Source: Roseateles sp.
GTDB lineage: Bacteria; Pseudomonadota; Gammaproteobacteria; Burkholderiales; Burkholderiaceae_C
DNA length: 64,000 nucleotides
NCBI RefSeq assembly: GCF_019237615.1
Contig: NZ_JAFAGT010000060.1
Location: forward strand, 62,001-126,000
Direction of reading: 5' to 3'
The notes under the pieces are model-generated. The model did not search any database, had not been told where the DNA came from, and saw only the letters and a list, made by a program, of their open reading frames with translations. The position numbers were made by a program, and so were the translations under genes. The first letter of the stretch is position 1. Each line of letters opens with the position of its first letter. Positions 1 to 64,000 of the stretch are shown piece after piece.

Positions 1-609
1 CCACAGCCAGGCGGCCGGCAGCGCCAGCAGCAGCGCCGCGGCGAACTGGCTGCCGGTGGCCACAGCCAGCGGCGATACGCCGGCGAGGTAGCGCCTGGTT
101 GCGTTTGCGGCCAGGCCGTAGCAGAGCGTGGCCATCGCGCAGGCCCCCACGGCGAACAGGCCGCTGTGGTCCGCGCCGGCCTTGAAGCTGGCCTTGTCCC
201 AGGCCAGGAAGGCAACGCCGGCAAAGCCAATGACCAGGCCCAGCACGCGCAGCGGCGTCAGCCCCTGGCGCAGCCAGACGAACGCGACGATGGCCGTCCA
301 CAAGGGCGTCGTCGCGTTGACGATGCTGGACAGCCCCGCCGTGATGGACAGCGCCGCGAACGAGAACAGCGCGAAGGGGATGGCACTGTTCAACGCGCCG
401 ACCAACAGCAGCCCCTTCCAATGCGTGCGCAGCGCGGCCATCTGCCCCCGCGATGCCAGCAGCGGGATCAGCATGACGCTGGCCAGGCCCACGCGCACGG
501 CGGCCAGCGCGATGGGACCGAACTCGTGGGCGCCGAGGCGCATGAACAGGAAGGACGCGCCCCAGAGCGCCGCGAGCAGGACCAGTTCGCCGATGTCGAA
601 AGTCTTCAT
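1..609 (-). CDS. EamA/DMT-family membrane transporter (3' part outside window)
   Basis: This is probably an inner-membrane drug/metabolite exporter of the EamA (DMT) family. The reading frame starts at the ATG at 609 and runs off the left edge, so 203 residues are seen of a usual total near 300. The visible part begins MKTFDIGELVLLAALWGASF, typical of an EamA first helix. Further hydrophobic segments follow, including one ending in the family-like ITAGLSSIVNATTPLWTAIV stretch, which marks the end of the first EamA repeat. The start overlaps the ogt stop by four bases (ATGA), so it is translated as the last visible gene of the ada/alkA-ogt operon. The exported substrate cannot be told from sequence. 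The family call is firm and the function is not. Confidence 0.85.
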   Translation of the reverse strand, partial: MKTFDIGELVLLAALWGASFLFMRLGAHEFGPIALAAVRVGLASVMLIPLLASRGQMAALRTHWKGLLLVGALNSAIPFALFSFAALSITAGLSSIVNATTPLWTAIVAFVWLRQGLTPLRVLGLVIGFAGVAFLAWDKASFKAGADHSGLFAVGACAMATLCYGLAANATRRYLAGVSPLAVATGSQFAAALLLALPAAWLW

Positions 610-1100
610 GCTGCGACGCTCTCCAGCTTCAGCAAGGCCTGCTTGCGTTCCAGGCCGCCGGCATAGCCGGTCAGCGAGCCATCGGCACCGACGACACGGT
701 GGCAGGGGATGAGGATGGAGATGGGGTTGCGGCCCACGGCCGCGCCCAGCGCGCGCGCAGCCTGCACGCGGCCCAGGCGCCGGGCCAGCCGGCCATAGGT
801 GTCGGACGCGCCCGGCGCGATGGCGAGCAGGGCCTGCCAGACCTCGCGCTGGAAGGCCGTGCCGGCCGGGTCCAGCGGCGGCATCGTGAACGGCCTGCCA
901 CCGAAGTAGGCCCGGAGCGCCGCCTCGGCCGCCGCCAGCACGGCGTCGCTACCGTCGTCCTCGGGCACGTCCAGCGCGCCGGGGTGGTGCTTCTGGCCGT
1001 CGAACCAGAGGCCCGACAGGCCGGCGGCGCTTCGCGCCGCCGTCAGCGCGCCCAGTGGCGTCGCGATGCGGCGCTGCAGGATGTGATGCTGGGTGTTCAT
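606..1100 (-). CDS. ogt: Methylated-DNA--[protein]-cysteine S-methyltransferase
   Basis: This suicide repair protein removes O6-alkyl groups from guanine (and O4 from thymine) by transfer to its own Cys. The 164-residue product starts MNTQHHILQRR. It has the short N-terminal ribonuclease-like domain and the C-terminal methyltransferase domain with the acceptor motif IPCHRVVGADGSLTGYAGG; the Cys in PCHRV is the acceptor. The ATG at 1100 is chosen because it overlaps the stop of the upstream Ada/AlkA gene (ATGA at 1097-1100) and gives the usual length. A longer in-frame extension only runs through that gene. Its own stop overlaps the EamA start. Position in the operon fits a shared alkylation-stress response. 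Confidence 0.95.
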   Translation of the reverse strand: MNTQHHILQRRIATPLGALTAARSAAGLSGLWFDGQKHHPGALDVPEDDGSDAVLAAAEAALRAYFGGRPFTMPPLDPAGTAFQREVWQALLAIAPGASDTYGRLARRLGRVQAARALGAAVGRNPISILIPCHRVVGADGSLTGYAGGLERKQALLKLESVAA

Positions 1101-2557
1101 GAATGTCTCCAGAGATGCAGGACGGCGTAGCTGCGGAAAGGGCGCCAGTGCTCGGCGGCGGCGAGATAGGCCTTGGCCGACACCGGTGGCCCGTCGCCGC
1201 TGAGCGCCTTGCGCAGCACGACGTCGCCGGGCGGGAAGCTGTCGGGCCAGCTCCAGCCGCGCATCAGCATGTAGCCGGCCGTCCAGGGGCCGACGCCGGG
1301 AATGGCCGTCAAGGCCTCGGCCGCGGCCTCGGGCGTGCCCTCGCGGCGCGCAAAGGCCAGCGTGGGCCAAGCACTGGCCAGCGCGATGAGGCTGTCGGCG
1401 CGGCGGCCGATGATGCCTAGCGACGCGATGTCGTCGCGCGTCGCGGCGGCGATGCGTTCGGGGGCGGGGAAGAGCCGGCTGCAGCCATCAGGAGCGTCGG
1501 CCAGGGGCTCGCCGAAGCGTTCGGCGAAGCGGCCCGCCAGCGTCCGCGCGGCGGCTACGGTGACCTGCTGGCCCAGCACTGCCCGCACGGCCAGCTCGAA
1601 CCGGTCCACGCAACCCGGCAGGCGCTGGCCCGGCACGGCGCCCTCGCCCAGCGCGGCGGCGATGGCCTGCGGGTCGGCATCCAGGTCCAGCCAACGGCGC
1701 AGGAGCGGCAGCAGCGAGCCGGCGGCCGGCCACAGCGTGGGCGACAGCTCCACGCCGACCTCGCCGGACTTGTCGAAGCTCACGCGCAGCCAGCCGGCGT
1801 GGCGGCGGCCGGCGTGGGTCAGGGCCAGCGTGCGGGTGACGCCATGCCCGTCCACGGCCTCGACGCCGGCAACGGCGCGCGGCGCCAGGAAGGCCAGCAC
1901 GCCGGCCACGTCGTAGGGCTCGCGATAACCCAGCCGCAGCCTTGAAACCGGGTTGGACGGCCCTGCCCCGCCGCCCTCGCGCCCGACACGGCGAAGGGCC
2001 GTGGGCTGCAGCCGGTAGTGCTCGACGAAGGCGGCGTTGAAGCGGCGCAGGCTGGCAAAGCCGGCCGCATAGGCGACCTCCTGGACGGGCAACGTGCTGT
2101 CCGTCAGCAAGGCCTTGGCAAGCAGGAGGCGGCGCGTCTGCAGGTATTGCAGCGGCGAGACGCCATGCTCGGCCTGGAAGATGCGGCGCAGGTGGCGGCT
2201 CGTGATGCCCAGGTAGGCGGCAAGCTGTTCGACGCTGGCCTCGGCGTCGTCGCAGGCATCCAGCCAGGCGGCCGCCTGGGCCGCCAGCGTGCGCGAGGCG
2301 TCCATCGTCGTCCACGGCAGGGGGCGCGGTGCCAGCTCGGGGCGGCATTTCATGCAGGGGCGGAAGGCGGCGGCCTCGGCCTGGGCAGCCGTCGAGAAGA
2401 AGCGGCAGTTCTCGCGCCGCGGCAGGCGCACGCGGCAGACAGGGCGGCAGTAGATGCCGGTGGACGTGACGCCCACGTAGAGCCGCCCGTCGAAGCGCGC
2501 GTCACGCGCTTGCAGGGCGGCGTAGGCCGCGTCGGGGGGCAGGATCTCGGACGCCAT
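1097..2557 (-). CDS. Ada-type methyl sensor / AraC HTH / AlkA 3-methyladenine glycosylase fusion
   Basis: This 486-residue fusion probably senses alkylation and excises 3-methyladenine-type lesions. Residues 1-80 are the Ada metal-binding domain with Cys37, Cys41, Cys68 and Cys71 (motifs YCRPVC and RPCMKC); Cys37 is the expected acceptor of methylphosphotriester groups. Residues about 90-190 are an AraC-type HTH (ITSRHLRRIFQAEHGVSP). The rest matches AlkA: an N-terminal AlkA domain, then a helix-hairpin-helix motif (IPGVGPWTAGYMLMRGWSWP) with the catalytic Asp in FPPGDVV. The Ada O6-methyltransferase domain is absent and supplied by the adjacent ogt, which overlaps by four bases. Regulation is likely by methylation of the protein itself, as in Ada. 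No clear Ada box was recognised upstream. Confidence 0.92.
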   Translation of the reverse strand: MASEILPPDAAYAALQARDARFDGRLYVGVTSTGIYCRPVCRVRLPRRENCRFFSTAAQAEAAAFRPCMKCRPELAPRPLPWTTMDASRTLAAQAAAWLDACDDAEASVEQLAAYLGITSRHLRRIFQAEHGVSPLQYLQTRRLLLAKALLTDSTLPVQEVAYAAGFASLRRFNAAFVEHYRLQPTALRRVGREGGGAGPSNPVSRLRLGYREPYDVAGVLAFLAPRAVAGVEAVDGHGVTRTLALTHAGRRHAGWLRVSFDKSGEVGVELSPTLWPAAGSLLPLLRRWLDLDADPQAIAAALGEGAVPGQRLPGCVDRFELAVRAVLGQQVTVAAARTLAGRFAERFGEPLADAPDGCSRLFPAPERIAAATRDDIASLGIIGRRADSLIALASAWPTLAFARREGTPEAAAEALTAIPGVGPWTAGYMLMRGWSWPDSFPPGDVVLRKALSGDGPPVSAKAYLAAAEHWRPFRSYAVLHLWRHS

Positions 2558-3020
2558 GCAACCAGTCTAGGGCTCGTCCCTGCCAGATCCTGGCAGTTTT
2601 CGGACATGCCCCTGGAGCGGCAATGTTTGAACGAACGGCCATGACCGAAATGGTACGGAGAAGCAAAACCGTTGGGGCTCTTAGGGAGGGACAGAGGGCT
2701 GCGGGCGGTGGAGTCGCGTCGATGCAATGCGATGCCAGCGAGGCACCAGCTCTCAACCGTTGAAGCTCTCGAAGGGGCAGATGAAACAGGCGGCGCGAGG
2801 CCGACAGGGCCGCCATCCAGCCCTGTCTTGAGCCGCGACTACCTCTTCGGCGGGTTATTGCCTCGCTTTCCACCAGAGGGCATGTTGTGGTTCTTGCTTG
2901 GGGCGTTTTCGAGCTTCAGCTTCATCTTCAATCTCCGGCCCCAGTATTCAAGGATGAGCTCCCCCAGCCGGGGCCCCCCGGAGGAACTCGAGAAATTCGT
3001 TGGGAAGTCGCTGCGGCCGG
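2558..3020. other. 463-bp intergenic stretch without a confident gene
   Basis: This lies between two minus-strand genes: upstream of the Ada/AlkA fusion and downstream of the XRE regulator. It should hold the promoter of the repair operon, but I see no clear -35/-10 pair. Several reading frames cross it on both strands without family features. A minus-strand frame ends at 2839 and could start at the ATG at 2925, giving a 28-residue Lys/Asn-rich peptide. It lacks a clear ribosome binding site and is not called. A short GC-rich palindromic patch (GGGGCCCC) lies at about 2970-2980. Confidence 0.5.
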
Positions 3021-4331
3021 CTAACCGGGAGCGGTGGTCAGGCGGCGCTTCAGCTCATCGCGTGCAGCGGCGACGGAGGCCTCGCGCCAAGGTGCTGGCT
3101 GGAGTGCCCCATCCGGCATCTCCTCAACCAAGTCGACGCGATATTTCTGCCCCCACTGGAAGTCCTGCCCACGGGCCTGCGAGATGCGCAAGGGCACATT
3201 GAGGTGCAGACAGATGCAACGCTCGTACGCATGAAACTCCCAGCAGCCCACCGGCCACTCATCAAAGAGCGGCTTGAGCTCGCTTGCGGCGTCCGCGATG
3301 AGCCAATTGAGCACGAGGTCATGGGACGAGCCTTCGGCCTGAAAACCCTGAAACGTGCGCTCATGCAGGTCAGCAAGGTCACCGTCGACAAGGGACAGAT
3401 GCCTCCAGGCCTTGTCCTGCCCGAGCTCCTCGACCACCAGGCGGAGCCGACGGACGTCCGTCGGGCGGCGCAGACCATCGAAGTCGGTCACGAAGTTGAA
3501 GGTGCGATACGCCCATCCCCGCAGCGAGTCGTTCAAGAAGAACCTGTCACGCCAACTCGGATTGACCCAGTGAAGCCCCGTCGACGAGGGGACGCACCGC
3601 ATGAGGCTCATATTCAGTCGGATGGCGGCGAGATAGGGATGCTGGATCTCCACAAACAGCTTCGGCAGCGCCTCGCGCAGCGTGACGCTGCCGTCGCTCT
3701 GATGGAAGCGGGCATGCTTCTCGGCGAACCGGGCGACACGCCAACCGACCTCGTCTGTGCCGAACACGACCTCTGCAGTCGATGTGCAGCGGCTGGAACT
3801 GATTAGCCAGTGCCCGCGATGCGTGACCGGCTTGCTCACCTCTTCCACTGACCAGCCGACCAGTTGGGCGAGTGCCATCAGTTCGTCAGTGCGGCCATCG
3901 AACCGAGCCGACTCGATCTGATGAGCCAAGTCGATGGCCACGTCGCGCGACTCTGCGCCGCCGTATCGAGCCACTTCGGCGGCCAGCGCCGGGTTGGCGT
4001 TGCCCGCAAGCTGCTCAGCAATGTGCTGCTCCAGTCGGTCGATGAACAGCGCACCCTCGTCCTCAGGCGCCTCGCCCTGCAGAACTGCGACGGTCGTTCC
4101 GAGCACCGCAGCAAGGGCGCTTGCCATCGCTTGACTGGTCTTTCCCGTGCGCTCGATGCGCTGGTAGTGCTTGACCGAAGCTTCGTTGGCCTGGCTACCC
4201 CGGTGCTCGTGCGCCAGCGCGATGAGGTGGGCTTGGGAGAACGATTTTTCCTCGCGGATACCGCGCAGCCGGTCCGGGTCGATACGGAACGTTGGTCGCC
4301 CGACAGGCCTGGGTTCGTTTGTTGCTGACAT
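3021..4331 (-). CDS. XRE-family HTH regulator with a large uncharacterised C-terminal region
   Basis: The 436-residue protein starts MSATNEPRPVGRPTFRIDPD. Residues about 20-80 form a Cro/CI-type helix-turn-helix (LRGIREEKSFSQAHLIALAH, then a second part with HYQRIERTGKTSQAMASALA). The remaining roughly 350 residues match no family I recognise and contain no signal peptide or membrane segment, so it should be a cytoplasmic DNA-binding protein sensing an unknown signal. Its base composition looks somewhat less GC-biased than its neighbours, and it is a single-gene unit, which suggests accessory or transferred DNA. A perfect 6+6-bp inverted repeat lies 27 bp upstream of its ATG and may be its own operator. 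The product is unknown beyond the HTH. Confidence 0.75.
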   Translation of the reverse strand: MSATNEPRPVGRPTFRIDPDRLRGIREEKSFSQAHLIALAHEHRGSQANEASVKHYQRIERTGKTSQAMASALAAVLGTTVAVLQGEAPEDEGALFIDRLEQHIAEQLAGNANPALAAEVARYGGAESRDVAIDLAHQIESARFDGRTDELMALAQLVGWSVEEVSKPVTHRGHWLISSSRCTSTAEVVFGTDEVGWRVARFAEKHARFHQSDGSVTLREALPKLFVEIQHPYLAAIRLNMSLMRCVPSSTGLHWVNPSWRDRFFLNDSLRGWAYRTFNFVTDFDGLRRPTDVRRLRLVVEELGQDKAWRHLSLVDGDLADLHERTFQGFQAEGSSHDLVLNWLIADAASELKPLFDEWPVGCWEFHAYERCICLHLNVPLRISQARGQDFQWGQKYRVDLVEEMPDGALQPAPWREASVAAARDELKRRLTTAPG

Positions 4332-4358
4332 GACCGAATGATCGGCCGGCGCTTAAAT

Positions 4359-4372
4359 GCTGTCCAGACAGC
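4359..4372. promoter_or_regulatory. Inverted repeat GCTGTC-CA-GACAGC, candidate operator of the XRE gene
   Basis: The 14-bp sequence GCTGTCCAGACAGC has perfect 6-bp arms around a 2-bp centre. It sits 27 bp before the ATG at 4331 of the XRE regulator, in a locally AT-richer patch that could carry the promoter. Size and symmetry suit a dimeric HTH protein. Autoregulation is an inference; no second copy was seen nearby. Confidence 0.45.
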
Positions 4373-4500
4373 CTAAAGCCAGCATAAATACAGGCGCCCC
4401 TGGCTCACGCGCCTACGCTCTCGGCCTGCGCCCAGCCTTCCCCAACTGAGCATCTCGCTTGACGATGCCGCAAAGGAGACGCGTCGATAGCGGCACGCTC

Positions 4501-5250
4501 CTACATGGCCTTGAAGAGGTGGACGTAGGCGCGGCTGACGGGCAATTCCCGCTCGTGGCCGCGGACGCGGACGAACAGCCGGCTCGCGTCGTCGCGGCGC
4601 GTGCCGGCCAGGTGGTCGAGGTTGATGATGGTGGAGCGGTGCACCTGCCAGAACTGATCGGGGTCGAGCTGGCCGGCCAGCTCGAAGATGGGCGTGCGGA
4701 TGAGGTGCTCCGCCGTCGCAGTCTGCACGACGGTGTACTTGTCGTCGGCATGGAAGAAGAGCACGTCGCCGACGGGGATCTGGTGCACCAGCTCGCCCTG
4801 GGCAGCCCGCACATAGCGCAGCCGGGCCGGCGCCGCGGCGCCGGCGGCGGGCAGCAGCCGCTTCAGCGTCTCGGCCAGCGCAGTGTCGTCCGCGGGCGCG
4901 GCTTCGCGCAGCCGCGTCACGCAGGCGACCAGGCGCTCGGCCTTCAGCGGCTTGAGCAGGTAGTCGACGGCGCGGGCCTCGAAGGCGTCGACGGCGTACT
5001 GGTCATAGGCCGTCACGAAGACGACGCGCGTCGAGCCCTCGATGCCCTGGGCCACTTCCAGGCCGGTGAGGCCGGGCATCTGGATGCCCAGGAAGGCCAG
5101 GTCGGGCTCCAGTTCGGCGATGGCCGCGGCGGCCTCGACGCCGTTGGCGGCGGTCTTGACGATCTTCAGCTCCGGCCAGGCCTGTTCGAGCTGGGCCTTC
5201 AGGTACTGGACGAGATGAGGTTCGTCGTCGGCGATCAGGGCAGTGGTCAT
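4501..5250 (-). CDS. LytTR-type response regulator with Gly at the phospho-acceptor position
   Basis: The 249-residue protein has a receiver domain (residues 1-120) and a C-terminal LytTR DNA-binding domain (about 145-245, with FFHADDKYTVVQT and FWQVHRSTIINLDH). It belongs to the LytR/AlgR/BtsR type of regulators. The acidic pocket (Asp8, Asp9), the Thr/Ala region (VTAYDQYAVDAF) and the conserved Lys (YLLKP) are intact. The position that should be the phosphorylated Asp is Gly55, in LAFLGIQMPG (codon GGC at 5086-5088); most homologues have LDIQMPG. As read, it could not be phosphorylated in the usual way. It overlaps the sensor kinase gene by ATGA (5247-5250). This is either a phosphorylation-independent regulator, a damaged one, or a base-call error (GAC to GGC). 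Confidence 0.93.
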   Translation of the reverse strand: MTTALIADDEPHLVQYLKAQLEQAWPELKIVKTAANGVEAAAAIAELEPDLAFLGIQMPGLTGLEVAQGIEGSTRVVFVTAYDQYAVDAFEARAVDYLLKPLKAERLVACVTRLREAAPADDTALAETLKRLLPAAGAAAPARLRYVRAAQGELVHQIPVGDVLFFHADDKYTVVQTATAEHLIRTPIFELAGQLDPDQFWQVHRSTIINLDHLAGTRRDDASRLFVRVRGHERELPVSRAYVHLFKAM

Positions 5251-6392
5251 GGGGTGTCGTGGGGCAGGGGAATCTGGAGACAGGCGCGCGTGCCGCCACC
5301 TTCGCGCGGCAGCAGTTCAAGGCTGGCGCCCGGGCCGAAGCGGGCCTCGAGCCGGGCGCGGATGTTGCCGAGGGCCATGCCATTGCCGCTGCGGCGCTGG
5401 CCTCTGAACTTGGGGCCGTCCAGCCCCTGGCCGTCATCCGTCACCTCGATGTGAAGCCGGTGGCCATCGCGCCGGGCGCTGACGCTCACCGTGCCACCGG
5501 CAATCTGCGGCTCAAGGCCATGGTGGATGGCGTTCTCGACCAGGGGCTGGGCCAGCAGCGGCGGCAACTCGATGCCGCCCAGTTCGGCCGGCAGCGTCAG
5601 CTCTACCTTGAGCCGCTCGCCCATGCGCAATTGCATCAGCGCGAGATAAGCCTCCAGCATCGCGAACTCCTGGGCCAGAGTCGTCGACTCGCCGCGCAAT
5701 TGGCCCAGGCTGGCGCGCAGATAGTCGGTGAACCGCTCCAGCATCTGCTTGGCCCGCTGGGGGTCGAAGTCGATGAGGCTCTGGACATTGGCCAGCGTGT
5801 TGAAGAGGAAATGCGGTTCGATCTGGCCTTGCAGCAGCTTGAGCTGAGCCTCGGTGATGCGGGCCTGCATGGCCTCCTGCTTCCAGCGCGCGCGGTAGCG
5901 CAGGCCGATGATGAAGGTGACGACGATGGAGATCAGCAGGAACTCGGCCCAGAAGCCGGGCTTGGCCAGCAGCTTGCCGAGCATGTCCTGGCGGCTCCAG
6001 ATTCGGGCCACGACGGCAAATCCGATGACGAGGCCCGTCAGCGAGCAGGCGATGGACAGCGTCGAGAAGAACAGGCCGGAGCGCCAATCGCGCCAGCCCG
6101 TGATGGTGTCCAGCCAACGCTGCGGCGCCAGCCGCTCGAAGCCGCGGAAGCCGATGAAGAAGCACAGCGTCACGCACAGGCTGATCAGCATGTTGCCCGG
6201 CAAGTCGTTGCGCCACCAGACGACGGACCCCAGCCGTCCGCCGTGCACGCCATTGACCGTGGCGAAGAGCAGCCCGAAGCCGACGAACCACCCCAGGTAG
6301 ATCAGCGCGCGGATGCGCCGCCGGCCCGGGCGTTTCTTCATCAGCGTACGCTGGTGGCGCAGTGCCTGGGTGAATTCCTCGATGAACGTCAT
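5247..6392 (-). CDS. LytS/AlgZ-type membrane sensor histidine kinase
   Basis: This 381-residue inner-membrane sensor kinase is the partner of the overlapping LytTR regulator. It has about four membrane segments (near residues 30-48, 66-85, 106-130 and 147-166). These are followed by a His_kinase domain with the phospho-accepting His194 in the family motif GQIEPHFLFNTLANVQSL, and a HATPase domain with the N box LVENAIHHGLEP and the G box DDGQGLDG. The short loops leave no large sensor domain, so the signal is probably sensed in or at the membrane. The gene is upstream in the pair and its stop overlaps the regulator start. It is divergent from the phosphohexomutase gene. The kinase motifs look intact, which makes the missing Asp in its partner odd. 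Confidence 0.92.
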   Translation of the reverse strand: MTFIEEFTQALRHQRTLMKKRPGRRRIRALIYLGWFVGFGLLFATVNGVHGGRLGSVVWWRNDLPGNMLISLCVTLCFFIGFRGFERLAPQRWLDTITGWRDWRSGLFFSTLSIACSLTGLVIGFAVVARIWSRQDMLGKLLAKPGFWAEFLLISIVVTFIIGLRYRARWKQEAMQARITEAQLKLLQGQIEPHFLFNTLANVQSLIDFDPQRAKQMLERFTDYLRASLGQLRGESTTLAQEFAMLEAYLALMQLRMGERLKVELTLPAELGGIELPPLLAQPLVENAIHHGLEPQIAGGTVSVSARRDGHRLHIEVTDDGQGLDGPKFRGQRRSGNGMALGNIRARLEARFGPGASLELLPREGGGTRACLQIPLPHDTP

Positions 6393-6482
6393 GGTCAGCA
6401 GTGTAGGAAGCCGGCCAGCCCCCGAACCGGGGCTGGCGACGATTCGACAGACGGGGCGATGAATGGCGAGGCGGCCCCTGCC

Positions 6483-6488
6483 TACAAT
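6483..6488 (+). promoter_or_regulatory. Possible -10 element (TACAAT) of the phosphohexomutase-waaA unit
   Basis: TACAAT lies 36 bp upstream of the ATG at 6525 in an otherwise GC-rich divergent intergenic region of 132 bp. No good -35 hexamer is seen at the proper distance, so this is a weak prediction. Confidence 0.3.
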
Positions 6489-6524
6489 CCGCCGCGCTTT
6501 TCAAACCCGATACCCGAGGCATCC

Positions 6525-7922
6525 ATGCAGGTTCACGCATCCATCTTCAAGGCCTATGACATCCGTGGCGTCGTCGGCCAGACCTTGAACGAGGAGCTCG
6601 CCGAGCACCTGGGTCGTGCCTTCGGCACCGAGGCCAAGGCCCTGGGCGAGAAGGCCGTGGCCGTGGGCCGCGATGGCCGCCTGTCCGGCCCCGGCCTCGT
6701 CGCCGCGCTGATCCGCGGCCTGCAGTCGACGGGTCTGGACGTCGTCGACATCGGCGCCGTGACGACGCCCATGCTGTATTACGTGGCCGCCACGCGCGGC
6801 AAGCATGGCTGCACGTCCGGCATCCAGGTCACCGGCAGCCACAACCCCAAGGACTACAACGGCTTCAAGATGGTCCTCAAGGGCGCCGCCGTCTACGGTG
6901 AGCAGATCCAGGACCTCAAGCGCCGCATCGAGGCCGAGGACTACGCCACCGGCAAGGGCCGCGTCGGCCGGATGGACGTGGTGGCCGAGTACACGGCCCG
7001 CATCGTCAAGGACTGCAAGCTGGCCCGCCCGATGAAGATCGTCGTCGACAGCGGCAATGGCATCCCCGGCGCCTCGGCCCCGGCCATCCTGCGCGCGCTG
7101 GGCTGCGAGGTCATCGACATCTATTCCAAGGTGGACGGCGACTTCCCCAACCACCACCCGGACCCCTCGCGCCCCGAGAACCTGGAAGACCTCAAGCGCA
7201 TCGTCCATGCCTGCGACGCCGAACTGGGCCTGGCCTTCGACGGCGACGGCGACCGCCTGGGCATCGTCACCAAGGACGGCGAGATGATCATGCCGGACCG
7301 CCAGATCATGCTGCTGGCCGCCGACATCCTGAAGCGCAACAAGGGCGCCGAGATCATCTTCGACGTCAAGTGCACGCAGCGCCTGGCGCCGTGGATCCGC
7401 GAGCATGGCGGCAAGCCGCTGATGTGGCTGACCGGCCATTCGCTGGCCAAGGCCAAGCTGAAGGAGACGGGCGCGCCCATGGCCGGCGAGCTGTCGGGCC
7501 ACATCTTCTTCAACGAGCGCTGGTACGGCTTCGACGATGCGATGTACACGGCCGGCCGCATGCTCGAGATCCTGAGCCGAGACGCCGACCCCAGCGCCAC
7601 GCTGAAGAACCTGCCCAACAGCTTCAACACGCCCGAGATCAACGTGCCCTGCGCCGAGGGCGAGCACCACGAGGTCGTCAAGAAGCTCAAGGAACTGGTC
7701 ACGCTGGCCGACTTCCCCGGCGCCACCGAGTTGGTCACCATCGACGGCCTGCGCATCGAGTTCCCGGACGGCTTCGGCCTGATCCGCCCGTCCAACACGA
7801 CGCCCGTGCTGGTGCTGCGCTTCGAGGGTCACACGCCCGAAGCGCTGGAGCGCATCCAGCACGACGTGCTGGCCCAGCTCAGGCGCGTGAAGCCCGACGC
7901 CACATTCGCCGCGGGGCACTGA
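6525..7922 (+). CDS. Phosphomannomutase/phosphoglucomutase
   Basis: This alpha-D-phosphohexomutase interconverts hexose 6- and 1-phosphates (glucose or mannose) and feeds nucleotide-sugar, LPS and possibly glycogen routes in the cytoplasm. The 465-residue protein starts MQVHASIFKAYDIRG. It has the active-site phosphoserine Ser105 in TGSHNPKDYNG, the metal loop FDGDGDRLG, a sugar-binding loop (GELSGHIFF) and a C-terminal phosphate-binding loop (RPSNTTPVLVLRFE), in the order of AlgC-type enzymes. The ATG at 6525 gives the family's usual N terminus; an in-frame extension upstream is a chance frame. waaA follows with a TGATG overlap, so the two are co-translated. It could equally be named manB, algC or pgm; substrate preference cannot be read here. 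Confidence 0.95.
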   Translation: MQVHASIFKAYDIRGVVGQTLNEELAEHLGRAFGTEAKALGEKAVAVGRDGRLSGPGLVAALIRGLQSTGLDVVDIGAVTTPMLYYVAATRGKHGCTSGIQVTGSHNPKDYNGFKMVLKGAAVYGEQIQDLKRRIEAEDYATGKGRVGRMDVVAEYTARIVKDCKLARPMKIVVDSGNGIPGASAPAILRALGCEVIDIYSKVDGDFPNHHPDPSRPENLEDLKRIVHACDAELGLAFDGDGDRLGIVTKDGEMIMPDRQIMLLAADILKRNKGAEIIFDVKCTQRLAPWIREHGGKPLMWLTGHSLAKAKLKETGAPMAGELSGHIFFNERWYGFDDAMYTAGRMLEILSRDADPSATLKNLPNSFNTPEINVPCAEGEHHEVVKKLKELVTLADFPGATELVTIDGLRIEFPDGFGLIRPSNTTPVLVLRFEGHTPEALERIQHDVLAQLRRVKPDATFAAGH

Positions 7923-9184
7923 TGGCGTTGTGGGTCTATGCCGCCCTGCTGCGGCTGCTGACCCCGCTCTACCTGCTGCGCCTGTGGCGGCGCGGCGCCA
8001 GCGAGCCGCTCTACCGGCAGGCGCTGGGTGAACGGCTGGGCTTTTACGGCGGCCGCCGCGATGCGAGCGGCCGGCTGTGGATCCATGCCGTCTCGCTGGG
8101 CGAAACCCGCGCGGCCGGCGCGCTCATCGATGCGCTGCGCGCACGCGACCCCGCCTTGCGCATCCTGCTCACCCAGTCGACCGCTACCGGTCGAGAGGCC
8201 GCGCAGGTGCTGCTGCGCGATGGCGACGCCCTCGCCTGGCTGCCCTACGACACGCCGGGAGCGGTGCGGCGCTTCCTGCGCCACTGGCAGCCGTGCATGG
8301 GCGTGCTGATGGAGACCGAGGTCTGGCCCATGCTGCAGCGCGAGGCCCAGCGTGCCGGCGTGAAGATGGTGCTGGCCAATGCCAGGCTGTCCGAGAAGAG
8401 CCTGCGCCAGGGCCGGCGCCTGGCGGCGCTGATGCGGCCGGCCGCGGCCCGCATGACGCTGGCCCTGGCCCAGACCGAGGCGGATGCCGAACGCATACGC
8501 GCGATGGGCACGGCCCGGGTCGAGGTGGCCGGCAACCTGAAGTACGACATCGCCGTGGACGCGGCGCTGATCGCGTGCGGCCAGGCCTGGGCGGCGCAGG
8601 CCGGGCGGCCCGTGCTGATGCTGGCCGTCAGCCGCGAAGGTGAGGAGAAGGCGCTGCTGGACGAATGGGTGAAGCAAGCTGCCCCTCGCCCGCTGCTGGC
8701 CATCGTGCCACGCCATCCGCAGCGCTTCGACGAGGTGGCCGGCCTGGTCCAAGCCGCCGGTCTGACGCTCGCGCGCCGCAGCCACTGGGGCGATGCGCCG
8801 CCGCTGGAGGCTTTCACGGCCGATGTCTGGCTGGGCGACTCCATGCGCGAGATGCCGCTGTACTACGGCCTGGCCGACGTGGCCCTGCTGGGCGGCAGCT
8901 TCGAGCCGCTGGGCGGCCAGAACCTCATCGAGGCCGCGGCCTGCGGCTGTCCGGTGCTGGCAGGGCCGCACACCTTCAACTTCGCCGAGGCGACGGAGTT
9001 GGCGCTGGCGGCCGGAGCGGCGCAGCGCTGCGCGACGCTGACCGACGCCGTATCGCGGGGCCAGGCCTTGTGCGCGGACCTGCCCGCGCTTGAATCGATG
9101 AGCCGCAATGCCCTTGCCTTCTCTTCCGCCCATCGCGGGGCGGCGGCACGGATGGCGGAGGCCATCCTGGCGCTGGCTCGCTGA
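7922..9184 (+). CDS. waaA: 3-deoxy-D-manno-octulosonic acid (Kdo) transferase
   Basis: This inner-membrane-associated GT30 glycosyltransferase adds Kdo from CMP-Kdo to lipid A precursor, an essential step in LPS core synthesis. The 420-residue product has the usual length. It starts MALWVYAALLRLLTPLYLLR (a membrane anchor near the N terminus) and shows the family features IHAVSLGETRAA with the catalytic Glu, LMETEVWP, NARLSEKS, GNLKYD and the C-terminal donor-binding region LGGSFEPLGGQNLIEAAACG. The start ATG overlaps the upstream stop (TGATG), which fixes it. It converges on the cupin gene with only eight bases between the stops. Confidence 0.96.
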   Translation: MALWVYAALLRLLTPLYLLRLWRRGASEPLYRQALGERLGFYGGRRDASGRLWIHAVSLGETRAAGALIDALRARDPALRILLTQSTATGREAAQVLLRDGDALAWLPYDTPGAVRRFLRHWQPCMGVLMETEVWPMLQREAQRAGVKMVLANARLSEKSLRQGRRLAALMRPAAARMTLALAQTEADAERIRAMGTARVEVAGNLKYDIAVDAALIACGQAWAAQAGRPVLMLAVSREGEEKALLDEWVKQAAPRPLLAIVPRHPQRFDEVAGLVQAAGLTLARRSHWGDAPPLEAFTADVWLGDSMREMPLYYGLADVALLGGSFEPLGGQNLIEAAACGCPVLAGPHTFNFAEATELALAAGAAQRCATLTDAVSRGQALCADLPALESMSRNALAFSSAHRGAAARMAEAILALAR

Positions 9185-9192
9185 ATCAGCCC

Positions 9193-9522
9193 CTAGCGGC
9201 GCAGCGCGATGGTCACGAGGGCCGAGGCGTCCTCGACGGCCGTGACGCCATGCATCACACCGCCAGCGAGGTAGAGCAGCTGCCCGGCGCCCAGTGCATG
9301 CGACCGCCCCTCGGCCGTGATCAGCAAGGCCCCTTCGATGCACTGCAGCGTGATCTCGCCGGGCACGCTGTGCGGCGGCAGGGACTTGCCCGCCGGCAGC
9401 ACCAGGCGCATGACCTCCAGGTCCTCCGACTTGAAGAGCGCGCTGGTCTTCTCCTGAGCGAGGCCTGCGCCCAGCGGCCGCACGTCGACGGCCTGGCCCG
9501 GGAGCGCATGGAGGATTGCCAT
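9193..9522 (-). CDS. Small cupin-domain protein
   Basis: This 109-residue single-domain cupin starts MAILHALPGQAVDVRPLG. The double-stranded beta-helix core is visible: the first cupin motif around LPAGKSLPPHSVPGEITLQC and the second around LGAGQLLYLAGGVMHGV. Few of the usual metal-binding His/Glu residues are kept (His in PPHS, Glu in GEI, His in VMHG), so a metal-binding role is possible but unproven. The ATG at 9522 is preferred to a longer Arg-rich extension. It stands alone, convergent with waaA. No substrate can be assigned. Confidence 0.8.
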   Translation of the reverse strand: MAILHALPGQAVDVRPLGAGLAQEKTSALFKSEDLEVMRLVLPAGKSLPPHSVPGEITLQCIEGALLITAEGRSHALGAGQLLYLAGGVMHGVTAVEDASALVTIALRR

Positions 9523-9729
9523 GGCTCCGAGTATGCGCCTCCTCGCGCGCTCAGCCGCCAGCGGCGGCATGGCTGACCCGGCCCTGCCAAGCCGAACGCC
9601 AGGGGGCGGCGGACGTCAGGTTCCGGAAACGGCACGGGTTCAAACGAGATCCCGCCTCGCCAGCCAACGGAGCCCTCGCCCACTCGCTGCGTAGTCGTGG
9701 CGCAGCACGCCCCCCATGCGCATGCCGCC

Positions 9730-11052
9730 TCACTCCCTCACGAAGCGCAGCGTTGCACCGCCCTGGAACAGCGTCAAGGCCTTGGTGTCGTCGTCGAACT
9801 GGATCTCCAGCGGCGTGATCTTGGCGAAGAAGCGGCGCGGCGACTTGGCGAAGAGTTCGAATTCGCCCTGGCCGGTGGCGCGGGCAAGCAGCTGGGTGCC
9901 GTCGGCGCGCACGCTCAGCTTGAACTGCGGGTTCAGCGCGTAGACGCCTTCCAGCGGCTGCAGTTGCTCATGCGTCGCGGCGATGGCGGCCACGTCGCGC
10001 ACCGACGCGTCGCCCAGCACACGCAGCGCCAGGTCGTCCACGGCCACCTGGGCGTTGGCCAGGACGACGCTGGCGCGACGGCGCTCGGGGTCCAGCCACA
10101 GCGAACTGGCAAAACCGAAGGTGGCGCCGTCGTGCGTGAACACCGTGCGGTCGTTCAGCGGGGCCAGCAGCCAGGCCAGGCCGATGGGGTTGGTCGGTGC
10201 GATGGTCGCCGCGCGGCGCTGCAGGCACAGCGCGAAGGCTTCGCGCAGCGGGTGTTCATAGCCGCCCAGAGCCGCGTCGGCGTAGCGCAGCAGTCCGCGC
10301 GCCGTGCCGTGCAGCGCGCCGGCACCGGCCGTGACGCTCCGGAAATGCCAGGCCGGCACGGGCCGGCCCTTGCCGTCATGGCCCGGCAGCAGGTCGGGCA
10401 GAGCAAAGCCGACCTGCCCCGTCAGGCCCAGTGGCTGCAGCACGCGGCGCGCCAGCAGCGTCGCGTAGTCCGTGTCCTCGCGCAGCGCGAGCGCATGGCC
10501 CAGCAGGCCGAAGCCGAGGTTGGAGTACTCGAAGCGGCTGTCGCGGGCGACTTTGGGCCGCCAGCCCTGCAGGAACAGGCGCAGCGCCGGCCAGTCGTAG
10601 TCTGCATAGGGGTCGGCGGGGTTGGCAGGCGCCATATTGGCGGCCAGGCGCGGCAGGCCGGAGCGCTGCGTGGCCAGGTCCACCCAGCGCAGCGGCTGTC
10701 CCTGGCTGTCGCGCAGCCGCAGGCCGTCGGGCAGCGCGGCCTCGACGGGATCGTCGAGCTTGATCTCGCCGCGCACGACGGCATCGGCCAGCAGCAGCGC
10801 GGTGAAGGTCTTGGTGATGGAGCCAATCTCGAAGACGCTGTCGGCATCCGGCCTTGCACCGCTCACGGCGGCGCCACCGAACTCGGCCTGGCCGCCCGCC
10901 AGCCGGCCGGCGGCCAGCGCCACGCCGCCACCCTTCAATCGGGCCTCCAACAGCGCCTGCAGCGAGGGCTCGGCCGCCCTGGCTCGAGTGCTCGCGGCAA
11001 TGGCAAGGGCGCCGGTAGCCAGCAGGGTCTGGCGTCTGGTGATGCGGCCCAT
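9730..11052 (-). CDS. Class C beta-lactamase-family serine hydrolase, Tat signal
   Basis: This exported serine hydrolase of the beta-lactamase/DD-peptidase superfamily has 440 residues. The N terminus MGRITRRQTLLATGALAIAA has a twin-Arg signal. The mature part carries the catalytic SxxK motif (IGSITKTF), the YxN motif (EYSNLGFG) and an HDG triad in place of the usual KTG/HTG (TNPIGLAW upstream, FTHDGATFGF). The last 100 residues look like the extra C-terminal beta domain seen in many esterase/peptidase members. A strong AGGAGG lies six bases before the ATG, which fixes the start. It follows the efflux gene by 32 bp in the same direction and may be the last gene of that operon. Members include beta-lactamases, esterases and D-amino peptidases; which one it is remains open. 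Confidence 0.88.
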   Translation of the reverse strand: MGRITRRQTLLATGALAIAASTRARAAEPSLQALLEARLKGGGVALAAGRLAGGQAEFGGAAVSGARPDADSVFEIGSITKTFTALLLADAVVRGEIKLDDPVEAALPDGLRLRDSQGQPLRWVDLATQRSGLPRLAANMAPANPADPYADYDWPALRLFLQGWRPKVARDSRFEYSNLGFGLLGHALALREDTDYATLLARRVLQPLGLTGQVGFALPDLLPGHDGKGRPVPAWHFRSVTAGAGALHGTARGLLRYADAALGGYEHPLREAFALCLQRRAATIAPTNPIGLAWLLAPLNDRTVFTHDGATFGFASSLWLDPERRRASVVLANAQVAVDDLALRVLGDASVRDVAAIAATHEQLQPLEGVYALNPQFKLSVRADGTQLLARATGQGEFELFAKSPRRFFAKITPLEIQFDDDTKALTLFQGGATLRFVRE

Positions 11053-11084
11053 GGATCCTCCTGGACCGCAGCATAACGGCGCGT

Positions 11085-12512
11085 TCAACCGCCGCTGGCT
11101 GCTGCCTTGCCGTCGCTCCAGCCGCCGCCCAACGCTTTCACGAGCTGGGCCGTCGCCGCCCATTGCGCACCACGCAACTGGGCCAGCGCGCGCTCGGTCG
11201 CCAGCGGCGTGCGCTCGGCCTCGGTCACGTCGAGGTAGCTGACGGCGCCCTTGTCGTAGCGGCTCCTGGCCACGGCCAGCGCCTGGCTGCTGGAGGCCAG
11301 CGTGAGGTTCTGGGCGTCCACCACCGTCGCGCGGCCCTGCAGTTCGGCGAGCGCATCGTCCACCTCGCGCAACGCCTGCAGCATGCGGCCACGGAAGGAT
11401 GCGAGGGATTCGTCGACCTGGGCCTTGGCGCCGGCCAGGTTGGCCTTGTTCCTGCCGCCCTCGAAAATGGGCAGCGAGATGCTGGGGCCGAAGTTGTAAA
11501 GGCGCGCCGGCGCCGAGATCAGGTCGCTCAGGTCCTTGCTCTGGTAGCCGAAGCTGCCGGTCAGCCGGATGGAGGGGTAGAAGGCTGCCTCGGCGATGCC
11601 GACCTGGGCCGTCGCGGCGTGCAGCTGCGCCAGGCTCTGGGCCAGGTCGGGGCGGCGCTGCAGCAGCTCGGACGGCAGGCCGGCGCGGATCTGCGGCGGC
11701 GTCGCCAGCGGCCGGGCCTGCAACTTCAGCTCGGCGGCGGCCTGGCCGGTCAGCGCGGCGATCTGGTTCAGCACCAGGGCCTGGCGGCGCGGCAGGTCGG
11801 CGACGTCGGCATCGGCGGACGCCAGCTCGGCGCGCACGCGCTCCAGGTCCTGCGTCGTGGAGGCGCCGGCGTCGAAGCGGGTCTGCGCGACCTGGAAGGC
11901 CTTGGCGCGGCTGTCGCGCAGGCGCTGCAGCGCCGTGGCCTCGTCGGCCAGCGCGCGCCACTGCCAGTAGGCTGCGGCGACGTCGGCGGTCAGCGCGACG
12001 CGGGCCGCAGCGGCGTCCAACGTGGCGCCGTCGAGCTGGGCCTGGGCAGCCTCGGCCTGACGCTTCACGCGGCCCCACAGGTCGATCTCCCAGGCCAGGC
12101 TGGCCTGCACGGTGCCCTGCCAGCCCTCGAAGGTGATGGCCTGCCCTCCCAGCACGGGTGTCGTGACGGACTTGGCCGAGGTGCGCAGGCCGGTCTCGTT
12201 GGCGCCGATGTCCAGGCGCGGCAGCTCGTCGGCCCGGGTCGCGCCGTAGACGGCGCGGGCGCGGGCGACGCGCGCCGCGGCGGCGGCCAGCGTGGGGCTG
12301 GCCTGCAGCGCCTGGGCCTCGAGCGCGTCGAGCTGGGCATCGCCGAACATCAGCCACCAGTCGCGCTGCAGCTCGGCACCTGCCGCGGGAGCGGCGGCAC
12401 GGTAGGCGGTGGGCGCGTTGGCGGCCGGCGCCTGGTAGTTGGGGCCCAGCGTCGTGCAGGCGGCGAGCGCTGCCGCGGCGACAAGGGTGAGGACGGTCTT
12501 GAGTTGGATCAT
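11085..12512 (-). CDS. NodT/OprM-type outer-membrane efflux lipoprotein
   Basis: This is the outer-membrane channel of a tripartite efflux pump with the EmrA and EmrB genes just upstream. The 475-residue precursor begins MIQLKTVLTLVAAAALAACT, a lipoprotein signal with the lipobox LAAC and lipidation at Cys19. The mature protein shows two OEP repeats rich in long Ala/Leu/Gln helices, the family phrases GPNYQAP, WEIDLWGRVKRQ and LPSELLQRRPDL, and the closing FGPSISLPIFEGGRNKANL. The ATG at 12512 is preceded by a GGGAG. It lies 14 bp after emrB, so operon membership is very likely. Drug specificity is unknown. Confidence 0.94.
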   Translation of the reverse strand: MIQLKTVLTLVAAAALAACTTLGPNYQAPAANAPTAYRAAAPAAGAELQRDWWLMFGDAQLDALEAQALQASPTLAAAAARVARARAVYGATRADELPRLDIGANETGLRTSAKSVTTPVLGGQAITFEGWQGTVQASLAWEIDLWGRVKRQAEAAQAQLDGATLDAAAARVALTADVAAAYWQWRALADEATALQRLRDSRAKAFQVAQTRFDAGASTTQDLERVRAELASADADVADLPRRQALVLNQIAALTGQAAAELKLQARPLATPPQIRAGLPSELLQRRPDLAQSLAQLHAATAQVGIAEAAFYPSIRLTGSFGYQSKDLSDLISAPARLYNFGPSISLPIFEGGRNKANLAGAKAQVDESLASFRGRMLQALREVDDALAELQGRATVVDAQNLTLASSSQALAVARSRYDKGAVSYLDVTEAERTPLATERALAQLRGAQWAATAQLVKALGGGWSDGKAAASGG

Positions 12513-12526
12513 GTCGATCTCCCGAA

Positions 12527-14110
12527 TCAGTGGGCGGCTTCCGCGCTCGCGGCGCCGCCGAGGACCTTTTTGCTGAGCCAGACGATGGCCACGCAGGCGA
12601 ACAGCGCCAGCCCCAGGATCAGGAAGGCATCGTTGTAGGCCATCACGTAGCTGTCGCGGCGCACGACGCTGTCCAGCGCCTTGAGGGCCATGTCCTGCGC
12701 CGCCGTGGCGTCGAAGCCCTTGGATGCGAAGTTCGCCGTCAGTGCGTCCAGCCGCGCCTGGGTGGCCGGGTCGTATAGGCTGACGGCCTCGCCGACCCGG
12801 GCGCTGTGCAGGTGCTCGCGGTTGGTCAGCAGCGTGGCCAGCACCGCGATGCCGACCGAGCCGCCGAGGTTGCGCATCATGTTGAACATGCCCGAGGCGC
12901 TGGGCAGCAGCTGGGGCGGGATGCCGTTCACTGCGAAGTTGGTCAGCGTGATCATGATGAGCGGCTGGCCCAGCGCGCGCACGATCTGCGCGGCCAGCAG
13001 CTCGGGGCCTGCCGTGTCGGCGCTCATGTGAGTGTTCATGAAGCAGGACGTGGCGAACAGCGTCAGGCCCAGGCTCATCATCACGCGGTTGTCCAGCTTG
13101 GTGGACAGCTTGGCCGCGAAGGGCATGATGAAAAGTTGCGGCAGGCCCATCCACATGATGACCAGGCCGATCTGCATGGGCGTGTAGTTCGCGATCTGGC
13201 CCAGGTACAGCGGCAGAATGAAGGCCGAGCCGTAGAGGCCCATGCCGGTCGTGAACGCGATGACGCCGGCGATCAGGAAACTGGGGCGGCCGAGGATGTG
13301 CAGGTCGATGAAGGTGTTCCTGCGCGTCAGGCCGCGCCAGGCCCAGCCGTAGATGCCTGCCACCGCAAGCACGGCGGCCGTGATGATGAAGGGGCTCTGG
13401 AACCAGTCCTTGGCATTGCCCTCCTCCAGCATCGCAGTGAGAGAGCCCAGGCCCACGGCCATGAAGAGGATGCCCCACCAGTCGACGTCGCGCAGCAGCT
13501 TGAGCTGCATGGGCTCCTTGTCCAGGCCGGCGCTGACGCCCAGCATCAGCAGCACGCCGGGGATCCAGTTGATGTAGAAGATGCTGGGCCAGCCGTAGAG
13601 CTCGGTCAGGTAGCCACCCACCGTCGGGCCCAACGTGGGCGCCAGCGTGGCGGTCATGCCGAACAGGGCCAGGCCGATGGGGCGCTTCTTCAGCGGCAGC
13701 TTGCGCGTGACCAGCGTCATCGCCATAGGGATCATGACGCCGCCGGTGAAGCCCTGGGCCGCGCGGAAGGCGATCATGCTCTCCAGGCTCCAGGCCATGC
13801 CACACAACGTGCTGAAGATCAGGAACAGCGCGACGTTGACGACCAGGTAGCGGCGCGTGGAGAACACCATGGCCAGGAAGCCGGCCAGCGGGATGACGAC
13901 GATCTCGGCGACGAGGTAGGCGCTGGAGATCCAGGAGCCCTCCTCCTGCGTGGCCGACAGCGCGCCGAGGATGTCCCGCAGCGAGGCGTTGGTGATGGCA
14001 ATGTCCAGCACCGCCATGAAGGCGCCCAGCAGGCTGGCCAGCACGGCCAGCCAGGTGCGGCCGCTGACCTTCTGGTCGGGCGGCGGGGGCAGATAGTTCT
14101 CGTTGCCCAT
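12527..14110 (-). CDS. emrB: DHA2-family multidrug MFS transporter (EmrB type)
   Basis: This proton-driven inner-membrane exporter of the 14-helix DHA2 family probably expels hydrophobic drugs or uncouplers. The 527-residue protein shows the motif D1-like stretch AFMAVLDIAITNASLRDI in helix 1, the loop 2-3 region (GFLAMVFSTRRYL) and motif C in helix 5 (GMTATLAPTLGPTVGGYL). The rest is a long run of membrane segments. It starts seven bases after emrA and ends 14 bases before the NodT-type channel gene, so all parts of the pump are encoded together. A LysR regulator sits at the far end of the operon. Confidence 0.95.
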   Translation of the reverse strand: MGNENYLPPPPDQKVSGRTWLAVLASLLGAFMAVLDIAITNASLRDILGALSATQEEGSWISSAYLVAEIVVIPLAGFLAMVFSTRRYLVVNVALFLIFSTLCGMAWSLESMIAFRAAQGFTGGVMIPMAMTLVTRKLPLKKRPIGLALFGMTATLAPTLGPTVGGYLTELYGWPSIFYINWIPGVLLMLGVSAGLDKEPMQLKLLRDVDWWGILFMAVGLGSLTAMLEEGNAKDWFQSPFIITAAVLAVAGIYGWAWRGLTRRNTFIDLHILGRPSFLIAGVIAFTTGMGLYGSAFILPLYLGQIANYTPMQIGLVIMWMGLPQLFIMPFAAKLSTKLDNRVMMSLGLTLFATSCFMNTHMSADTAGPELLAAQIVRALGQPLIMITLTNFAVNGIPPQLLPSASGMFNMMRNLGGSVGIAVLATLLTNREHLHSARVGEAVSLYDPATQARLDALTANFASKGFDATAAQDMALKALDSVVRRDSYVMAYNDAFLILGLALFACVAIVWLSKKVLGGAASAEAAH

Positions 14111-14117
14111 GGCGGAC

Positions 14118-15218
14118 TCAGCCGGCGATCTCGACTTCCACCTGGACCGACAGGCCCGGCACGATGCGCGATGCAGCCTCGCCCAGCGCCTTCAGGCTCG
14201 CCGGCTCGAAGACCAGCTTGACCGGCACGCGCTGCACGATCTTGGTGAAGTTGCCGGTCGCGTTGTCCGGCGGCAGCAGCGCGAAGCTGGCGCCCGAGGC
14301 CGGTGAGAAGCTGTCGACATGGGCGAGCAGATCCCGGTCCGGGAAGGCGTCGAACTTCACATGCGCCTTCTGGCCCGGCTTCATGCGGGCGAGCTGCGTC
14401 TCCTTGAAGTTGGCGACGATCCAGGTCTCGGGCTCGACGATGGCGGCGAGCTGCTGGCCCGGCTGCACGCGCTGGCCCACCTCCACGGTGCGCTTGCCGA
14501 TGCGGCCGTCGCTCGATGCCCGCAGCTCGACGTAGCCGAGCTGGTTCTGCGCATCCTTGAGCTGGGCCAGCGTGGCGCTCTTCTGGGCGTTGGCGGACTG
14601 GCGGGCGCTCTCGGCGGCGGCGACGGCCTCCTTGGCGGCGTTGGCGCCGGCCTTGCGGGCAGCCAGGTCGGCGCGCGCCACGTCGCGGGCGGCCAGCGCC
14701 GCGTCCAGTTCCTGCTTGCTGGTGGCGCGCAGCTCGGCGCCGAACAAGGCCTGGCTGCGCTTGGCGTCCAGCTCGGTGCGGGACAGCACGGCCTCGGCCT
14801 GGGCCACCTGGGAAGCGGTGACGGCCGCCTGCGCCCTCGCCTGGGCAATCTGCGCGCTGCTGGTCGCGATGGCGGCGTCGGCCTGGGCGATCTGGGCCTT
14901 CAGGCGCTCGACCTGCACGGACGCGTCGGCGGGGTCCAGGCGCAGCAGCAGATCGCCGGTCTTGACGACGGCGTTGTCCTGCATGTGCATCTCGGTGACG
15001 ACGCCGGCCACGCGTGTGGCGACCGGGTGGATGCGACCGGCGACGAAGGCGTTGTCGGTCTCCACCAGGTGCTGGCTGCGCCACCACATGCGCCCGCCCA
15101 GCGAGATGCCGCCCACCAGCAGCGCCGCGCCGATGATCAGCAGCGGCAGCGGCGGGCCGTTCTTCTTGCCGTTCTCGGCGGGCTTGGGCACGGCGGCGTT
15201 GTCCTGGGCTGCGGTCAT
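14118..15218 (-). CDS. emrA: HlyD/EmrA-type membrane fusion protein
   Basis: This periplasmic adaptor links EmrB to the outer-membrane channel. The 366-residue protein starts MTAAQDNAAVPKPAENGKKN and has one N-terminal membrane anchor (about residues 23-42). It then has the first lipoyl half (NAFVAGRIHPVATRVAGVV), a long Ala/Gln-rich coiled-coil hairpin (about 90-220), the second lipoyl half (LRASSDGRIGKRTVEVGQRV) and a beta-barrel domain. The ATG at 15218 is preceded by AGGAA; a longer frame continues into the pirin gene and is rejected. It lies 16 bp downstream of pirin and 7 bp upstream of emrB. Confidence 0.94.
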   Translation of the reverse strand: MTAAQDNAAVPKPAENGKKNGPPLPLLIIGAALLVGGISLGGRMWWRSQHLVETDNAFVAGRIHPVATRVAGVVTEMHMQDNAVVKTGDLLLRLDPADASVQVERLKAQIAQADAAIATSSAQIAQARAQAAVTASQVAQAEAVLSRTELDAKRSQALFGAELRATSKQELDAALAARDVARADLAARKAGANAAKEAVAAAESARQSANAQKSATLAQLKDAQNQLGYVELRASSDGRIGKRTVEVGQRVQPGQQLAAIVEPETWIVANFKETQLARMKPGQKAHVKFDAFPDRDLLAHVDSFSPASGASFALLPPDNATGNFTKIVQRVPVKLVFEPASLKALGEAASRIVPGLSVQVEVEIAG

Positions 15219-15234
15219 TTCGAGTTCCTGTCTT

Positions 15235-16095
15235 TCAAGCGTTCGGGGTTGTTCTGGGGGTGGAGAGCGCGCAGAGACGGCCCATGCCGCCGGTCTGGAA
15301 GCGCTGCAGCGCGGCAACGACCTGTCCCTCGTCGCTCATGGCAAAGGGGCCGTGGCGCACCAGCGGCTCGCGCAGCGGGCGGCCGCTGAAGCAGGCCAGG
15401 CGCAAGGCCTCGTCGGCCTGGATGCGAACGGGGGGCGGCCCGGACATCGACAGCGCCTGGCCGGCGGACATCGACAGCCCGGCGGCCTGCCCGCGGCCGT
15501 GGATGACGATCGCGAAGCCCTGCTCGCCGTCCGCCAGCGTGGGCTCGTAGGCGGCGCCGGCCTCGATGTCGACGATGGACAGCGCCGTGGGCCACGGCAG
15601 CGCCAGCTCGGACCCGCCAAACACCTGCACGGTGCGCCAGCCCTCGCCCGCGTGGCGCGGCATCTGCGCCGCGTCCAGGCGCATGACGCCGGGTTCGCGC
15701 AGCTTCTGCGTGGCCGGGAGGTTGACGAAGACCTGCAGGCCATGGGCCTCGCGGCCGGTCTCGATGGGGAACTCGTCGTGCATCAGGCCACGGCCGGCCA
15801 GCGTCCAATGCAGGCCGCCGGGCGGGATCTCGTGCTCGCCGCCCAGTGAATCACGGCTGACGAGGCCGGTGGCCGAGTCGTCGAACAGGTAGGTCACGGC
15901 CGAGAAGCCCGCATGCGGGTGCGGCGCGAACACCGCCTCGCTCATGCGGAAATGGTCGACCGTGATGAAGGGGTCCAGCAGCTCCAGCGGCTCGCGCCAG
16001 CCCTCGGCCTGGAAGCCGCTGCCGATGCGGTGCTTCTGGGGTTGGAGAAGAAGAGGGCCAGTTGACATGCTGGCCGCGACTGTAGAGAGTTCCAT
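15235..16095 (-). CDS. Pirin-family bicupin protein
   Basis: This cytoplasmic pirin has up to 286 residues with two cupin domains. The N-terminal cupin keeps the metal-binding set His/His/His/Glu-like residues in APHPHAGFSAVTYLFD and LHWTLAGRGLMHDEFP. Some pirins have quercetinase activity and others bind regulators. Here the gene heads the emrAB-nodT efflux operon and is divergent from a LysR regulator, which suggests a role in sensing or breaking down a quinone- or phenol-like toxicant that the pump exports; that is inference. The start may be the ATG at 16095 or the ATG at 16068 (MSTGPLLLQPQKH). Neither has a strong ribosome binding site, and the shorter form would leave more room for control sites. 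Confidence 0.9.
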   Translation of the reverse strand: MELSTVAASMSTGPLLLQPQKHRIGSGFQAEGWREPLELLDPFITVDHFRMSEAVFAPHPHAGFSAVTYLFDDSATGLVSRDSLGGEHEIPPGGLHWTLAGRGLMHDEFPIETGREAHGLQVFVNLPATQKLREPGVMRLDAAQMPRHAGEGWRTVQVFGGSELALPWPTALSIVDIEAGAAYEPTLADGEQGFAIVIHGRGQAAGLSMSAGQALSMSGPPPVRIQADEALRLACFSGRPLREPLVRHGPFAMSDEGQVVAALQRFQTGGMGRLCALSTPRTTPNA

Positions 16096-16109
16096 TTCCG
16101 GCGAATAGA

Positions 16110-16126
16110 TGCAAAACTCAAATGCA
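16110..16126. promoter_or_regulatory. Possible LysR operator (TGCA-N9-TGCA) between pirin and LysR genes
   Basis: TGCAAAACTCAAATGCA lies in the short AT-richer divergent region between the pirin and LysR genes. TGCA is self-complementary, so the two copies form a dyad compatible with a LysR T-N11-A type site. It lies close to the longer pirin start, which would favour the shorter one at 16068. Weak evidence. Confidence 0.3.
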
Positions 16127-16157
16127 CTGTTCCAAAAACGAAACGAGAAAACACGAC

Positions 16158-19634
<3,477 letters not shown>

Positions 19635-19660
19635 TTGGCCAGCGCCCTTGCAGGCCGCCC

Positions 19661-20365
19661 TCAGTGTTTGCCAGCGGCGTGCCGCGCCAGCGCCGCGGGG
19701 TCGGGCAGGCGGATGTCGCGTCGGTCGACCTCCAGCAGGCCGGCCGCCTCCAGCTCGCGCAGCACGCGCGAGAAGCACTCCGGCGTCAGCGACAGCAGCG
19801 ACGCCACCGTCGCATTGGCCGCCGGCATGCCGACGATGGCCGGCCCGGGCCGGTCGGGATCCACGTCGCGCAGCAGGTAGCCCACCACCCGCTGCAGTCC
19901 CGACTGCAGCGCGCCGGACTGCAGGGCCTGCGCCATGCCGTGCAGGCGACGCGACATGCCCGACAGCATGCGCAGCGCAAAGCTGGCGTCCAGCTGCAGC
20001 TCTGCCATCACCGCCTGGCGCGGCACATGCAGCAGCACCGTGTCGCTGAATGCCTGGGCGTTGATGGGACAGGGGCGCTCCAGGAAGACCAGGGCCTGCG
20101 CAAAGCTCTGCCCAGGGCCGACGAGCTCGATGACCGTCTCGCTGCCGTCGGGCGCCGTCATGTACAGCCTCACCTGGCCCTGAACGACGATGAAGAAGGC
20201 CTCGCAGGACCGCCCGGCCCACAGCACGGCCTGGGCGTGCGTCACATGCATCAGACGGCAGGCCGCGGCCAGGCGCAGCAGCGCGGCCTCGCCGACGTCA
20301 ACGAACAGCGGCTGCGTACGCAGGAAGTTGGGGATGCTGAAGGGGGCGAGCATGGCAGCGCCCAT
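19661..20365 (-). CDS. Crp/Fnr-family regulator, DNR-like
   Basis: This 234-residue regulator has a cyclic-nucleotide-binding-type domain (residues about 15-130, VVQGQVRLYMTAPDGSETVI) and a C-terminal winged HTH whose recognition helix TPECFSRVLRELEAAG contains the ExxSR pattern typical of FNR-type TTGAT specificity. The N-terminal Cys cluster needed for the FNR iron-sulfur centre is not seen, so it resembles DNR/NnrR-type NO or redox regulators rather than FNR itself. An FNR-like box lies 27 bp upstream of the ATG, suggesting autoregulation. It follows the DUF21/CBS gene by 52 bp in the same direction and converges on the hemerythrin gene. An internal ATG at 20353 is an alternative start. 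Confidence 0.9.
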   Translation of the reverse strand: MGAAMLAPFSIPNFLRTQPLFVDVGEAALLRLAAACRLMHVTHAQAVLWAGRSCEAFFIVVQGQVRLYMTAPDGSETVIELVGPGQSFAQALVFLERPCPINAQAFSDTVLLHVPRQAVMAELQLDASFALRMLSGMSRRLHGMAQALQSGALQSGLQRVVGYLLRDVDPDRPGPAIVGMPAANATVASLLSLTPECFSRVLRELEAAGLLEVDRRDIRLPDPAALARHAAGKH

Positions 20366-20391
20366 GTTGGGGGCTGGCGGCGCCCGGTCCC

Positions 20392-20405
20392 TTGATCCGT
20401 GTCAA
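20392..20405. promoter_or_regulatory. FNR/DNR-like box TTGAT-CCGT-GTCAA
   Basis: TTGATCCGTGTCAA matches the FNR/DNR consensus TTGAT-N4-ATCAA at all but one conserved position and extends to CTTGA...TCAAG. It sits in the 52-bp gap just upstream of the Crp/Fnr gene, whose recognition helix has the FNR-type ExxSR residues. Autoregulation is the simplest reading. It overlaps no coding sequence. Confidence 0.6.
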
Positions 20406-20417
20406 GCGACCGTGACG

Positions 20418-21719
20418 TCAGGTCCTGCCGGCGGGCGACGCGGCGGTGATCATCACCTGGTCCACGCGGTGGCTGTCCACGTCGACGACCTCGAAGCGCC
20501 AGCCCTCCCACTCGACGACGTCGGTGCGCCTCGGGATGCGGCGCAGCATGACCATCAGGAAGCCGGCCAGCGTGTCGTAGGTGCCGGCATGCGGCCAGCT
20601 CTCGATGCCCAGTGATCGCTCCACGTCGGGGATGGGCGTGATGCCGTCGGCGAGGAAGGAGCCGTCCTCGCGGCGCACGATCTGCTCCTCGTCGTGCGGC
20701 GCCACCAGTGCCCCCATCACCGTGCTCATCACGTCGTTCAGCGTGACGACGCCAACGACACGGCTGTACTCGTTGACGACGACGGCGAAGTCCTCGTGGG
20801 CCTCGCGGAACTGCGTCAGCATCTCCGACAGCGTCAGCCGGTCCGGCACGATGAGCACCTTCTTGACCAGCACGCTGGCATCGCCCCTCAGGGACAGGCT
20901 CTCGTCGCGCAGCACGCGCTGGAACAGGTCGGTCGCGTCCACGTAGCCGACGACCTGGTCGACATCGCCGTTGCAGATCAGATAGGTGGAATGCGGTGCG
21001 TCGGCTATGCGGTTGCGGATCAGTGCGTCGTCGTCGTCGCGCGAGAAGAAGACGATGCGCTCGCGGTTGGTCATCACCGTCTCGACGGTGCGCGTGTCCA
21101 GCTCGAACACGTTGGCGATCACCTGCTGCTCCTCGTCGGCGACGACGCCGGCCTGGTAGCCCGCCTCGGTCAACGCCAGGATGTCGCGGTGGCTGATGGT
21201 CTCGTCGCGCTTGGCCGGCAGGCCCAGCAGGCGGATCAGGCCTTCGGTGATGCCGCTGAAGGCCCAGGCCAGCGGCCTCAGCACGCGGCACAGCAGCAGC
21301 ATGGGCCCCACCAGGGCCATGGCGACGCGCTCCGGCTCGGTCATGGACAGCCGCTTGGGCACCAGGTCGGCCATGACGATGAACAGCGACGTGATGCTGG
21401 CAAAGGACGCAGCGAAGCCCAGCGTCGCGGCCGGCTCCGGTGCCATCACCAGGCGCAGCGTGGCCTCGAAATGCGGCGTGAAGGCGCCCTCGCCGACGAT
21501 GCCGGCCAGGATGGCAACGGTATTGACACCGATCTGCACGACGGTGAAGTAGTCGCCCGGGTGCTCCTGAACGGCCAGCACCTTGGCGGCACGCGCATCG
21601 CCGGCATCGGCGCGCTGCTGCAGGTTCAGCCGCCGCGACGCCGCCAGCGACAGTTCGGCCATGGAGAAGAAGGCGCTGCCGAGGATCAGCAGGCTGATCA
21701 GCAGCAGCGACATCGCCAT
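20418..21719 (-). CDS. DUF21/CBS-domain membrane protein (CorC/YtfL/hemolysin family)
   Basis: This 433-residue inner-membrane protein of the CNNM/CorC-like family is often annotated hemolysin-like; relatives act in magnesium, cobalt or polyamine efflux. It has an N-terminal DUF21 with about four membrane segments (starting MAMSLLLISLLILGSAFFSM; FTVVQIGVNTVAILAG). Two CBS domains follow (residues about 205-330, including VFELDTRTVETVMTNRERI and FAVVVNEYSRVVGVVTLNDV), then a C-terminal CorC_HlyC domain (DTLAGFLMVMLRRIPRRTD). The start overlaps the zipA stop by one base (TGATG). The specific ion or substrate is not evident. Confidence 0.92.
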   Translation of the reverse strand: MAMSLLLISLLILGSAFFSMAELSLAASRRLNLQQRADAGDARAAKVLAVQEHPGDYFTVVQIGVNTVAILAGIVGEGAFTPHFEATLRLVMAPEPAATLGFAASFASITSLFIVMADLVPKRLSMTEPERVAMALVGPMLLLCRVLRPLAWAFSGITEGLIRLLGLPAKRDETISHRDILALTEAGYQAGVVADEEQQVIANVFELDTRTVETVMTNRERIVFFSRDDDDALIRNRIADAPHSTYLICNGDVDQVVGYVDATDLFQRVLRDESLSLRGDASVLVKKVLIVPDRLTLSEMLTQFREAHEDFAVVVNEYSRVVGVVTLNDVMSTVMGALVAPHDEEQIVRREDGSFLADGITPIPDVERSLGIESWPHAGTYDTLAGFLMVMLRRIPRRTDVVEWEGWRFEVVDVDSHRVDQVMITAASPAGRT

Positions 21720-22765
21720 CAGGAGAACAGCCTTCGGGCGGCGGGCGAGCCCGCGGCGAGATCACGCTCCGCCAGCGCCGCGTAGAGCTTCTTCAGCTCC
21801 ACGTCGATGGCGGCGAAGGCGTGCAGGCCCAGCACCTGGCCGCGGTCGTCGCAGACCTCGGCCTCCAGGTCGCGGGCCAGCGCGCGGGCCGATTCCTGCC
21901 AGAGCGCGAACGGCTCCTGCTCGGCGGCGGTCTGCGGCACGTCCAGCGCCAGCGTCAACTCGCGCAGCGACAAGGCCTCGGGGTCCTCGGCCAGCGCGGC
22001 CTGGGCGTCGAACTGCAGCGTCAGCACCGGCGGGGCGCCCTCCTCGCCCGCGGGCAGCACCAGGCGGCCCGGCAGCGAGCCGACCACGAAGCCATGGCGC
22101 CCGGCGGACTGCTGCACGAAGCCAGGCGTCCAGGCCGTCGCCTTGGCGCGCAGCAGCAGCGCCAGCTGGGCGTCATGGCTGGCGGCGAACTGGTCCAGCT
22201 CGCGGGCGCGGGCGACGACGTCCAGCATGTCGGGAAACTGCACGAAGCCGCCCACGCCGTCGGCGAAGGCCTGGATCTTTTGCACGAACTCCGAATACTC
22301 GATCTCGTTGAGCGGCCCGCTGCGGCTGGCCATCTTCAGGCCGGCCTGGAACTCGCCATAGCGCTGGCCCGGCGCGGGCAGCTCCCAGTCGCCGCTCGCG
22401 GCATTCAGGCCTTCGATCTGCAGCGGCTTGGTGCCGGCACGGCGGCTGCCCGGCTGGTGCTGCAGCGCCAGGTCGCCCGTCACCGGCTGCTCGACGGTGA
22501 TCGTGGCGATGGCGTCGATCAGTGCGTCGATGCGCGCCGACGGGCGACGCAGCGGCCGGGCGACCGCAGGCAGCGTCACCTCCAGTTCCTCGACCTCGGC
22601 AGCGACGTCGGTCGACACGGGCGGCGCGTCGAAATGCGGCTCCTCCAATGGCGGCAGCGCGCGCTTGGGGCCGGCCTTGCGGGCGGTCCAGGCGCCATGG
22701 GCGATGACGCCCGCCAGCACGAGGCCGCCGACGATGGCCAGCAGCGTTGTCAGCGTGAGGCTCAT
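21719..22765 (-). CDS. zipA: Cell division protein ZipA
   Basis: This inner-membrane division protein tethers FtsZ to the membrane. The 348-residue protein has a single N-terminal membrane anchor (MSLTLTTLLAIVGGLVLAGV), a linker rich in Pro, Glu and Ala, and the C-terminal ZipA FtsZ-binding domain (from about residue 200; DVVARARELDQFAASHDAQL, PGFVQQSAGRHGFVVGSLPG). The ATG overlaps the smc stop by four bases, placing it in the smc-zipA operon conserved in Burkholderiales. In many relatives ligA follows directly; here the DUF21/CBS, Crp/Fnr and hemerythrin genes lie between zipA and ligA. Confidence 0.92.
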   Translation of the reverse strand: MSLTLTTLLAIVGGLVLAGVIAHGAWTARKAGPKRALPPLEEPHFDAPPVSTDVAAEVEELEVTLPAVARPLRRPSARIDALIDAIATITVEQPVTGDLALQHQPGSRRAGTKPLQIEGLNAASGDWELPAPGQRYGEFQAGLKMASRSGPLNEIEYSEFVQKIQAFADGVGGFVQFPDMLDVVARARELDQFAASHDAQLALLLRAKATAWTPGFVQQSAGRHGFVVGSLPGRLVLPAGEEGAPPVLTLQFDAQAALAEDPEALSLRELTLALDVPQTAAEQEPFALWQESARALARDLEAEVCDDRGQVLGLHAFAAIDVELKKLYAALAERDLAAGSPAARRLFS

Positions 22766-25700
22766 GCCGCCTCCGCCATTGCCAGCGCCTTGTCCATGTC
22801 GACCGCGACGATGCGAGACACGCCCTGCTCCTGCATGGTCACGCCAATCAGTTGTTCAGCCATTTCCATCGCGATCTTGTTGTGCGAGATGAAGAGGAAT
22901 TGCGTACCGGCGCTCATCTTGGTCACCAGCCGCGCGTAGCGCTCGGTATTGGCATCGTCCAGCGGCGCGTCCACTTCGTCCAGCAGACAGAACGGCGCGG
23001 GGTTCAGCTGGAAGATCGCGAACACCAGCGCGATGGCGGTCAGCGCCTTCTCGCCGCCCGACAGCAGGTGGATGGTGCTGTTCTTCTTGCCCGGCGGCTG
23101 CGCCATCACCTGCACGCCGGCGTCCAGGATCTCTTCGCCCGTCATCACCAGCCGCGCCTGCCCACCGCCGAACAGCTCGGGGAACATGCGGCCGAAGTGG
23201 TCGTTGACCTGGTTGAAAGTGGATCCCAGCAGGTCGCGCGTCTCCAGGTCGATCTTGTGGATCGCATCCTCCAGCGTCTTGATCGCCGAGTTCAGGTCGA
23301 TGCACTGCGAGTCGAGGAAGGTCTTGCGCTCGCGCGCCGCCGTGAGCTCGTCCAGCGCCGCGAGGTTGACGGCTCCCAGGGCGGCGATCTCGCGGTTGAT
23401 GCGGTCGATCTCGCCTTGCAGGCCGTAGAGCTTGACGGCGCCGTCCTCGATGGATTTCGCCAGTGCTTCCTGGTCGACCTCGGCCGCCTCGAGCTGCTCG
23501 CGGTACTGGGCACCACCCAGCTGCGCAGCCTGCTCCTCCAGCTGCAGCTTGGTGATGGCCTCGCGCAACGGGTCCAGGCTGCGCTCGAACGTCATGCGCT
23601 GTTCGTCGGCCTTGCGCAGCCGCAGCGAGAGGTCGTCGTAGCCGGAACGCACGGCGGCCAGCGCCTGCTCGCGTTCTAGCCTCACGGCCAGCGCGTCCTG
23701 CAGGCCGGCCTGGGCGGCCGCGTCGTTGAGCGTGTCCAGCTCGGCCTGCAGGCTGGCGGCGGACGTCGCCATGGTTGCGATCTGTGCGTCGGCCGTCGCT
23801 ATGCCGCGTTGCAGCTCGCCGCGGCGGGCGGCCAGCGTCTGGGTCGCGAAGCGGGCCTCCTGCGAGCGGCGTTCCAGCGTGCGCAGCTGCTCGCGGGCGT
23901 CGGCCAATCTGCGCTCGGCGGCGATGGTGCCGTCCTCCAGCTCCGCATGGCGCTGCTGGGCGTCGCCGAGCTGGATGTCCAGCTCCTCGAAGCGCGCCTC
24001 GCCGACGGCGCGGCGCTCCTGCAACCCCTCCTGCTGCGCGGCGATCTCGGCCAGCTCGGCGTCCAGCGCCGTGCGGCGCTGCTGGCTGGCTTCGGCCTGC
24101 TGGCTCAGGCGCAGCAGCTCGACATGGATCTGGTGGGCGCGCGTCTGCGTCTCGCTGGCCTCGCGGCGCAGCGCGGCGAGGCGGCCGTTGGCATCGTTGA
24201 ACTGGTGTTCCACGCGGCCCAGCGACAGGCGGGCCTCGTCGGCGATCAGGTTCTGGGCGCGCTGGGCCGTCGTCAGCTGCTCGATCTCCTGGGCCCGCGC
24301 CAGCAGGCCGGCCTGCTCGGAGTCGGGCGCGTAGAACGCCACCGAGAACTGGCCCACCGCATGGCCCTGCGGCGTCAGGATCAGCTCACCATGCGTCAGC
24401 TGGCCGCGCGCCGCCAATGCGGCATCCAGGTCAGGCGCCGTGTAGACGCCCTCCAGCCAGTCGTTCAGCAGCGCGACGAGGCCGGCATCGTCCAGCTTCA
24501 GCAGCGAGGTCAGCTTGGGCAGTGTCTCGTGGGTGTTGGCTATTGAACCCGCCGGCGTGGAATAGAAAGCAAGGCGGGCCGGCGGCGCGTCGGCCTCGAA
24601 GGCGCGCACCATGTCCAGGCGGCCCACGCTCAACGCGCCCATGCGCTCGCGCAGCGCCGCCTCCAACGCGTTCTCCCAGCCCTGCTGGATGTGCAGCTTG
24701 GTCCACAGCCCCTGCAAGCCATCCAGTCCATGCTTGGCCAGCCAGGGCTTGAGCTTGCCCTCGGTCTGCACCTTCTCCTGCAGCGCCTTCAGCGCCTCCA
24801 GGCGGGCGGTCAGCTCAGACTGCCTGGCGAGCTGGGCGTTGGCGTCCTGCTGGGCCTGACGGCGCTGCTCCTCGAGCTGGGGCAGATGCTCGGCCAGCTC
24901 GTGCAGGCGGGCGTCCGCCAGGTCGCGCGCCTCGTCGGCCTCGGCGCTGCGGGCCTTCAGCGTCTCCAGTGCCTCATGGTCCGGCGCGCCCAGGGCGCGT
25001 GACTCGGCCGTCAGCCGGTCCTCGCGCTGGCGCAGCGCGCGGGCCTGCTCGTCCACGCTGCGACTCTCTGCGGCCAGCACCTGGATCTGCTGCTGCACCT
25101 GGGCCACCAGCGCGCGCTGCTCGTTGGCACGCGCCTGCGCGGCGCGCAGCGCGTCTTCGCTCTGCGGCAACTGGGCCTGCTGCTCCTCTGCCTGGGCCGC
25201 GAGGATCTCGCTCTGCTCGTCGGCGCCAGCGATCTGCTCGGCGATGCCTTCCAGCTCGGCCTGGGACTGGGCGATGCGCTCGCGCCACTGGCCGTCCTGA
25301 GCATGCAGCTCGGCCAGGCGGGCCTGGGCGCGCGTACGGCTCTCGACGACAAAGCGGATGCGCTCCTCCAACCGGCTCACCTCCAGCTGGGCGTCTGCAT
25401 AACGGCCTTGCGACTTATGCAACTCGTCGCCGGCGGCGTAATGCTGCTGGCGCACCTCCTCCAGCTCGGCTTCGACGGCGCGCAGCTCGGCGGTGCGCGA
25501 CTCCAGCGCGTTCAGCGCCTCGGCGTGGGCCGCCTTCACGCGCGTGGCCTCGTTGCCGGCGTCACGCAGCTTCAGCCACCACAGCTGGTGCAGCTTCAGC
25601 GTGCCGGCGTCCTGCAGGCTGCGATAGCTGGCCGCGACCTCGGCCTGGCGTTCCAGCTTCTCGAGATTGGCGTTCAGCTCGCGCAGGATGTCGTCGACGC

Positions 25701-26277
25701 GCGTCAGGTTCTCGCGCGTGTCCTTGAGGCGATTCTCGGTCTCGCGGCGGCGTTCCTTGTACTTGGACACGCCGGCCGCTTCCTCCAGGAACAGCCGCAG
25801 CTCCTCGGGCTTGCTCTCGATGATGCGCGAGATCGTGCCCTGGCCGATGATGGCGTAGGCACGCGGCCCCAGGCCCGTGCCGAGGAACACGTCCTGCACG
25901 TCGCGGCGGCGCACCGGCTGGTTGTTGATGAAGTAGGAGCTGGTGCCGTCGCGCGTCAGCACGCGCTTGACGGCGATCTCGGTGAACTGGTTCCACGGCC
26001 CGCCGGCGCGTGCGGACTGGTTGTCGAAGACGAGCTCCACGCTGGAGCGCCCCGCCGGCTTGCGGTTGCCGCTGCCGTTGAAGATGACGTCCTGCATGGA
26101 CTCGCCGCGCAGCTCGCTGGCCTTGCTCTCGCCCAGCACCCAGCGCACGGCGTCCATGATGTTGGACTTGCCGCAGCCGTTCGGCCCGACGACACCCACG
26201 AGCTGGCCTGGCAGCTGGAAGGTCGTGGGTTCGGCGAAGGACTTGAAGCCGGCGAGCTTGATCGAATTCAGCCGCAT
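22762..26277 (-). CDS. smc: Chromosome segregation ATPase SMC
   Basis: This is the condensin core ATPase that organises and helps segregate the chromosome with ScpA/ScpB. The 1171-residue protein starts MRLNSIKLAGFKSFAEPTTF and has the Walker A motif GPNGCGKSN (residues 31-39). Two long coiled-coil arms rich in Glu, Gln, Arg and Ala follow, with a hinge domain in the middle (about 500-650). The C-terminal head has the signature LSGGEKALTAIALVFA and Walker B FCLLDEVDAPLDDAN. Length is normal. It is the first gene of the smc-zipA unit and is divergent from queF, with an inverted repeat in the 107-bp gap. Confidence 0.97.
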   Translation of the reverse strand: MRLNSIKLAGFKSFAEPTTFQLPGQLVGVVGPNGCGKSNIMDAVRWVLGESKASELRGESMQDVIFNGSGNRKPAGRSSVELVFDNQSARAGGPWNQFTEIAVKRVLTRDGTSSYFINNQPVRRRDVQDVFLGTGLGPRAYAIIGQGTISRIIESKPEELRLFLEEAAGVSKYKERRRETENRLKDTRENLTRVDDILRELNANLEKLERQAEVAASYRSLQDAGTLKLHQLWWLKLRDAGNEATRVKAAHAEALNALESRTAELRAVEAELEEVRQQHYAAGDELHKSQGRYADAQLEVSRLEERIRFVVESRTRAQARLAELHAQDGQWRERIAQSQAELEGIAEQIAGADEQSEILAAQAEEQQAQLPQSEDALRAAQARANEQRALVAQVQQQIQVLAAESRSVDEQARALRQREDRLTAESRALGAPDHEALETLKARSAEADEARDLADARLHELAEHLPQLEEQRRQAQQDANAQLARQSELTARLEALKALQEKVQTEGKLKPWLAKHGLDGLQGLWTKLHIQQGWENALEAALRERMGALSVGRLDMVRAFEADAPPARLAFYSTPAGSIANTHETLPKLTSLLKLDDAGLVALLNDWLEGVYTAPDLDAALAARGQLTHGELILTPQGHAVGQFSVAFYAPDSEQAGLLARAQEIEQLTTAQRAQNLIADEARLSLGRVEHQFNDANGRLAALRREASETQTRAHQIHVELLRLSQQAEASQQRRTALDAELAEIAAQQEGLQERRAVGEARFEELDIQLGDAQQRHAELEDGTIAAERRLADAREQLRTLERRSQEARFATQTLAARRGELQRGIATADAQIATMATSAASLQAELDTLNDAAAQAGLQDALAVRLEREQALAAVRSGYDDLSLRLRKADEQRMTFERSLDPLREAITKLQLEEQAAQLGGAQYREQLEAAEVDQEALAKSIEDGAVKLYGLQGEIDRINREIAALGAVNLAALDELTAARERKTFLDSQCIDLNSAIKTLEDAIHKIDLETRDLLGSTFNQVNDHFGRMFPELFGGGQARLVMTGEEILDAGVQVMAQPPGKKNSTIHLLSGGEKALTAIALVFAIFQLNPAPFCLLDEVDAPLDDANTERYARLVTKMSAGTQFLFISHNKIAMEMAEQLIGVTMQEQGVSRIVAVDMDKALAMAEAA

Positions 26278-26312
26278 GAAGGAGGCGCGTAAGCCGTTGA
26301 TTTGGCTAAAGA

Positions 26313-26335
26313 AAAGCGCCTTTCACGGGCGCTTT
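26313..26335. repeat. Inverted repeat AAAGCGCC-N7-GGCGCTTT between smc and queF
   Basis: Perfect 8-bp arms flank a 7-base loop in the divergent region between smc (ATG at 26277) and queF (ATG at 26385). It would form a stable hairpin in either transcript leader or act as an operator. No preQ1-riboswitch-like layout was recognised. Role unknown. Confidence 0.5.
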
Positions 26336-26384
26336 GACGGGGTCGGATGATAGCATTCGCCCCCTCTCAGAAAGCCTTTGCACC

Positions 26385-26873
26385 ATGGCCACCAAGAAGT
26401 CCCCCGCCCCCGCCCCCAAGAAGAAGCCCAAGATGCGCGAGGTGCCCAAGAATCCGCCGAGCAAGCCCAGCAAGGACATCCTGGTCTTCCCGAACCCGAA
26501 TCCCGAGCGCGACTACGTCATCCAGTTCCAGGTGCCCGAGTTCACCTGCCACTGCCCGCTGACGGGCCAGCCCGACTTCGCCCACTTCACGATCGACATG
26601 ATCGCGGACGAGCTCTGCGTCGAGCTCAAGAGCCTGAAGATGTACTTCTGGAGCTACCGCGACGAGGGCGCCTTCCACGAGAAGGTCACCAACAAGATCC
26701 TGGACGACATCGTCAAGGTCACCGACCCGCGCTTCATCCGCATCACGGCCAAATGGTATGTGCGCGGCGGCATCTACACCAACGTCGTGGCCGAGCATCG
26801 CAAGCCGGGCTGGACGCCCGCGCCGCGCGTGGACCTGCCGGCCCATGGCTTCGAGTCCGGCATGCTGGGCTGA
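26385..26873 (+). CDS. queF: NADPH-dependent 7-cyano-7-deazaguanine (preQ0) reductase, type I
   Basis: This cytoplasmic enzyme reduces the nitrile of preQ0 to preQ1 in queuosine biosynthesis. The 162-residue protein matches the short, single-domain (type I, YkvM-like) form. It shows the nucleophilic Cys57 in [15 protein letters not shown], the Glu-containing NADPH/substrate motif [20 protein letters not shown] and the C-terminal [12 protein letters not shown]. The first 30 residues are an unusual Lys/Pro/Ala-rich basic tail ([20 protein letters not shown]). The ATG at 26385 is used; an upstream extension gives unrelated residues. The next gene begins directly after the stop. Confidence 0.95.
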
Positions 26874-27200
26874 ATGTCCGCCAACCCCTGCCTGAGCTGC
26901 GGCGCCTGCTGCGCCAGTTTCCGCGTCGACTTCGATCGCAGCGAACTGGAGAGCGAGGGCGGCCGCGTGCCGGACGGGCTGGCGGTGGAGCTGACCGGCC
27001 GCCTCGTGCGCATGCGCGGCACCGACCACGCCCAACCGCGCTGCGCGGCCTTGCAGGGCCGGGTGGGCGAGAAGGCGGCCTGCGGCATCCACGAATGGCG
27101 ACCCTCGCCTTGCCGCGAGTTCGGCGAGCGTGCGCCCATGGGCCTGGGCGACGAGGCCTGCGCTCGGGCCCGGGCCCGGCACGGGCTGGCGCCGCTTTAG
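26874..27200 (+). CDS. YkgJ-family cysteine-cluster protein
   Basis: This 108-residue protein has the CxxCxxCC metal-binding start (NPCLSCGACCASFRVDFDRS) and later Cys residues (RCAALQ, ACGIHEWRPSPCREF) that define the YkgJ / Fe-S or zinc cluster family (formerly UPF0153). Its ATG follows the queF stop with no gap, so it is co-translated with queF. The biochemical role of the family is not settled. It converges on the TPR lipoprotein gene with only four bases between stops. Confidence 0.88.
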   Translation: MSANPCLSCGACCASFRVDFDRSELESEGGRVPDGLAVELTGRLVRMRGTDHAQPRCAALQGRVGEKAACGIHEWRPSPCREFGERAPMGLGDEACARARARHGLAPL

Positions 27201-27204
27201 GACC

Positions 27205-28425
27205 TCAGGAACCCGCCGCCCCGCGCAGTGGTGTGCGCTGCTGCTGGCGCTGCTGCTCGCGCAGGTCGTTGAGCCAGGCCAGCTTGGCGCCGTAGAGCTC
27301 GCGATCCTTGACCGTCGAACTGTTCTCCAGCGCCTTGGCGATCTCGCCGCGCGCGCCGGCCATGTCGCCCATGCCGTAGTTCGCCAGGCCCAGCCAGAAG
27401 TGGAACTCGGGCACATACGCCGCGCGCGCCACCTCCTTGCGGAACAGCTGGCGAGCGGTCGCGAACTCACCGGCCCGCATCGCCGCCACGCCCTCGTCGA
27501 AGAACTTGTAGGGCGGCACGGGTTGCAGCTGGGCCAGCTGGGTGGCGTAGACCTGGGCCTCCTCGCGGCGGCCGGTGTCGCTGAGCACGAGGATCAGGTT
27601 GGACATGGCCTGGGTGTTGGCCGGCTCGCGCTGCAGCACCAGGCGCAGGGTGGACTCGGCGCGCTCGAACAGCCCCTTGCGACGGTAGAGCACGGCCAGC
27701 GTGTTGTAGGCCGACAGCCAGCGCGCGTCGGTCAGGATGGCCGCGCGGGCCCACCAGTAGGCGTCGTCCACCTGTCCCACGGTCAGCGCCTCGGCGGCCT
27801 TGTTGTTGAGGAACATCGCGAGGATGGTCGACTCGTCGATGACGCGGCTGCGGTTGTTGCGCACCTGCTCGGGCGGCAGAAAGTCGATGGTCAGCAGCTC
27901 GGGGTCGCCGTAGACGACGCGGGACTGGGTGCTCAGTGGCCGCGCGAGGCTGATGTTGACGTGGCCGGCGACGAAGAAGATGCCGTTGGCGCGCGTCCAG
28001 CTCTCTTCAAGGTAGACGCTGTTGAAGCGCACGGGCATGCCCAGGTGCCGGGCGAAGGCCGCCGTCATCAGCACCAGCGACATGCAGTTGCCGCGCTTGG
28101 CGTCGAAGGCCTCGGCGGCCGTGCGCGTGGTCTCGGCGTCGTAGTCCAGCTGCAGGCGGCCCTTGGTGTAGAGGGCGTCGATGAGGCCGTCGCGCAGGCC
28201 CTTGAGGCGTATCTCGCTGGCCATCTCGGTCTCGGCGAAGTGCTGCATCGCCGGGCTCATCGCCAGGGCCTCGTGAGCATCGATGCGCACGCTGGGCGGC
28301 CGGAAGGCCGTATCGACGAAAACGTCGGTGGTAGGTGCGTCCTTGGGCTCGGATGCGCAACCCGTCAGGCCGGCAACCGCGCCCAGAAGCGCCAATGCAG
28401 TGACCAGGGCATGGACGTGTTTCAT
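27205..28425 (-). CDS. Lipoprotein with transglutaminase-like domain and TPR repeats
   Basis: This 406-residue exported lipoprotein begins MKHVHALVTALALLGAVAGL and has the lipobox LTGC, with lipidation expected at Cys23. Residues about 85-185 look like a transglutaminase-like fold with a plausible Cys-His-Asp triad: Cys114 in AKRGNCMSLVLMTAAFARHL, His155 in AGHVNISL and Asp181 in LLTIDFLPP. From about residue 195 onward there are several tetratricopeptide-like helices (ARWLSAYNTLAVLYRRKGLF, NTQAMSNLILVLSDTGRREE). AGGAG lies eight bases before the ATG. A peptidase or structural role in the envelope is possible; the triad assignment is my reading of the motifs. It sits just downstream of pullulanase in the same direction, 76 bp away. 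Confidence 0.82.
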   Translation of the reverse strand: MKHVHALVTALALLGAVAGLTGCASEPKDAPTTDVFVDTAFRPPSVRIDAHEALAMSPAMQHFAETEMASEIRLKGLRDGLIDALYTKGRLQLDYDAETTRTAAEAFDAKRGNCMSLVLMTAAFARHLGMPVRFNSVYLEESWTRANGIFFVAGHVNISLARPLSTQSRVVYGDPELLTIDFLPPEQVRNNRSRVIDESTILAMFLNNKAAEALTVGQVDDAYWWARAAILTDARWLSAYNTLAVLYRRKGLFERAESTLRLVLQREPANTQAMSNLILVLSDTGRREEAQVYATQLAQLQPVPPYKFFDEGVAAMRAGEFATARQLFRKEVARAAYVPEFHFWLGLANYGMGDMAGARGEIAKALENSSTVKDRELYGAKLAWLNDLREQQRQQQRTPLRGAAGS

Positions 28426-28501
28426 GTCAGTCTCCTGACACAAGCTTAGTCCTGCCCCGCTCGCCTGTCTTGAGTCATCCCGCACGCCTTCGCGGGGGTG
28501 C

Positions 28502-31192
28502 TCAGTCCAGCACGAAAACCGCCGCGCTGCGGGCCGGCACCTCGAATCGGCCGGCCCGGAAGCGCGCCCCGTCGCGCACACGCGCATCGGCGCCGTGGCG
28601 CTGCACGGGGTGCAGCACCCAGCGCGCCGCGGCCTCGGCCGGCAGCGCCAGCGCCTGCGCGGTCGGCGCGACATTGATGAGGGTCAGCACCGCCCGGTAC
28701 CCACCCAAGCCTCGGCCGTCGATGCGCGTGGCGACCAGCACCGGGTTCTGGCCGGCGCCGCTGCCGGGGAAGCTGACGCGCTTACCGATCTCCGCCGCGC
28801 TCTGCAGGCGCAGCAGCGGCGTGCCGGCGCGTATCTTCAGCAGGTCGCGGAAGACGTCCCGCGCCCAGACGATTTCGGCCGGTCCGGGGGCTATGGCGGG
28901 GTTGGCCAGGCGCTCGCGGGCCAGCGCCCAGTCGTGGCCGTCCTTGCCGTAGTTGTCCTGCCGGGGCGGCAGGCCGCTGCCGAAGTGGTTGCTCCGGTAG
29001 CTCCAGTCCAGCCGGTTGAACCAGTCGCCGCTGTCGTAGCTGTTGCGGTCCAGGCTCTTGCTGCGCAGGATGTCCTGGCCGGCATGGAAGTACGCGACAC
29101 CCTGGCTGAAGGCGACCAGGGCGGCGCCCAGCACCTGCACGCGTGCGCGGTCCTCGCGCGAGGTGGACAGCGGCAGCTTGAGCGCGTTGACGTCGAAAAG
29201 CGTCTGGTTGTCGTGGTTCTCGACGTAGTTGACGACCTCGCCCGGCTCCGACGCGAAGCCGGCGGGCTGGTCGCCATAGGGAATGGCGTCCATGCGCCGG
29301 GTCTCGCCGCGCCAAGTCGTCAGCTCGAAGCCGCGCAGCGAGCCGGCCAGGCCGACGCGGATCATGTCGGCCGCCGCGAGCAGTTCCTCGGGCCCGGCCG
29401 CGGCCAGCGCGTTGGGCGCGTAGACCAGCCCGTTGAGCCAGCCCTGGCGGCGCACACTGTCATCGCCGCCCTCGCCCGCCGAGCCGCCGCGGGCCGCGTC
29501 GCGCGCGCGGTCGCTGAAGCTGGCAATGCCGCTGCCGTTCAGGCTCAGCTGCGATGCCTGCACGAAGCGCGCGCCATGGGCCACCTCGCCGAAGTTCCAG
29601 CCCTCGCCCAGCAGTTGCACCGGCCGGCCGGCCTCGGCGTCAACCCGCCGCTGCAGCCTCTGCATAGCCTCGCGCGGCTGGTGGCCCATCAGGTCGAAGC
29701 GCATGGAGTCGATGTGGTACTCGCGCACCCACAGCGCCGCCGAGTCGATCATCAGCTTGGCCATCATGCGGTGCTCGGTGGCAGTGTTGTCGCAGCAGGT
29801 GGAGCGCTCGATCTCGCCGCGGGCGTCGAGGCGGTGGTAGTAGCCCGGCACGAGGCGGTCCAGCACCGACTTGCGGGCCTGGCCGGCGGCGGCCATGTGG
29901 TTGTAGACCATGTCCATGCCCACGCGCAGGCCTGCCCGGTGCAGGGCCATGACCATCTGGCGGAACTCGACGACGCGCCTGAGCGGGTCGGTCGCATAGC
30001 TGCCCTCGGGTGCGTTGAAGTGCCAGGGGTCGTAGCCCCAGTTGAAGCAGTCTTCGGCGGCCAGGGCCATGACGGCGGCCTGCTGGGCCTCGCTGTCGGC
30101 AGGCGCGTCGGGCACCTTGGGCGTCCTGCATCCGCGCTCGGGCACGCTGGCGATGTCGAAGACGGGCAGCAGGTGCACGTCGGTCAGGCCCGCCTTCGCG
30201 AGTGCCTTCAGGTGCCGCATGCCCTGGGATGCGGCTTCGGTGAAGGCCAGGTACTTGCCGCGCCAGGCCGGGCGCACGCTGGCGTCGGCGATGGAGAAGT
30301 CGCGCACGTGCAGCTCGTAGATGATCTGGTCGGTCGCGGCCTTCACGCGGCCGGGCCGCGGCGCCTGGTCCCAGCCGCGGGGCTTGAGCGCGGGCGAAGC
30401 CAGGTCGGCGACGACGCTGAGCCGCGAATCGGCCGTCAGCGCGACGGAGTAGGGATCGGTGACGAGATTGAGCACGCGGCCATGGGTGGGCGTGACGACG
30501 TCGACCAGATAGCGGTAGGCCTGGCCGCCAAGGTCGCCCTCGAGTTCGGCGCGCCAGACACCCGTGGCGGGGTCCAGGCGCATCGCCTCGGCGGCGACGG
30601 CCGGCGCTTCGGGATCGGCATGGCGGCACACCATGACTCGCCGGGCCGTCGGCGCCCAGACGGCGAAGCGGGTCTGGGCCCGCGCCCGATGGGCGCCCAG
30701 GTCGTCGACCTGCTCGGCCGCGGCGTAGAGATCGTCCAGCGCGCCAGCGATCTGGATGCCCGTCGCGGCGATGACACGGCCGTCCTCCGCCTCGTGTACC
30801 AGCAGCAACTGCTCGCGCAGCAGCTCTGCGACCGGCACGCCGGCCGGCACCGCGAAGCGCGGTCCGGCGCCGATGAAGCGCAGGCGCTCCGGCGGCGCGG
30901 CCGCGCTCGGCTGCAAGGCCACTGCACCGTCGGCCCCCACCACCCCCTCGCCCACCGTGGCGCGCAGGCCTGCCGCATGCGCGTGATGCAGGCGCACCTG
31001 CTCGCCGGGCTGCAGCACCAGCCCCGGCCATTGCAGCCGGTGACCGTCCAACCAGTAGGCCTCGGCGACGGGTCGCACGGCGGCGGCCGGCGTGGGCACT
31101 TCGGCATTGCAGTCGTCGAGATCGGCCGCGCGCGCCGCGCCGGCGACCAGTGCCAGGCCCAGCAGCACCGGCAGCAGGTGACGAAGTGGCAT
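28502..31192 (-). CDS. Exported pullulanase-type GH13 alpha-1,6-glucosidase
   Basis: This enzyme cleaves alpha-1,6 branch links of pullulan, amylopectin or limit dextrins outside the cytoplasm. The 896-residue precursor has a Sec signal (MPLRHLLPVLLGLALVAGAA, cleavage near residue 22), an N-terminal beta region, a CBM48-like domain (about 172-258, TRFAVWAPTARRVMVCRHAD) and the GH13 barrel. The pullulanase signature FNWGYDPWHFNAPEGSYA is present. Catalytic residues are Asp500 (SMRFDLMGH), Glu530 (LLGEGWNFGE) and the Asp of YVENHDNQTLFD. AGGAG lies six bases before the ATG. It is divergent from the amylase at 31346, with two candidate glucan operators between them. It has no lipobox, so it should be periplasmic or secreted. 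Confidence 0.94.
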   Translation of the reverse strand: MPLRHLLPVLLGLALVAGAARAADLDDCNAEVPTPAAAVRPVAEAYWLDGHRLQWPGLVLQPGEQVRLHHAHAAGLRATVGEGVVGADGAVALQPSAAAPPERLRFIGAGPRFAVPAGVPVAELLREQLLLVHEAEDGRVIAATGIQIAGALDDLYAAAEQVDDLGAHRARAQTRFAVWAPTARRVMVCRHADPEAPAVAAEAMRLDPATGVWRAELEGDLGGQAYRYLVDVVTPTHGRVLNLVTDPYSVALTADSRLSVVADLASPALKPRGWDQAPRPGRVKAATDQIIYELHVRDFSIADASVRPAWRGKYLAFTEAASQGMRHLKALAKAGLTDVHLLPVFDIASVPERGCRTPKVPDAPADSEAQQAAVMALAAEDCFNWGYDPWHFNAPEGSYATDPLRRVVEFRQMVMALHRAGLRVGMDMVYNHMAAAGQARKSVLDRLVPGYYHRLDARGEIERSTCCDNTATEHRMMAKLMIDSAALWVREYHIDSMRFDLMGHQPREAMQRLQRRVDAEAGRPVQLLGEGWNFGEVAHGARFVQASQLSLNGSGIASFSDRARDAARGGSAGEGGDDSVRRQGWLNGLVYAPNALAAAGPEELLAAADMIRVGLAGSLRGFELTTWRGETRRMDAIPYGDQPAGFASEPGEVVNYVENHDNQTLFDVNALKLPLSTSREDRARVQVLGAALVAFSQGVAYFHAGQDILRSKSLDRNSYDSGDWFNRLDWSYRSNHFGSGLPPRQDNYGKDGHDWALARERLANPAIAPGPAEIVWARDVFRDLLKIRAGTPLLRLQSAAEIGKRVSFPGSGAGQNPVLVATRIDGRGLGGYRAVLTLINVAPTAQALALPAEAAARWVLHPVQRHGADARVRDGARFRAGRFEVPARSAAVFVLD

Positions 31193-31218
31193 GCATGTCT
31201 CCTTGTTATTGCCTCAAT

Positions 31219-31233
31219 AGTAGCAAAACTACA
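31219..31233. promoter_or_regulatory. Candidate alpha-glucan operator 1 (AGTAGCAAAACTACA)
   Basis: Reverse complement TGTAGTTTTGCTACT. It shares the GTAG-N5-CTAC core with seven other sites in the window. It is 26 bp upstream of the pullulanase ATG, where a bound repressor would block transcription. Confidence 0.65.
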
Positions 31234-31295
31234 TCAATGGAAACCATGGTGTAGAACATGCTCGGCATGGCGCTATTCTTCGACGACATTTGTTT

Positions 31296-31310
31296 GGTAG
31301 TTTGATTACA
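31296..31310. promoter_or_regulatory. Candidate alpha-glucan operator 2 (GGTAGTTTGATTACA)
   Basis: Matches TGTAGTTTGACTACA (the site at 45151) at 13 of 15 positions. It lies 35 bp upstream of the ATG of the amylase at 31346, in an AT-richer patch that probably holds its promoter. Confidence 0.65.
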
Positions 31311-31345
31311 CAGACGACTTCGACAGCCGTTTTGCCGCCACCGCC

Positions 31346-32941
31346 ATGCACAAGATGCTTTTGCCCGCCCTCGCGCTTGCCGCCGCCGGTCTCGCGCAGG
31401 CCCAGATCGACACCCGCGCGGTCCCCGCCCAGCCGCAGGCGAGCACGCTGCCAGCGAACTGGCAGCACGGCGTCTTCATGGAGGTCTTCGTGCGCGGCTA
31501 CCAGGACAGTGACGGCGATGGCATCGGCGACCTGCGCGGCCTGACCCGGCGCCTGGACTATCTGCAGAAGCTGGGCATCAGCGGCCTGTGGCTGATGCCC
31601 ATCACCGCCAGCTCGGACCACGATCATGGCTACGCAACGACGGACTACCGCGGCATCGAGCCGCAGTACGGCACGCTGGCCGACTTCGACGCGCTGATCC
31701 GCGAGGCCCACAAGCGCGGCATAGGCATCGTCATGGACTACGTCATCAATCACGCGTCCTGGCAGTTCCCGCCGTTCCAGCAGGCCGTGGCGGACCGCGC
31801 AAGCCCCTGGCGCAGCTGGTTCGTCTGGAACCCAGACCCTGGCCCGGGCTGGGACATCTGGGGCAAGTTTCCCTGGTACGACGCAGCGTGGCAGCCGTGG
31901 ACGTGGACCGGCGAGTGGAAGGACCTGCCGCCCATCAAGCCCGGCTCGCCGGACATCTTCTTCGGCACCTTCGGGCCCCACATGCCCGACTTCAACCTGC
32001 GCAACCCGGAGGTGGTCCGCTATCACGAGGACTCGCTGCGCTTCTGGCTGAACCGCGGCCTGGACGGCTACCGGCTGGACGCCGTGCCCCACCTGATCGA
32101 GAACAGCGCCAAGGACTGGAACGACCAGCCCGAGAGCCGCGCGCTGACCAGGCAATTCCAGGACCTCATCAAGAGCTACCCCGGCCGCTACGTCGTCTGC
32201 GAGGCCACGGCCGAGCCCATCGCCTACGGCAATCCAGAGCTGTGTGGCGGCGCCTTCGCGTTCAACCAGAACTACGAGCTGATGAAGGCGGCAAAGGGCG
32301 ATGCAACGGCCGTGCAGAAGGTGGCCGACTACTACCGGAGCATGTCGCCCACGATGGCGACCTTCCTGCACAACCACGACATCTTCACCGGCCAGCGCGT
32401 CTGGGACCAGTTGCACGGCGACGAGGCCCGCTACCGGCTGGCGGCGGCGAGCTATCTGCTGCTGCCGGGCACGCCCTTCGTCTACTACGGCGAGGAGATA
32501 GGCCAGGCCGGCATAGACGGCAGGCACGACGAGCCGCTGCGCGCGCCCATGAGCTGGACACCCTCCGGCGGGTTCACCACCGCGGCCCAGCCCTTCCGCC
32601 CGCTGTCGCTGAACCGCAGCCGTCACAACGCCGAGAGCCAGCAGCGTGACCCGGACTCGCTGTTCAACTTCTACCGAAAGCTGATCGCGTTGCGCCGCGC
32701 GTCGCCGGCGCTGACGCTGGGCCGCTACGAGGCCGACCAGGTCGACGGCCAGCTGTGGCACTTCCAGCGCGTTCACGGCGGCGAGCGCGTCCTCGTCGCC
32801 ATCAACTACGGCGACACGCCGGCCGCCCTCGAGTTGCCGGCCGGCGCGCGGATGCTGCATCCCAAGCCCGGCGCCGCCGCGCCGGGCCGCACGACGCTGC
32901 CGCCGCTGTCCGTGCGCATCTACCGGCTGGCCGCGCGATGA
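31346..32941 (+). CDS. Exported GH13 alpha-amylase / oligosaccharide glucosidase
   Basis: This 531-residue precursor has a Sec signal (MHKMLLPALALAAAGLAQAQ, cleavage near residue 20). The GH13 barrel follows with VFVRGYQDSDGDGIGDLRGL (the calcium/loop motif of the oligo-glucosidase-like amylases), MDYVINHASW, the nucleophile Asp245 (LDGYRLDAVPHL), acid/base Glu286 (YVVCEATAEP) and Asp345 (FLHNHDIFTG). It should cut alpha-1,4 links of maltodextrins in the periplasm or outside. It is divergent from pullulanase and its stop overlaps the next gene's ATG (ATGA at 32938-32941). Operator 2 lies just upstream. The exact product pattern is not predictable here. Confidence 0.93.
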   Translation: MHKMLLPALALAAAGLAQAQIDTRAVPAQPQASTLPANWQHGVFMEVFVRGYQDSDGDGIGDLRGLTRRLDYLQKLGISGLWLMPITASSDHDHGYATTDYRGIEPQYGTLADFDALIREAHKRGIGIVMDYVINHASWQFPPFQQAVADRASPWRSWFVWNPDPGPGWDIWGKFPWYDAAWQPWTWTGEWKDLPPIKPGSPDIFFGTFGPHMPDFNLRNPEVVRYHEDSLRFWLNRGLDGYRLDAVPHLIENSAKDWNDQPESRALTRQFQDLIKSYPGRYVVCEATAEPIAYGNPELCGGAFAFNQNYELMKAAKGDATAVQKVADYYRSMSPTMATFLHNHDIFTGQRVWDQLHGDEARYRLAAASYLLLPGTPFVYYGEEIGQAGIDGRHDEPLRAPMSWTPSGGFTTAAQPFRPLSLNRSRHNAESQQRDPDSLFNFYRKLIALRRASPALTLGRYEADQVDGQLWHFQRVHGGERVLVAINYGDTPAALELPAGARMLHPKPGAAAPGRTTLPPLSVRIYRLAAR

Positions 32942-34779
32942 AGCCCCTGATCACCCTTGCCACCGCCCTGCTGATGACCCTGCCCACGCTGGCCGCCGAG
33001 ACCAGCCCTGCCCCCCACCGCGTCGAACCGCCCAACTGGTGGATCGGCATGCGCGACAGCTCGCTGCAGCTGATGATCCACGGCGCCGGCATCGCCGATG
33101 CCAAGCCCGTGCTGGCGCCCTACCCCGGCGTCACGCTGAAGGCCAGCCACCGCGCGACCAGCCCCAACTACCTGTTCGTGGACCTCGACGTCACGCCCGG
33201 CGCCAGGCCGGGGGAGCTGACGCTGAGCGTGGGCAGCCAGACGCTGCGCTACCCGCTGCTGGCTCGCGACCCGGGCTCGGCCGGGCGCCAGGGCTTCGGC
33301 CCCGGGGACGCGATCTACCTGGTCGTGCCGGACCGTTTCGCCAAGGGCGCCGACCTGGGCCGGGCCGGCATGAAGGAAGGCGTCGACCGCGGCAACCCCA
33401 ACGGCCGCCATGGCGGCGACCTGGCCGGCCTGCGCCGCCGCCTGGACTACATCGCCGGTCTGGGGTTCACGCAGGTCTGGCCCACGCCGCTGATCGCGAA
33501 CGACAGTGACCAGTACAGCTACCACGGCTATGCGGCAACGGACTTCTACAAGATAGACCCGCGCTTCGGCACGAACGACGACTTCGGCGCCTTCGTGGCC
33601 GAGGCTCGGGCCAGGGGCCTGGGCGTCATCCAGGATGTGGTGTTGAACCACATCGGCATCAACCATGGGTGGATGGCCGACCTGCCCGCGCCGGACTGGG
33701 TCAACCAATGGCCGCAGGGCTATATGGAGACGCACCACGCGCGCATGACGCTGCAAGACCCCTACGCTGCGCCCAGCGACCGCTTGCGCTTCACCGACGG
33801 CTGGTTCGTGCCCGGCATGCCCGACCTGAACCAGCGCCGGCCGGAGCTGGCGACCTATCTGACGCAGATGACGTTGTGGTGGATAGAGCGATACGGCCTG
33901 TCGGGCCTGCGCACCGACACCTACTCCTACTCCGACCGCGACTTCCTGAGCCGCTGGTCGGCCCGCGTGATGCAGGAGTACCCGCGGCTCAACATCGTCG
34001 GCGAGGAATGGAGCGCGCACCCGGCCGTCGTTGCCTATTGGCAGCGAGGCAAACGCAACCACGACGGCTATGTGTCGTCGACGCCCAGCATGATGGACTT
34101 CCCGATGAATTCGAGCCTGCTGGCCGCGTTGACCGAGGGCGACGGTGCCTTCACCGGGCTGACCCGGCTCCACGAAGGCCTGGCGCACGACTTCGTCTAC
34201 CCCGACCCGGCCAACCTCGTGCTGTTCGACGGCAATCACGACACGCCGCGGCTGTTCTCGCTGCTCAGGCGCGACGTGGGCCTGGCGAAGATCGCACTGG
34301 CCTACATCGCCACCACGCGCCGCATCCCCCAGCTGTTCTATGGCAGCGAGATCCTGATGGAGAGCCCCGTCGAGCGCGACGACGGCAAGGTTCGCAGCGA
34401 CATGCCGGGCGGCTGGCCCGGCGACCAGGTCAACGCCTTCACCGGCGCCGGCCTGACGGCCGAACAGCGCGACATGCAGGACTGGGTGCGTCGCCTCTTC
34501 AGCTGGCGCAAGGGCGAACGCCTCATCCACGACGGCGCGCTGATGCAGTACGCCCCGGTGGACGGCGTCTATGTGTTCTTCCGCTACGACGCGAACCGCA
34601 CGGTCATGGTGGTGTTGAACAAGACGGACAGGCCGGTGGCCGTGCCCATCGCCCGGTTCCCGGAGCGCGTGGCCGCCGGTGCGCGGGCGCGCGACGTGCT
34701 CAGCGGCGAGCTGCAGACCTTGGGCGAACGCCTGATCGCACCGGCGCGCAGGCCGTTGATCCTGGACATCGAGCGCTGA
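32938..34779 (+). CDS. Exported cyclomaltodextrinase/neopullulanase-like GH13 enzyme
   Basis: This 613-residue precursor (signal MKPLITLATALLMTLPTLAA) starts with a beta-sandwich that resembles the cyclomaltodextrinase N-terminal domain (residues about 24-105, VEPPNWWIGMRDSSLQLMIH). A GH13 barrel follows: YLVVPDRFAKG, IQDVVLNHIGINHGW, nucleophile Asp327 (LSGLRTDTYSYSD), acid/base Glu356 (IVGEEW) and Asp435 (LFDGNHDTPRLF). Relatives, including the SusA type, hydrolyse cyclodextrins, pullulan or maltodextrins in the periplasm. Its ATG overlaps the upstream amylase stop by four bases, fixing the start and showing co-translation. Confidence 0.92.
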   Translation: MKPLITLATALLMTLPTLAAETSPAPHRVEPPNWWIGMRDSSLQLMIHGAGIADAKPVLAPYPGVTLKASHRATSPNYLFVDLDVTPGARPGELTLSVGSQTLRYPLLARDPGSAGRQGFGPGDAIYLVVPDRFAKGADLGRAGMKEGVDRGNPNGRHGGDLAGLRRRLDYIAGLGFTQVWPTPLIANDSDQYSYHGYAATDFYKIDPRFGTNDDFGAFVAEARARGLGVIQDVVLNHIGINHGWMADLPAPDWVNQWPQGYMETHHARMTLQDPYAAPSDRLRFTDGWFVPGMPDLNQRRPELATYLTQMTLWWIERYGLSGLRTDTYSYSDRDFLSRWSARVMQEYPRLNIVGEEWSAHPAVVAYWQRGKRNHDGYVSSTPSMMDFPMNSSLLAALTEGDGAFTGLTRLHEGLAHDFVYPDPANLVLFDGNHDTPRLFSLLRRDVGLAKIALAYIATTRRIPQLFYGSEILMESPVERDDGKVRSDMPGGWPGDQVNAFTGAGLTAEQRDMQDWVRRLFSWRKGERLIHDGALMQYAPVDGVYVFFRYDANRTVMVVLNKTDRPVAVPIARFPERVAAGARARDVLSGELQTLGERLIAPARRPLILDIER

Positions 34780-34786
34780 AGCACCC

Positions 34787-34813
34787 TTGCCGTCGGGGCA
34801 CACCGCCTAGAAT
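34787..34813 (+). promoter_or_regulatory. Possible promoter of the GNAT-Rnk gene
   Basis: TTGCCG at 34787 and TAGAAT at 34808 could form a -35/-10 pair, but the 15-bp spacer is short. It lies about 80 bp before the ATG at 34890, in the 110-bp gap after the cyclomaltodextrinase gene. Weak. Confidence 0.28.
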
Positions 34814-34889
34814 GCAGGCGTCCCGAAAGAACCGTCGTCGCCATCATGGCCATGAAAGGCTTTCATTCTTGCAACCCGATGTGGTGAAG

Positions 34890-35795
34890 ATGAACAAGCC
34901 TTTCATATCTCTGTGCCCCGAGATCACCCGCGACCACGCATTCACGCTGATGGGCTGGCTGGAGGACGAGAACGTCACCCGCTACCTGAGCGATTCACGC
35001 CACGTCTCGCGGTTCATCGAACAGCTCGTGGGCAGGGTCCAGCTGCCCATCCTGACGCATCTGTTCAACCAGGGCGGCCGGTTCTTCATGGCCTGCGACC
35101 AGCATGACGTGCCCGTGGGTTTTGTCCGCCTCATCAAGACAGGCCCCGACTGGGAGATGGTCCTCGTCATCGGCGACCGCGCCAACTGGGGCCGACATCT
35201 CGGCACCAGCACCATCCGCGAGGCCATGAAGCTGGCCTTCTTCGACATGCGGGCAGAGAAGCTCATCGCCAAGATCCACGCGGACAACACGCGTTCGCTG
35301 AAGGCCTTCCAACGCTGCGGCTTCCAGTTCGCCGGCGAAACTCCGACGCTGAAGACATTTGCCGCCACGCGCGAGCACTGCCTGCCGCTGCTGCGCGAGG
35401 ATCCGGCGACGGATCCGGCCACCATCTACATCACTGAAATCGACAGGATCCGGCTGCGAAGCCTCATCGCGCGCGAGCCAAGCCATGCCGATCTGGCGCA
35501 CGAGGTCGAGCGGGCCATCGTCGTCGCCCCGCAGCAGGTGGCACGCGATGTGGTCACGATGAATTCCAGGGCCAGGCTGCGGCTGGACGACGAGGACATG
35601 GAAGTGACCCTGGTCTACCCGCAGGATGCCGACGACAGCACCGGCAAGCTGTCGGTCTGCTCCCCCATAGGCACCGCGATCCTGGGTTACCGGGAAGGCG
35701 ACGTCATCGACTGGCGTGTGCCCGACAGGACTTGCCGGGTCCGGATCGGGAAACTGCTCTACCAGCCGGAAGCCGAGGGCCACTTCCACCTGTAG
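34890..35795 (+). CDS. GNAT acetyltransferase fused to an Rnk/GreA-type C-terminal domain
   Basis: This 301-residue two-domain protein starts MNKPFISLCPEITRDHAFTL. Residues about 1-165 form a GNAT N-acetyltransferase domain (acetyl-CoA loop near DRANWGRHLGTSTIREAM, then IAKIHADNTRSLKAFQRCGF). Residues about 175-301 match the regulator of nucleoside diphosphate kinase (Rnk), with its GreA/GreB C-terminal-like fold (DVVTMNSRARLRLDDEDMEV, TLVYPQDADDSTGKLSVCSP, IGTAILGYREGD). Rnk binds RNA polymerase in Enterobacteria; the acetyl acceptor here is unknown. The gene has its own spacing and is probably not part of the amylase operon. A GTG three codons upstream is an alternative start. Confidence 0.87.
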   Translation: MNKPFISLCPEITRDHAFTLMGWLEDENVTRYLSDSRHVSRFIEQLVGRVQLPILTHLFNQGGRFFMACDQHDVPVGFVRLIKTGPDWEMVLVIGDRANWGRHLGTSTIREAMKLAFFDMRAEKLIAKIHADNTRSLKAFQRCGFQFAGETPTLKTFAATREHCLPLLREDPATDPATIYITEIDRIRLRSLIAREPSHADLAHEVERAIVVAPQQVARDVVTMNSRARLRLDDEDMEVTLVYPQDADDSTGKLSVCSPIGTAILGYREGDVIDWRVPDRTCRVRIGKLLYQPEAEGHFHL

Positions 35796-36760
35796 AGGGT
35801 GCTGCACTGGCACGATGCCCCCCAGCCGACCAGTGAGTGAGCGACACAGGCCGCCCTGAGGCCGAAATGGAGCGCAGGAGCGCCCCACCCAACCAACGCG
35901 GTGCCGTTCGACGGCAACCACGGCAGCTCCGAGCGCCTCGCTGCGCAAGCCCAACGTTGATGAACCTTCCAACAACGGCTTCGCCATTGACTTCGCGAAT
36001 GAGCCGGCTCGGGTCTTGGGGGAGCGCCCGGAACAACGGCACGGAACCCAACTTCTTGACCACGACACCAGGCTTGCTGAGCTTGGGCACCGCGCGGGCC
36101 AAAGCAGCTCGGCAAGTCGTGACGTTGCGCCTGAACTCAACCACCCTGGGCCGTGCCGCGCTCACACTGAAAGCGCCAAATGTGACCGTCGACGTGGCGG
36201 ACCCCGCCTCGACGGTGTTCACGACGAACTTGCCGGTGTCAGCTTCTCACTTGAAGGAAGCAACGGACTTCTTGGCGGACATCAAGCCTCGACTGCAGCG
36301 CGGTTGGATATTGAGCGTCTATTGCGCCCCATTGTCGATCCCGGCGGCGTGGTCCGGCTGAGGGATCTCGATCGCCTTGGAGAGGGCCTTACTTGCCGGC
36401 GTAGAACGCACCTTGGTGCCCGTCAACGGGCCAGGCTGCTGGCTAGGCGACGGCGCGGCCTGGCGCAGCAGCACAGGTGTTACACGTCTTGATCGCTGGC
36501 GCCCACGTGAAGTCAGAGAAAACCGACATCACCCCAACCACGAAGCCTTGCATCCGCGCGGCTTGCAGCACTCAGCATCCCGGAACCCTCACGAACAAGA
36601 AGAACTTCCCCCGCCCTCGCCACGAAGCAGCGACTCAACCCAATGACGTGAAGCCATGATTATTTTGTGCGTGGCCATCGCCCTGGCAAGAACCTGCCGG
36701 CCTGCGTGGCGTGAGGACGTACGGCTGCGCCGCCCGATCCACTGCAGGCGCGCAGGCAAA
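35796..36760. other. 965-bp region without a confident gene, possible gene relic
   Basis: This lies between the GNAT-Rnk gene and the convergent malQ. Composition is less GC-rich and less codon-biased than the flanks, most clearly at about 36480-36660. The best candidate is a minus-strand frame from about 36222 that includes KPGVVVKKLGSVPLFRALPQ and DPSRLIREVNGEAVVGRFIN, which reads like protein, but then runs into a stretch that does not. Plus-strand frames in the same place show no features. It may be a decayed or transferred small hypothetical gene. No transposase, terminal repeats or RNA gene was recognised. Confidence 0.45.
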
Positions 36761-38272
36761 TCAGCCCGGCAGTTTCAGCAGCCCGAACGGCCCCCGCCCC
36801 GCCGCCGCCGTGATCAGCCCCAGCACGCGCGTGGGCTCGCTGCCCAGCCAGTCCCAGCGGAAGCGCCAGCCCCAGTTGCCGCCCAGCACGCCGGGAATGT
36901 TCATGCGGTGGGCGCTGCCCAGGCCCAGCACATCCTGCAGCGGGTAGACGGCCATGTTGGCCACCGAGTTGGCGCAGGCGCGGATCATGGCCCAGTGCAC
37001 GTCGTGCTCGCCGCAGGCGAGGTAGGAGCCCGCGAATGCGCGCTCGCGGGGCCTGGCCTGGTCCCACCAGCCACGCACGGTGTCGTTGTCATGCGTGCCG
37101 GTGTAGGCCACGGACGCGCGAGGCCAGGTATGCGGCAGGAACTCGTGGTCAGCCTCGGCGCCGAACGCGAACTGCAGGATCTTCATGCCGGGGAAGCCAC
37201 AGCCGTCGCGCAGCGCGTGCACGTCGTCGGTGATGAAGCCCAGATCCTCGGCGACGATGGGCAGCGGCCCCAGCGCAGCCTTGATGGCGTCGAACAGCGC
37301 CATGCCGGGACCCGTGACCCAGCGGCCGCGCGTGGCGTCGGGGCTGTCGCCGGGGATCTCATAGTAGCCGGCGAAGCCGCGGAAGTGGTCGATGCGGAAC
37401 ACGTCTGCCTGGCTCAGTGCGCGGCGGATTCGGGCCGTCCACCAGGCGTAGCCCTCCTCGGCCATCCTGTCCCAGCGGTACAGCGGATTGCCCCAGCGCT
37501 GGCCCAGCGGGCCGAGGTCGTCCGGCGGCACGCCGGCCACCACGGTGGTCTGGAAGCTTTCGTCGAGGGCGTAGAGATCGGGGCGCGACCAGCAGTCGGC
37601 GCTGTCGTGGGCGACGAAAATGGGCAGGTCGCCCATCAGGTGTACGCCGCGCGCGTTGGCGTAGGCCTTCAGCGCGCCGGCCTGCTGGTCGAACTGCCAT
37701 TGCACGAACTGCCAGAACGCGATCTCGTCGGCGTACTGCTTGCGGGCCTTGGCCAGGGCCTTGGGCTCTCGCGTTTTCAGGCCGTCGGCCCAGGTCCACC
37801 ATGGCTGGCCGTTCAGCGGCGAGCGTATGGCCATGAAGAGCACGTAGTCGTCCAGCCAGCTCTGCTGCGCCTCGCACCAGGCGGCAAAGGCGTCACGGTC
37901 CACCGCACTGCCGCCCGCGAAGAAGCCGGTGGCGGCAGCGCGCAGTTGCTGCTCGCGCCAGGGCGTGACGCGGCCGTAGTCGACCTGCTCGCCGTTGAAC
38001 GGCGGCACCTCGGGCTGCGCCAGCCATCCCTTGGCGACCAGCGGCTCCAGCGCCACCATCCAGGGGCTGCCGGCAAAGGCCGACACACCCTGGTAGGGGC
38101 TGTCGCCGGGGCCAATGGGCGTGGTGGGCAGCAGCTGCCAGATGGACTGTCCGGCGGCCTGCAGCCAGTCGACGAAGCGGTAGGCGTCGGGCCCGAAGTC
38201 GCCCATGCCATGCGGGCCGGGCAAAGAGGTGATGTGCAGCAGCACACCGGACGAGCGTTGGTTCAGGTTCAT
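36761..38272 (-). CDS. malQ: 4-alpha-glucanotransferase (amylomaltase, GH77)
   Basis: This cytoplasmic enzyme transfers alpha-1,4-glucan segments between maltodextrins and releases glucose, making chains long enough for GlgP. The 503-residue protein is the short amylomaltase form and starts MNLNQRSSGVLLHITSLPGP. Motifs: nucleophile Asp in DVFRIDHFRGFAGYYEIP, acid/base Glu in PIVAEDLGFIT and Asp in AYTGTHDNDTVRGWW. It also has the family stretch GNPLYRWDRMAEEGYAWW. The start overlaps the glgX stop by four bases (38269-38272). It is the last gene of the glgP-glgB-glgX-malQ operon. Confidence 0.97.
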   Translation of the reverse strand: MNLNQRSSGVLLHITSLPGPHGMGDFGPDAYRFVDWLQAAGQSIWQLLPTTPIGPGDSPYQGVSAFAGSPWMVALEPLVAKGWLAQPEVPPFNGEQVDYGRVTPWREQQLRAAATGFFAGGSAVDRDAFAAWCEAQQSWLDDYVLFMAIRSPLNGQPWWTWADGLKTREPKALAKARKQYADEIAFWQFVQWQFDQQAGALKAYANARGVHLMGDLPIFVAHDSADCWSRPDLYALDESFQTTVVAGVPPDDLGPLGQRWGNPLYRWDRMAEEGYAWWTARIRRALSQADVFRIDHFRGFAGYYEIPGDSPDATRGRWVTGPGMALFDAIKAALGPLPIVAEDLGFITDDVHALRDGCGFPGMKILQFAFGAEADHEFLPHTWPRASVAYTGTHDNDTVRGWWDQARPRERAFAGSYLACGEHDVHWAMIRACANSVANMAVYPLQDVLGLGSAHRMNIPGVLGGNWGWRFRWDWLGSEPTRVLGLITAAAGRGPFGLLKLPG

Positions 38273-40341
38273 ACGTGGCGCAAGACGATGAGTGAGCGGG
38301 CCGGCACGTTCAGTGGCTGGCCGGGAAGGACGAGGGGCGCGGCCGATTCGCCGCTGCTGTCGAGCACCAGCCGCCAGGGACCGTTGCAGAGCAGGAAGGG
38401 CAAGGCCTCGGGCTCGGGGTTGAAGACGATCATCAGCCGCGGCGCGTCGGCGCCGGCCTCGCGCAGCTGGGCGCCGAAGGCGCGCTGGCCGGCGTCGTGC
38501 CAGTCATGCGGCGCCATCTCGCGGCCGCTGGGCCCGTACCAGGCGATGCCGGCATCGCCCGGTGCGTTGGCGAACCAGCGCGGGTGGCGCAGCAGCGGCT
38601 CGGCGGCGCGCAAGGCCAACGCCTGGGCTACCAGTTCGGTCATGCGGTCGTCGGCCTCGGGCCAGTTCAGCCAGGCCGTCTCGTTGTCCTGGCAATAGGC
38701 ATTGTTGTTGCCGCGCTGGCTGTTGGCGATCTCGTCGCCGGCGCACAGCATGGGTGTACCCTGGGCCAGCAGCAGCGTCGCCAGCAGCGCGCGGCGCACG
38801 CGCTCGCGGGTGGCGTTGATGGCGGCGTCTGCCGTCGGGCCCTCGGCGCCGAAGTTGGCACACAGCTCGCCGTCGCGGCCGTCGCGGTTGTCCTCGCCGT
38901 TGGCCTGGTTGTGCTTGGTCGAATAGCTCGTCAGGTCGGCCAGCGTGAAGCCGTCGTGCACGGCGACGAAGTTGACCGACGCGGCGGGCCTGCGCTGGCC
39001 ATGGTGAAAGACGTCGCTGGACGCCATGAAGCGCCGCGCCAGCTCACCGCGGCCGACGCCCGCACCGAGCCAGTAGCCGCGCACCGCATCACGGAACTTG
39101 TCGTTCCATTCCAGGAAGCGGCCGGGAAAGCGGCCCAGCTGGTAGCCGTCGTGGCCGGCATCCCAGGGCTCGGCGATCAGGTGCACGCCGGCCAGCACGG
39201 GATCCTGCCGCAGCGCCGTGAAGAAGGCGGCCCCCGGGTCATAGCCCTGGCTGGTGCGGCCCAGCACAGGCGCGAGGTCGAAGCGGAAGCCGTCCACGCC
39301 CAGCTCGGCGACCCAGTAGCGCAGCGAGTCGAGCACGAACTGCGTCACGCGCGGATGGGCGCAGTTCAACGTGTTGCCGCAGCCGGTCAGGTTCTCGCTG
39401 CGGCTGCGGTCCTCGGACACCAGCCGGTACCAGGTCGCGTTGTCCAGGCCACGGAAGGACAGCGTGGGGCCGAACTCGTTGCCCTCCGGCGTGTGGTTGT
39501 AGACGACGTCCAGCACCACCTCCAGGCCGGCTTCGTGCAGCCCATCCACCATGTGGCGGAACTCGGCCGTCACGGCGGTCGGGTCGTCGCGGTGGGTGGC
39601 CTGCGCCCATCGCGGATCCGGGCAGAAGAAGCCCAGCGTGTTGTAGCCCCAGTAGTTTTGCAGTCCGCGCTCGGCGAGATGGGGCTCGGCGATGCAGTAC
39701 TGGATGGGCAGCAGCGACAGCGTCGTGACGCCCAGGCGCCGGAAGTGCGCAATGGCCGCGGGATGGGCCAGGCCGGCGTAGCAGCCACGCAAGTCCTCGG
39801 GCACGCCGGGCAGCAGCCTGCTGAAGCCCTTGACGTGAACCTCGTAGAGCACGATGTCGCTGGCCGCGCGGCGCGGCGGGTGGGCGCGGGCGGGTGCCAC
39901 GGGCATTGGCGCCACGCGCGCCTTCAGCGCCTGCACCGCGTTGTCGCGCATGTCCAGTGAACGCGGACCGTCGGGATGGCCCAGCTCGTAGCCATGGTGC
40001 TCGGCGCGCCAGTCGAAGTGGCCGACGATCTCGCGGGCGTACGGGTCCAGCAGCAGCTTGTGTGGATTGAAGCGCTGGCCCTGCTCCGGCGCATAAGGGC
40101 CATGGGCGCGCAGGCCGTAGACCAGGCCGGGGCCCGCGCCGGGCAGGAAGCCGTGGAAGACGCCATCAGAGGGGCCGCACAGCGCGTAGCGGCGCAGCTC
40201 GCGCTGGCCTTCGGCATCGAAGATGCACAGCTCGATGCGCGTCGCGTGCTCGCTGGCGACGGCGAAGTTGACGCCGCCATCACGGGCAAGCGCGCCCAGC
40301 GGCTCGTGCCAGCCGGGATGCAGGTCAGGCAGGTGCGCCAT
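38269..40341 (-). CDS. glgX: Glycogen debranching enzyme GlgX (GH13_11)
   Basis: This cytoplasmic isoamylase-type enzyme cuts alpha-1,6 branches of phosphorylase limit dextrin. The 690-residue protein has a CBM48 N-terminal domain (VNFAVASEHATRIELCIFDA) and the GH13 barrel: VYEVHVKGFSRLLPGVPEDL, LDVVYNHTPEGNEFGP, nucleophile Asp (VDGFRFDLAPVLGR), acid/base Glu (HLIAEPWDAG) and FVAVHDGFTLADL. The ATG at 40341 (MAHLPDLHPGWHEPLGA) lies 11 bp after the glgB stop; a longer frame runs through glgB and is rejected. Its stop overlaps malQ. Together with GlgP and MalQ it degrades glycogen or imported branched dextrins. Confidence 0.96.
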   Translation of the reverse strand: MAHLPDLHPGWHEPLGALARDGGVNFAVASEHATRIELCIFDAEGQRELRRYALCGPSDGVFHGFLPGAGPGLVYGLRAHGPYAPEQGQRFNPHKLLLDPYAREIVGHFDWRAEHHGYELGHPDGPRSLDMRDNAVQALKARVAPMPVAPARAHPPRRAASDIVLYEVHVKGFSRLLPGVPEDLRGCYAGLAHPAAIAHFRRLGVTTLSLLPIQYCIAEPHLAERGLQNYWGYNTLGFFCPDPRWAQATHRDDPTAVTAEFRHMVDGLHEAGLEVVLDVVYNHTPEGNEFGPTLSFRGLDNATWYRLVSEDRSRSENLTGCGNTLNCAHPRVTQFVLDSLRYWVAELGVDGFRFDLAPVLGRTSQGYDPGAAFFTALRQDPVLAGVHLIAEPWDAGHDGYQLGRFPGRFLEWNDKFRDAVRGYWLGAGVGRGELARRFMASSDVFHHGQRRPAASVNFVAVHDGFTLADLTSYSTKHNQANGEDNRDGRDGELCANFGAEGPTADAAINATRERVRRALLATLLLAQGTPMLCAGDEIANSQRGNNNAYCQDNETAWLNWPEADDRMTELVAQALALRAAEPLLRHPRWFANAPGDAGIAWYGPSGREMAPHDWHDAGQRAFGAQLREAGADAPRLMIVFNPEPEALPFLLCNGPWRLVLDSSGESAAPLVLPGQPLNVPARSLIVLRHV

Positions 40342-40352
40342 TCGAGCCGGGA

Positions 40353-42545
40353 CTAGATCGGGACAAAGAACAGCGTGGCCAGCGGCGGCAGGTTGATCGT
40401 GATGGACAGGCGCCGGCCATGCGCCGGCTGGGCCTGCACCGGCAGGCCCGCGGCCGCGACGCCGTTGCCCATGTTGCTGCCGCCGTAGTAGGCCGAGTCG
40501 GTGTTCAGCGCCTCGCGCCAGGCCGTGACGCCGTCCGGCACGCCCAGCGAATAGCCCTCGCGTGGCACGGGCGTCATGTTGCAGACCACCAGCACCATGC
40601 GGCCCGTGCCGTCGCGGCGCACCCAGGCGTAGATGGAATGCTCGGCGTCGTGCGAGCTGATCCACTCGAAGCCGCCGCTCTCGCAGTCCAGCCGGTGCAG
40701 CGCCGCATGCTCGCGGTAGAGCTTGTTGAGGTCGCGCACCAGGCGCTGCACGCCGGCATGGCGATCGTCCTCCAACAGGCCCCAGGGCAGCGCCTCGGCA
40801 TGGTTCCATTCGTTGCGCTGCGCGAACTCCTGGCCCATGAAGAGCAGCTTCTTGCCCGGATGGCCCCACATGAAGCCGTAGTAAGCGCGCAGGTTGGCAA
40901 ACTTTTGCCAGTCGTCGCCCGGCATCTTGCCGAGCATGGAGCCCTTGCCGTGCACCACCTCGTCGTGCGAGATGGGCAGCATGAAGTTCTCGCTGAACGC
41001 ATAGATCAGGCCGAAGGTCATCTTGTCGTGATGCCAGCGGCGGTTGATCGGGTCCTCGGCCATGTAGCGCAAGGTGTCGTTCATCCAGCCCATGTTCCAC
41101 TTGTAGTGAAAGCCCAGGCCGCCGGCATAGGTGGGCGCCGAGACGCCGGGGAAGCTGGTGCTCTCCTCGGCCACCGTGACGGCGCCCGCGATCTCGCCCA
41201 CATGCTCGTTCATCTCACGCAGCATGGCGATGGCCTCAAGGTTCTCGCGGCCGCCGCGGAGGTTGGGGATCCAGTGCCCTTCGGGCCGCGAGTAGTCGCG
41301 GTAGAGCATGCTGGCCACTGCGTCCACGCGCAGGCCGTCCACGCCCCAGCGCTCTATCCAGTACAGCGCGCTGCCGATCAGGAACTCGCGCACCTCGGTG
41401 CGGCCGAAGTTGTAGATCAGCGTGTTCCAGTCGCGATGCAAGCCCTCCTTGGGGTCAGCGTACTCGTACAGCCGCGTGCCGTCGAACTCGGCCAGGCCAT
41501 GGGCATCCATGGGGAAATGCGCCGGCACCCAGTCCAGCAGCAGGCCCAGGCCCCGCTCGTGGCAGGCCTTGACGAAGCGCGCGAAACCCTCGGGCGGGCC
41601 GAAACGGGCGCTGGGCGCGTACATGCCCAGCGTCTGGTAGCCCCAGGAGGCGTCGAAGGGATGCTCGGTGACGGGCATCAGCTGCACATGCGTGAACCCC
41701 ATGTCGGCCGCGTAGGCGGGCAACTGCTCGGCGAGTTCGTCCCAGGTTGGAAACCCCTCGTTGGCGCCTGCCACGCCGCGGCGCCAGGAGGCGGCGTGCA
41801 CCTCGTAGACGCTGATGGCCACGTGGCGCTGGTTGGCGCGCTCACGCTGGCGCGGCAGCGGCGTGGGCTCGGGCAGGGGTGCGACGATGCTGGCCGTCTC
41901 GGGCCGCAGCTGGGCGCGGCGGGCGTAGGGGTCGGCCTTCAGCGGCAGCAGCGCGCCGTTGCCATTGACGATCTCGAACTTGTAGAGATCGCCCTCGCCC
42001 GCATGCGGCACGAAGATCTCCCACACGCCGGCCGCATGCCGCAGCCGCATGGCGTGGCGGCGACCGTCCCAGTTGTTGAAGCTGCCGACCACGCTGACGC
42101 GCCGTGCATTGGGCGCCCAGGCCGCGAAGCGCACGCCGCTGACCTCGCCATGCTGGACCAGGTGCGCGCCCAGGCTCAGCCAGGGGCGGAAGTTGCGCCC
42201 CTCGGCGAAGGCCGTCAGGTCCTCGTCGGCCAGCTGCGGGTAGAAGGCATAGGGGTCGGCATACACCGCCTCGTCACCCTCCCCGCCCTGCCAGCGCACC
42301 GCCAGCCGGTAGTCGAAACGGTGCTTGCGGCGCGGCACCTGGGCTTCGAAGAAGCCGGGACGGCGCTGCGCCATCTCGACAAGGCGCTTGCCGCTGTCGG
42401 CGTCGAGCAGCGCCACGTCCGTCGCGCCGGGCAGCAGCGCGCGCGCCCACAGCCTCCCCGCCTCGTCCGCGTGCAGCCCCAGCCGGGAGAAGGGATCGGC
42501 GTGGCGGCCCGCCAGCAGGGCGTCGAGGTCGGCTTCGTTGAGCAT
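40353..42545 (-). CDS. glgB: 1,4-alpha-glucan branching enzyme (GH13_9)
   Basis: This cytoplasmic enzyme makes alpha-1,6 branches in glycogen. The 730-residue protein has two N-terminal beta domains (N1 and CBM48; VRFAAWAPNARRVSVVGSFN) and the catalytic barrel. Motifs: nucleophile Asp in WGVDGLRVDAVASMLYRDYS, acid/base Glu in VTVAEESTSFPG and Asp in FMLPISHDEVVHGKGSM. Length is that of the N1-containing E. coli type. The ATG overlaps the glgP stop by one base (TGATG). It is the only glycogen-building gene here; glgA and glgC are not in the window, so synthesis of linear glucan must be encoded elsewhere, or the enzyme remodels imported dextrins. Confidence 0.97.
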   Translation of the reverse strand: MLNEADLDALLAGRHADPFSRLGLHADEAGRLWARALLPGATDVALLDADSGKRLVEMAQRRPGFFEAQVPRRKHRFDYRLAVRWQGGEGDEAVYADPYAFYPQLADEDLTAFAEGRNFRPWLSLGAHLVQHGEVSGVRFAAWAPNARRVSVVGSFNNWDGRRHAMRLRHAAGVWEIFVPHAGEGDLYKFEIVNGNGALLPLKADPYARRAQLRPETASIVAPLPEPTPLPRQRERANQRHVAISVYEVHAASWRRGVAGANEGFPTWDELAEQLPAYAADMGFTHVQLMPVTEHPFDASWGYQTLGMYAPSARFGPPEGFARFVKACHERGLGLLLDWVPAHFPMDAHGLAEFDGTRLYEYADPKEGLHRDWNTLIYNFGRTEVREFLIGSALYWIERWGVDGLRVDAVASMLYRDYSRPEGHWIPNLRGGRENLEAIAMLREMNEHVGEIAGAVTVAEESTSFPGVSAPTYAGGLGFHYKWNMGWMNDTLRYMAEDPINRRWHHDKMTFGLIYAFSENFMLPISHDEVVHGKGSMLGKMPGDDWQKFANLRAYYGFMWGHPGKKLLFMGQEFAQRNEWNHAEALPWGLLEDDRHAGVQRLVRDLNKLYREHAALHRLDCESGGFEWISSHDAEHSIYAWVRRDGTGRMVLVVCNMTPVPREGYSLGVPDGVTAWREALNTDSAYYGGSNMGNGVAAAGLPVQAQPAHGRRLSITINLPPLATLFFVPI

Positions 42546-45067
42546 CAGCGGTTCAGACTCTTCACGGACCAGACATGCTCCACGTACTCGGCGATCGTGC
42601 GATCGGACGAGAACGGGCCCATGCCGGCGATGTTGCGCAGCGCGCGCTCGGCCCAGGCGGCGCGGTCGGCAAACAGCGCATCGACCTTGGCCTGGGTGGC
42701 GGCGTAGTCGGCGAAATCGGCCATCAGCAGGTAGACGTCCCGGTGCAGCAGGCTGTCAACCAGCGCGCGGTAGCGCTCGGTGTCGCCGTTACTGAAGACG
42801 CCCGCCGCGATGGCATCGATGACGCGCTTGAGCTGGCGATTCTCTTCGACATACAGGCGCGGGTCGTAGCCCAGCTGCTTGATCTTGGCCACCGCGTCGG
42901 CGCGCAGGCCGAACACGAACATGTTCTCCACGCCCATGGCCTGGGCCATCTCGATGTTGGCGCCGTCCCAGGTGCCTATGGTCAAGGCGCCGTTCATGCC
43001 GAACTTCATGTTGCCGGTGCCCGAGGCCTCGGTGCCGGCCGTCGAGATCTGCTCCGACAGGTCGGCCGCCGGGATGACGTTCTCCGCCAGCGAGACCCCG
43101 TAGTTGGGCAGGAAGACGAGCTTGAGCTTGTCGCCCACGCGCGAGTCGCTGTTGACGACGCGGGCCACATCATGGGCCAGGCGCACGATGCTCTTTGCCA
43201 TCTGGTAGGCCGAAGCGGCCTTGCCGGCAATGATGACGGTGCGCGGCACCCAGTTCGCGTCGGGGTCGTCGCGTATGGCCTGGTAGCGGCTGATGACGTA
43301 AAGCAGGTTGAGCAACTGGCGCTTGTACTCGTGGATGCGCTTGATCTGCACGTCGAACAGGCTGTCGACGTTGACCGCCAGGCCCAGCTCGCGGCGGATC
43401 ACGGCGGCCAGGCGCTGCTTGTTGGCACGCTTGACGGCCAGGAATTCCTCGCCCAGCTCGCGGTTGGCAGCCAGCGACCCGAGCTCGGCCAGTTCGGCGA
43501 GGTCGCGTCTCCAGCCGTCGCCGATACGCCCGTCCAGCAGCGCGGACAGCAGCGCGTTGGCCTGCTGCAGCCAGCGGCGCGGCGTGACGCCGTTGGTGAC
43601 GTTGTGGAAGCGCTCGGGCCAGAGGCGGGCGTAGTCGGCGAAGATGGTCTGCACCATCAGCGCAGAGTGCAGCGCGGCCACACCGTTGACACGGTGCGAG
43701 GCCACCAGCGCCAGCGCCGCCATGCGCACGCGCCGCTCGCCGCCATGGCGGCCCTCGTCGATGAGCGAGACGCGCGCGGCCAGCGCGTCGTCACCGGGGA
43801 AGCGCGCCCGCACCTCGTCCAGGAAGCGTTGGTTGATCTCGTAGACGATCTCGAGATGGCGCGGGAGCAGTTGCTCGAACATGCGCACCGGCCAGGTCTC
43901 CAGCGCTTCGGGCATCAGCGTGTGGTTGGTGTAGGCCACCGCCTGGCGGGTGATCTTCCAGGCCTCGTCCCAGCCCAGGCCATGCTCGTCCAGCAGCAGG
44001 CGCATCAGCTCGGCGGGCGCAAGAGCCGGATGGGTGTCGTTGAGGTGGATGGCGTTGGCGCGGCCCAGGTTGTGCAGCGAGCCGAACTCGCGCAGATGGC
44101 GCGCGATGAGGTCTTGCAGCGATGCACTGACGAGGAAGGCCTCCTGCTTGAGGCGCAGCTCGCGGCCGGCCTCCGTGGAATCGTCCGGGTAGAGCACCCA
44201 GTTCAGCGCGTCGGCCTGCAGCTGGTGGCGCGCCGCGCGGGCATGGTCACCTTCGCTGAAGGGCTTGAACTCGATGGGCGCGGCCATGGCCTGCCACTGG
44301 CGCAGCGTGGACACCCGCGCGCTGTGGTGGGCCGGCACGATGAAGTCGAAGGCCTGGGCCTCGATGCTGTCGGCCGGCATCCAGCGCCGCACCCCCGAGG
44401 CGTCGGCCTCGACACGACCGCCGAAGCCGACGGGATAGCGCAGGTCGTGGCGCGGCAGCTCCCAGGCGGGCGAGTCGCGCATCCAGTCGTCGGGCTGCTC
44501 CAGCTGGTGCCCCTGCTGGATGGCCTGCGAGAACATGCCGTAGCGGTAGCGCAGGCCGTAGCCGAAGGCCGGCAGCTCCAGCTCGGCGAAGCTGTCCAGG
44601 AAGCAGGCCGCCAGCCTGCCGAGGCCGCCGTTGCCCAGGGCGGCGTCGGGCTCGCGCTCCAGCACGTCGCCCAGCGCCAGGCCCTGCTCGGCCAGCCTGG
44701 CCTCCAGCGGCTCGACCAGCCGCAACGCACTCAGGGCATTGGACAGCGCGCGCCCCATCAGGAACTCCATCGACAGGTAGTGCACGCGGCGCACCGGCGC
44801 CTTGTCTCCGCGCCGGGCGTCTTCGGCCTGCGTGGCGGCCCAGCGGCGGGCCAGCGTCTCGCGGCAGGCCTGTGCCGCGGCATGCAGGGCGGCCTGGGGT
44901 GTGGCGCCATGGCTGCTCTGCGCCAGCTCGCGCTCGTAGGCCGCCTCGAAGGCGGTGCGCAAGGCCTGGTCTTCGGGCGACAGGGCGGGCGGCTTCTTCA
45001 TCGCGGTGGCAGCCTTGGGCCTGCGCTGCACGGGCGGCGCGGAGCCGAGGCGGGTTGGGGTGTTCAT
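42545..45067 (-). CDS. glgP: Glycogen/maltodextrin phosphorylase (GT35)
   Basis: This cytoplasmic PLP enzyme releases glucose 1-phosphate from non-reducing ends of alpha-1,4-glucan. The 840-residue protein shows the early HYLSMEFLMGRALSNAL motif, the ALGNGGLGRLAACFLDS region, catalytic IHLNDTHPALAPAELMRL and the PLP-lysine motif EASGTGNMKFGMNGALTIGT. It heads the glgP-glgB-glgX-malQ operon and is divergent from malK; the shared 290-bp region carries two candidate operators, one (45151) on its side. The ATG at 45067 gives a slightly long, basic N terminus; a later Met (MKKPPALSPEDQ) is possible. It could be called malP. Confidence 0.96.
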   Translation of the reverse strand: MNTPTRLGSAPPVQRRPKAATAMKKPPALSPEDQALRTAFEAAYERELAQSSHGATPQAALHAAAQACRETLARRWAATQAEDARRGDKAPVRRVHYLSMEFLMGRALSNALSALRLVEPLEARLAEQGLALGDVLEREPDAALGNGGLGRLAACFLDSFAELELPAFGYGLRYRYGMFSQAIQQGHQLEQPDDWMRDSPAWELPRHDLRYPVGFGGRVEADASGVRRWMPADSIEAQAFDFIVPAHHSARVSTLRQWQAMAAPIEFKPFSEGDHARAARHQLQADALNWVLYPDDSTEAGRELRLKQEAFLVSASLQDLIARHLREFGSLHNLGRANAIHLNDTHPALAPAELMRLLLDEHGLGWDEAWKITRQAVAYTNHTLMPEALETWPVRMFEQLLPRHLEIVYEINQRFLDEVRARFPGDDALAARVSLIDEGRHGGERRVRMAALALVASHRVNGVAALHSALMVQTIFADYARLWPERFHNVTNGVTPRRWLQQANALLSALLDGRIGDGWRRDLAELAELGSLAANRELGEEFLAVKRANKQRLAAVIRRELGLAVNVDSLFDVQIKRIHEYKRQLLNLLYVISRYQAIRDDPDANWVPRTVIIAGKAASAYQMAKSIVRLAHDVARVVNSDSRVGDKLKLVFLPNYGVSLAENVIPAADLSEQISTAGTEASGTGNMKFGMNGALTIGTWDGANIEMAQAMGVENMFVFGLRADAVAKIKQLGYDPRLYVEENRQLKRVIDAIAAGVFSNGDTERYRALVDSLLHRDVYLLMADFADYAATQAKVDALFADRAAWAERALRNIAGMGPFSSDRTIAEYVEHVWSVKSLNR

Positions 45068-45150
45068 CAGTGCCGACCCCCAGCGACGGGGGCAAGAATG
45101 CTACCCGAGCGGCAGCGCTGGCCCAAGTATCGGGCAGCTCCGCCCTGTTG

Positions 45151-45165
45151 TGTAGTTTGACTACA
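45151..45165. promoter_or_regulatory. Candidate alpha-glucan operator 3 (TGTAGTTTGACTACA)
   Basis: This is the best copy: perfect 6-bp arms TGTAGT/ACTACA around TTG. It is 83 bp upstream of the glgP ATG, within the glgP/malK divergent region. I use it as the type sequence for the other seven sites. Confidence 0.75.
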
Positions 45166-45239
45166 TCGGGAAAACCCGGCAAGTTTTGCAACTCATTGAT
45201 TTAAAACGGTTTCACAAGAATTTACGCGTTCAATCTCTG

Positions 45240-45268
45240 TTGTTATAGGTCGAGATGAAATGTATATT
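45240..45268 (+). promoter_or_regulatory. Sigma70-type promoter of malK-E-F-G
   Basis: TTGTTA (45240-45245) and TATATT (45263-45268) are separated by 17 bp in an AT-rich patch 90 bp upstream of the malK GTG. The -10 hexamer lies inside candidate operator 4, so binding there should block RNA polymerase. Confidence 0.55.
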
Positions 45269-45275
45269 GTCTACA
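45261..45275. promoter_or_regulatory. Candidate alpha-glucan operator 4 (TGTATATTGTCTACA)
   Basis: It matches the site at 45151 at 12 of 15 positions, keeping TGTA and CTACA arms. It overlaps the predicted malK -10 element TATATT and the expected transcription start, as for a repressor. Confidence 0.65.
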
Positions 45276-45357
45276 AACATGGGCGGATAGAAGAAAGTTC
45301 GGACCGCTCGAAGAGACAGGCCGGCCGCACAACGACCGGCGACAGAAAGGTTAGGAA

Positions 45358-46475
<1,118 letters not shown>

Positions 46476-46479
<4 letters not shown>

Positions 46480-47647
46480 AGTTGGGCGCACTGTGGGCCG
46501 CAGCCATGCTGGCCGCGGCGCCGGCGCTCGCCGAAACGCCGCGCTTGCTGGTCTGGATCAATGGCGACAAGGCCTACAACGGCCTGCAGCAGGTCGGCAA
46601 TGCGTTCGAGAAGGTCTCGGGCGTCAAGGTCGTCGTCGAGCATCCGGTGGACCCGACGGACAAGTTCCAGCAGGCGGCCGGCGCCGGCAAGGGGCCCGAC
46701 ATCTTCTGCTGGCCGCATGACCGCGTCGGCGAATGGGCCAAGGCCGGTCTGCTGACGCCGCTGCGCCCGTCGGCCCGGCTGAAGGCTGAGGTCGAGGATC
46801 AGGCCTGGGCCGCGATGAGCTATCGCGGGCGCATCTGGGGCTATCCACTGGCCATCGAGACGACCGGCCTCATCTACAACAAGGCGCTGGTGAGGCGGCC
46901 GCCCGAGAACTGGGACGAGGTCGTGGCGCTGGACAAGCAGCTGCAGGCGCAGGGCAAGCGTGCCATCCTCTGGCATTACAACAAGAGCTTCTTCACCTGG
47001 CCGCTGCTGGCCGGCGCTGGCGGCACCATCTTCGGCCGCGACGCGCAGGGCGACTTCGACGCACGCCAGGTGCACGTCAACGCGCCTGGGGCGCTGCGCG
47101 CCGCGCAGGTGCTGGAGGGCCTGATCCGCAACGGCCAGATGCCCAAGGGCGCCAACTACGCCGAGATGGAGTCCGCCTTCGCCCGAGGCGAGGTGGCCAT
47201 GATGATCTCCGGCCCCTGGGCCTGGGACAACGCGCGCAAGGCCAAGGTTGACTTCGGCGTCGCCCCCATTCCCGCCGTCATCCCCGGCCAGCCAAGCAAG
47301 AGCTTCGTCGGCGTGCTGGGCTGCATGATCGCGGCGCCATCGAAGAACAAGGACCTCGCCAAGGAGTTCATTGAGAACCACCTGATGCGGCCCGAGGCAC
47401 TGAAGGTGCTGGACGCCGATGTCTCGCTGGGCGTGCCGGCCAACAAGGCCTTCTACGCCGAGCTGTCGGTCAACCCGCTGATCGAGGCGAGCATGACCAA
47501 CGCCCGCAACGGCGCCCCCATCCCCAACATCCCCGAGGTGGGCCGCTTCTGGACCGCGATGGACGCGGCGCTGGAGGCCATCACCAACGGGCTGCAATCC
47601 CCCAAGGACGCGCTGGATGGCGCCGCCGCACGGATGCTGCTGAACAA

Positions 47648-47651
<4 letters not shown>
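46476..47651 (+). CDS. malE: Periplasmic maltose/maltodextrin-binding protein
   Basis: This solute receptor delivers maltodextrins to MalFGK. The 391-residue precursor has a Sec signal ([20 protein letters not shown], cleavage near residue 19) and no lipobox. The mature part follows the MalE pattern closely: [68 protein letters not shown] and the C-terminal [20 protein letters not shown]. Length is close to E. coli MalE. The ATG overlaps the malK stop and the stop overlaps the malF ATG, so translation is coupled throughout. Confidence 0.97.
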
Positions 47652-49287
<1,636 letters not shown>

Positions 49288-49288
<1 letters not shown>

Positions 49289-50178
49289 TGGCAATCGTCC
49301 TCGGCAAACAGGCCCGCTGGCGCACGCTCGCCGCACATGCGGTGATGTGGGTCTTCATCGCCATCACGCTGTTCCCGCTGCTGGCCGTCGTGTCCATCTC
49401 GCTGCGCCCCGGCAACTTCGCCACCGGCAGCCTGATCCCGGCCGAGATCAGCCTGGAGCATTGGAAGCTGGCCCTGGGCATCCCGTACCAGGCCGCCGAC
49501 GGCAGCCTGGTGCAGCCGCCCTTCCCGGTGCTGAGCTGGCTGTGGAACTCCGTCAAGATCGCCACCACCTCGGCCCTCCTCATCGTCGCCATCTCGACGA
49601 CGGCGGCCTACGCGTTCGCACGCCTCAAGTTCCGCTTCAGCAAGCCCGTGCTGAACGGCATGCTGCTGCTGCAGATGTTCCCGCCGGTGCTGGCGCTGGT
49701 GGCCATCTACGCCATCTTCGAGACCATAGGCAGCTATGTGCCGGCGCTGGGCATAGAGACGCACGCGGGCCTGGTGCTGGCGTACCTCGGTGGCATCGCC
49801 ACCCATGTTTGGACCATCAAGGGCTATTTCGAGACGATCCCGGTGGAGATCGAGGAGAACGCCAAGGTCGACGGCGCAACACATTGGCAGGCCTTCTCGC
49901 GCGTGCTGCTTCCCATGGCCCTGCCCATCCTGATGGTGGTCTTTGTCCTGGCCTTCATCGGCACCATCATCGAGTACCCGGTAGCCAGCATCCTGCTGCG
50001 CGAGGAAGCCCACCTGACGCTGGCCGTGGGCTCCAAGTATTTTCTGCACGACCAGCGTTTCCTGTGGGGCGACTTCGCCGCCGCGGCCGTGCTGTCCGGC
50101 CTGCCCATCACGGCGGTCTTCCTGCTTGCCCAGCGCTGGATCGTCTCCGGCCTGACGGCGGGCGGCGTCAAAGCTTGA
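49288..50178 (+). CDS. malG: Maltose ABC transporter permease MalG
   Basis: This is the second channel subunit, with 296 residues and six membrane segments. It starts [20 protein letters not shown]. The EAA motif is [20 protein letters not shown]; MalG phrases include [20 protein letters not shown] and [20 protein letters not shown]. The ATG shares one base with the malF stop, which fixes the start. An amylase gene follows after only seven bases, so the importer and an extracytoplasmic GH13 enzyme are made together. Confidence 0.97.
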
Positions 50179-50185
50179 GGTCCCC

Positions 50186-52579
50186 ATGCTCCGTTCCCTT
50201 GCGCTGTGCGCAGCGCTGCTGTCCTTCGCCACCATGAGCCGGGCCGCCGACTGCAGCCGGCCCGCGCTGGGCGACACCACGCTCTACCTACGTGGCGGCC
50301 TGAACGGCTGGGTCGCCCAGGACGAGCAGGCCTTCGAGTACCGTTGCGACGCCTACTACCTGAACGTCAACGCCCAGGGGCCGCAGGAGTTCAAGCTGTC
50401 CGACGAGGCCTGGACCGCAGAGCTCACCGTCGGCCTGGACGCCCAGGGCCGGCTCGCACGCGGCTCCGGGGTGGCGGGCAACATCAGCCGCAGCTTCGCC
50501 GGCGAACACACGCTGCGGCTGAGCTTCGACGCCGCCGGCGCGCCGCGGCTGGACGTCGGCCCCAAGACCTTCAAGCCCACCCTGCCCGATCCCATCACCG
50601 ACCGCGCCGCGTTGGCGACGCGCTTCGACTCGCGCAGCACGGCCTTCAAGACGCCCTTCGGCGCACAGCCCAAGGGCGGCGAGATCCGGTTCAGCCTCGG
50701 CAGCGACGTGCCCGGCCTCAAGCGTGCCACGCTCGTCATCGAGCGGCGCCGCATGACGGGCAACCAGGAACAACTGGCCTATGAGCCCATCGCCCGCGTC
50801 GCGATGAAACCCGCCCCGCGCGGCCGAGGCACGACATTCTCGGCCCGCTACCGCTTCGACGAGATCGGCGTCTTCGGCTACTGGTTCGAGATCGAGACGG
50901 CCGAGGGCCGCTACGCGCTGCAGAACAACCAGGACACGGTCTACTGGACCCGCGAGAAGGGTTCGATGGGCGCGTCCAGCATCGAGCGCCTGCCCGCCAA
51001 CCCGAGCCGCGTGCGCCGCTACCGGCAGACAGTCTACGCGCCCGATTTCCAGGTGCCGTCCTGGGCCAGGGACATCGTCTACTACTACATCTTCCCCGAG
51101 CGCTTCCGCAACGGCGACAAGAGCAACGACCCGCGCCCGGGCGGTGGTCGGCCGCAGGACCGCTACCAGGACCGCGACGTGGAGCGCCATGCGACCTGGA
51201 ACGAGAGGCCCTTCAAGCCCGGCAGCGGCGACGGGTCGGACACGCTCCACAACAACGACTTCTTCGGCGGGGACCTCGCCGGCATCATCGAGAAGCTGGA
51301 CTACATCAAGGCGCTGGGCGCCAACGCCATCTACCTGACGCCGGTGTTCCGCGCGCCCAGCAACCACAAGTACGACGCGGCCGACTACAAGAACATCGAC
51401 CCCGCCTTCGGCAGCAACGACGACTTCGTGCGCCTGTGTGCCGAGGCGGCCAGGCGCGGCATCCGCGTCATCCCGGACACATCGCTGAACCATGTCGGCG
51501 CGGACTCGCCGTACTTCAACCGCTACGGCAACTTTCCCAAGGGCGGTGCTTTCGACAACGGCAAGATCAACCCGGCGTCACCGTACGCGGGCTGGTTCAA
51601 GTTCAAGCCCGAGGAAGCCAATCCCGACAAGCAGTACCAGGGCTGGGTGGGCGTGGTCGACCTGCCGGAAATCGACAAGAGCAGCCCCTCCTTCCGCGCC
51701 TACGCGTACCGCGACAAGGATTCCGTGACCCAGCTCTGGCTGGGTCGCGGCGCGGCCGGCTGGCGCATGGACGTGGCGCCCTGGGTGCCCGACGACTTCT
51801 GGCGCGAATGGCGCCAGGCGGTGAAGGCCAGCAAGCCCGACGCGCTGACAGTGGCCGAGACATGGTTCGATGCGAGCAAGTTCCTGCTCGGCGATATGTT
51901 CGACTCGACGATGAACTACATCTTCCGCAACGCGGTGCTTGACTACGCCGCCGGCAAGCCCGCCACGCAGACCTACGCCAACCTCGAACTGGTCCGCGAG
52001 GCCTATCCTCCCCAGGCCCTCTTTGCCCTGATGAACCTGCTGTCCACCCATGACCAGGCCCGCGCGCTGCACCATTTCGGTTACCGCGACGACGGCGATG
52101 AACAAGCCCTGAACCTTGCCAAGCAGCGCCTGCGCCTGGCCGTCTTCTTCCAGATGACCTACCCCGGCTCACCCACCATCTACTACGGCGACGAGGTGGG
52201 CCTGGGCGGCGGCGACGACCCGTACAACCGTGCGCCCTACCCTTGGGCCGACGAGGACGGCCAGCCTGACGAGGCGCTGCTGGCCGACTTCAAGCGCCTG
52301 ACGCGGCTGCGCCACGAACTGCCCGTGCTGCGCCACGGTCGTCTGGGCGCGCCGCTGCACATCGACGACCACGTCGTGGTACTTGCACGCCGGGACGGCG
52401 GCAGCTGGGCCATCACGGCCACCAACAACAGCACCGAGGCCAGGACGGTCAGGCTGAAGCTGCCCTTCCCGGCCGACCGGCTCCGCGACGCCCTGGGCGG
52501 CGACCTCGTGGCCGTGAGAAACGGCGGGATAGAACTCACGGTGCCGCCCCTGTTCGGCCGGGTACTGCTGCCGCATTGA
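50186..52579 (+). CDS. Exported alpha-amylase/neopullulanase-type GH13 with N-terminal beta domains
   Basis: This 797-residue precursor has a signal (MLRSLALCAALLSFATMSRA). Two N-terminal beta regions follow: a starch-binding-like part (about 25-130, TTLYLRGGLNGWVAQDEQAF) and a CBM34-like part (about 150-260). The GH13 barrel comes next (VYYYIFPERFRNGDKSNDPR; IPDTSLNHVGADSPYFNRYG). Catalytic residues are Asp529 (GWRMDVAPW), Glu558 (TVAETWFDASK) and Asp623 (LLSTHDQAR). It follows malG by seven bases and belongs to the malKEFG operon, so it probably produces maltodextrins for that importer in the periplasm or outside. Specificity between amylase, neopullulanase and cyclodextrinase is open. Confidence 0.92.
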   Translation: MLRSLALCAALLSFATMSRAADCSRPALGDTTLYLRGGLNGWVAQDEQAFEYRCDAYYLNVNAQGPQEFKLSDEAWTAELTVGLDAQGRLARGSGVAGNISRSFAGEHTLRLSFDAAGAPRLDVGPKTFKPTLPDPITDRAALATRFDSRSTAFKTPFGAQPKGGEIRFSLGSDVPGLKRATLVIERRRMTGNQEQLAYEPIARVAMKPAPRGRGTTFSARYRFDEIGVFGYWFEIETAEGRYALQNNQDTVYWTREKGSMGASSIERLPANPSRVRRYRQTVYAPDFQVPSWARDIVYYYIFPERFRNGDKSNDPRPGGGRPQDRYQDRDVERHATWNERPFKPGSGDGSDTLHNNDFFGGDLAGIIEKLDYIKALGANAIYLTPVFRAPSNHKYDAADYKNIDPAFGSNDDFVRLCAEAARRGIRVIPDTSLNHVGADSPYFNRYGNFPKGGAFDNGKINPASPYAGWFKFKPEEANPDKQYQGWVGVVDLPEIDKSSPSFRAYAYRDKDSVTQLWLGRGAAGWRMDVAPWVPDDFWREWRQAVKASKPDALTVAETWFDASKFLLGDMFDSTMNYIFRNAVLDYAAGKPATQTYANLELVREAYPPQALFALMNLLSTHDQARALHHFGYRDDGDEQALNLAKQRLRLAVFFQMTYPGSPTIYYGDEVGLGGGDDPYNRAPYPWADEDGQPDEALLADFKRLTRLRHELPVLRHGRLGAPLHIDDHVVVLARRDGGSWAITATNNSTEARTVRLKLPFPADRLRDALGGDLVAVRNGGIELTVPPLFGRVLLPH

Positions 52580-52662
52580 ATCGTTGCGGGCCGGCCGCGC
52601 CCGCTGCGGATTGACGACAGCCATCACCCCGTTTTCCATGCGCTGGCGCATGATGCGGGGTC

Positions 52663-53556
52663 ATGCCATCGCTGCCGCCATCGAACCCGGGGCGCCGCTC
52701 CTTGCTGGGCCTGCCGCTGCTGCTCGCCGGCCGCGCCCTGCACGCCCAGGCCGGCGAGTCCGTGCGCCTGCCGCGCCACATCGGCCTGTCCGACCCGCAG
52801 CTGAACTATGTGCGTCGCATCGTCGAGCTGGCGCTGGGCCATGCCGGCCGCCGGTTGGGCATACGCCACGTCGAGCTCGACATGACGCAGAGCCGCACCT
52901 TGACGGAGCTGGCCACGAGCCGCAGCCCCATCGACCTGATGTGGACCATGACCGACAGCCAGCGCGAGAACAGCGGCCTGCTGCCGGTGCGCATCCCCAT
53001 CGACCGCGGGCTGCTGGGCTGGCGGCTGCTGCTGGTGCGTCGTAGCGAACTGGCCAGGTGGGAGCGCGTGGGCAGCCTGGGCGAGCTGCGTCAGCGCCTG
53101 GCCGGCCAGGGCCACGACTGGCCCGACACCACCATCCTGCGCGCCAACGGCCTGCAGGTGGGCACCAACAGCGTCTACGAGGCGTTGTTCCGCATGCTGG
53201 CGGCCGGACGCATCGACTACTTCCCACGCTCCATCCTGGAGATCGACGCCGAGCTGGCCGACGGCCGTCACCCCGAGTTGGCCATCGCGCCCGGGCTGAT
53301 GCTGCATTACCCGGCTGCGGCCTATCTCTTTGTCACCCCCGGCCGGCCCGAACTGGCGGCGCTGCTGAAGACCGGGCTGGAGGCCGCCGTCGCGGACGGC
53401 AGCTTCCAGCGCCTGCATCGCGAGTTCTATGGTGCGCTCGTCAGGGCGCACCCGGTCTCGCCCGCGCGCGTGCTGCACCTGAGCAACCCGCTGCTGCCGC
53501 CGCAGACGCCGCTGCACCGCCGTGAGCTGTGGCTGCAGCCCGGCGAAGCCGCTTAG
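52663..53556 (+). CDS. Solitary periplasmic substrate-binding-like protein (SBP family 3 type)
   Basis: This 297-residue exported protein has a signal region MPSLPPSNPGRRSLLGLPLL ending near ALHAQA. The rest resembles type 3 (amino-acid/polar-solute) periplasmic binding folds: SRSPIDLMWTMTDSQRENSG, IDRGLLGWRLLLVRRSELAR and LLKTGLEAAVADGSFQRLHR. No permease or ATPase gene accompanies it. It lies 83 bp after the amylase in the same direction and converges with the next amylase (seven bases between stops). Its role in the glucan locus is unclear; it may serve as a sensor or be unrelated. Confidence 0.8.
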   Translation: MPSLPPSNPGRRSLLGLPLLLAGRALHAQAGESVRLPRHIGLSDPQLNYVRRIVELALGHAGRRLGIRHVELDMTQSRTLTELATSRSPIDLMWTMTDSQRENSGLLPVRIPIDRGLLGWRLLLVRRSELARWERVGSLGELRQRLAGQGHDWPDTTILRANGLQVGTNSVYEALFRMLAAGRIDYFPRSILEIDAELADGRHPELAIAPGLMLHYPAAAYLFVTPGRPELAALLKTGLEAAVADGSFQRLHREFYGALVRAHPVSPARVLHLSNPLLPPQTPLHRRELWLQPGEAA

Positions 53557-53563
53557 GGCCTGT

Positions 53564-54865
53564 TCACGCCAGCCACCAGCCCCAGGGCCCGAGCCTGCGC
53601 CCCTGCCAGGTCTGCTTGGCCGCCGAGAGGTTCACGGCGACGCGCACGACGTCCGAGCCCTGGCGGCGCTCGAAGGCGACGACATCGGCCGGGGCGTCCA
53701 GCAGCCTGACCGGCGCGCCGTACTGGCCCGCCGCTAGCGCCGGGTGCCCATGCTTGAGCGCGGCCAGACCGGCGTAGAAGTCGCTCAGCTCGTAACCCTG
53801 CCAGTCGATGGCGTCCTTCTCGAAGAAGGCCAGCCGCTTCGCCAGCCGCGATTCCTGGCCGTTGTAGATCAGCGGCATGCCGGGCAGCGTGAACGCGAGC
53901 ACCGCGAGAGCCTGGTGGGCGTCACCGTACAGCTCCGCATCGCTGCCATGCCAGGAGTTGAAGTCGTGGTTGCTCGTGAAGCGCATGCGGTAGGCATGCG
54001 CGGGGTAGCCCGCCGACTGCCCCGCCAGCCAGGCCTTCAGCAGAGGCGCGCCGGCCTCGCCCCTGCCGACCTTCTTGAACACCTGGTCAGCCAGGTCCCA
54101 GCCGTAGGTCATGTCGAAGGCGCCGCTGGTGTGCAGGTCGACGGCATCGGACTCGGCGAGCATGAACAGGGGCTTGACGGCCTCCAGCGCGCGGCGGGCG
54201 CGCACCCAGAAATCGGTCGGCACCATGCTGGCCACGTCGCAGCGGAAGCCGTCGAAGCCCGCCTCGCGCACCCAGAAGGCCATCGCATCGATCATCGCTG
54301 CACGCAGGCCCTCGCTGCGGTAGTCCAGGGCGACGACGTCTTCCCAATGCTCCTCGCCAGGCTGGCCTTCGTTGAAGGTGACGGCGTAGACCTCGCCCCT
54401 GGCATTGAGCTTGTACCGATCCTTGTGGGTCGTGGCCCAGGGATGGTCCCAGGCGGTATGGTTGGCCACCCAGTCGAGGATGACCTTGAAGCCCTGCCCG
54501 TGCGCCGCGGCGACGAATGCCTTGGCATCGGCCAGCGTGCCGAACTCGGGATTGACGGCCGTGTAGTCGCGGATCGAGTAGTAGCTGCCAAGCCCGCCCT
54601 TGCGGTTGAGCCGGCCTATGGGCTGTATGGGCATCAACCACAGGATGTCCACGCCCAGCGCCTTCAGTCGCGGCAGCTGCGCCTGCACGGCGCGCAGCGT
54701 GCCCTCGGCAGAGAACTGGCGCACGTTGACCTGGTAGATGACGGCCTGGCGGGACCAGGGCGGGTGGTGCATGTCGGCGGGGACGCTCATGGCGGGCAGT
54801 GCAAGCAGGCCGGCAGCGCCCAGCAAGGTGCGGCGCGGCAGCGCAGGGCCGGTCGGCAGGTTCAT
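53564..54865 (-). CDS. Exported GH13 alpha-amylase with Tat-like signal
   Basis: This 433-residue precursor starts MNLPTGPALPRRTLLGAAGL with a twin-Arg motif in the signal region (RRTLLG). Compact GH13 barrel: VIYQVNVRQFSAEGTLRAVQ, ILWLMPIQPIGRLNRKGGLG, ILDWVANHTAWDHPW, nucleophile Asp210 (GFDGFRCDVAS), acid/base Glu238 (FMLAESDAVD) and Asp301 (FTSNHDFNSWHG). It is the last gene of the TonB receptor/CGTase-like/halogenase/amylase operon and starts seven bases after the halogenase stop. A possible Tat route would mean folding, perhaps with metal, before export. The product pattern is unknown. Confidence 0.92.
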   Translation of the reverse strand: MNLPTGPALPRRTLLGAAGLLALPAMSVPADMHHPPWSRQAVIYQVNVRQFSAEGTLRAVQAQLPRLKALGVDILWLMPIQPIGRLNRKGGLGSYYSIRDYTAVNPEFGTLADAKAFVAAAHGQGFKVILDWVANHTAWDHPWATTHKDRYKLNARGEVYAVTFNEGQPGEEHWEDVVALDYRSEGLRAAMIDAMAFWVREAGFDGFRCDVASMVPTDFWVRARRALEAVKPLFMLAESDAVDLHTSGAFDMTYGWDLADQVFKKVGRGEAGAPLLKAWLAGQSAGYPAHAYRMRFTSNHDFNSWHGSDAELYGDAHQALAVLAFTLPGMPLIYNGQESRLAKRLAFFEKDAIDWQGYELSDFYAGLAALKHGHPALAAGQYGAPVRLLDAPADVVAFERRQGSDVVRVAVNLSAAKQTWQGRRLGPWGWWLA

Positions 54866-54872
54866 GGCGGGC

Positions 54873-56393
54873 TCACATGGGCCGGGCGGCACAGTGCTGG
54901 GCGATGTACTGGGCATGGTCGGGCATCACGTCCACGCACTTGGCGATCACCGTGCGGATGCTCTCCAGGTAATCGAAGGTGGCCTGCTCGCTTTGCAGCT
55001 CGGCCAGCGGATGGTGGCGCTGCGGTCGCAGGTTCTGCCCCTCCATGACCTGCAGCCATCCCACCTCCGAGAACAACTCGTTGTCCACGCGCACGATGCG
55101 GCCATGGCTGCGGAAGAGGTCCATCTTGTCCTGCAGCGTTTGCGGAATGCCCATGTGCGCGCAGTCGCGCCAGAACTCGGAGTCGTCGCGCTGGTTCAAG
55201 TGGTAGTGCAGGATGACGAAGTCGCGGATGCGTTCGTAGTGGAAGCGGCTGTCGCGGTTGAACTGCGCGATGTCCGCCTCGTTGAAGCCGCGGTCCGGGA
55301 AGAAATCGATCAGTTGCTGGATGGCCGACTGGATCAGGTGGATGGAGGTGGACTCCAGCGGCTCCAGGAAGCCGCTCGCCAGACCGATCGCGATGACGTT
55401 GCGGTTCCAGGCCAGGCGGCGCATGCCCGTCCTGAAGCGGATCGGGCGCGGGTCGGCCAGCGGCTTGCCGTCCAGGTGGGACAGCAACGTGGCCGCTGCC
55501 TCGTCGTCGCTGATGTGGCGGCTGCAGTAGACATGGCCGTTGCCGATGCGGTGCTGCAGCGGGATGCGCCATTGCCAGCCGGCACGGTGCGCGGTGGCGC
55601 GCGTGTAGGGCGTCAGCACGGGAGCTGATTCGCAGGGCACGGCCAGCGCGCGGTCGCAGGGCAGCCACTGGCTCCAGTCCTCGAAGCCGGTTTGCAGCGT
55701 CTGCTCGATCAGCAGCCCGCGAAAGCCCGAGCAGTCGATGAAGAGGTCGCCCTCGACGCGTTCGCCGCTTTCCAGCACGACGGCATCGACATGCCCCGCA
55801 TGCCGCCCCTCGGCGCGCTGCGTGGCATGCGTGATCTTGCCCTCGGTGCGGCGCACGCCGCGCGCCTCGCCGAGGCGGCGCAGGTATTTCGCGTACAGGC
55901 TGGCATCGAAGTGATAGGCATGGGCGATATCCTGCAGCGGCGAGTTCTCGATGTCCGTGCGCGCCGGCATGAACTTGTTGGCCCGGCTGGCCATGCGCGT
56001 GATCGAGTACTGCTCCAGCGGATGGCCCTGCCCCGTCGCCTGCAGACGATGCCAGTACTGGTCGAAGCCGACGGGCCAGAGGTCGCGCCCCAGGCGGCCG
56101 AAACCATGCATGTAGCGGTCGCCCATGCGGCCCCAGTTGACGAACTCGATGCCGAGCTTGAAGGTGCCGCAGGTCGCGCTCAGGAACTCGTTCTCGTCCA
56201 GTTCGATGAGCCGGTTGAAGCGCTGGATCATCGGGATCGTGGCCTCGCCGACGCCGACGATGCCGATCTCGTCGGACTCGACGACACGGATGCCGTAGCG
56301 GCCCTTGAGCACCGTGGCGAGCGCCACGGCGGTCATCCAGCCGGCGGTGCCGCCACCGACGATGACGATGTTCTGGAGAGGAGAGGCTTGCAC
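54873..56393 (-). CDS. Flavin-dependent tryptophan-halogenase-family protein
   Basis: This 506-residue protein (from a GTG at 56393) keeps the hallmarks of FAD-dependent halogenases. It has the dinucleotide fold IVIVGGGTAGWMTAVALATV (from residue 9), the catalytic Lys79 in CGTFKLGIEFVNWG (same number as in PrnA/RebH), the signature WQWRIP (273-278, WxWxIP) and the Glu347 region LEPLESTSIHLIQ. Such homologues often lie beside TonB receptors in Caulobacter- and Xanthomonas-type sugar loci; one (BrvH) halogenates indole in vitro, but their true substrates are unknown. Here it sits between two GH13 genes in a TonB-receptor operon. No flavin reductase gene is near. The start lacks a good ribosome binding site, but the numbering of Lys79 supports it. 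Confidence 0.9.
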   Translation of the reverse strand: MQASPLQNIVIVGGGTAGWMTAVALATVLKGRYGIRVVESDEIGIVGVGEATIPMIQRFNRLIELDENEFLSATCGTFKLGIEFVNWGRMGDRYMHGFGRLGRDLWPVGFDQYWHRLQATGQGHPLEQYSITRMASRANKFMPARTDIENSPLQDIAHAYHFDASLYAKYLRRLGEARGVRRTEGKITHATQRAEGRHAGHVDAVVLESGERVEGDLFIDCSGFRGLLIEQTLQTGFEDWSQWLPCDRALAVPCESAPVLTPYTRATAHRAGWQWRIPLQHRIGNGHVYCSRHISDDEAAATLLSHLDGKPLADPRPIRFRTGMRRLAWNRNVIAIGLASGFLEPLESTSIHLIQSAIQQLIDFFPDRGFNEADIAQFNRDSRFHYERIRDFVILHYHLNQRDDSEFWRDCAHMGIPQTLQDKMDLFRSHGRIVRVDNELFSEVGWLQVMEGQNLRPQRHHPLAELQSEQATFDYLESIRTVIAKCVDVMPDHAQYIAQHCAARPM

Positions 56394-56475
56394 AGGCGCG
56401 TCCGGACGGTCGGCGGGTTGAGGAACATGCGAACGGCGGCAGCGCCCGGGACGCTCCCGCCGTTCTGGCGGGCGA

Positions 56476-58734
56476 TTATTGCCAGTTGTAGACGGGCGTG
56501 TCGGCCGTGCCGGTGGAGCTCGACGGCGACGTGAACACCCGGTTGCTGCCGCCCTCCCAGACCACGTTGCCGCTGCCGTCCTTCTTGATGAACTTGAATT
56601 CGAACTGGGTGCCCTTGGGCACACTGACCGGCAGGAACCACTGCGGGTAGTTCGGGTTCATCATCACCTCGGACGCCTTGGCGGGATCCCAGGCGCCCAG
56701 CTCCGGCAGGCTGCCGACGACGTAGACGTTCTGGCCCACGGTGGTCGCCGCGTTGACCTTGAAGATGACCTGGACCTGGTCGCCAGACAACACCTCGTAG
56801 CGGAAGGTGTTGCTCGTGGATGCGCCCTTCTGCACGGTGATGTCCAGCACGCCGGGCACGGCGGCGACCGGCACGATGGTCTCGATCAGGGTGTCGCTGG
56901 CCGATACGACGGTGGCCGTTGCGGTGCCGAACTTGACCGTGGGCGTGCCGCCCAGGCCGGTGCCGTAGATGTAGACGGTGTTCCCGGCGCGACCGGAGGT
57001 CGAGACGGTGTTGCCGATGCGCGGGATGGTGGTACCCAGCGAGGGGTTGCTGGACCAGACGCTGACCGCGCCGCCAGAGAGGACGAAGCTGGCGATCTGG
57101 CCGCCGCTGACCGTGGCCGTGAAGCCCGACAGCGTGCCGGTCAGCGCGTCCGTGTAGCTGCCGCCCGGCAGCGTGGTGGACAACACCGGCACCGTGTAGC
57201 TGGTACTGGGGTGGCGGTTGACCGCGACGACGACCTCCTTGTCGTAGAACTTGCGCGAGAAGACCAGCACGTCGTTGTTCGAGTACAGGATGGTGGTCTC
57301 GCCATAGGCCAGCGCGTCGTTGGCGGCGCGCAGCGCGGCCAGCTTCTTGATCGTCACGTAGGCCGTCGTCGTCTGGCTGAAGGCCGGTGCCGCCACCTGC
57401 ATGAAGCCGCGGCCCGCGATGTCGCTGGCGTTGGCCGAAGACATGTACTGCTCGGTGCCGTAGTAGATGTTGGGCGTGCCGCGCGCCGTCATCAGCGTCG
57501 CGATGGCGGCGTGGAAGGGCTTGTCGTTGGGCTGGATGTAGCGAAAGCGCGTGACGTCGTGGTTGTCCAGGAAGGTAACGGCCTGGTTCTTGTAGATGTA
57601 GTCGTTCGCCGTCTGCAGCAGCATGTTCCCGAACTGGGTCATGGTCTCGCTGAAGTTGCCGAAGGCGTTGGTGCTGGCGCGGTAGTACTCGAAGTCGAGG
57701 TTGTTCACGCCTGTGCGGTCCGGGAAGGTGCGGTACTCGTCGTACTTCGGATCGGGCCGACCGATGAAGAATTCGCCGAAATGCGCGACCGGCCCGCCGG
57801 CGGCCGAGTCGATGGCGTCCTTCAGGCCCTTCACGAACGCCGGGTTCATGTGCAGCGTCGCGTCGTGGCGGAAGCCGTCCACGCCCAGCGCCTTCCAGAA
57901 GGCCGCGGCCTTCTCCAGGTGGGCGACGACGTTGGCGTTCTCCTGCGAGAAATCGGCCAGCGAGCCAAGCTCCTTGTGGCGGAAGCCGAAGCGGCTGCTG
58001 TCGCTGCCGCGGTCGCCCAGCCCGTGGAACCAGCCGTTGACGTCGTTGTTCGGGTCGGCCAGCAGCCGCTCGGACACCAGAGAACCGGGGCAGTTGGTGG
58101 GCTCGCCGGCGGCGTCGAAGCAGTAGTTGCCGCCGGCGTCCTTGTCCGGCTCGTAGAGCTTGCCGTCCTCGGCGACGAAGCCGTTGGTCGGGTTCTTCCA
58201 TCGGCTGGTGTGGTTGGTGACGAAGTCGATCACCAGCTTCATGTCCTGGGCGTGCAGCGCGTCGCGCAGCGCCTTGAACTTGGCCAGGCCGCCAAAGTGC
58301 TTGTTGGTCGCGAAGTAGTTGCGAACGTGGTAGCCGTGGAAGCTGGTCCAGCGATCGATGCTGCCGCCGGCCTGGTAGTCGAGGATGGCGGTGTCGCGAT
58401 TGGCATAGGGTGCGGAGATCCAGACCGCCGTGACGCCCATGTTCTTCAGATAGGGGATCTTGTTGATGATGCCCTGCCAGTCGCCGCCCTGGTAGAGCTT
58501 CAGATCGGTGCCGGTGCCGTCGTACAGCGTCGGGTCGAAGCCGCTGGGCACGTTGTTGGACGTGTCGCCATCGGAGAAGCGGTCCGTGATGATCTGGTAG
58601 ACCACGTCCTTGGGCGTCACGGGCCCTAGTGCGCCGCTGGCGGTGACCGCGCCGGCCGGCCCGGCCAGCGCGAAGGCGATGCAGGCGCCCAGTGCCAGCC
58701 TGCGGCCCAGGGACGACTTGACTCTCATATCCAT
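56476..58734 (-). CDS. Exported CGTase-like GH13 amylase with TIG and CBM20 domains
   Basis: This 752-residue precursor has an export signal (MDMRVKSSLGRRLALGACIA onward). The GH13 barrel contains YQIITDRFSDGDTSNN, LADFSQENANVVAHLEKAAA, nucleophile Asp291 (VDGFRHDATLHM), acid/base Glu321 (AHFGEFFIG) and Asp393 (FLDNHDVTRF). A C domain follows, then a TIG/IPT domain (about 545-640) and a C-terminal CBM20 starch-binding domain (about 655-752, VYVVGSLPELGAWDPAKASE). This A/B/C/D/E order is that of cyclodextrin glucanotransferases and maltogenic amylases. AGGAG six bases upstream supports the ATG at 58734 over an upstream TTG. It is second in the TonB-receptor operon and likely the main raw-starch enzyme. 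Confidence 0.93.
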   Translation of the reverse strand: MDMRVKSSLGRRLALGACIAFALAGPAGAVTASGALGPVTPKDVVYQIITDRFSDGDTSNNVPSGFDPTLYDGTGTDLKLYQGGDWQGIINKIPYLKNMGVTAVWISAPYANRDTAILDYQAGGSIDRWTSFHGYHVRNYFATNKHFGGLAKFKALRDALHAQDMKLVIDFVTNHTSRWKNPTNGFVAEDGKLYEPDKDAGGNYCFDAAGEPTNCPGSLVSERLLADPNNDVNGWFHGLGDRGSDSSRFGFRHKELGSLADFSQENANVVAHLEKAAAFWKALGVDGFRHDATLHMNPAFVKGLKDAIDSAAGGPVAHFGEFFIGRPDPKYDEYRTFPDRTGVNNLDFEYYRASTNAFGNFSETMTQFGNMLLQTANDYIYKNQAVTFLDNHDVTRFRYIQPNDKPFHAAIATLMTARGTPNIYYGTEQYMSSANASDIAGRGFMQVAAPAFSQTTTAYVTIKKLAALRAANDALAYGETTILYSNNDVLVFSRKFYDKEVVVAVNRHPSTSYTVPVLSTTLPGGSYTDALTGTLSGFTATVSGGQIASFVLSGGAVSVWSSNPSLGTTIPRIGNTVSTSGRAGNTVYIYGTGLGGTPTVKFGTATATVVSASDTLIETIVPVAAVPGVLDITVQKGASTSNTFRYEVLSGDQVQVIFKVNAATTVGQNVYVVGSLPELGAWDPAKASEVMMNPNYPQWFLPVSVPKGTQFEFKFIKKDGSGNVVWEGGSNRVFTSPSSSTGTADTPVYNWQ

Positions 58735-58770
58735 GGCCAACTCCTATCCGTTCGATTGACGAGGGGAAGG

Positions 58771-58792
58771 CTGCGCGGCCCCACCCGCGCAG
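58771..58792. repeat. Intercistronic hairpin CTGCGCG-N8-CGCGCAG
   Basis: Perfect 7-bp arms between the TonB receptor and the CGTase-like gene, just upstream of the latter's ribosome binding site. It could pair in the operon mRNA and affect processing or translation. Confidence 0.5.
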
Positions 58793-58814
58793 CGGTCGAG
58801 AAAGCAGTGGGAGA

Positions 58815-58845
58815 GCGTCCGGCCGCCATCACGGCGGCCGGACGC
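58815..58845 (-). terminator. 13-bp perfect stem-loop after the TonB receptor gene
   Basis: GCGTCCGGCCGCC-ATCAC-GGCGGCCGGACGC is a perfect 13-bp stem with a 5-base loop, nine bases after the receptor stop. On the transcribed strand it is followed by a pyrimidine-rich but not U-only tail, so it may act as a partial terminator or an mRNA stabiliser that sets the ratio of receptor to downstream enzymes. Confidence 0.6.
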
Positions 58846-58853
58846 ATGGGAGG

Positions 58854-61667
58854 TCAGAGCTTGTAGCTCAGGCCCAGCAAGTAGGACTTGCCGAACTTCT
58901 TGCGGTCGGTGGTCTGTCCGTTGACAGCGTCGTAGTACGAGAACCACGGGTTGGTCAGGTTGCTGCCCTGGGCCAGGATGGACAGGCCCTTGAACATGCC
59001 GCTGCCGAACTCATAGGAGGTCTGGAAGTCGACGCCGGTCGAGCCCTTGATGTAGACCAGCTGGTTGCGGTCCTGGTAATCGTTGATGGAACCCAGGAAG
59101 TCCGAGCGCTTGCGCGCGGCGACGGCAATCTGGAAGCCGTTCATTTCATAGTAGGCGCGCAGGTTGGTGACCTGCTTGGACAGGCCCGGCAGCGGGATCG
59201 TGGCGGTCTTGACGTTCTGCGTCGAGAAACCCGAGGCCGGCAGCGCGACGGAGCTGGAGGTGTTGGAGTAGTTGACCATGACGCCGAAGCCGTTCAGCCA
59301 GTTCGCGGCCAGCGACAGCGGCACGTTCAGCGCCAGCTCCATGCCACGGATCGAGCCACCCGAGCCGTTGACCGGCTGCGTGAACACGCCCACCGTGCTG
59401 CCGCTCGGCGGCAGCGACGTGCTCGGCGTCACATAGGCCTTGAAATCGAACGGTTGCCCGACGTTCAGGATGTAGGTGCTCAGCTGCTTGTAGAAGCCCG
59501 CGACGCTGACGTAGCCCTTGTTGCCGAAGTACTTCTCGTACGACAGGTCGAAGGCGTTCGCGCGGAACGGCTCCAGCCTCGGGTTGCCGCCGGTGCCGTT
59601 CAGGCGTTGCGGGCTGATGTCGGTCTTCAGCGACATCTCCACGGAGGTCTTCATGTCCTCCATGTTGGGCCGGGCCATCACACGGCCCAGGCCCAGGCGC
59701 AACACGCTGTCGCCGGTCAGCTGGGTCAGCAGGTTCAGGTTGGGGAGGAAGTCGTTGAAGCTGTGGCTGTCACCCATCGGGATGTAGGTGCAGCTCTTGG
59801 TCGCGTCATTGCAGGTGGCGTTGTCGACGCGGAAGCCGGAGCTGTGCTGCTGCGTATGCTGCATCTGCAGGCCGATGTTGCCGCGCACGTCCATTCCGCC
59901 AATCTGGGCTTCGATGTCGCCCTTGACGTAGGCGGTCGTGACCTTCTCCCTCACGCCCCAGCTCTTGCTGGCGATGTCCAGCACGGTCCAGGGAATCAGG
60001 TCGTAGACGGTACCCAGCGACCCGGCCGGGTTCCAGTTCAGCGTCGGGATGCCGGTGAGGCCGCCCACACCCACCGAGGCGTTCGGGATCTCGGCGTACG
60101 CGAGGCGGTCCTTGATCGTCCCGTTGGCGTTGAGGGCCCCCTTCACGGCCAGCGCGCCTTCGACGGCGACACGGTCCTTGGTGCGGTTGGTGAAGTTGCC
60201 ACCGAACTCCACCGCCGCAACCGGCCCCCAGGAAACCTCGGTCTTGCCCGACAGGCGCAGCGCCTTGATCTTGTCCTTGGTGGTCGGATTGGCGTAGTAG
60301 CCGTCCTGCACGCCGTTGGCGCCGGCCCAGCCCTGCACGTCGGTCAGCTTGATCAGCTTGGGATCGGCGTAGTTCAGGCCGCTGGTGTACTTCACGTCGG
60401 CCAGGTTGCTGCCGTCGAAGCCGGAGAAGCTGATGGTGTCGGCGTTGTTCAGCGTGTTGCCCGGCAGACCCGCCGTGGTCTCGTAGCGCACCGAGTGCTT
60501 GTCGACCGCGGAGTAGGACAAGTCACCCTTCAGCGTCCAGCCACCCGTCTTCAGCTTGTTGGCCCAGCCGATGGACTTCAGCGTGTCCGTGTAGTCCTCG
60601 TTGTGGTTGCGGATCACTCCCTTCCAGTTCGTGAAGGTGCCGGAGGTGGCGATGCCGTTGGAGACCGTCGCGTTGATCAGCGCGCCGCCGACGTCGTTCG
60701 CCCCCGCGGACAGGCCGCCGATGGGGCCTTCCAGGCCGCGCTTCTTGACCGAGAAGTTGCCCTTGGAATAGAAGATGTCGGCCGTCGACTCGAACTCCGC
60801 GTTCGGGCGGAACTGCAGCACGGCCATCGCGCCGGTGCGGTCGAAGTCGGTGCTCTCGATGTCGGTGGTGAAGCCGCCGGGCGTCTTCACGGTGCCGCCG
60901 TTGTAGGGCACGTCCGCAACCCAGCCACCCCAGGTGTTGAAGTTCGGGCGCCCGCCGCCGTTGGACTTGTGCTTGGTCAGGCCCAGCGCCACACCGAACG
61001 TGCGGTCTGCGAACTGGTCGATGTAGGACACCGAGGCGCGATCACCGCTGCCGGTGGTGAAGCCAGGCTGGTTCTCGGCCTTGGTGTTGTGCTCCTTGCG
61101 GTAGGTGACGGCCGCGCCGCGCTTGGCGAAGTTCAGCGGCCGCACCATCTGCAGATCTATCGTCGATGACAGTCCCTGGCCGACCAGCGACGCGTCGGGC
61201 GTCTTGTAGATGACGATGCCGCCCAGCAGTTCGGCCGGGTACTGGTCGAACTCGACGCCGCGGCCCGTGCCTGTAGACGCCTGTTCGCGGCCGTTGAGCA
61301 GGCCGCCATTGAAGTCCGGCGACATGCCGCGCACGCTGACCTGCTGCGCGCGACCGGTGACAGGGCTGAGCTGGATCGCAACGCCGGGCAGGCGCGAGAC
61401 CGATTCGGCGACGCTCGCGTCGGGCAGCTTGCCGATGTCCTCGGCCGAGATGGCCTCGACGATGGAGTCGCTGTTCTTCTTCACCGAGATCGCGTCCTCG
61501 ATGCCCTTGCGGATGCCGGTGACGGTCACCGTCTCGAGTTGCTTGGGCTGCTGGGCCTGTGCGGACGCGCCCGCGGCGGCGATCAACAGCGTGCAGCCTA
61601 TGGCCACCGGGCTGATGCGGAAGGACATGGCAGCCGGCATGCTGCGCCCGTCGTTGCTCTTGGTCAT
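58854..61667 (-). CDS. TonB-dependent outer-membrane receptor, probably for malto-oligosaccharides
   Basis: This energy-coupled outer-membrane transporter has 937 residues. It has a signal peptide ending near residue 37 (GASAQAQ). The TonB-box-like ETVTVTGIRKG is followed by the plug domain (SISVKK-like stretch AISVKKNSDSIVEAISAEDI, GKLPDASVAESVSRLPGVAI, VSVRGMSPDFNGG) and a 22-strand-type barrel to the C terminus (KKFGKSYLLGLSYKL). The plug phrases are those of the Caulobacter/Xanthomonas carbohydrate receptor group, including MalA-like receptors. GAGGAG lies upstream of the ATG at 61667, which is chosen over a longer frame. It is first in an operon with the CGTase-like, halogenase and amylase genes, and two candidate glucan operators lie upstream. 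No SusD partner is present. Confidence 0.94.
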   Translation of the reverse strand: MTKSNDGRSMPAAMSFRISPVAIGCTLLIAAAGASAQAQQPKQLETVTVTGIRKGIEDAISVKKNSDSIVEAISAEDIGKLPDASVAESVSRLPGVAIQLSPVTGRAQQVSVRGMSPDFNGGLLNGREQASTGTGRGVEFDQYPAELLGGIVIYKTPDASLVGQGLSSTIDLQMVRPLNFAKRGAAVTYRKEHNTKAENQPGFTTGSGDRASVSYIDQFADRTFGVALGLTKHKSNGGGRPNFNTWGGWVADVPYNGGTVKTPGGFTTDIESTDFDRTGAMAVLQFRPNAEFESTADIFYSKGNFSVKKRGLEGPIGGLSAGANDVGGALINATVSNGIATSGTFTNWKGVIRNHNEDYTDTLKSIGWANKLKTGGWTLKGDLSYSAVDKHSVRYETTAGLPGNTLNNADTISFSGFDGSNLADVKYTSGLNYADPKLIKLTDVQGWAGANGVQDGYYANPTTKDKIKALRLSGKTEVSWGPVAAVEFGGNFTNRTKDRVAVEGALAVKGALNANGTIKDRLAYAEIPNASVGVGGLTGIPTLNWNPAGSLGTVYDLIPWTVLDIASKSWGVREKVTTAYVKGDIEAQIGGMDVRGNIGLQMQHTQQHSSGFRVDNATCNDATKSCTYIPMGDSHSFNDFLPNLNLLTQLTGDSVLRLGLGRVMARPNMEDMKTSVEMSLKTDISPQRLNGTGGNPRLEPFRANAFDLSYEKYFGNKGYVSVAGFYKQLSTYILNVGQPFDFKAYVTPSTSLPPSGSTVGVFTQPVNGSGGSIRGMELALNVPLSLAANWLNGFGVMVNYSNTSSSVALPASGFSTQNVKTATIPLPGLSKQVTNLRAYYEMNGFQIAVAARKRSDFLGSINDYQDRNQLVYIKGSTGVDFQTSYEFGSGMFKGLSILAQGSNLTNPWFSYYDAVNGQTTDRKKFGKSYLLGLSYKL

Positions 61668-61766
61668 GAATGTCTCCTCTGTTTCGTGGAAAGCGACGTA
61701 GCCCTTGTCGCGGCGCTGGCTGCGGCACGCATCCCCCGGGCGAGAACCCAACGTCTCGAGCATGTT

Positions 61767-61781
61767 TGTATCAAAACTAGA
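61767..61781. promoter_or_regulatory. Candidate alpha-glucan operator 5 (TGTATCAAAACTAGA)
   Basis: It matches the reverse complement of the site at 45151 at 11 of 15 positions. It is the weakest of the eight copies. It lies 99 bp upstream of the TonB receptor ATG. Confidence 0.45.
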
Positions 61782-61920
61782 TTTTTGTCCGCACCTACGT
61801 AAACCCTAGAAGTTGCACGAAAGCGACCTGATTTCCTCGCAATACCAAGGGAAAACCAGCACACAAATGCGACACAAGTCCCTGCCCACTTGATCCATGG
61901 TCGCAAGGAAATGGCAAATC

Positions 61921-61935
61921 TGTAGCTCAACTACA
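61921..61935. promoter_or_regulatory. Candidate alpha-glucan operator 6 (TGTAGCTCAACTACA)
   Basis: Perfect TGTAG/CTACA arms around a 5-bp centre. It lies 253 bp upstream of the receptor ATG and 154 bp from operator 5, a spacing that could allow looping. Confidence 0.7.
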
Positions 61936-62101
61936 TGTCGTCGGATTGAGTTGAGTACGCCCATGAGAAGCGTGCGAATCAACGCCGCGACAGGCGCGGC
62001 AAGGCGGCGCCGACCATGCGGCGCGACGGTGCCGCCGTTCTGGTGAAGAAGTCAGGACGGGCGCCGGGGGGCGGGCAAGGCCGCGCGGCGCGGCCCGGGC
62101 A

Positions 62102-63094
62102 TCAGGCCTCGGCTTGTTCCAGCGCTAGCGCGGCGCCAGACAGTGCGGCCAGCGTGTCCGTGATGAGGACCGTGGGGATGCCCGCCAGGAAGGACTGGAA
62201 GCGCCCCTTGGCTTCGAAGCGATGGCGGAACTCCGACCGGAAGAAGCGCTCGCCAAGGCGCGGCACGATGCCGCCGCCGATGAAGACGCCGCCACGCGAA
62301 CCCAGCGTCAACGCGACGTTGCCGGCAAAGCCACCCAGCATGGCGCAGAAGGTATCCAGCGCACGAGCACAGGTCGGCGACTCGCCTGCCAGGCCCAGGG
62401 CCACGATCTGCTCGGTAGACAGGACGCCGACATCCTCACCCTCGCCCAACACCGTGGCCACGGCGCGGCACAACACCGGCAGACCTATGCCGGACAGGAA
62501 GCGCTCGGCCGACACATGCACGAAATCGCGGCGCGCCTGGTTCAGCACGGCAGCCTCGAAGTCATCGGCCGGCGCCAGCGTCGCATGCCCACCCTCCCCC
62601 GGCAGCGCCAGCCAGCAGCCGGGCGCCCGAACAACGCCACCCACGCCCAAGCCGGTGCCCGGGCCGATGACAGCCAAGACGGTGCCCACCGCCACCTCGC
62701 CGGCAGCCGGCGGCGGAGCGCCCCAGGCGCGCAGTTGGTCCGGGCGCAGCCGCGGCAGAGACAACGCCTGGGCCTCAAAGTCGTTCAGGCAGAGCAGCGT
62801 CTGCAGCCCCAACTCCTCCTGCGTGCCGGCACGCGAGAAGCTCCACGCACCATTGGTCAGGTCGATGCGGTCGCCGTCCAGCGCAGTCGCGAGCGCAAAG
62901 GCCGCGCTGCGCGGCCTGGGGCTGCCCGGCGCCTGGCCGTCCAGATAGGCCCGCGCAGCGGCGGCGGGGCCGGCATGCCCGGCCACGGGCAGCACGCGCA
63001 CATCCTCCACCGGGGCACCAGGGCCGGCCACGGTCCCGAAGCGAGCATTGGTGCCGCCGACATCGGCCACTAGCCAGGGAAAGGCGGCGCTCAT
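62102..63094 (-). CDS. glk: Glucokinase (Glk family), first copy
   Basis: This cytoplasmic enzyme phosphorylates glucose with ATP. The 330-residue protein starts MSAAFPWLVADVGGTNARFG and shows the phosphate-1 motif VADVGGTNARF, the catalytic-Asp region LCLNDFEAQALSLP, ATP-binding GPGTGLGVGG, the sugar-binding Glu/His motif LPGEGGHATLAP and the adenosine motif GGVFIGGGIVPRL. It belongs to the Glk (non-ROK) family. The ATG at 63094 is the family start; a longer frame is rejected. It is divergent from a second glucokinase gene, and candidate operators lie between the two. Confidence 0.94.
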   Translation of the reverse strand: MSAAFPWLVADVGGTNARFGTVAGPGAPVEDVRVLPVAGHAGPAAAARAYLDGQAPGSPRPRSAAFALATALDGDRIDLTNGAWSFSRAGTQEELGLQTLLCLNDFEAQALSLPRLRPDQLRAWGAPPPAAGEVAVGTVLAVIGPGTGLGVGGVVRAPGCWLALPGEGGHATLAPADDFEAAVLNQARRDFVHVSAERFLSGIGLPVLCRAVATVLGEGEDVGVLSTEQIVALGLAGESPTCARALDTFCAMLGGFAGNVALTLGSRGGVFIGGGIVPRLGERFFRSEFRHRFEAKGRFQSFLAGIPTVLITDTLAALSGAALALEQAEA

Positions 63095-63190
63095 GCCCAA
63101 GCTCCCGATACTACGGCGATGGGGTGGAATTGCAGGGTTCGGGCTTGGACGGGCACGGATCGAGAAGGCGTGGTTTCGGGCTCGCCGGAC

Positions 63191-63205
63191 GGTAGCAAAA
63201 CTACA
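63191..63205. promoter_or_regulatory. Candidate alpha-glucan operator 7 (GGTAGCAAAACTACA)
   Basis: Identical to operator 1 except at the first base. It is 96 bp upstream of the minus-strand glk ATG. Confidence 0.65.
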
Positions 63206-63312
63206 CACCTTCGACAATACAGAGCCGCCCTGAGCGGGCGCCAATCAACTGCAAATCGCTTCTGCGACTCGACCGAGGCTCGCGCCACGGGGAAAATCGC
63301 CCCTTCGCAAGC

Positions 63313-63327
63313 TGTAGTGGAGCTACA
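63313..63327. promoter_or_regulatory. Candidate alpha-glucan operator 8 (TGTAGTGGAGCTACA)
   Basis: Perfect TGTAG/CTACA arms; the centre differs from the AT-rich centres of the others. It is 88 bp upstream of the plus-strand glucokinase ATG. Confidence 0.62.
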
Positions 63328-63415
63328 GCGGCGACCGCAATCCAGGCCGCCGCCGGTACTGCCCGCCTGCTGAATAATCCGCCGCTCGACTTCTCCAGTC
63401 TCCCTGGCCGCTTCC

Positions 63416-64000
63416 ATGCCCCGTTTCGACAGCCCCCGCCTGCTTGCCGACATCGGCGGCACCTATGCCCGCTTCGCACTGGAGGTCGGGCCCGGCGAGT
63501 TCACGCAGATGGCCTCGCTGCGCTGTGCCGAGCACACCGATTTTCACGCCGCCGTGCGCGCCTACCTGGCGGGCCTGAGCCGGCGCGACGGCGGTGCACC
63601 TCAGATCGCTCATGCGGCCATCGCGATCGCAAACCCGGTCGAGGGCGACCAGGTGCGCATGACCAACTACCACTGGCAGTTCTCCATCGACGAGATGCGC
63701 CAGCGCCTGGGACTGGACACGCTGGTCGTCGTCAACGACTTCACGGCGCTGGCCATGGCCCTGCCGCGGCTGGCCGACGTGGACGTGCGCCAGGTCGGCG
63801 GTGGCCAGGCGCGCCGACCCAGCGTCATCGGCCTGCTGGGCGCCGGGACGGGCCTGGGCGTGTCTGGCCTGATCCCGGCTGGCGAAGGCTGGATCGCACT
63901 GGGCACCGAGGGCGGCCATGTCAACTTCGGCCCGCGCGACGAGCGCGAGATGGACATCCTGCGCTTTGCCTGGCAGACGCTGGACCACGTCTCCTACGAA
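63416..64000 (+). CDS. glk: Glucokinase (Glk family), second copy, 3' end outside window
   Basis: 195 residues are visible of about 330 expected, more if fused to a regulator domain as in some Burkholderiales. It starts [20 protein letters not shown]. The phosphate motif has Tyr where most Glk proteins, including the other copy, have Asn (GGTNARF). Other motifs are regular: [29 protein letters not shown] and [12 protein letters not shown]. It diverges from the first copy. The two differ clearly in sequence, so this is not a recent duplication. Whether the C terminus carries an RpiR/HexR-type regulatory domain cannot be seen. Confidence 0.92.

What the first reader, a model, noticed from the sequence alone, without database searches (positions are those of the whole stretch)
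31219..63327. Eight copies of a 15-bp palindrome TGTAG-N5-CTACA define a candidate alpha-glucan regulon
Sites at 31219, 31296, 45151, 45261, 61767, 61921, 63191 and 63313 share GTAG/CTAC arms at fixed spacing. All lie in intergenic regions of the glucan locus, two per region, in front of pullulanase/amylase, glgP/malK, the TonB receptor and the two glucokinases. I noticed none in the left half. Odd-length symmetry with a 5-bp centre differs from the usual LacI-type even palindromes with central CG. No regulator gene is in the window, so the factor is encoded elsewhere.
Basis: partly seen in the sequence, partly recalled or inferred. Interest (0 to 1): 0.85.

Follow-up and report, generated by a model that had tools for sequence, protein, structure and literature searches.

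The report
Starch-gene switch sites for glucokinase-fused repressor
Eight short mirror-image DNA sites in front of a bacterium's starch-use genes are very probably the docking sites of a gene-control protein that is physically fused to the sugar enzyme glucokinase, and whose usual sugar-sensing pocket looks rebuilt.

Summary
In detail: all eight sites exist as stated, are the eight best matrix hits in the window, are intergenic, and are conserved footprints at the same promoters in same-genus relatives. Exact GTAG-N5-CTAC occurs six times in the 4.8-Mb genome, five here. The interpretation needs correction. The factor is not LacI-like and not elsewhere: the second "glucokinase" (63416 onward) starts a 628-aa glucokinase–RpiR–SIS fusion whose DNA-binding domain begins 421 bp past the window edge. 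The motif is the 15-bp TGTAGT-N3-ACTACA class proven for the RpiR regulator RccR, and 73 of 80 fusion loci carry it within 400 bp upstream of the fusion; in two distant fusion lineages it precedes zwf. A second, zwf-linked HexR-like paralog keeps 9 of 9 KDPG-contact residues, while edd and ppc carry a different palindrome (GTAA-N5-TTAC). The fusion keeps only 2 of 9; five fusions of other lineages keep 4 to 6, 18 of 20 unfused relatives 7 to 9. Best reading: a HexR/RccR-type regulator fused to glucokinase, re-targeted to alpha-glucan use, with changed sensing. Binding, direction of control and effector are inferred.

The parts
31219..31233 (.). operator AGTAGCAAAACTACA, 27 bp upstream of the pulA start (31192, - strand)
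   Evidence: both sites of this pair in 6 of 6 relatives covering the region; footprint
31296..31310 (.). operator GGTAGTTTGATTACA, 36 bp upstream of the GH13 start (31346, + strand)
   Evidence: degenerate; present in 6 of 6 relatives that cover it
45151..45165 (.). operator TGTAGTTTGACTACA (perfect arms), 84 bp upstream of glgP start (45067, - strand)
45261..45275 (.). operator TGTATATTGTCTACA, containing the predicted -10 of malK
   Evidence: present in 10 of 10 relatives
45240..45268 (+). sigma-70-like promoter TTGTTA-17-TATATT of malK; -10 lies inside the operator
   Evidence: consensus match only
61767..61781 (.). operator TGTATCAAAACTAGA, 100 bp upstream of the probable TonB receptor start
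   Evidence: degenerate but footprinted
61921..61935 (.). operator TGTAGCTCAACTACA (perfect arms), second site of the TonB gene
63191..63205 (.). operator GGTAGCAAAACTACA, 97 bp upstream of stand-alone glk (63094, - strand)
63313..63327 (.). operator TGTAGTGGAGCTACA, 89 bp upstream of the glucokinase-RpiR fusion gene (63416, + strand); proposed autoregulation site
   Evidence: homologous loci
63416..64000 (+). in-window part of the 628-aa glucokinase-RpiR(HTH_6)-SIS fusion, the proposed regulator; gene continues to window coordinate 65302
   Evidence: L030:4417-6303
62102..63094 (-). stand-alone glucokinase
58854..61667 (-). TonB-dependent receptor (TonB-Xanth-Caul type); mechanical ORF starts at 61763, probable start 61667 (MTKSND..., after an AGGAGA-like ribosome site; inference)
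42545..45067 (-). glgP-type alpha-glucan phosphorylase
45358..50178 (+). malK, malE, malF, malG maltose/maltodextrin ABC transporter
36761..42545 (-). malQ, glgX, glgB, in line with glgP
28502..31192 (-). pullulanase-type alpha-1,6-glucosidase
31346..34779 (+). GH13 (TreS/alpha-glucosidase-like) and cyclomaltodextrinase-type genes

Best explanation
The eight palindromes are operators (TGTAGY-N3-RCTACA) of a HexR/RccR-type RpiR regulator whose gene is the second 'glucokinase' of the locus: one chain of glucokinase, RpiR helix-turn-helix and SIS domain. It binds its own promoter and those of glk, the TonB receptor, glgP-glgB-glgX-malQ, malK-malEFG, pulA and GH13 genes. Most likely it represses: the malK site covers the predicted -10. 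When maltodextrin uptake and breakdown deliver glucose, the signal reaches this protein and the locus is released. The KDPG pocket that triggers RccR is largely gone in the fusion, so the signal is probably not KDPG; glucose or phosphorylation flux at the fused kinase is my favoured substitute. A separate zwf-linked HexR-like protein with an intact pocket probably serves edd-eda and ppc through GTAA-N5-TTAC sites. Shown: gene structure, motif, conservation, linkage of motif and regulator gene, pocket changes. Inferred: binding, repression, effector, and the partner of the GTAA sites.
For: Domains: Glucokinase 9-323, HTH_6 336-406, SIS 458-585; PRK14101 'bifunctional transcriptional regulator/glucokinase' 823 bits. 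Motif: RccR 15-bp sites before aceE are TGTAGTTTTACTACT and TGTAGTAAAACTACA, 68 bp apart, binding shown by SPR and footprints (PMC5489143, passages). Linkage: 73 of 80 fusion loci (record titles include Roseateles, Pelomonas, Paucibacter, Mitsuaria, Rubrivivax, Undibacterium) have a TGTAGYN3RCTACA site with up to 1 mismatch within 400 bp upstream of the fusion start. Of the 7 misses, L126 has it before pulA in an apparent pulA-fusion operon, L169 before a glk-fusion pair, L154 at -513, L152 at -5589 and weakly at -336. Distant fusions: TGTAGTTTAACTACA (L267) and TGTAGTAATGCTACA (L263) about 55-75 bp before the zwf match of zwf-fusion clusters. Genome level: exact motif in 4 of 5 other fusion-bearing genomes versus 19 of 114 without a fusion (Fisher 0.005); 7 of those 19 have glk and an RpiR gene as neighbours. 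Only two PF01418 genes in the genome at E 0.001; the other is zwf-linked with no such site nearby. Pocket.
Against: No binding or expression data. L145, L147 and L171 carry the fusion with no site of this form upstream in the fetched flank. 19 fusion-less genomes also carry exact copies, so the motif is not exclusive to fusions, and RccR, with the same site, is unfused. NCBIfam cut-offs are not reached (PRK14101 823 vs 920; HexR PRK11302 236 vs 296). 20 of 80 fusion loci had no labelled alpha-glucan gene or TonB receptor in the fetched flank at my cut-off (some contigs are short), so starch linkage is usual, not universal. The fusion/motif test rests on 5 genomes, one of them (G136) of the window's own fusion group.
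Confidence: 0.85

Rival explanations
1. The sites are bound by the unfused, zwf-linked HexR-like paralog (or by both paralogs), with KDPG as the inducing signal.
For: It is an RpiR protein 45% identical to the fused half with 9 of 9 RccR KDPG-contact residues; unfused RccR binds this type of site.
Against: No such site near the zwf-hexR pair (top scores 6.3 in L108, 9.3 in L229). The edd promoter, an expected target, has none in 20 of 20 genomes (three loci have a 2-mismatch match 0.9-1.4 kb away from edd) but has GTAATATGGTTAC in 20 of 20. GTAAYNNNRTTAC occurs twice in the genome, before edd and ppc. Five same-family genomes with an RpiR protein 41-44% identical and no fusion hold one TGTAGN5CTACA between three of them, not of the Y/R form, and no TGTAGYN3RCTACA in the other two. 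Its recognition segment differs: SKPTVVRFCRSVGYDG against SQPTVIRFCRSLGCEG in the fusion.
Confidence: 0.1
2. The fused protein is the regulator but still senses a phosphosugar (KDPG, glucose-6-phosphate or similar) in its SIS domain; the pocket changes only retune specificity.
For: R152 and S183 (RccR numbering) kept in 81 of 81 fusions, and the substituted positions are themselves conserved (Y for S139 in 80 of 81, R for H164 in 80 of 81), as expected for a new ligand rather than decay.
Against: S139, H148, H164, S188 and K270 are kept in 0 of 81 (K270 lies in a poorly aligned end). In RccR S188A and K270A stopped the KDPG response and S139A, H148A, H164A abolished DNA binding (PMC10810197 passages). 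Three of the four phosphate-binding serines are changed in the window's protein.
Confidence: 0.4
3. A LacI-family or other regulator encoded elsewhere binds the sites.
For: LacI regulators often govern maltodextrin genes (PMC4052901, PMC2996990 passages); the genome has 8 LacI HTH genes.
Against: None of the 8 is on this contig; the motif is odd-length without a central CG; it matches a proven RpiR site class and lies before the fusion gene in 73 of 80 loci.
Confidence: 0.04
4. Chance repeats or a non-regulatory repeat family.
For: Short motif; three of eight are degenerate.
Against: 5 of 6 exact genome copies in 0.67% of the genome; phylogenetic footprints. Of the 19 other places with up to one mismatch to TGTAGYN3RCTACA in the genome, 10 had a locus and were checked: 9 lie in predicted genes.
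Confidence: 0.01

Closest known systems
RccR (RpiR family, Pseudomonas)
   Same: 15-bp TGTAGT-N3-ACTACA operator, paired copies before a promoter, autoregulation, RpiR HTH plus SIS (PMC5489143 passages)
   Different: unfused, KDPG-responsive with nine contact residues, also uses 28-bp sites (exact TGTAG-N18-CTACA not found in the window), controls aceEF and glyoxylate/gluconeogenic genes; here the protein is fused to glucokinase, keeps 2 of 9 contacts and sits at starch genes
HexR (RpiR family, Proteobacteria)
   Same: RpiR regulator of glucose catabolism with targets such as zwf and glk; lineage-specific regulon expansions reported (PMC5343134 passages)
   Different: HexR targets named there are zwf-pgl, edd, eda, glk, pykA; here the edd promoter has no GTAG site in 20 of 20 genomes and a separate zwf-linked HexR-like gene exists; the Pseudomonas HexR site TTGT-N7/8-ACAA has no exact match in the window
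Glucokinase-HexR fusion of Burkholderia/Paraburkholderia type (PRK14101)
   Different: there zwf-linked; here starch-linked; score below the PRK14101 cut-off; pocket changed more (2 of 9 vs 4 of 9 kept)
MalR (LacI family, Shewanella) maltodextrin regulon
   Same: functional counterpart: TonB receptor and maltodextrin enzymes under one regulator (PMC2996990 passages)
   Different: regulator of another family
ROK repressors such as Mlc and NagC (recalled, not tested)
   Same: sugar-kinase-like fold combined with a DNA-binding domain
   Different: ROK repressors have another HTH and no SIS domain; here an apparently complete glucokinase is fused to an RpiR regulator

Membership tests
HexR/RccR-type RpiR regulators | RpiR HTH (PF01418) followed by SIS (PF01380) | tested here: met
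   65.8 bits and 56.5 bits, both over cut-off
HexR/RccR-type RpiR regulators | 15-bp TGTAGT-N3-ACTACA-type operator at own promoter | tested here: met
   window 63313; 73 of 80 homologous loci within 400 bp, up to 1 mismatch; binding itself not testable
HexR/RccR-type RpiR regulators | nine KDPG-contact residues of RccR | tested here: not met
   2 of 9 in the window's protein; the zwf-linked paralog has 9 of 9
HexR/RccR-type RpiR regulators | control of Entner-Doudoroff genes | tested here: not met
   no GTAG-type site (up to 2 mismatches) at the edd promoter in 20 of 20 genus genomes; other Entner-Doudoroff genes were not tested in all genomes
HexR/RccR-type RpiR regulators | NCBIfam HexR model PRK11302 cut-off | tested here: not met
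   236 vs 296 bits; the zwf-linked paralog also misses it, 252 bits
Bifunctional glucokinase/transcriptional regulator (PRK14101) | glucokinase + RpiR + SIS in one chain | tested here: met
Bifunctional glucokinase/transcriptional regulator (PRK14101) | curated score cut-off 920 bits | tested here: not met
   823 bits; 1 of 120 order genomes reaches it
RccR | 28-bp site class TGTAGT-N16-ACTACA | tested here: not met
   no exact TGTAG-N18-CTACA in the window
LacI-family operators | even palindrome with central CG and a LacI gene nearby | tested here: not met
   odd 15-bp motif; none of 8 LacI genes on the contig
HexR/RccR-type RpiR regulators | direct binding and ligand response | not testable with these tools
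   needs purified protein

The most novel reading that the evidence does not exclude
A transcription factor in which sensing has moved from its own sugar-phosphate pocket to a fused metabolic enzyme: once glucokinase and an RpiR regulator merged, the KDPG pocket was free to erode, and in the Roseateles group the kinase's own glucose occupancy or turnover now gates repression of a whole starch regulon. Loss of pocket residues in all 86 fused proteins compared (81 of the window's group, 5 of other lineages), with retention in 18 of 20 unfused ones, is the trace of that hand-over.
Probability: 0.3. Interest if true: 0.82.

Novelty: new variant of a known kind. Interest (0 to 1): 0.6.

Why it matters
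It gives a candidate regulator, a defined operator and a target list for alpha-glucan use in a widespread environmental genus. It also offers two paralogous RpiR regulators in one cell whose proposed sites differ mainly at one arm position (GTAG vs GTAA), and a natural series of unfused, adjacent and fused glucokinase-regulator genes in which the ligand pocket degrades with fusion. That makes it testable whether an enzyme can take over ligand sensing for a repressor. In the searches made (listings capped at 20 rows) no listing, abstract or passage I saw described such a starch regulon or the pocket change. The main HexR survey (Leyn 2011) is not held and RegPrecise could not be consulted, so the motif-family assignment may already be listed there.

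Tried and rejected
LacI family: rejected. AbiEi operator at C59: the only other exact genome copy, treated as unrelated. Exact matches to Pseudomonas HexR sites TTGT-N7/8-ACAA, RccR 28-bp sites and GTAAT-N3-ATTAC: none in the window. GTAG-type sites at the edd promoter: none in 20 genomes. Helical phasing between paired sites: spacings 66 to 324 bp in 56 loci with exactly two upstream sites; values cluster but the loci are related, no firm conclusion. Several first annotation queries found nothing, probably wrong strand or frame; corrected with a gene call and later searches. One search stored the helper code under a module name that clashed; renamed. A first pocket check across other lineages did not turn minus-strand loci and was redone. 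Rows dropped: one search aligned own plus 9 of 10, 7 of 9 and 8 of 9 relatives for three regions (coverage filter) and no relative for pulA/GH13, redone with 6 of 6. The 20 unfused RpiR proteins were picked by hand from the higher-scoring C-terminal-half matches, whose list is itself capped; lower-scoring ones were not compared. R277 and K270 are uncertain because the C-terminal ends align poorly. Structure prediction was not run: no result it could give here would separate the rivals.
Full report
Observation. The eight sites are at the stated positions. Five have exact GTAG-N5-CTAC, three are degenerate. In the whole 4.80-Mb genome exact GTAG-N5-CTAC occurs six times, five of them in this 32-kb span; the sixth precedes an AbiEi/AbiEii pair. 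With TGTAGYNNNRCTACA at up to one mismatch the genome has 24 places, five of them here; of the other 19, ten had a locus held and were checked: nine lie in predicted genes, one is intergenic; nine were not checked. A matrix from the eight sites ranks them first to eighth in the window (19.6-25.3; ninth 12.0), with nothing above 10.6 in the left half.

Conservation. Exact TGTAG-N5-CTACA is present in 20 of 20 genus genomes including the window's own (1 to 4 copies each, mostly 3), largely with recurring letters and spacing. In ten relatives, both sites of every pair were found wherever the fetched stretch covered the region (6/6, 10/10, 9/9, 9/9; scores 14.5-25.3). Intergenic alignments show the sites as islands: 28/30, 29/30 and 28/30 invariant columns against 75/260, 45/408 and 33/291 elsewhere (own plus 9, 7 and 8 relatives), and 26/30 against 20/123 for pulA/GH13 (own plus 6 relatives). 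The degenerate sites 45261 and 61767 are about as well kept as the perfect ones, so their departures look functional; 45261 contains the predicted -10 of malK, TTGTTA-17-TATATT.

Locus. The genes are a pullulanase, a GH13 enzyme, a cyclomaltodextrinase-type gene, malQ, glgX, glgB, glgP, malK-malE-malF-malG, further GH13 amylases, a tryptophan-halogenase-family gene, a TonB receptor and a glucokinase. Distances from site to predicted start: pulA 27 bp, GH13 36, glgP 84, malK 83, TonB 100 and 254 (start taken as 61667), glk 97, fusion 89 bp. So each divergent promoter has one site and TonB has two.

Regulator. The second 'glucokinase' is the start of a 628-aa protein: glucokinase (9-323), RpiR helix-turn-helix (336-406), SIS (458-585), best NCBIfam match PRK14101 'bifunctional transcriptional regulator/glucokinase' (823 bits, cut-off 920). 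Segments that I recall as catalytic in E. coli glucokinase (NDFTA, EGGHV, and the E before SGPG) are kept in the alignment, so the kinase is probably active; not tested further.

Motif identity. RccR, an RpiR regulator, binds 15-bp TGTAGT-N3-ACTACA sites; its aceE promoter has TGTAGTTTTACTACT and TGTAGTAAAACTACA 68 bp apart, binding shown by SPR and footprinting (PMC5489143, passages). The window sites are the same sequence class. LacI regulators have even palindromes in 1251 of 1303 cases (PMC4052901, passages), and no LacI gene lies on this contig.

Motif and fusion gene. In 80 loci encoding the fusion, the best 80 of 231 confirmed stretches, 73 have a site with at most one mismatch within 400 bp upstream of the fusion start. 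Of the seven others, L126 has the sites before pulA in an apparent pulA-fusion operon, L169 before a glk-fusion pair facing malK-like and, more weakly matched, malE- and amylase-like genes, L154 at -513, L152 at -5589 and weakly at -336; L145, L147 and L171 have none of this form upstream in the fetched flank. 60 of 80 have a labelled alpha-glucan gene or TonB receptor in the fetched flank, 46 if TonB and malK are not counted. In other families of the order, two fusion genes sit behind zwf with TGTAGTTTAACTACA (L267) or TGTAGTAATGCTACA (L263) about 55-75 bp before the zwf match, and two lie in stretches with TGTAGTTTGACTACT farther off (L265, L270); L264 has only a one-mismatch TGTTGTTTGACTACA about 6 kb upstream. 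Exact TGTAGYNNNRCTACA is found in 4 of 5 other fusion genomes and 19 of 114 without a fusion (Fisher 0.005); 7 of those 19 have glk and an RpiR gene as neighbours, so the motif seems older than the fusion. Control of zwf may likewise be the older job and starch control a re-targeting; no tree was built to test the order of events.

Paralog. The genome has one other PF01418 gene, directly behind zwf, 45% identical to the fused half. No GTAG-type site is near it. GTAAYNNNRTTAC occurs exactly twice in the genome, before edd-eda and before ppc (the ppc frame is held only in part); the pattern read backwards also occurs twice, so it is the positions, not the number, that speak. GTAATATGGTTAC is before edd in 20 of 20 genus genomes. 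A weaker relative, TGTAACTAAGTTTCG, lies between zwf and tal. I infer that the unfused protein reads GTAA-N5-TTAC and the fusion reads GTAG-N5-CTAC; the first assignment is not tested. The recognition segments differ (SKPTVVRFCRSVGYDG and SQPTVIRFCRSLGCEG).

Sensor. RccR contacts KDPG through S139, H148, R152, H164, S183, S185, S188, K270 and R277 (PMC10810197, passages). The zwf-linked paralog has 9 of 9; the window's fusion has R152 and S183 only. Over 81 fusions of this group the letters are kept in 0, 0, 81, 0, 81, 51, 0, 0 and 54 of 81, the last two at poorly aligned ends; replacements are themselves conserved, for example Y for S139 in 80 of 81. Five fusions of other lineages keep 4 to 6 of 9, all without S188. 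Of 20 unfused RpiR proteins of the order, picked by hand, 18 keep 7 to 9, including those encoded next to glk, and two keep 4 and 5. Alanine at R152, S183, S185, S188, K270 or R277 made RccR almost unresponsive to KDPG, and at S139, H148 or H164 abolished DNA binding. KDPG is therefore an unlikely effector for the fused protein.

Mechanism, with status. Shown: sites, conservation, gene structure, linkage of motif and regulator gene, pocket changes. Inferred: the fusion binds the sites as a dimer or tetramer (RccR is a tetramer in its KDPG complex), represses the promoters including its own, and is released when sugar from alpha-glucans arrives; because the SIS pocket is altered, glucose binding or phosphorylation by the attached kinase is proposed as the signal (probability about 0.3), with a phosphosugar or other ligand in the SIS domain as the main alternative (about 0.4).

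Novelty. A glucokinase-HexR fusion is already named in Paraburkholderia (PMC12568896, passages) and HexR regulons are known to expand by lineage (PMC5343134, passages). What I did not find in the searches made is a fusion-controlled starch regulon or the pocket change. New variant of a known kind.

Noticed in passing
L230 (C18:9108-9122, about 53 kb before the window start) and L232 (C55:6958): A second palindrome, GTAAY-N3-RTTAC, occurs exactly twice in the genome, before edd-eda and ppc, and is before edd in 20 of 20 genus genomes; possible operator of the zwf-linked HexR-like protein.
   Followed up: partly
L031:6232-6246 (C59): CGTAGTTTGGCTACG a few bases upstream of an AbiEi/AbiEii type IV toxin-antitoxin pair; possibly the AbiEi operator or chance.
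   Followed up: no
L058:6252 and 6352; L064:1766 and 1866: In two relatives a second pullulanase-like gene beside pulA also has GTAG-type sites in front, suggesting growth of the regulon by gene duplication.
   Followed up: no
window 34890-35795: Apparent fusion of a GNAT acetyltransferase with a Rnk/GreA-GreB C-terminal domain.
   Followed up: no
window 54873-56393: A tryptophan-halogenase-family gene inside the starch locus next to the amylases and TonB receptor.
   Followed up: no
L238, L239 and table: Several Burkholderiales have glk and an RpiR gene as adjacent separate frames, the likely state before fusion.
   Followed up: partly
L122 (JAIPCJ010000014.1): A contig filed under a Methylotenera MAG encodes a fusion protein 92% identical to the window's with the Roseateles-type sites; probably misbinned.
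   Followed up: no
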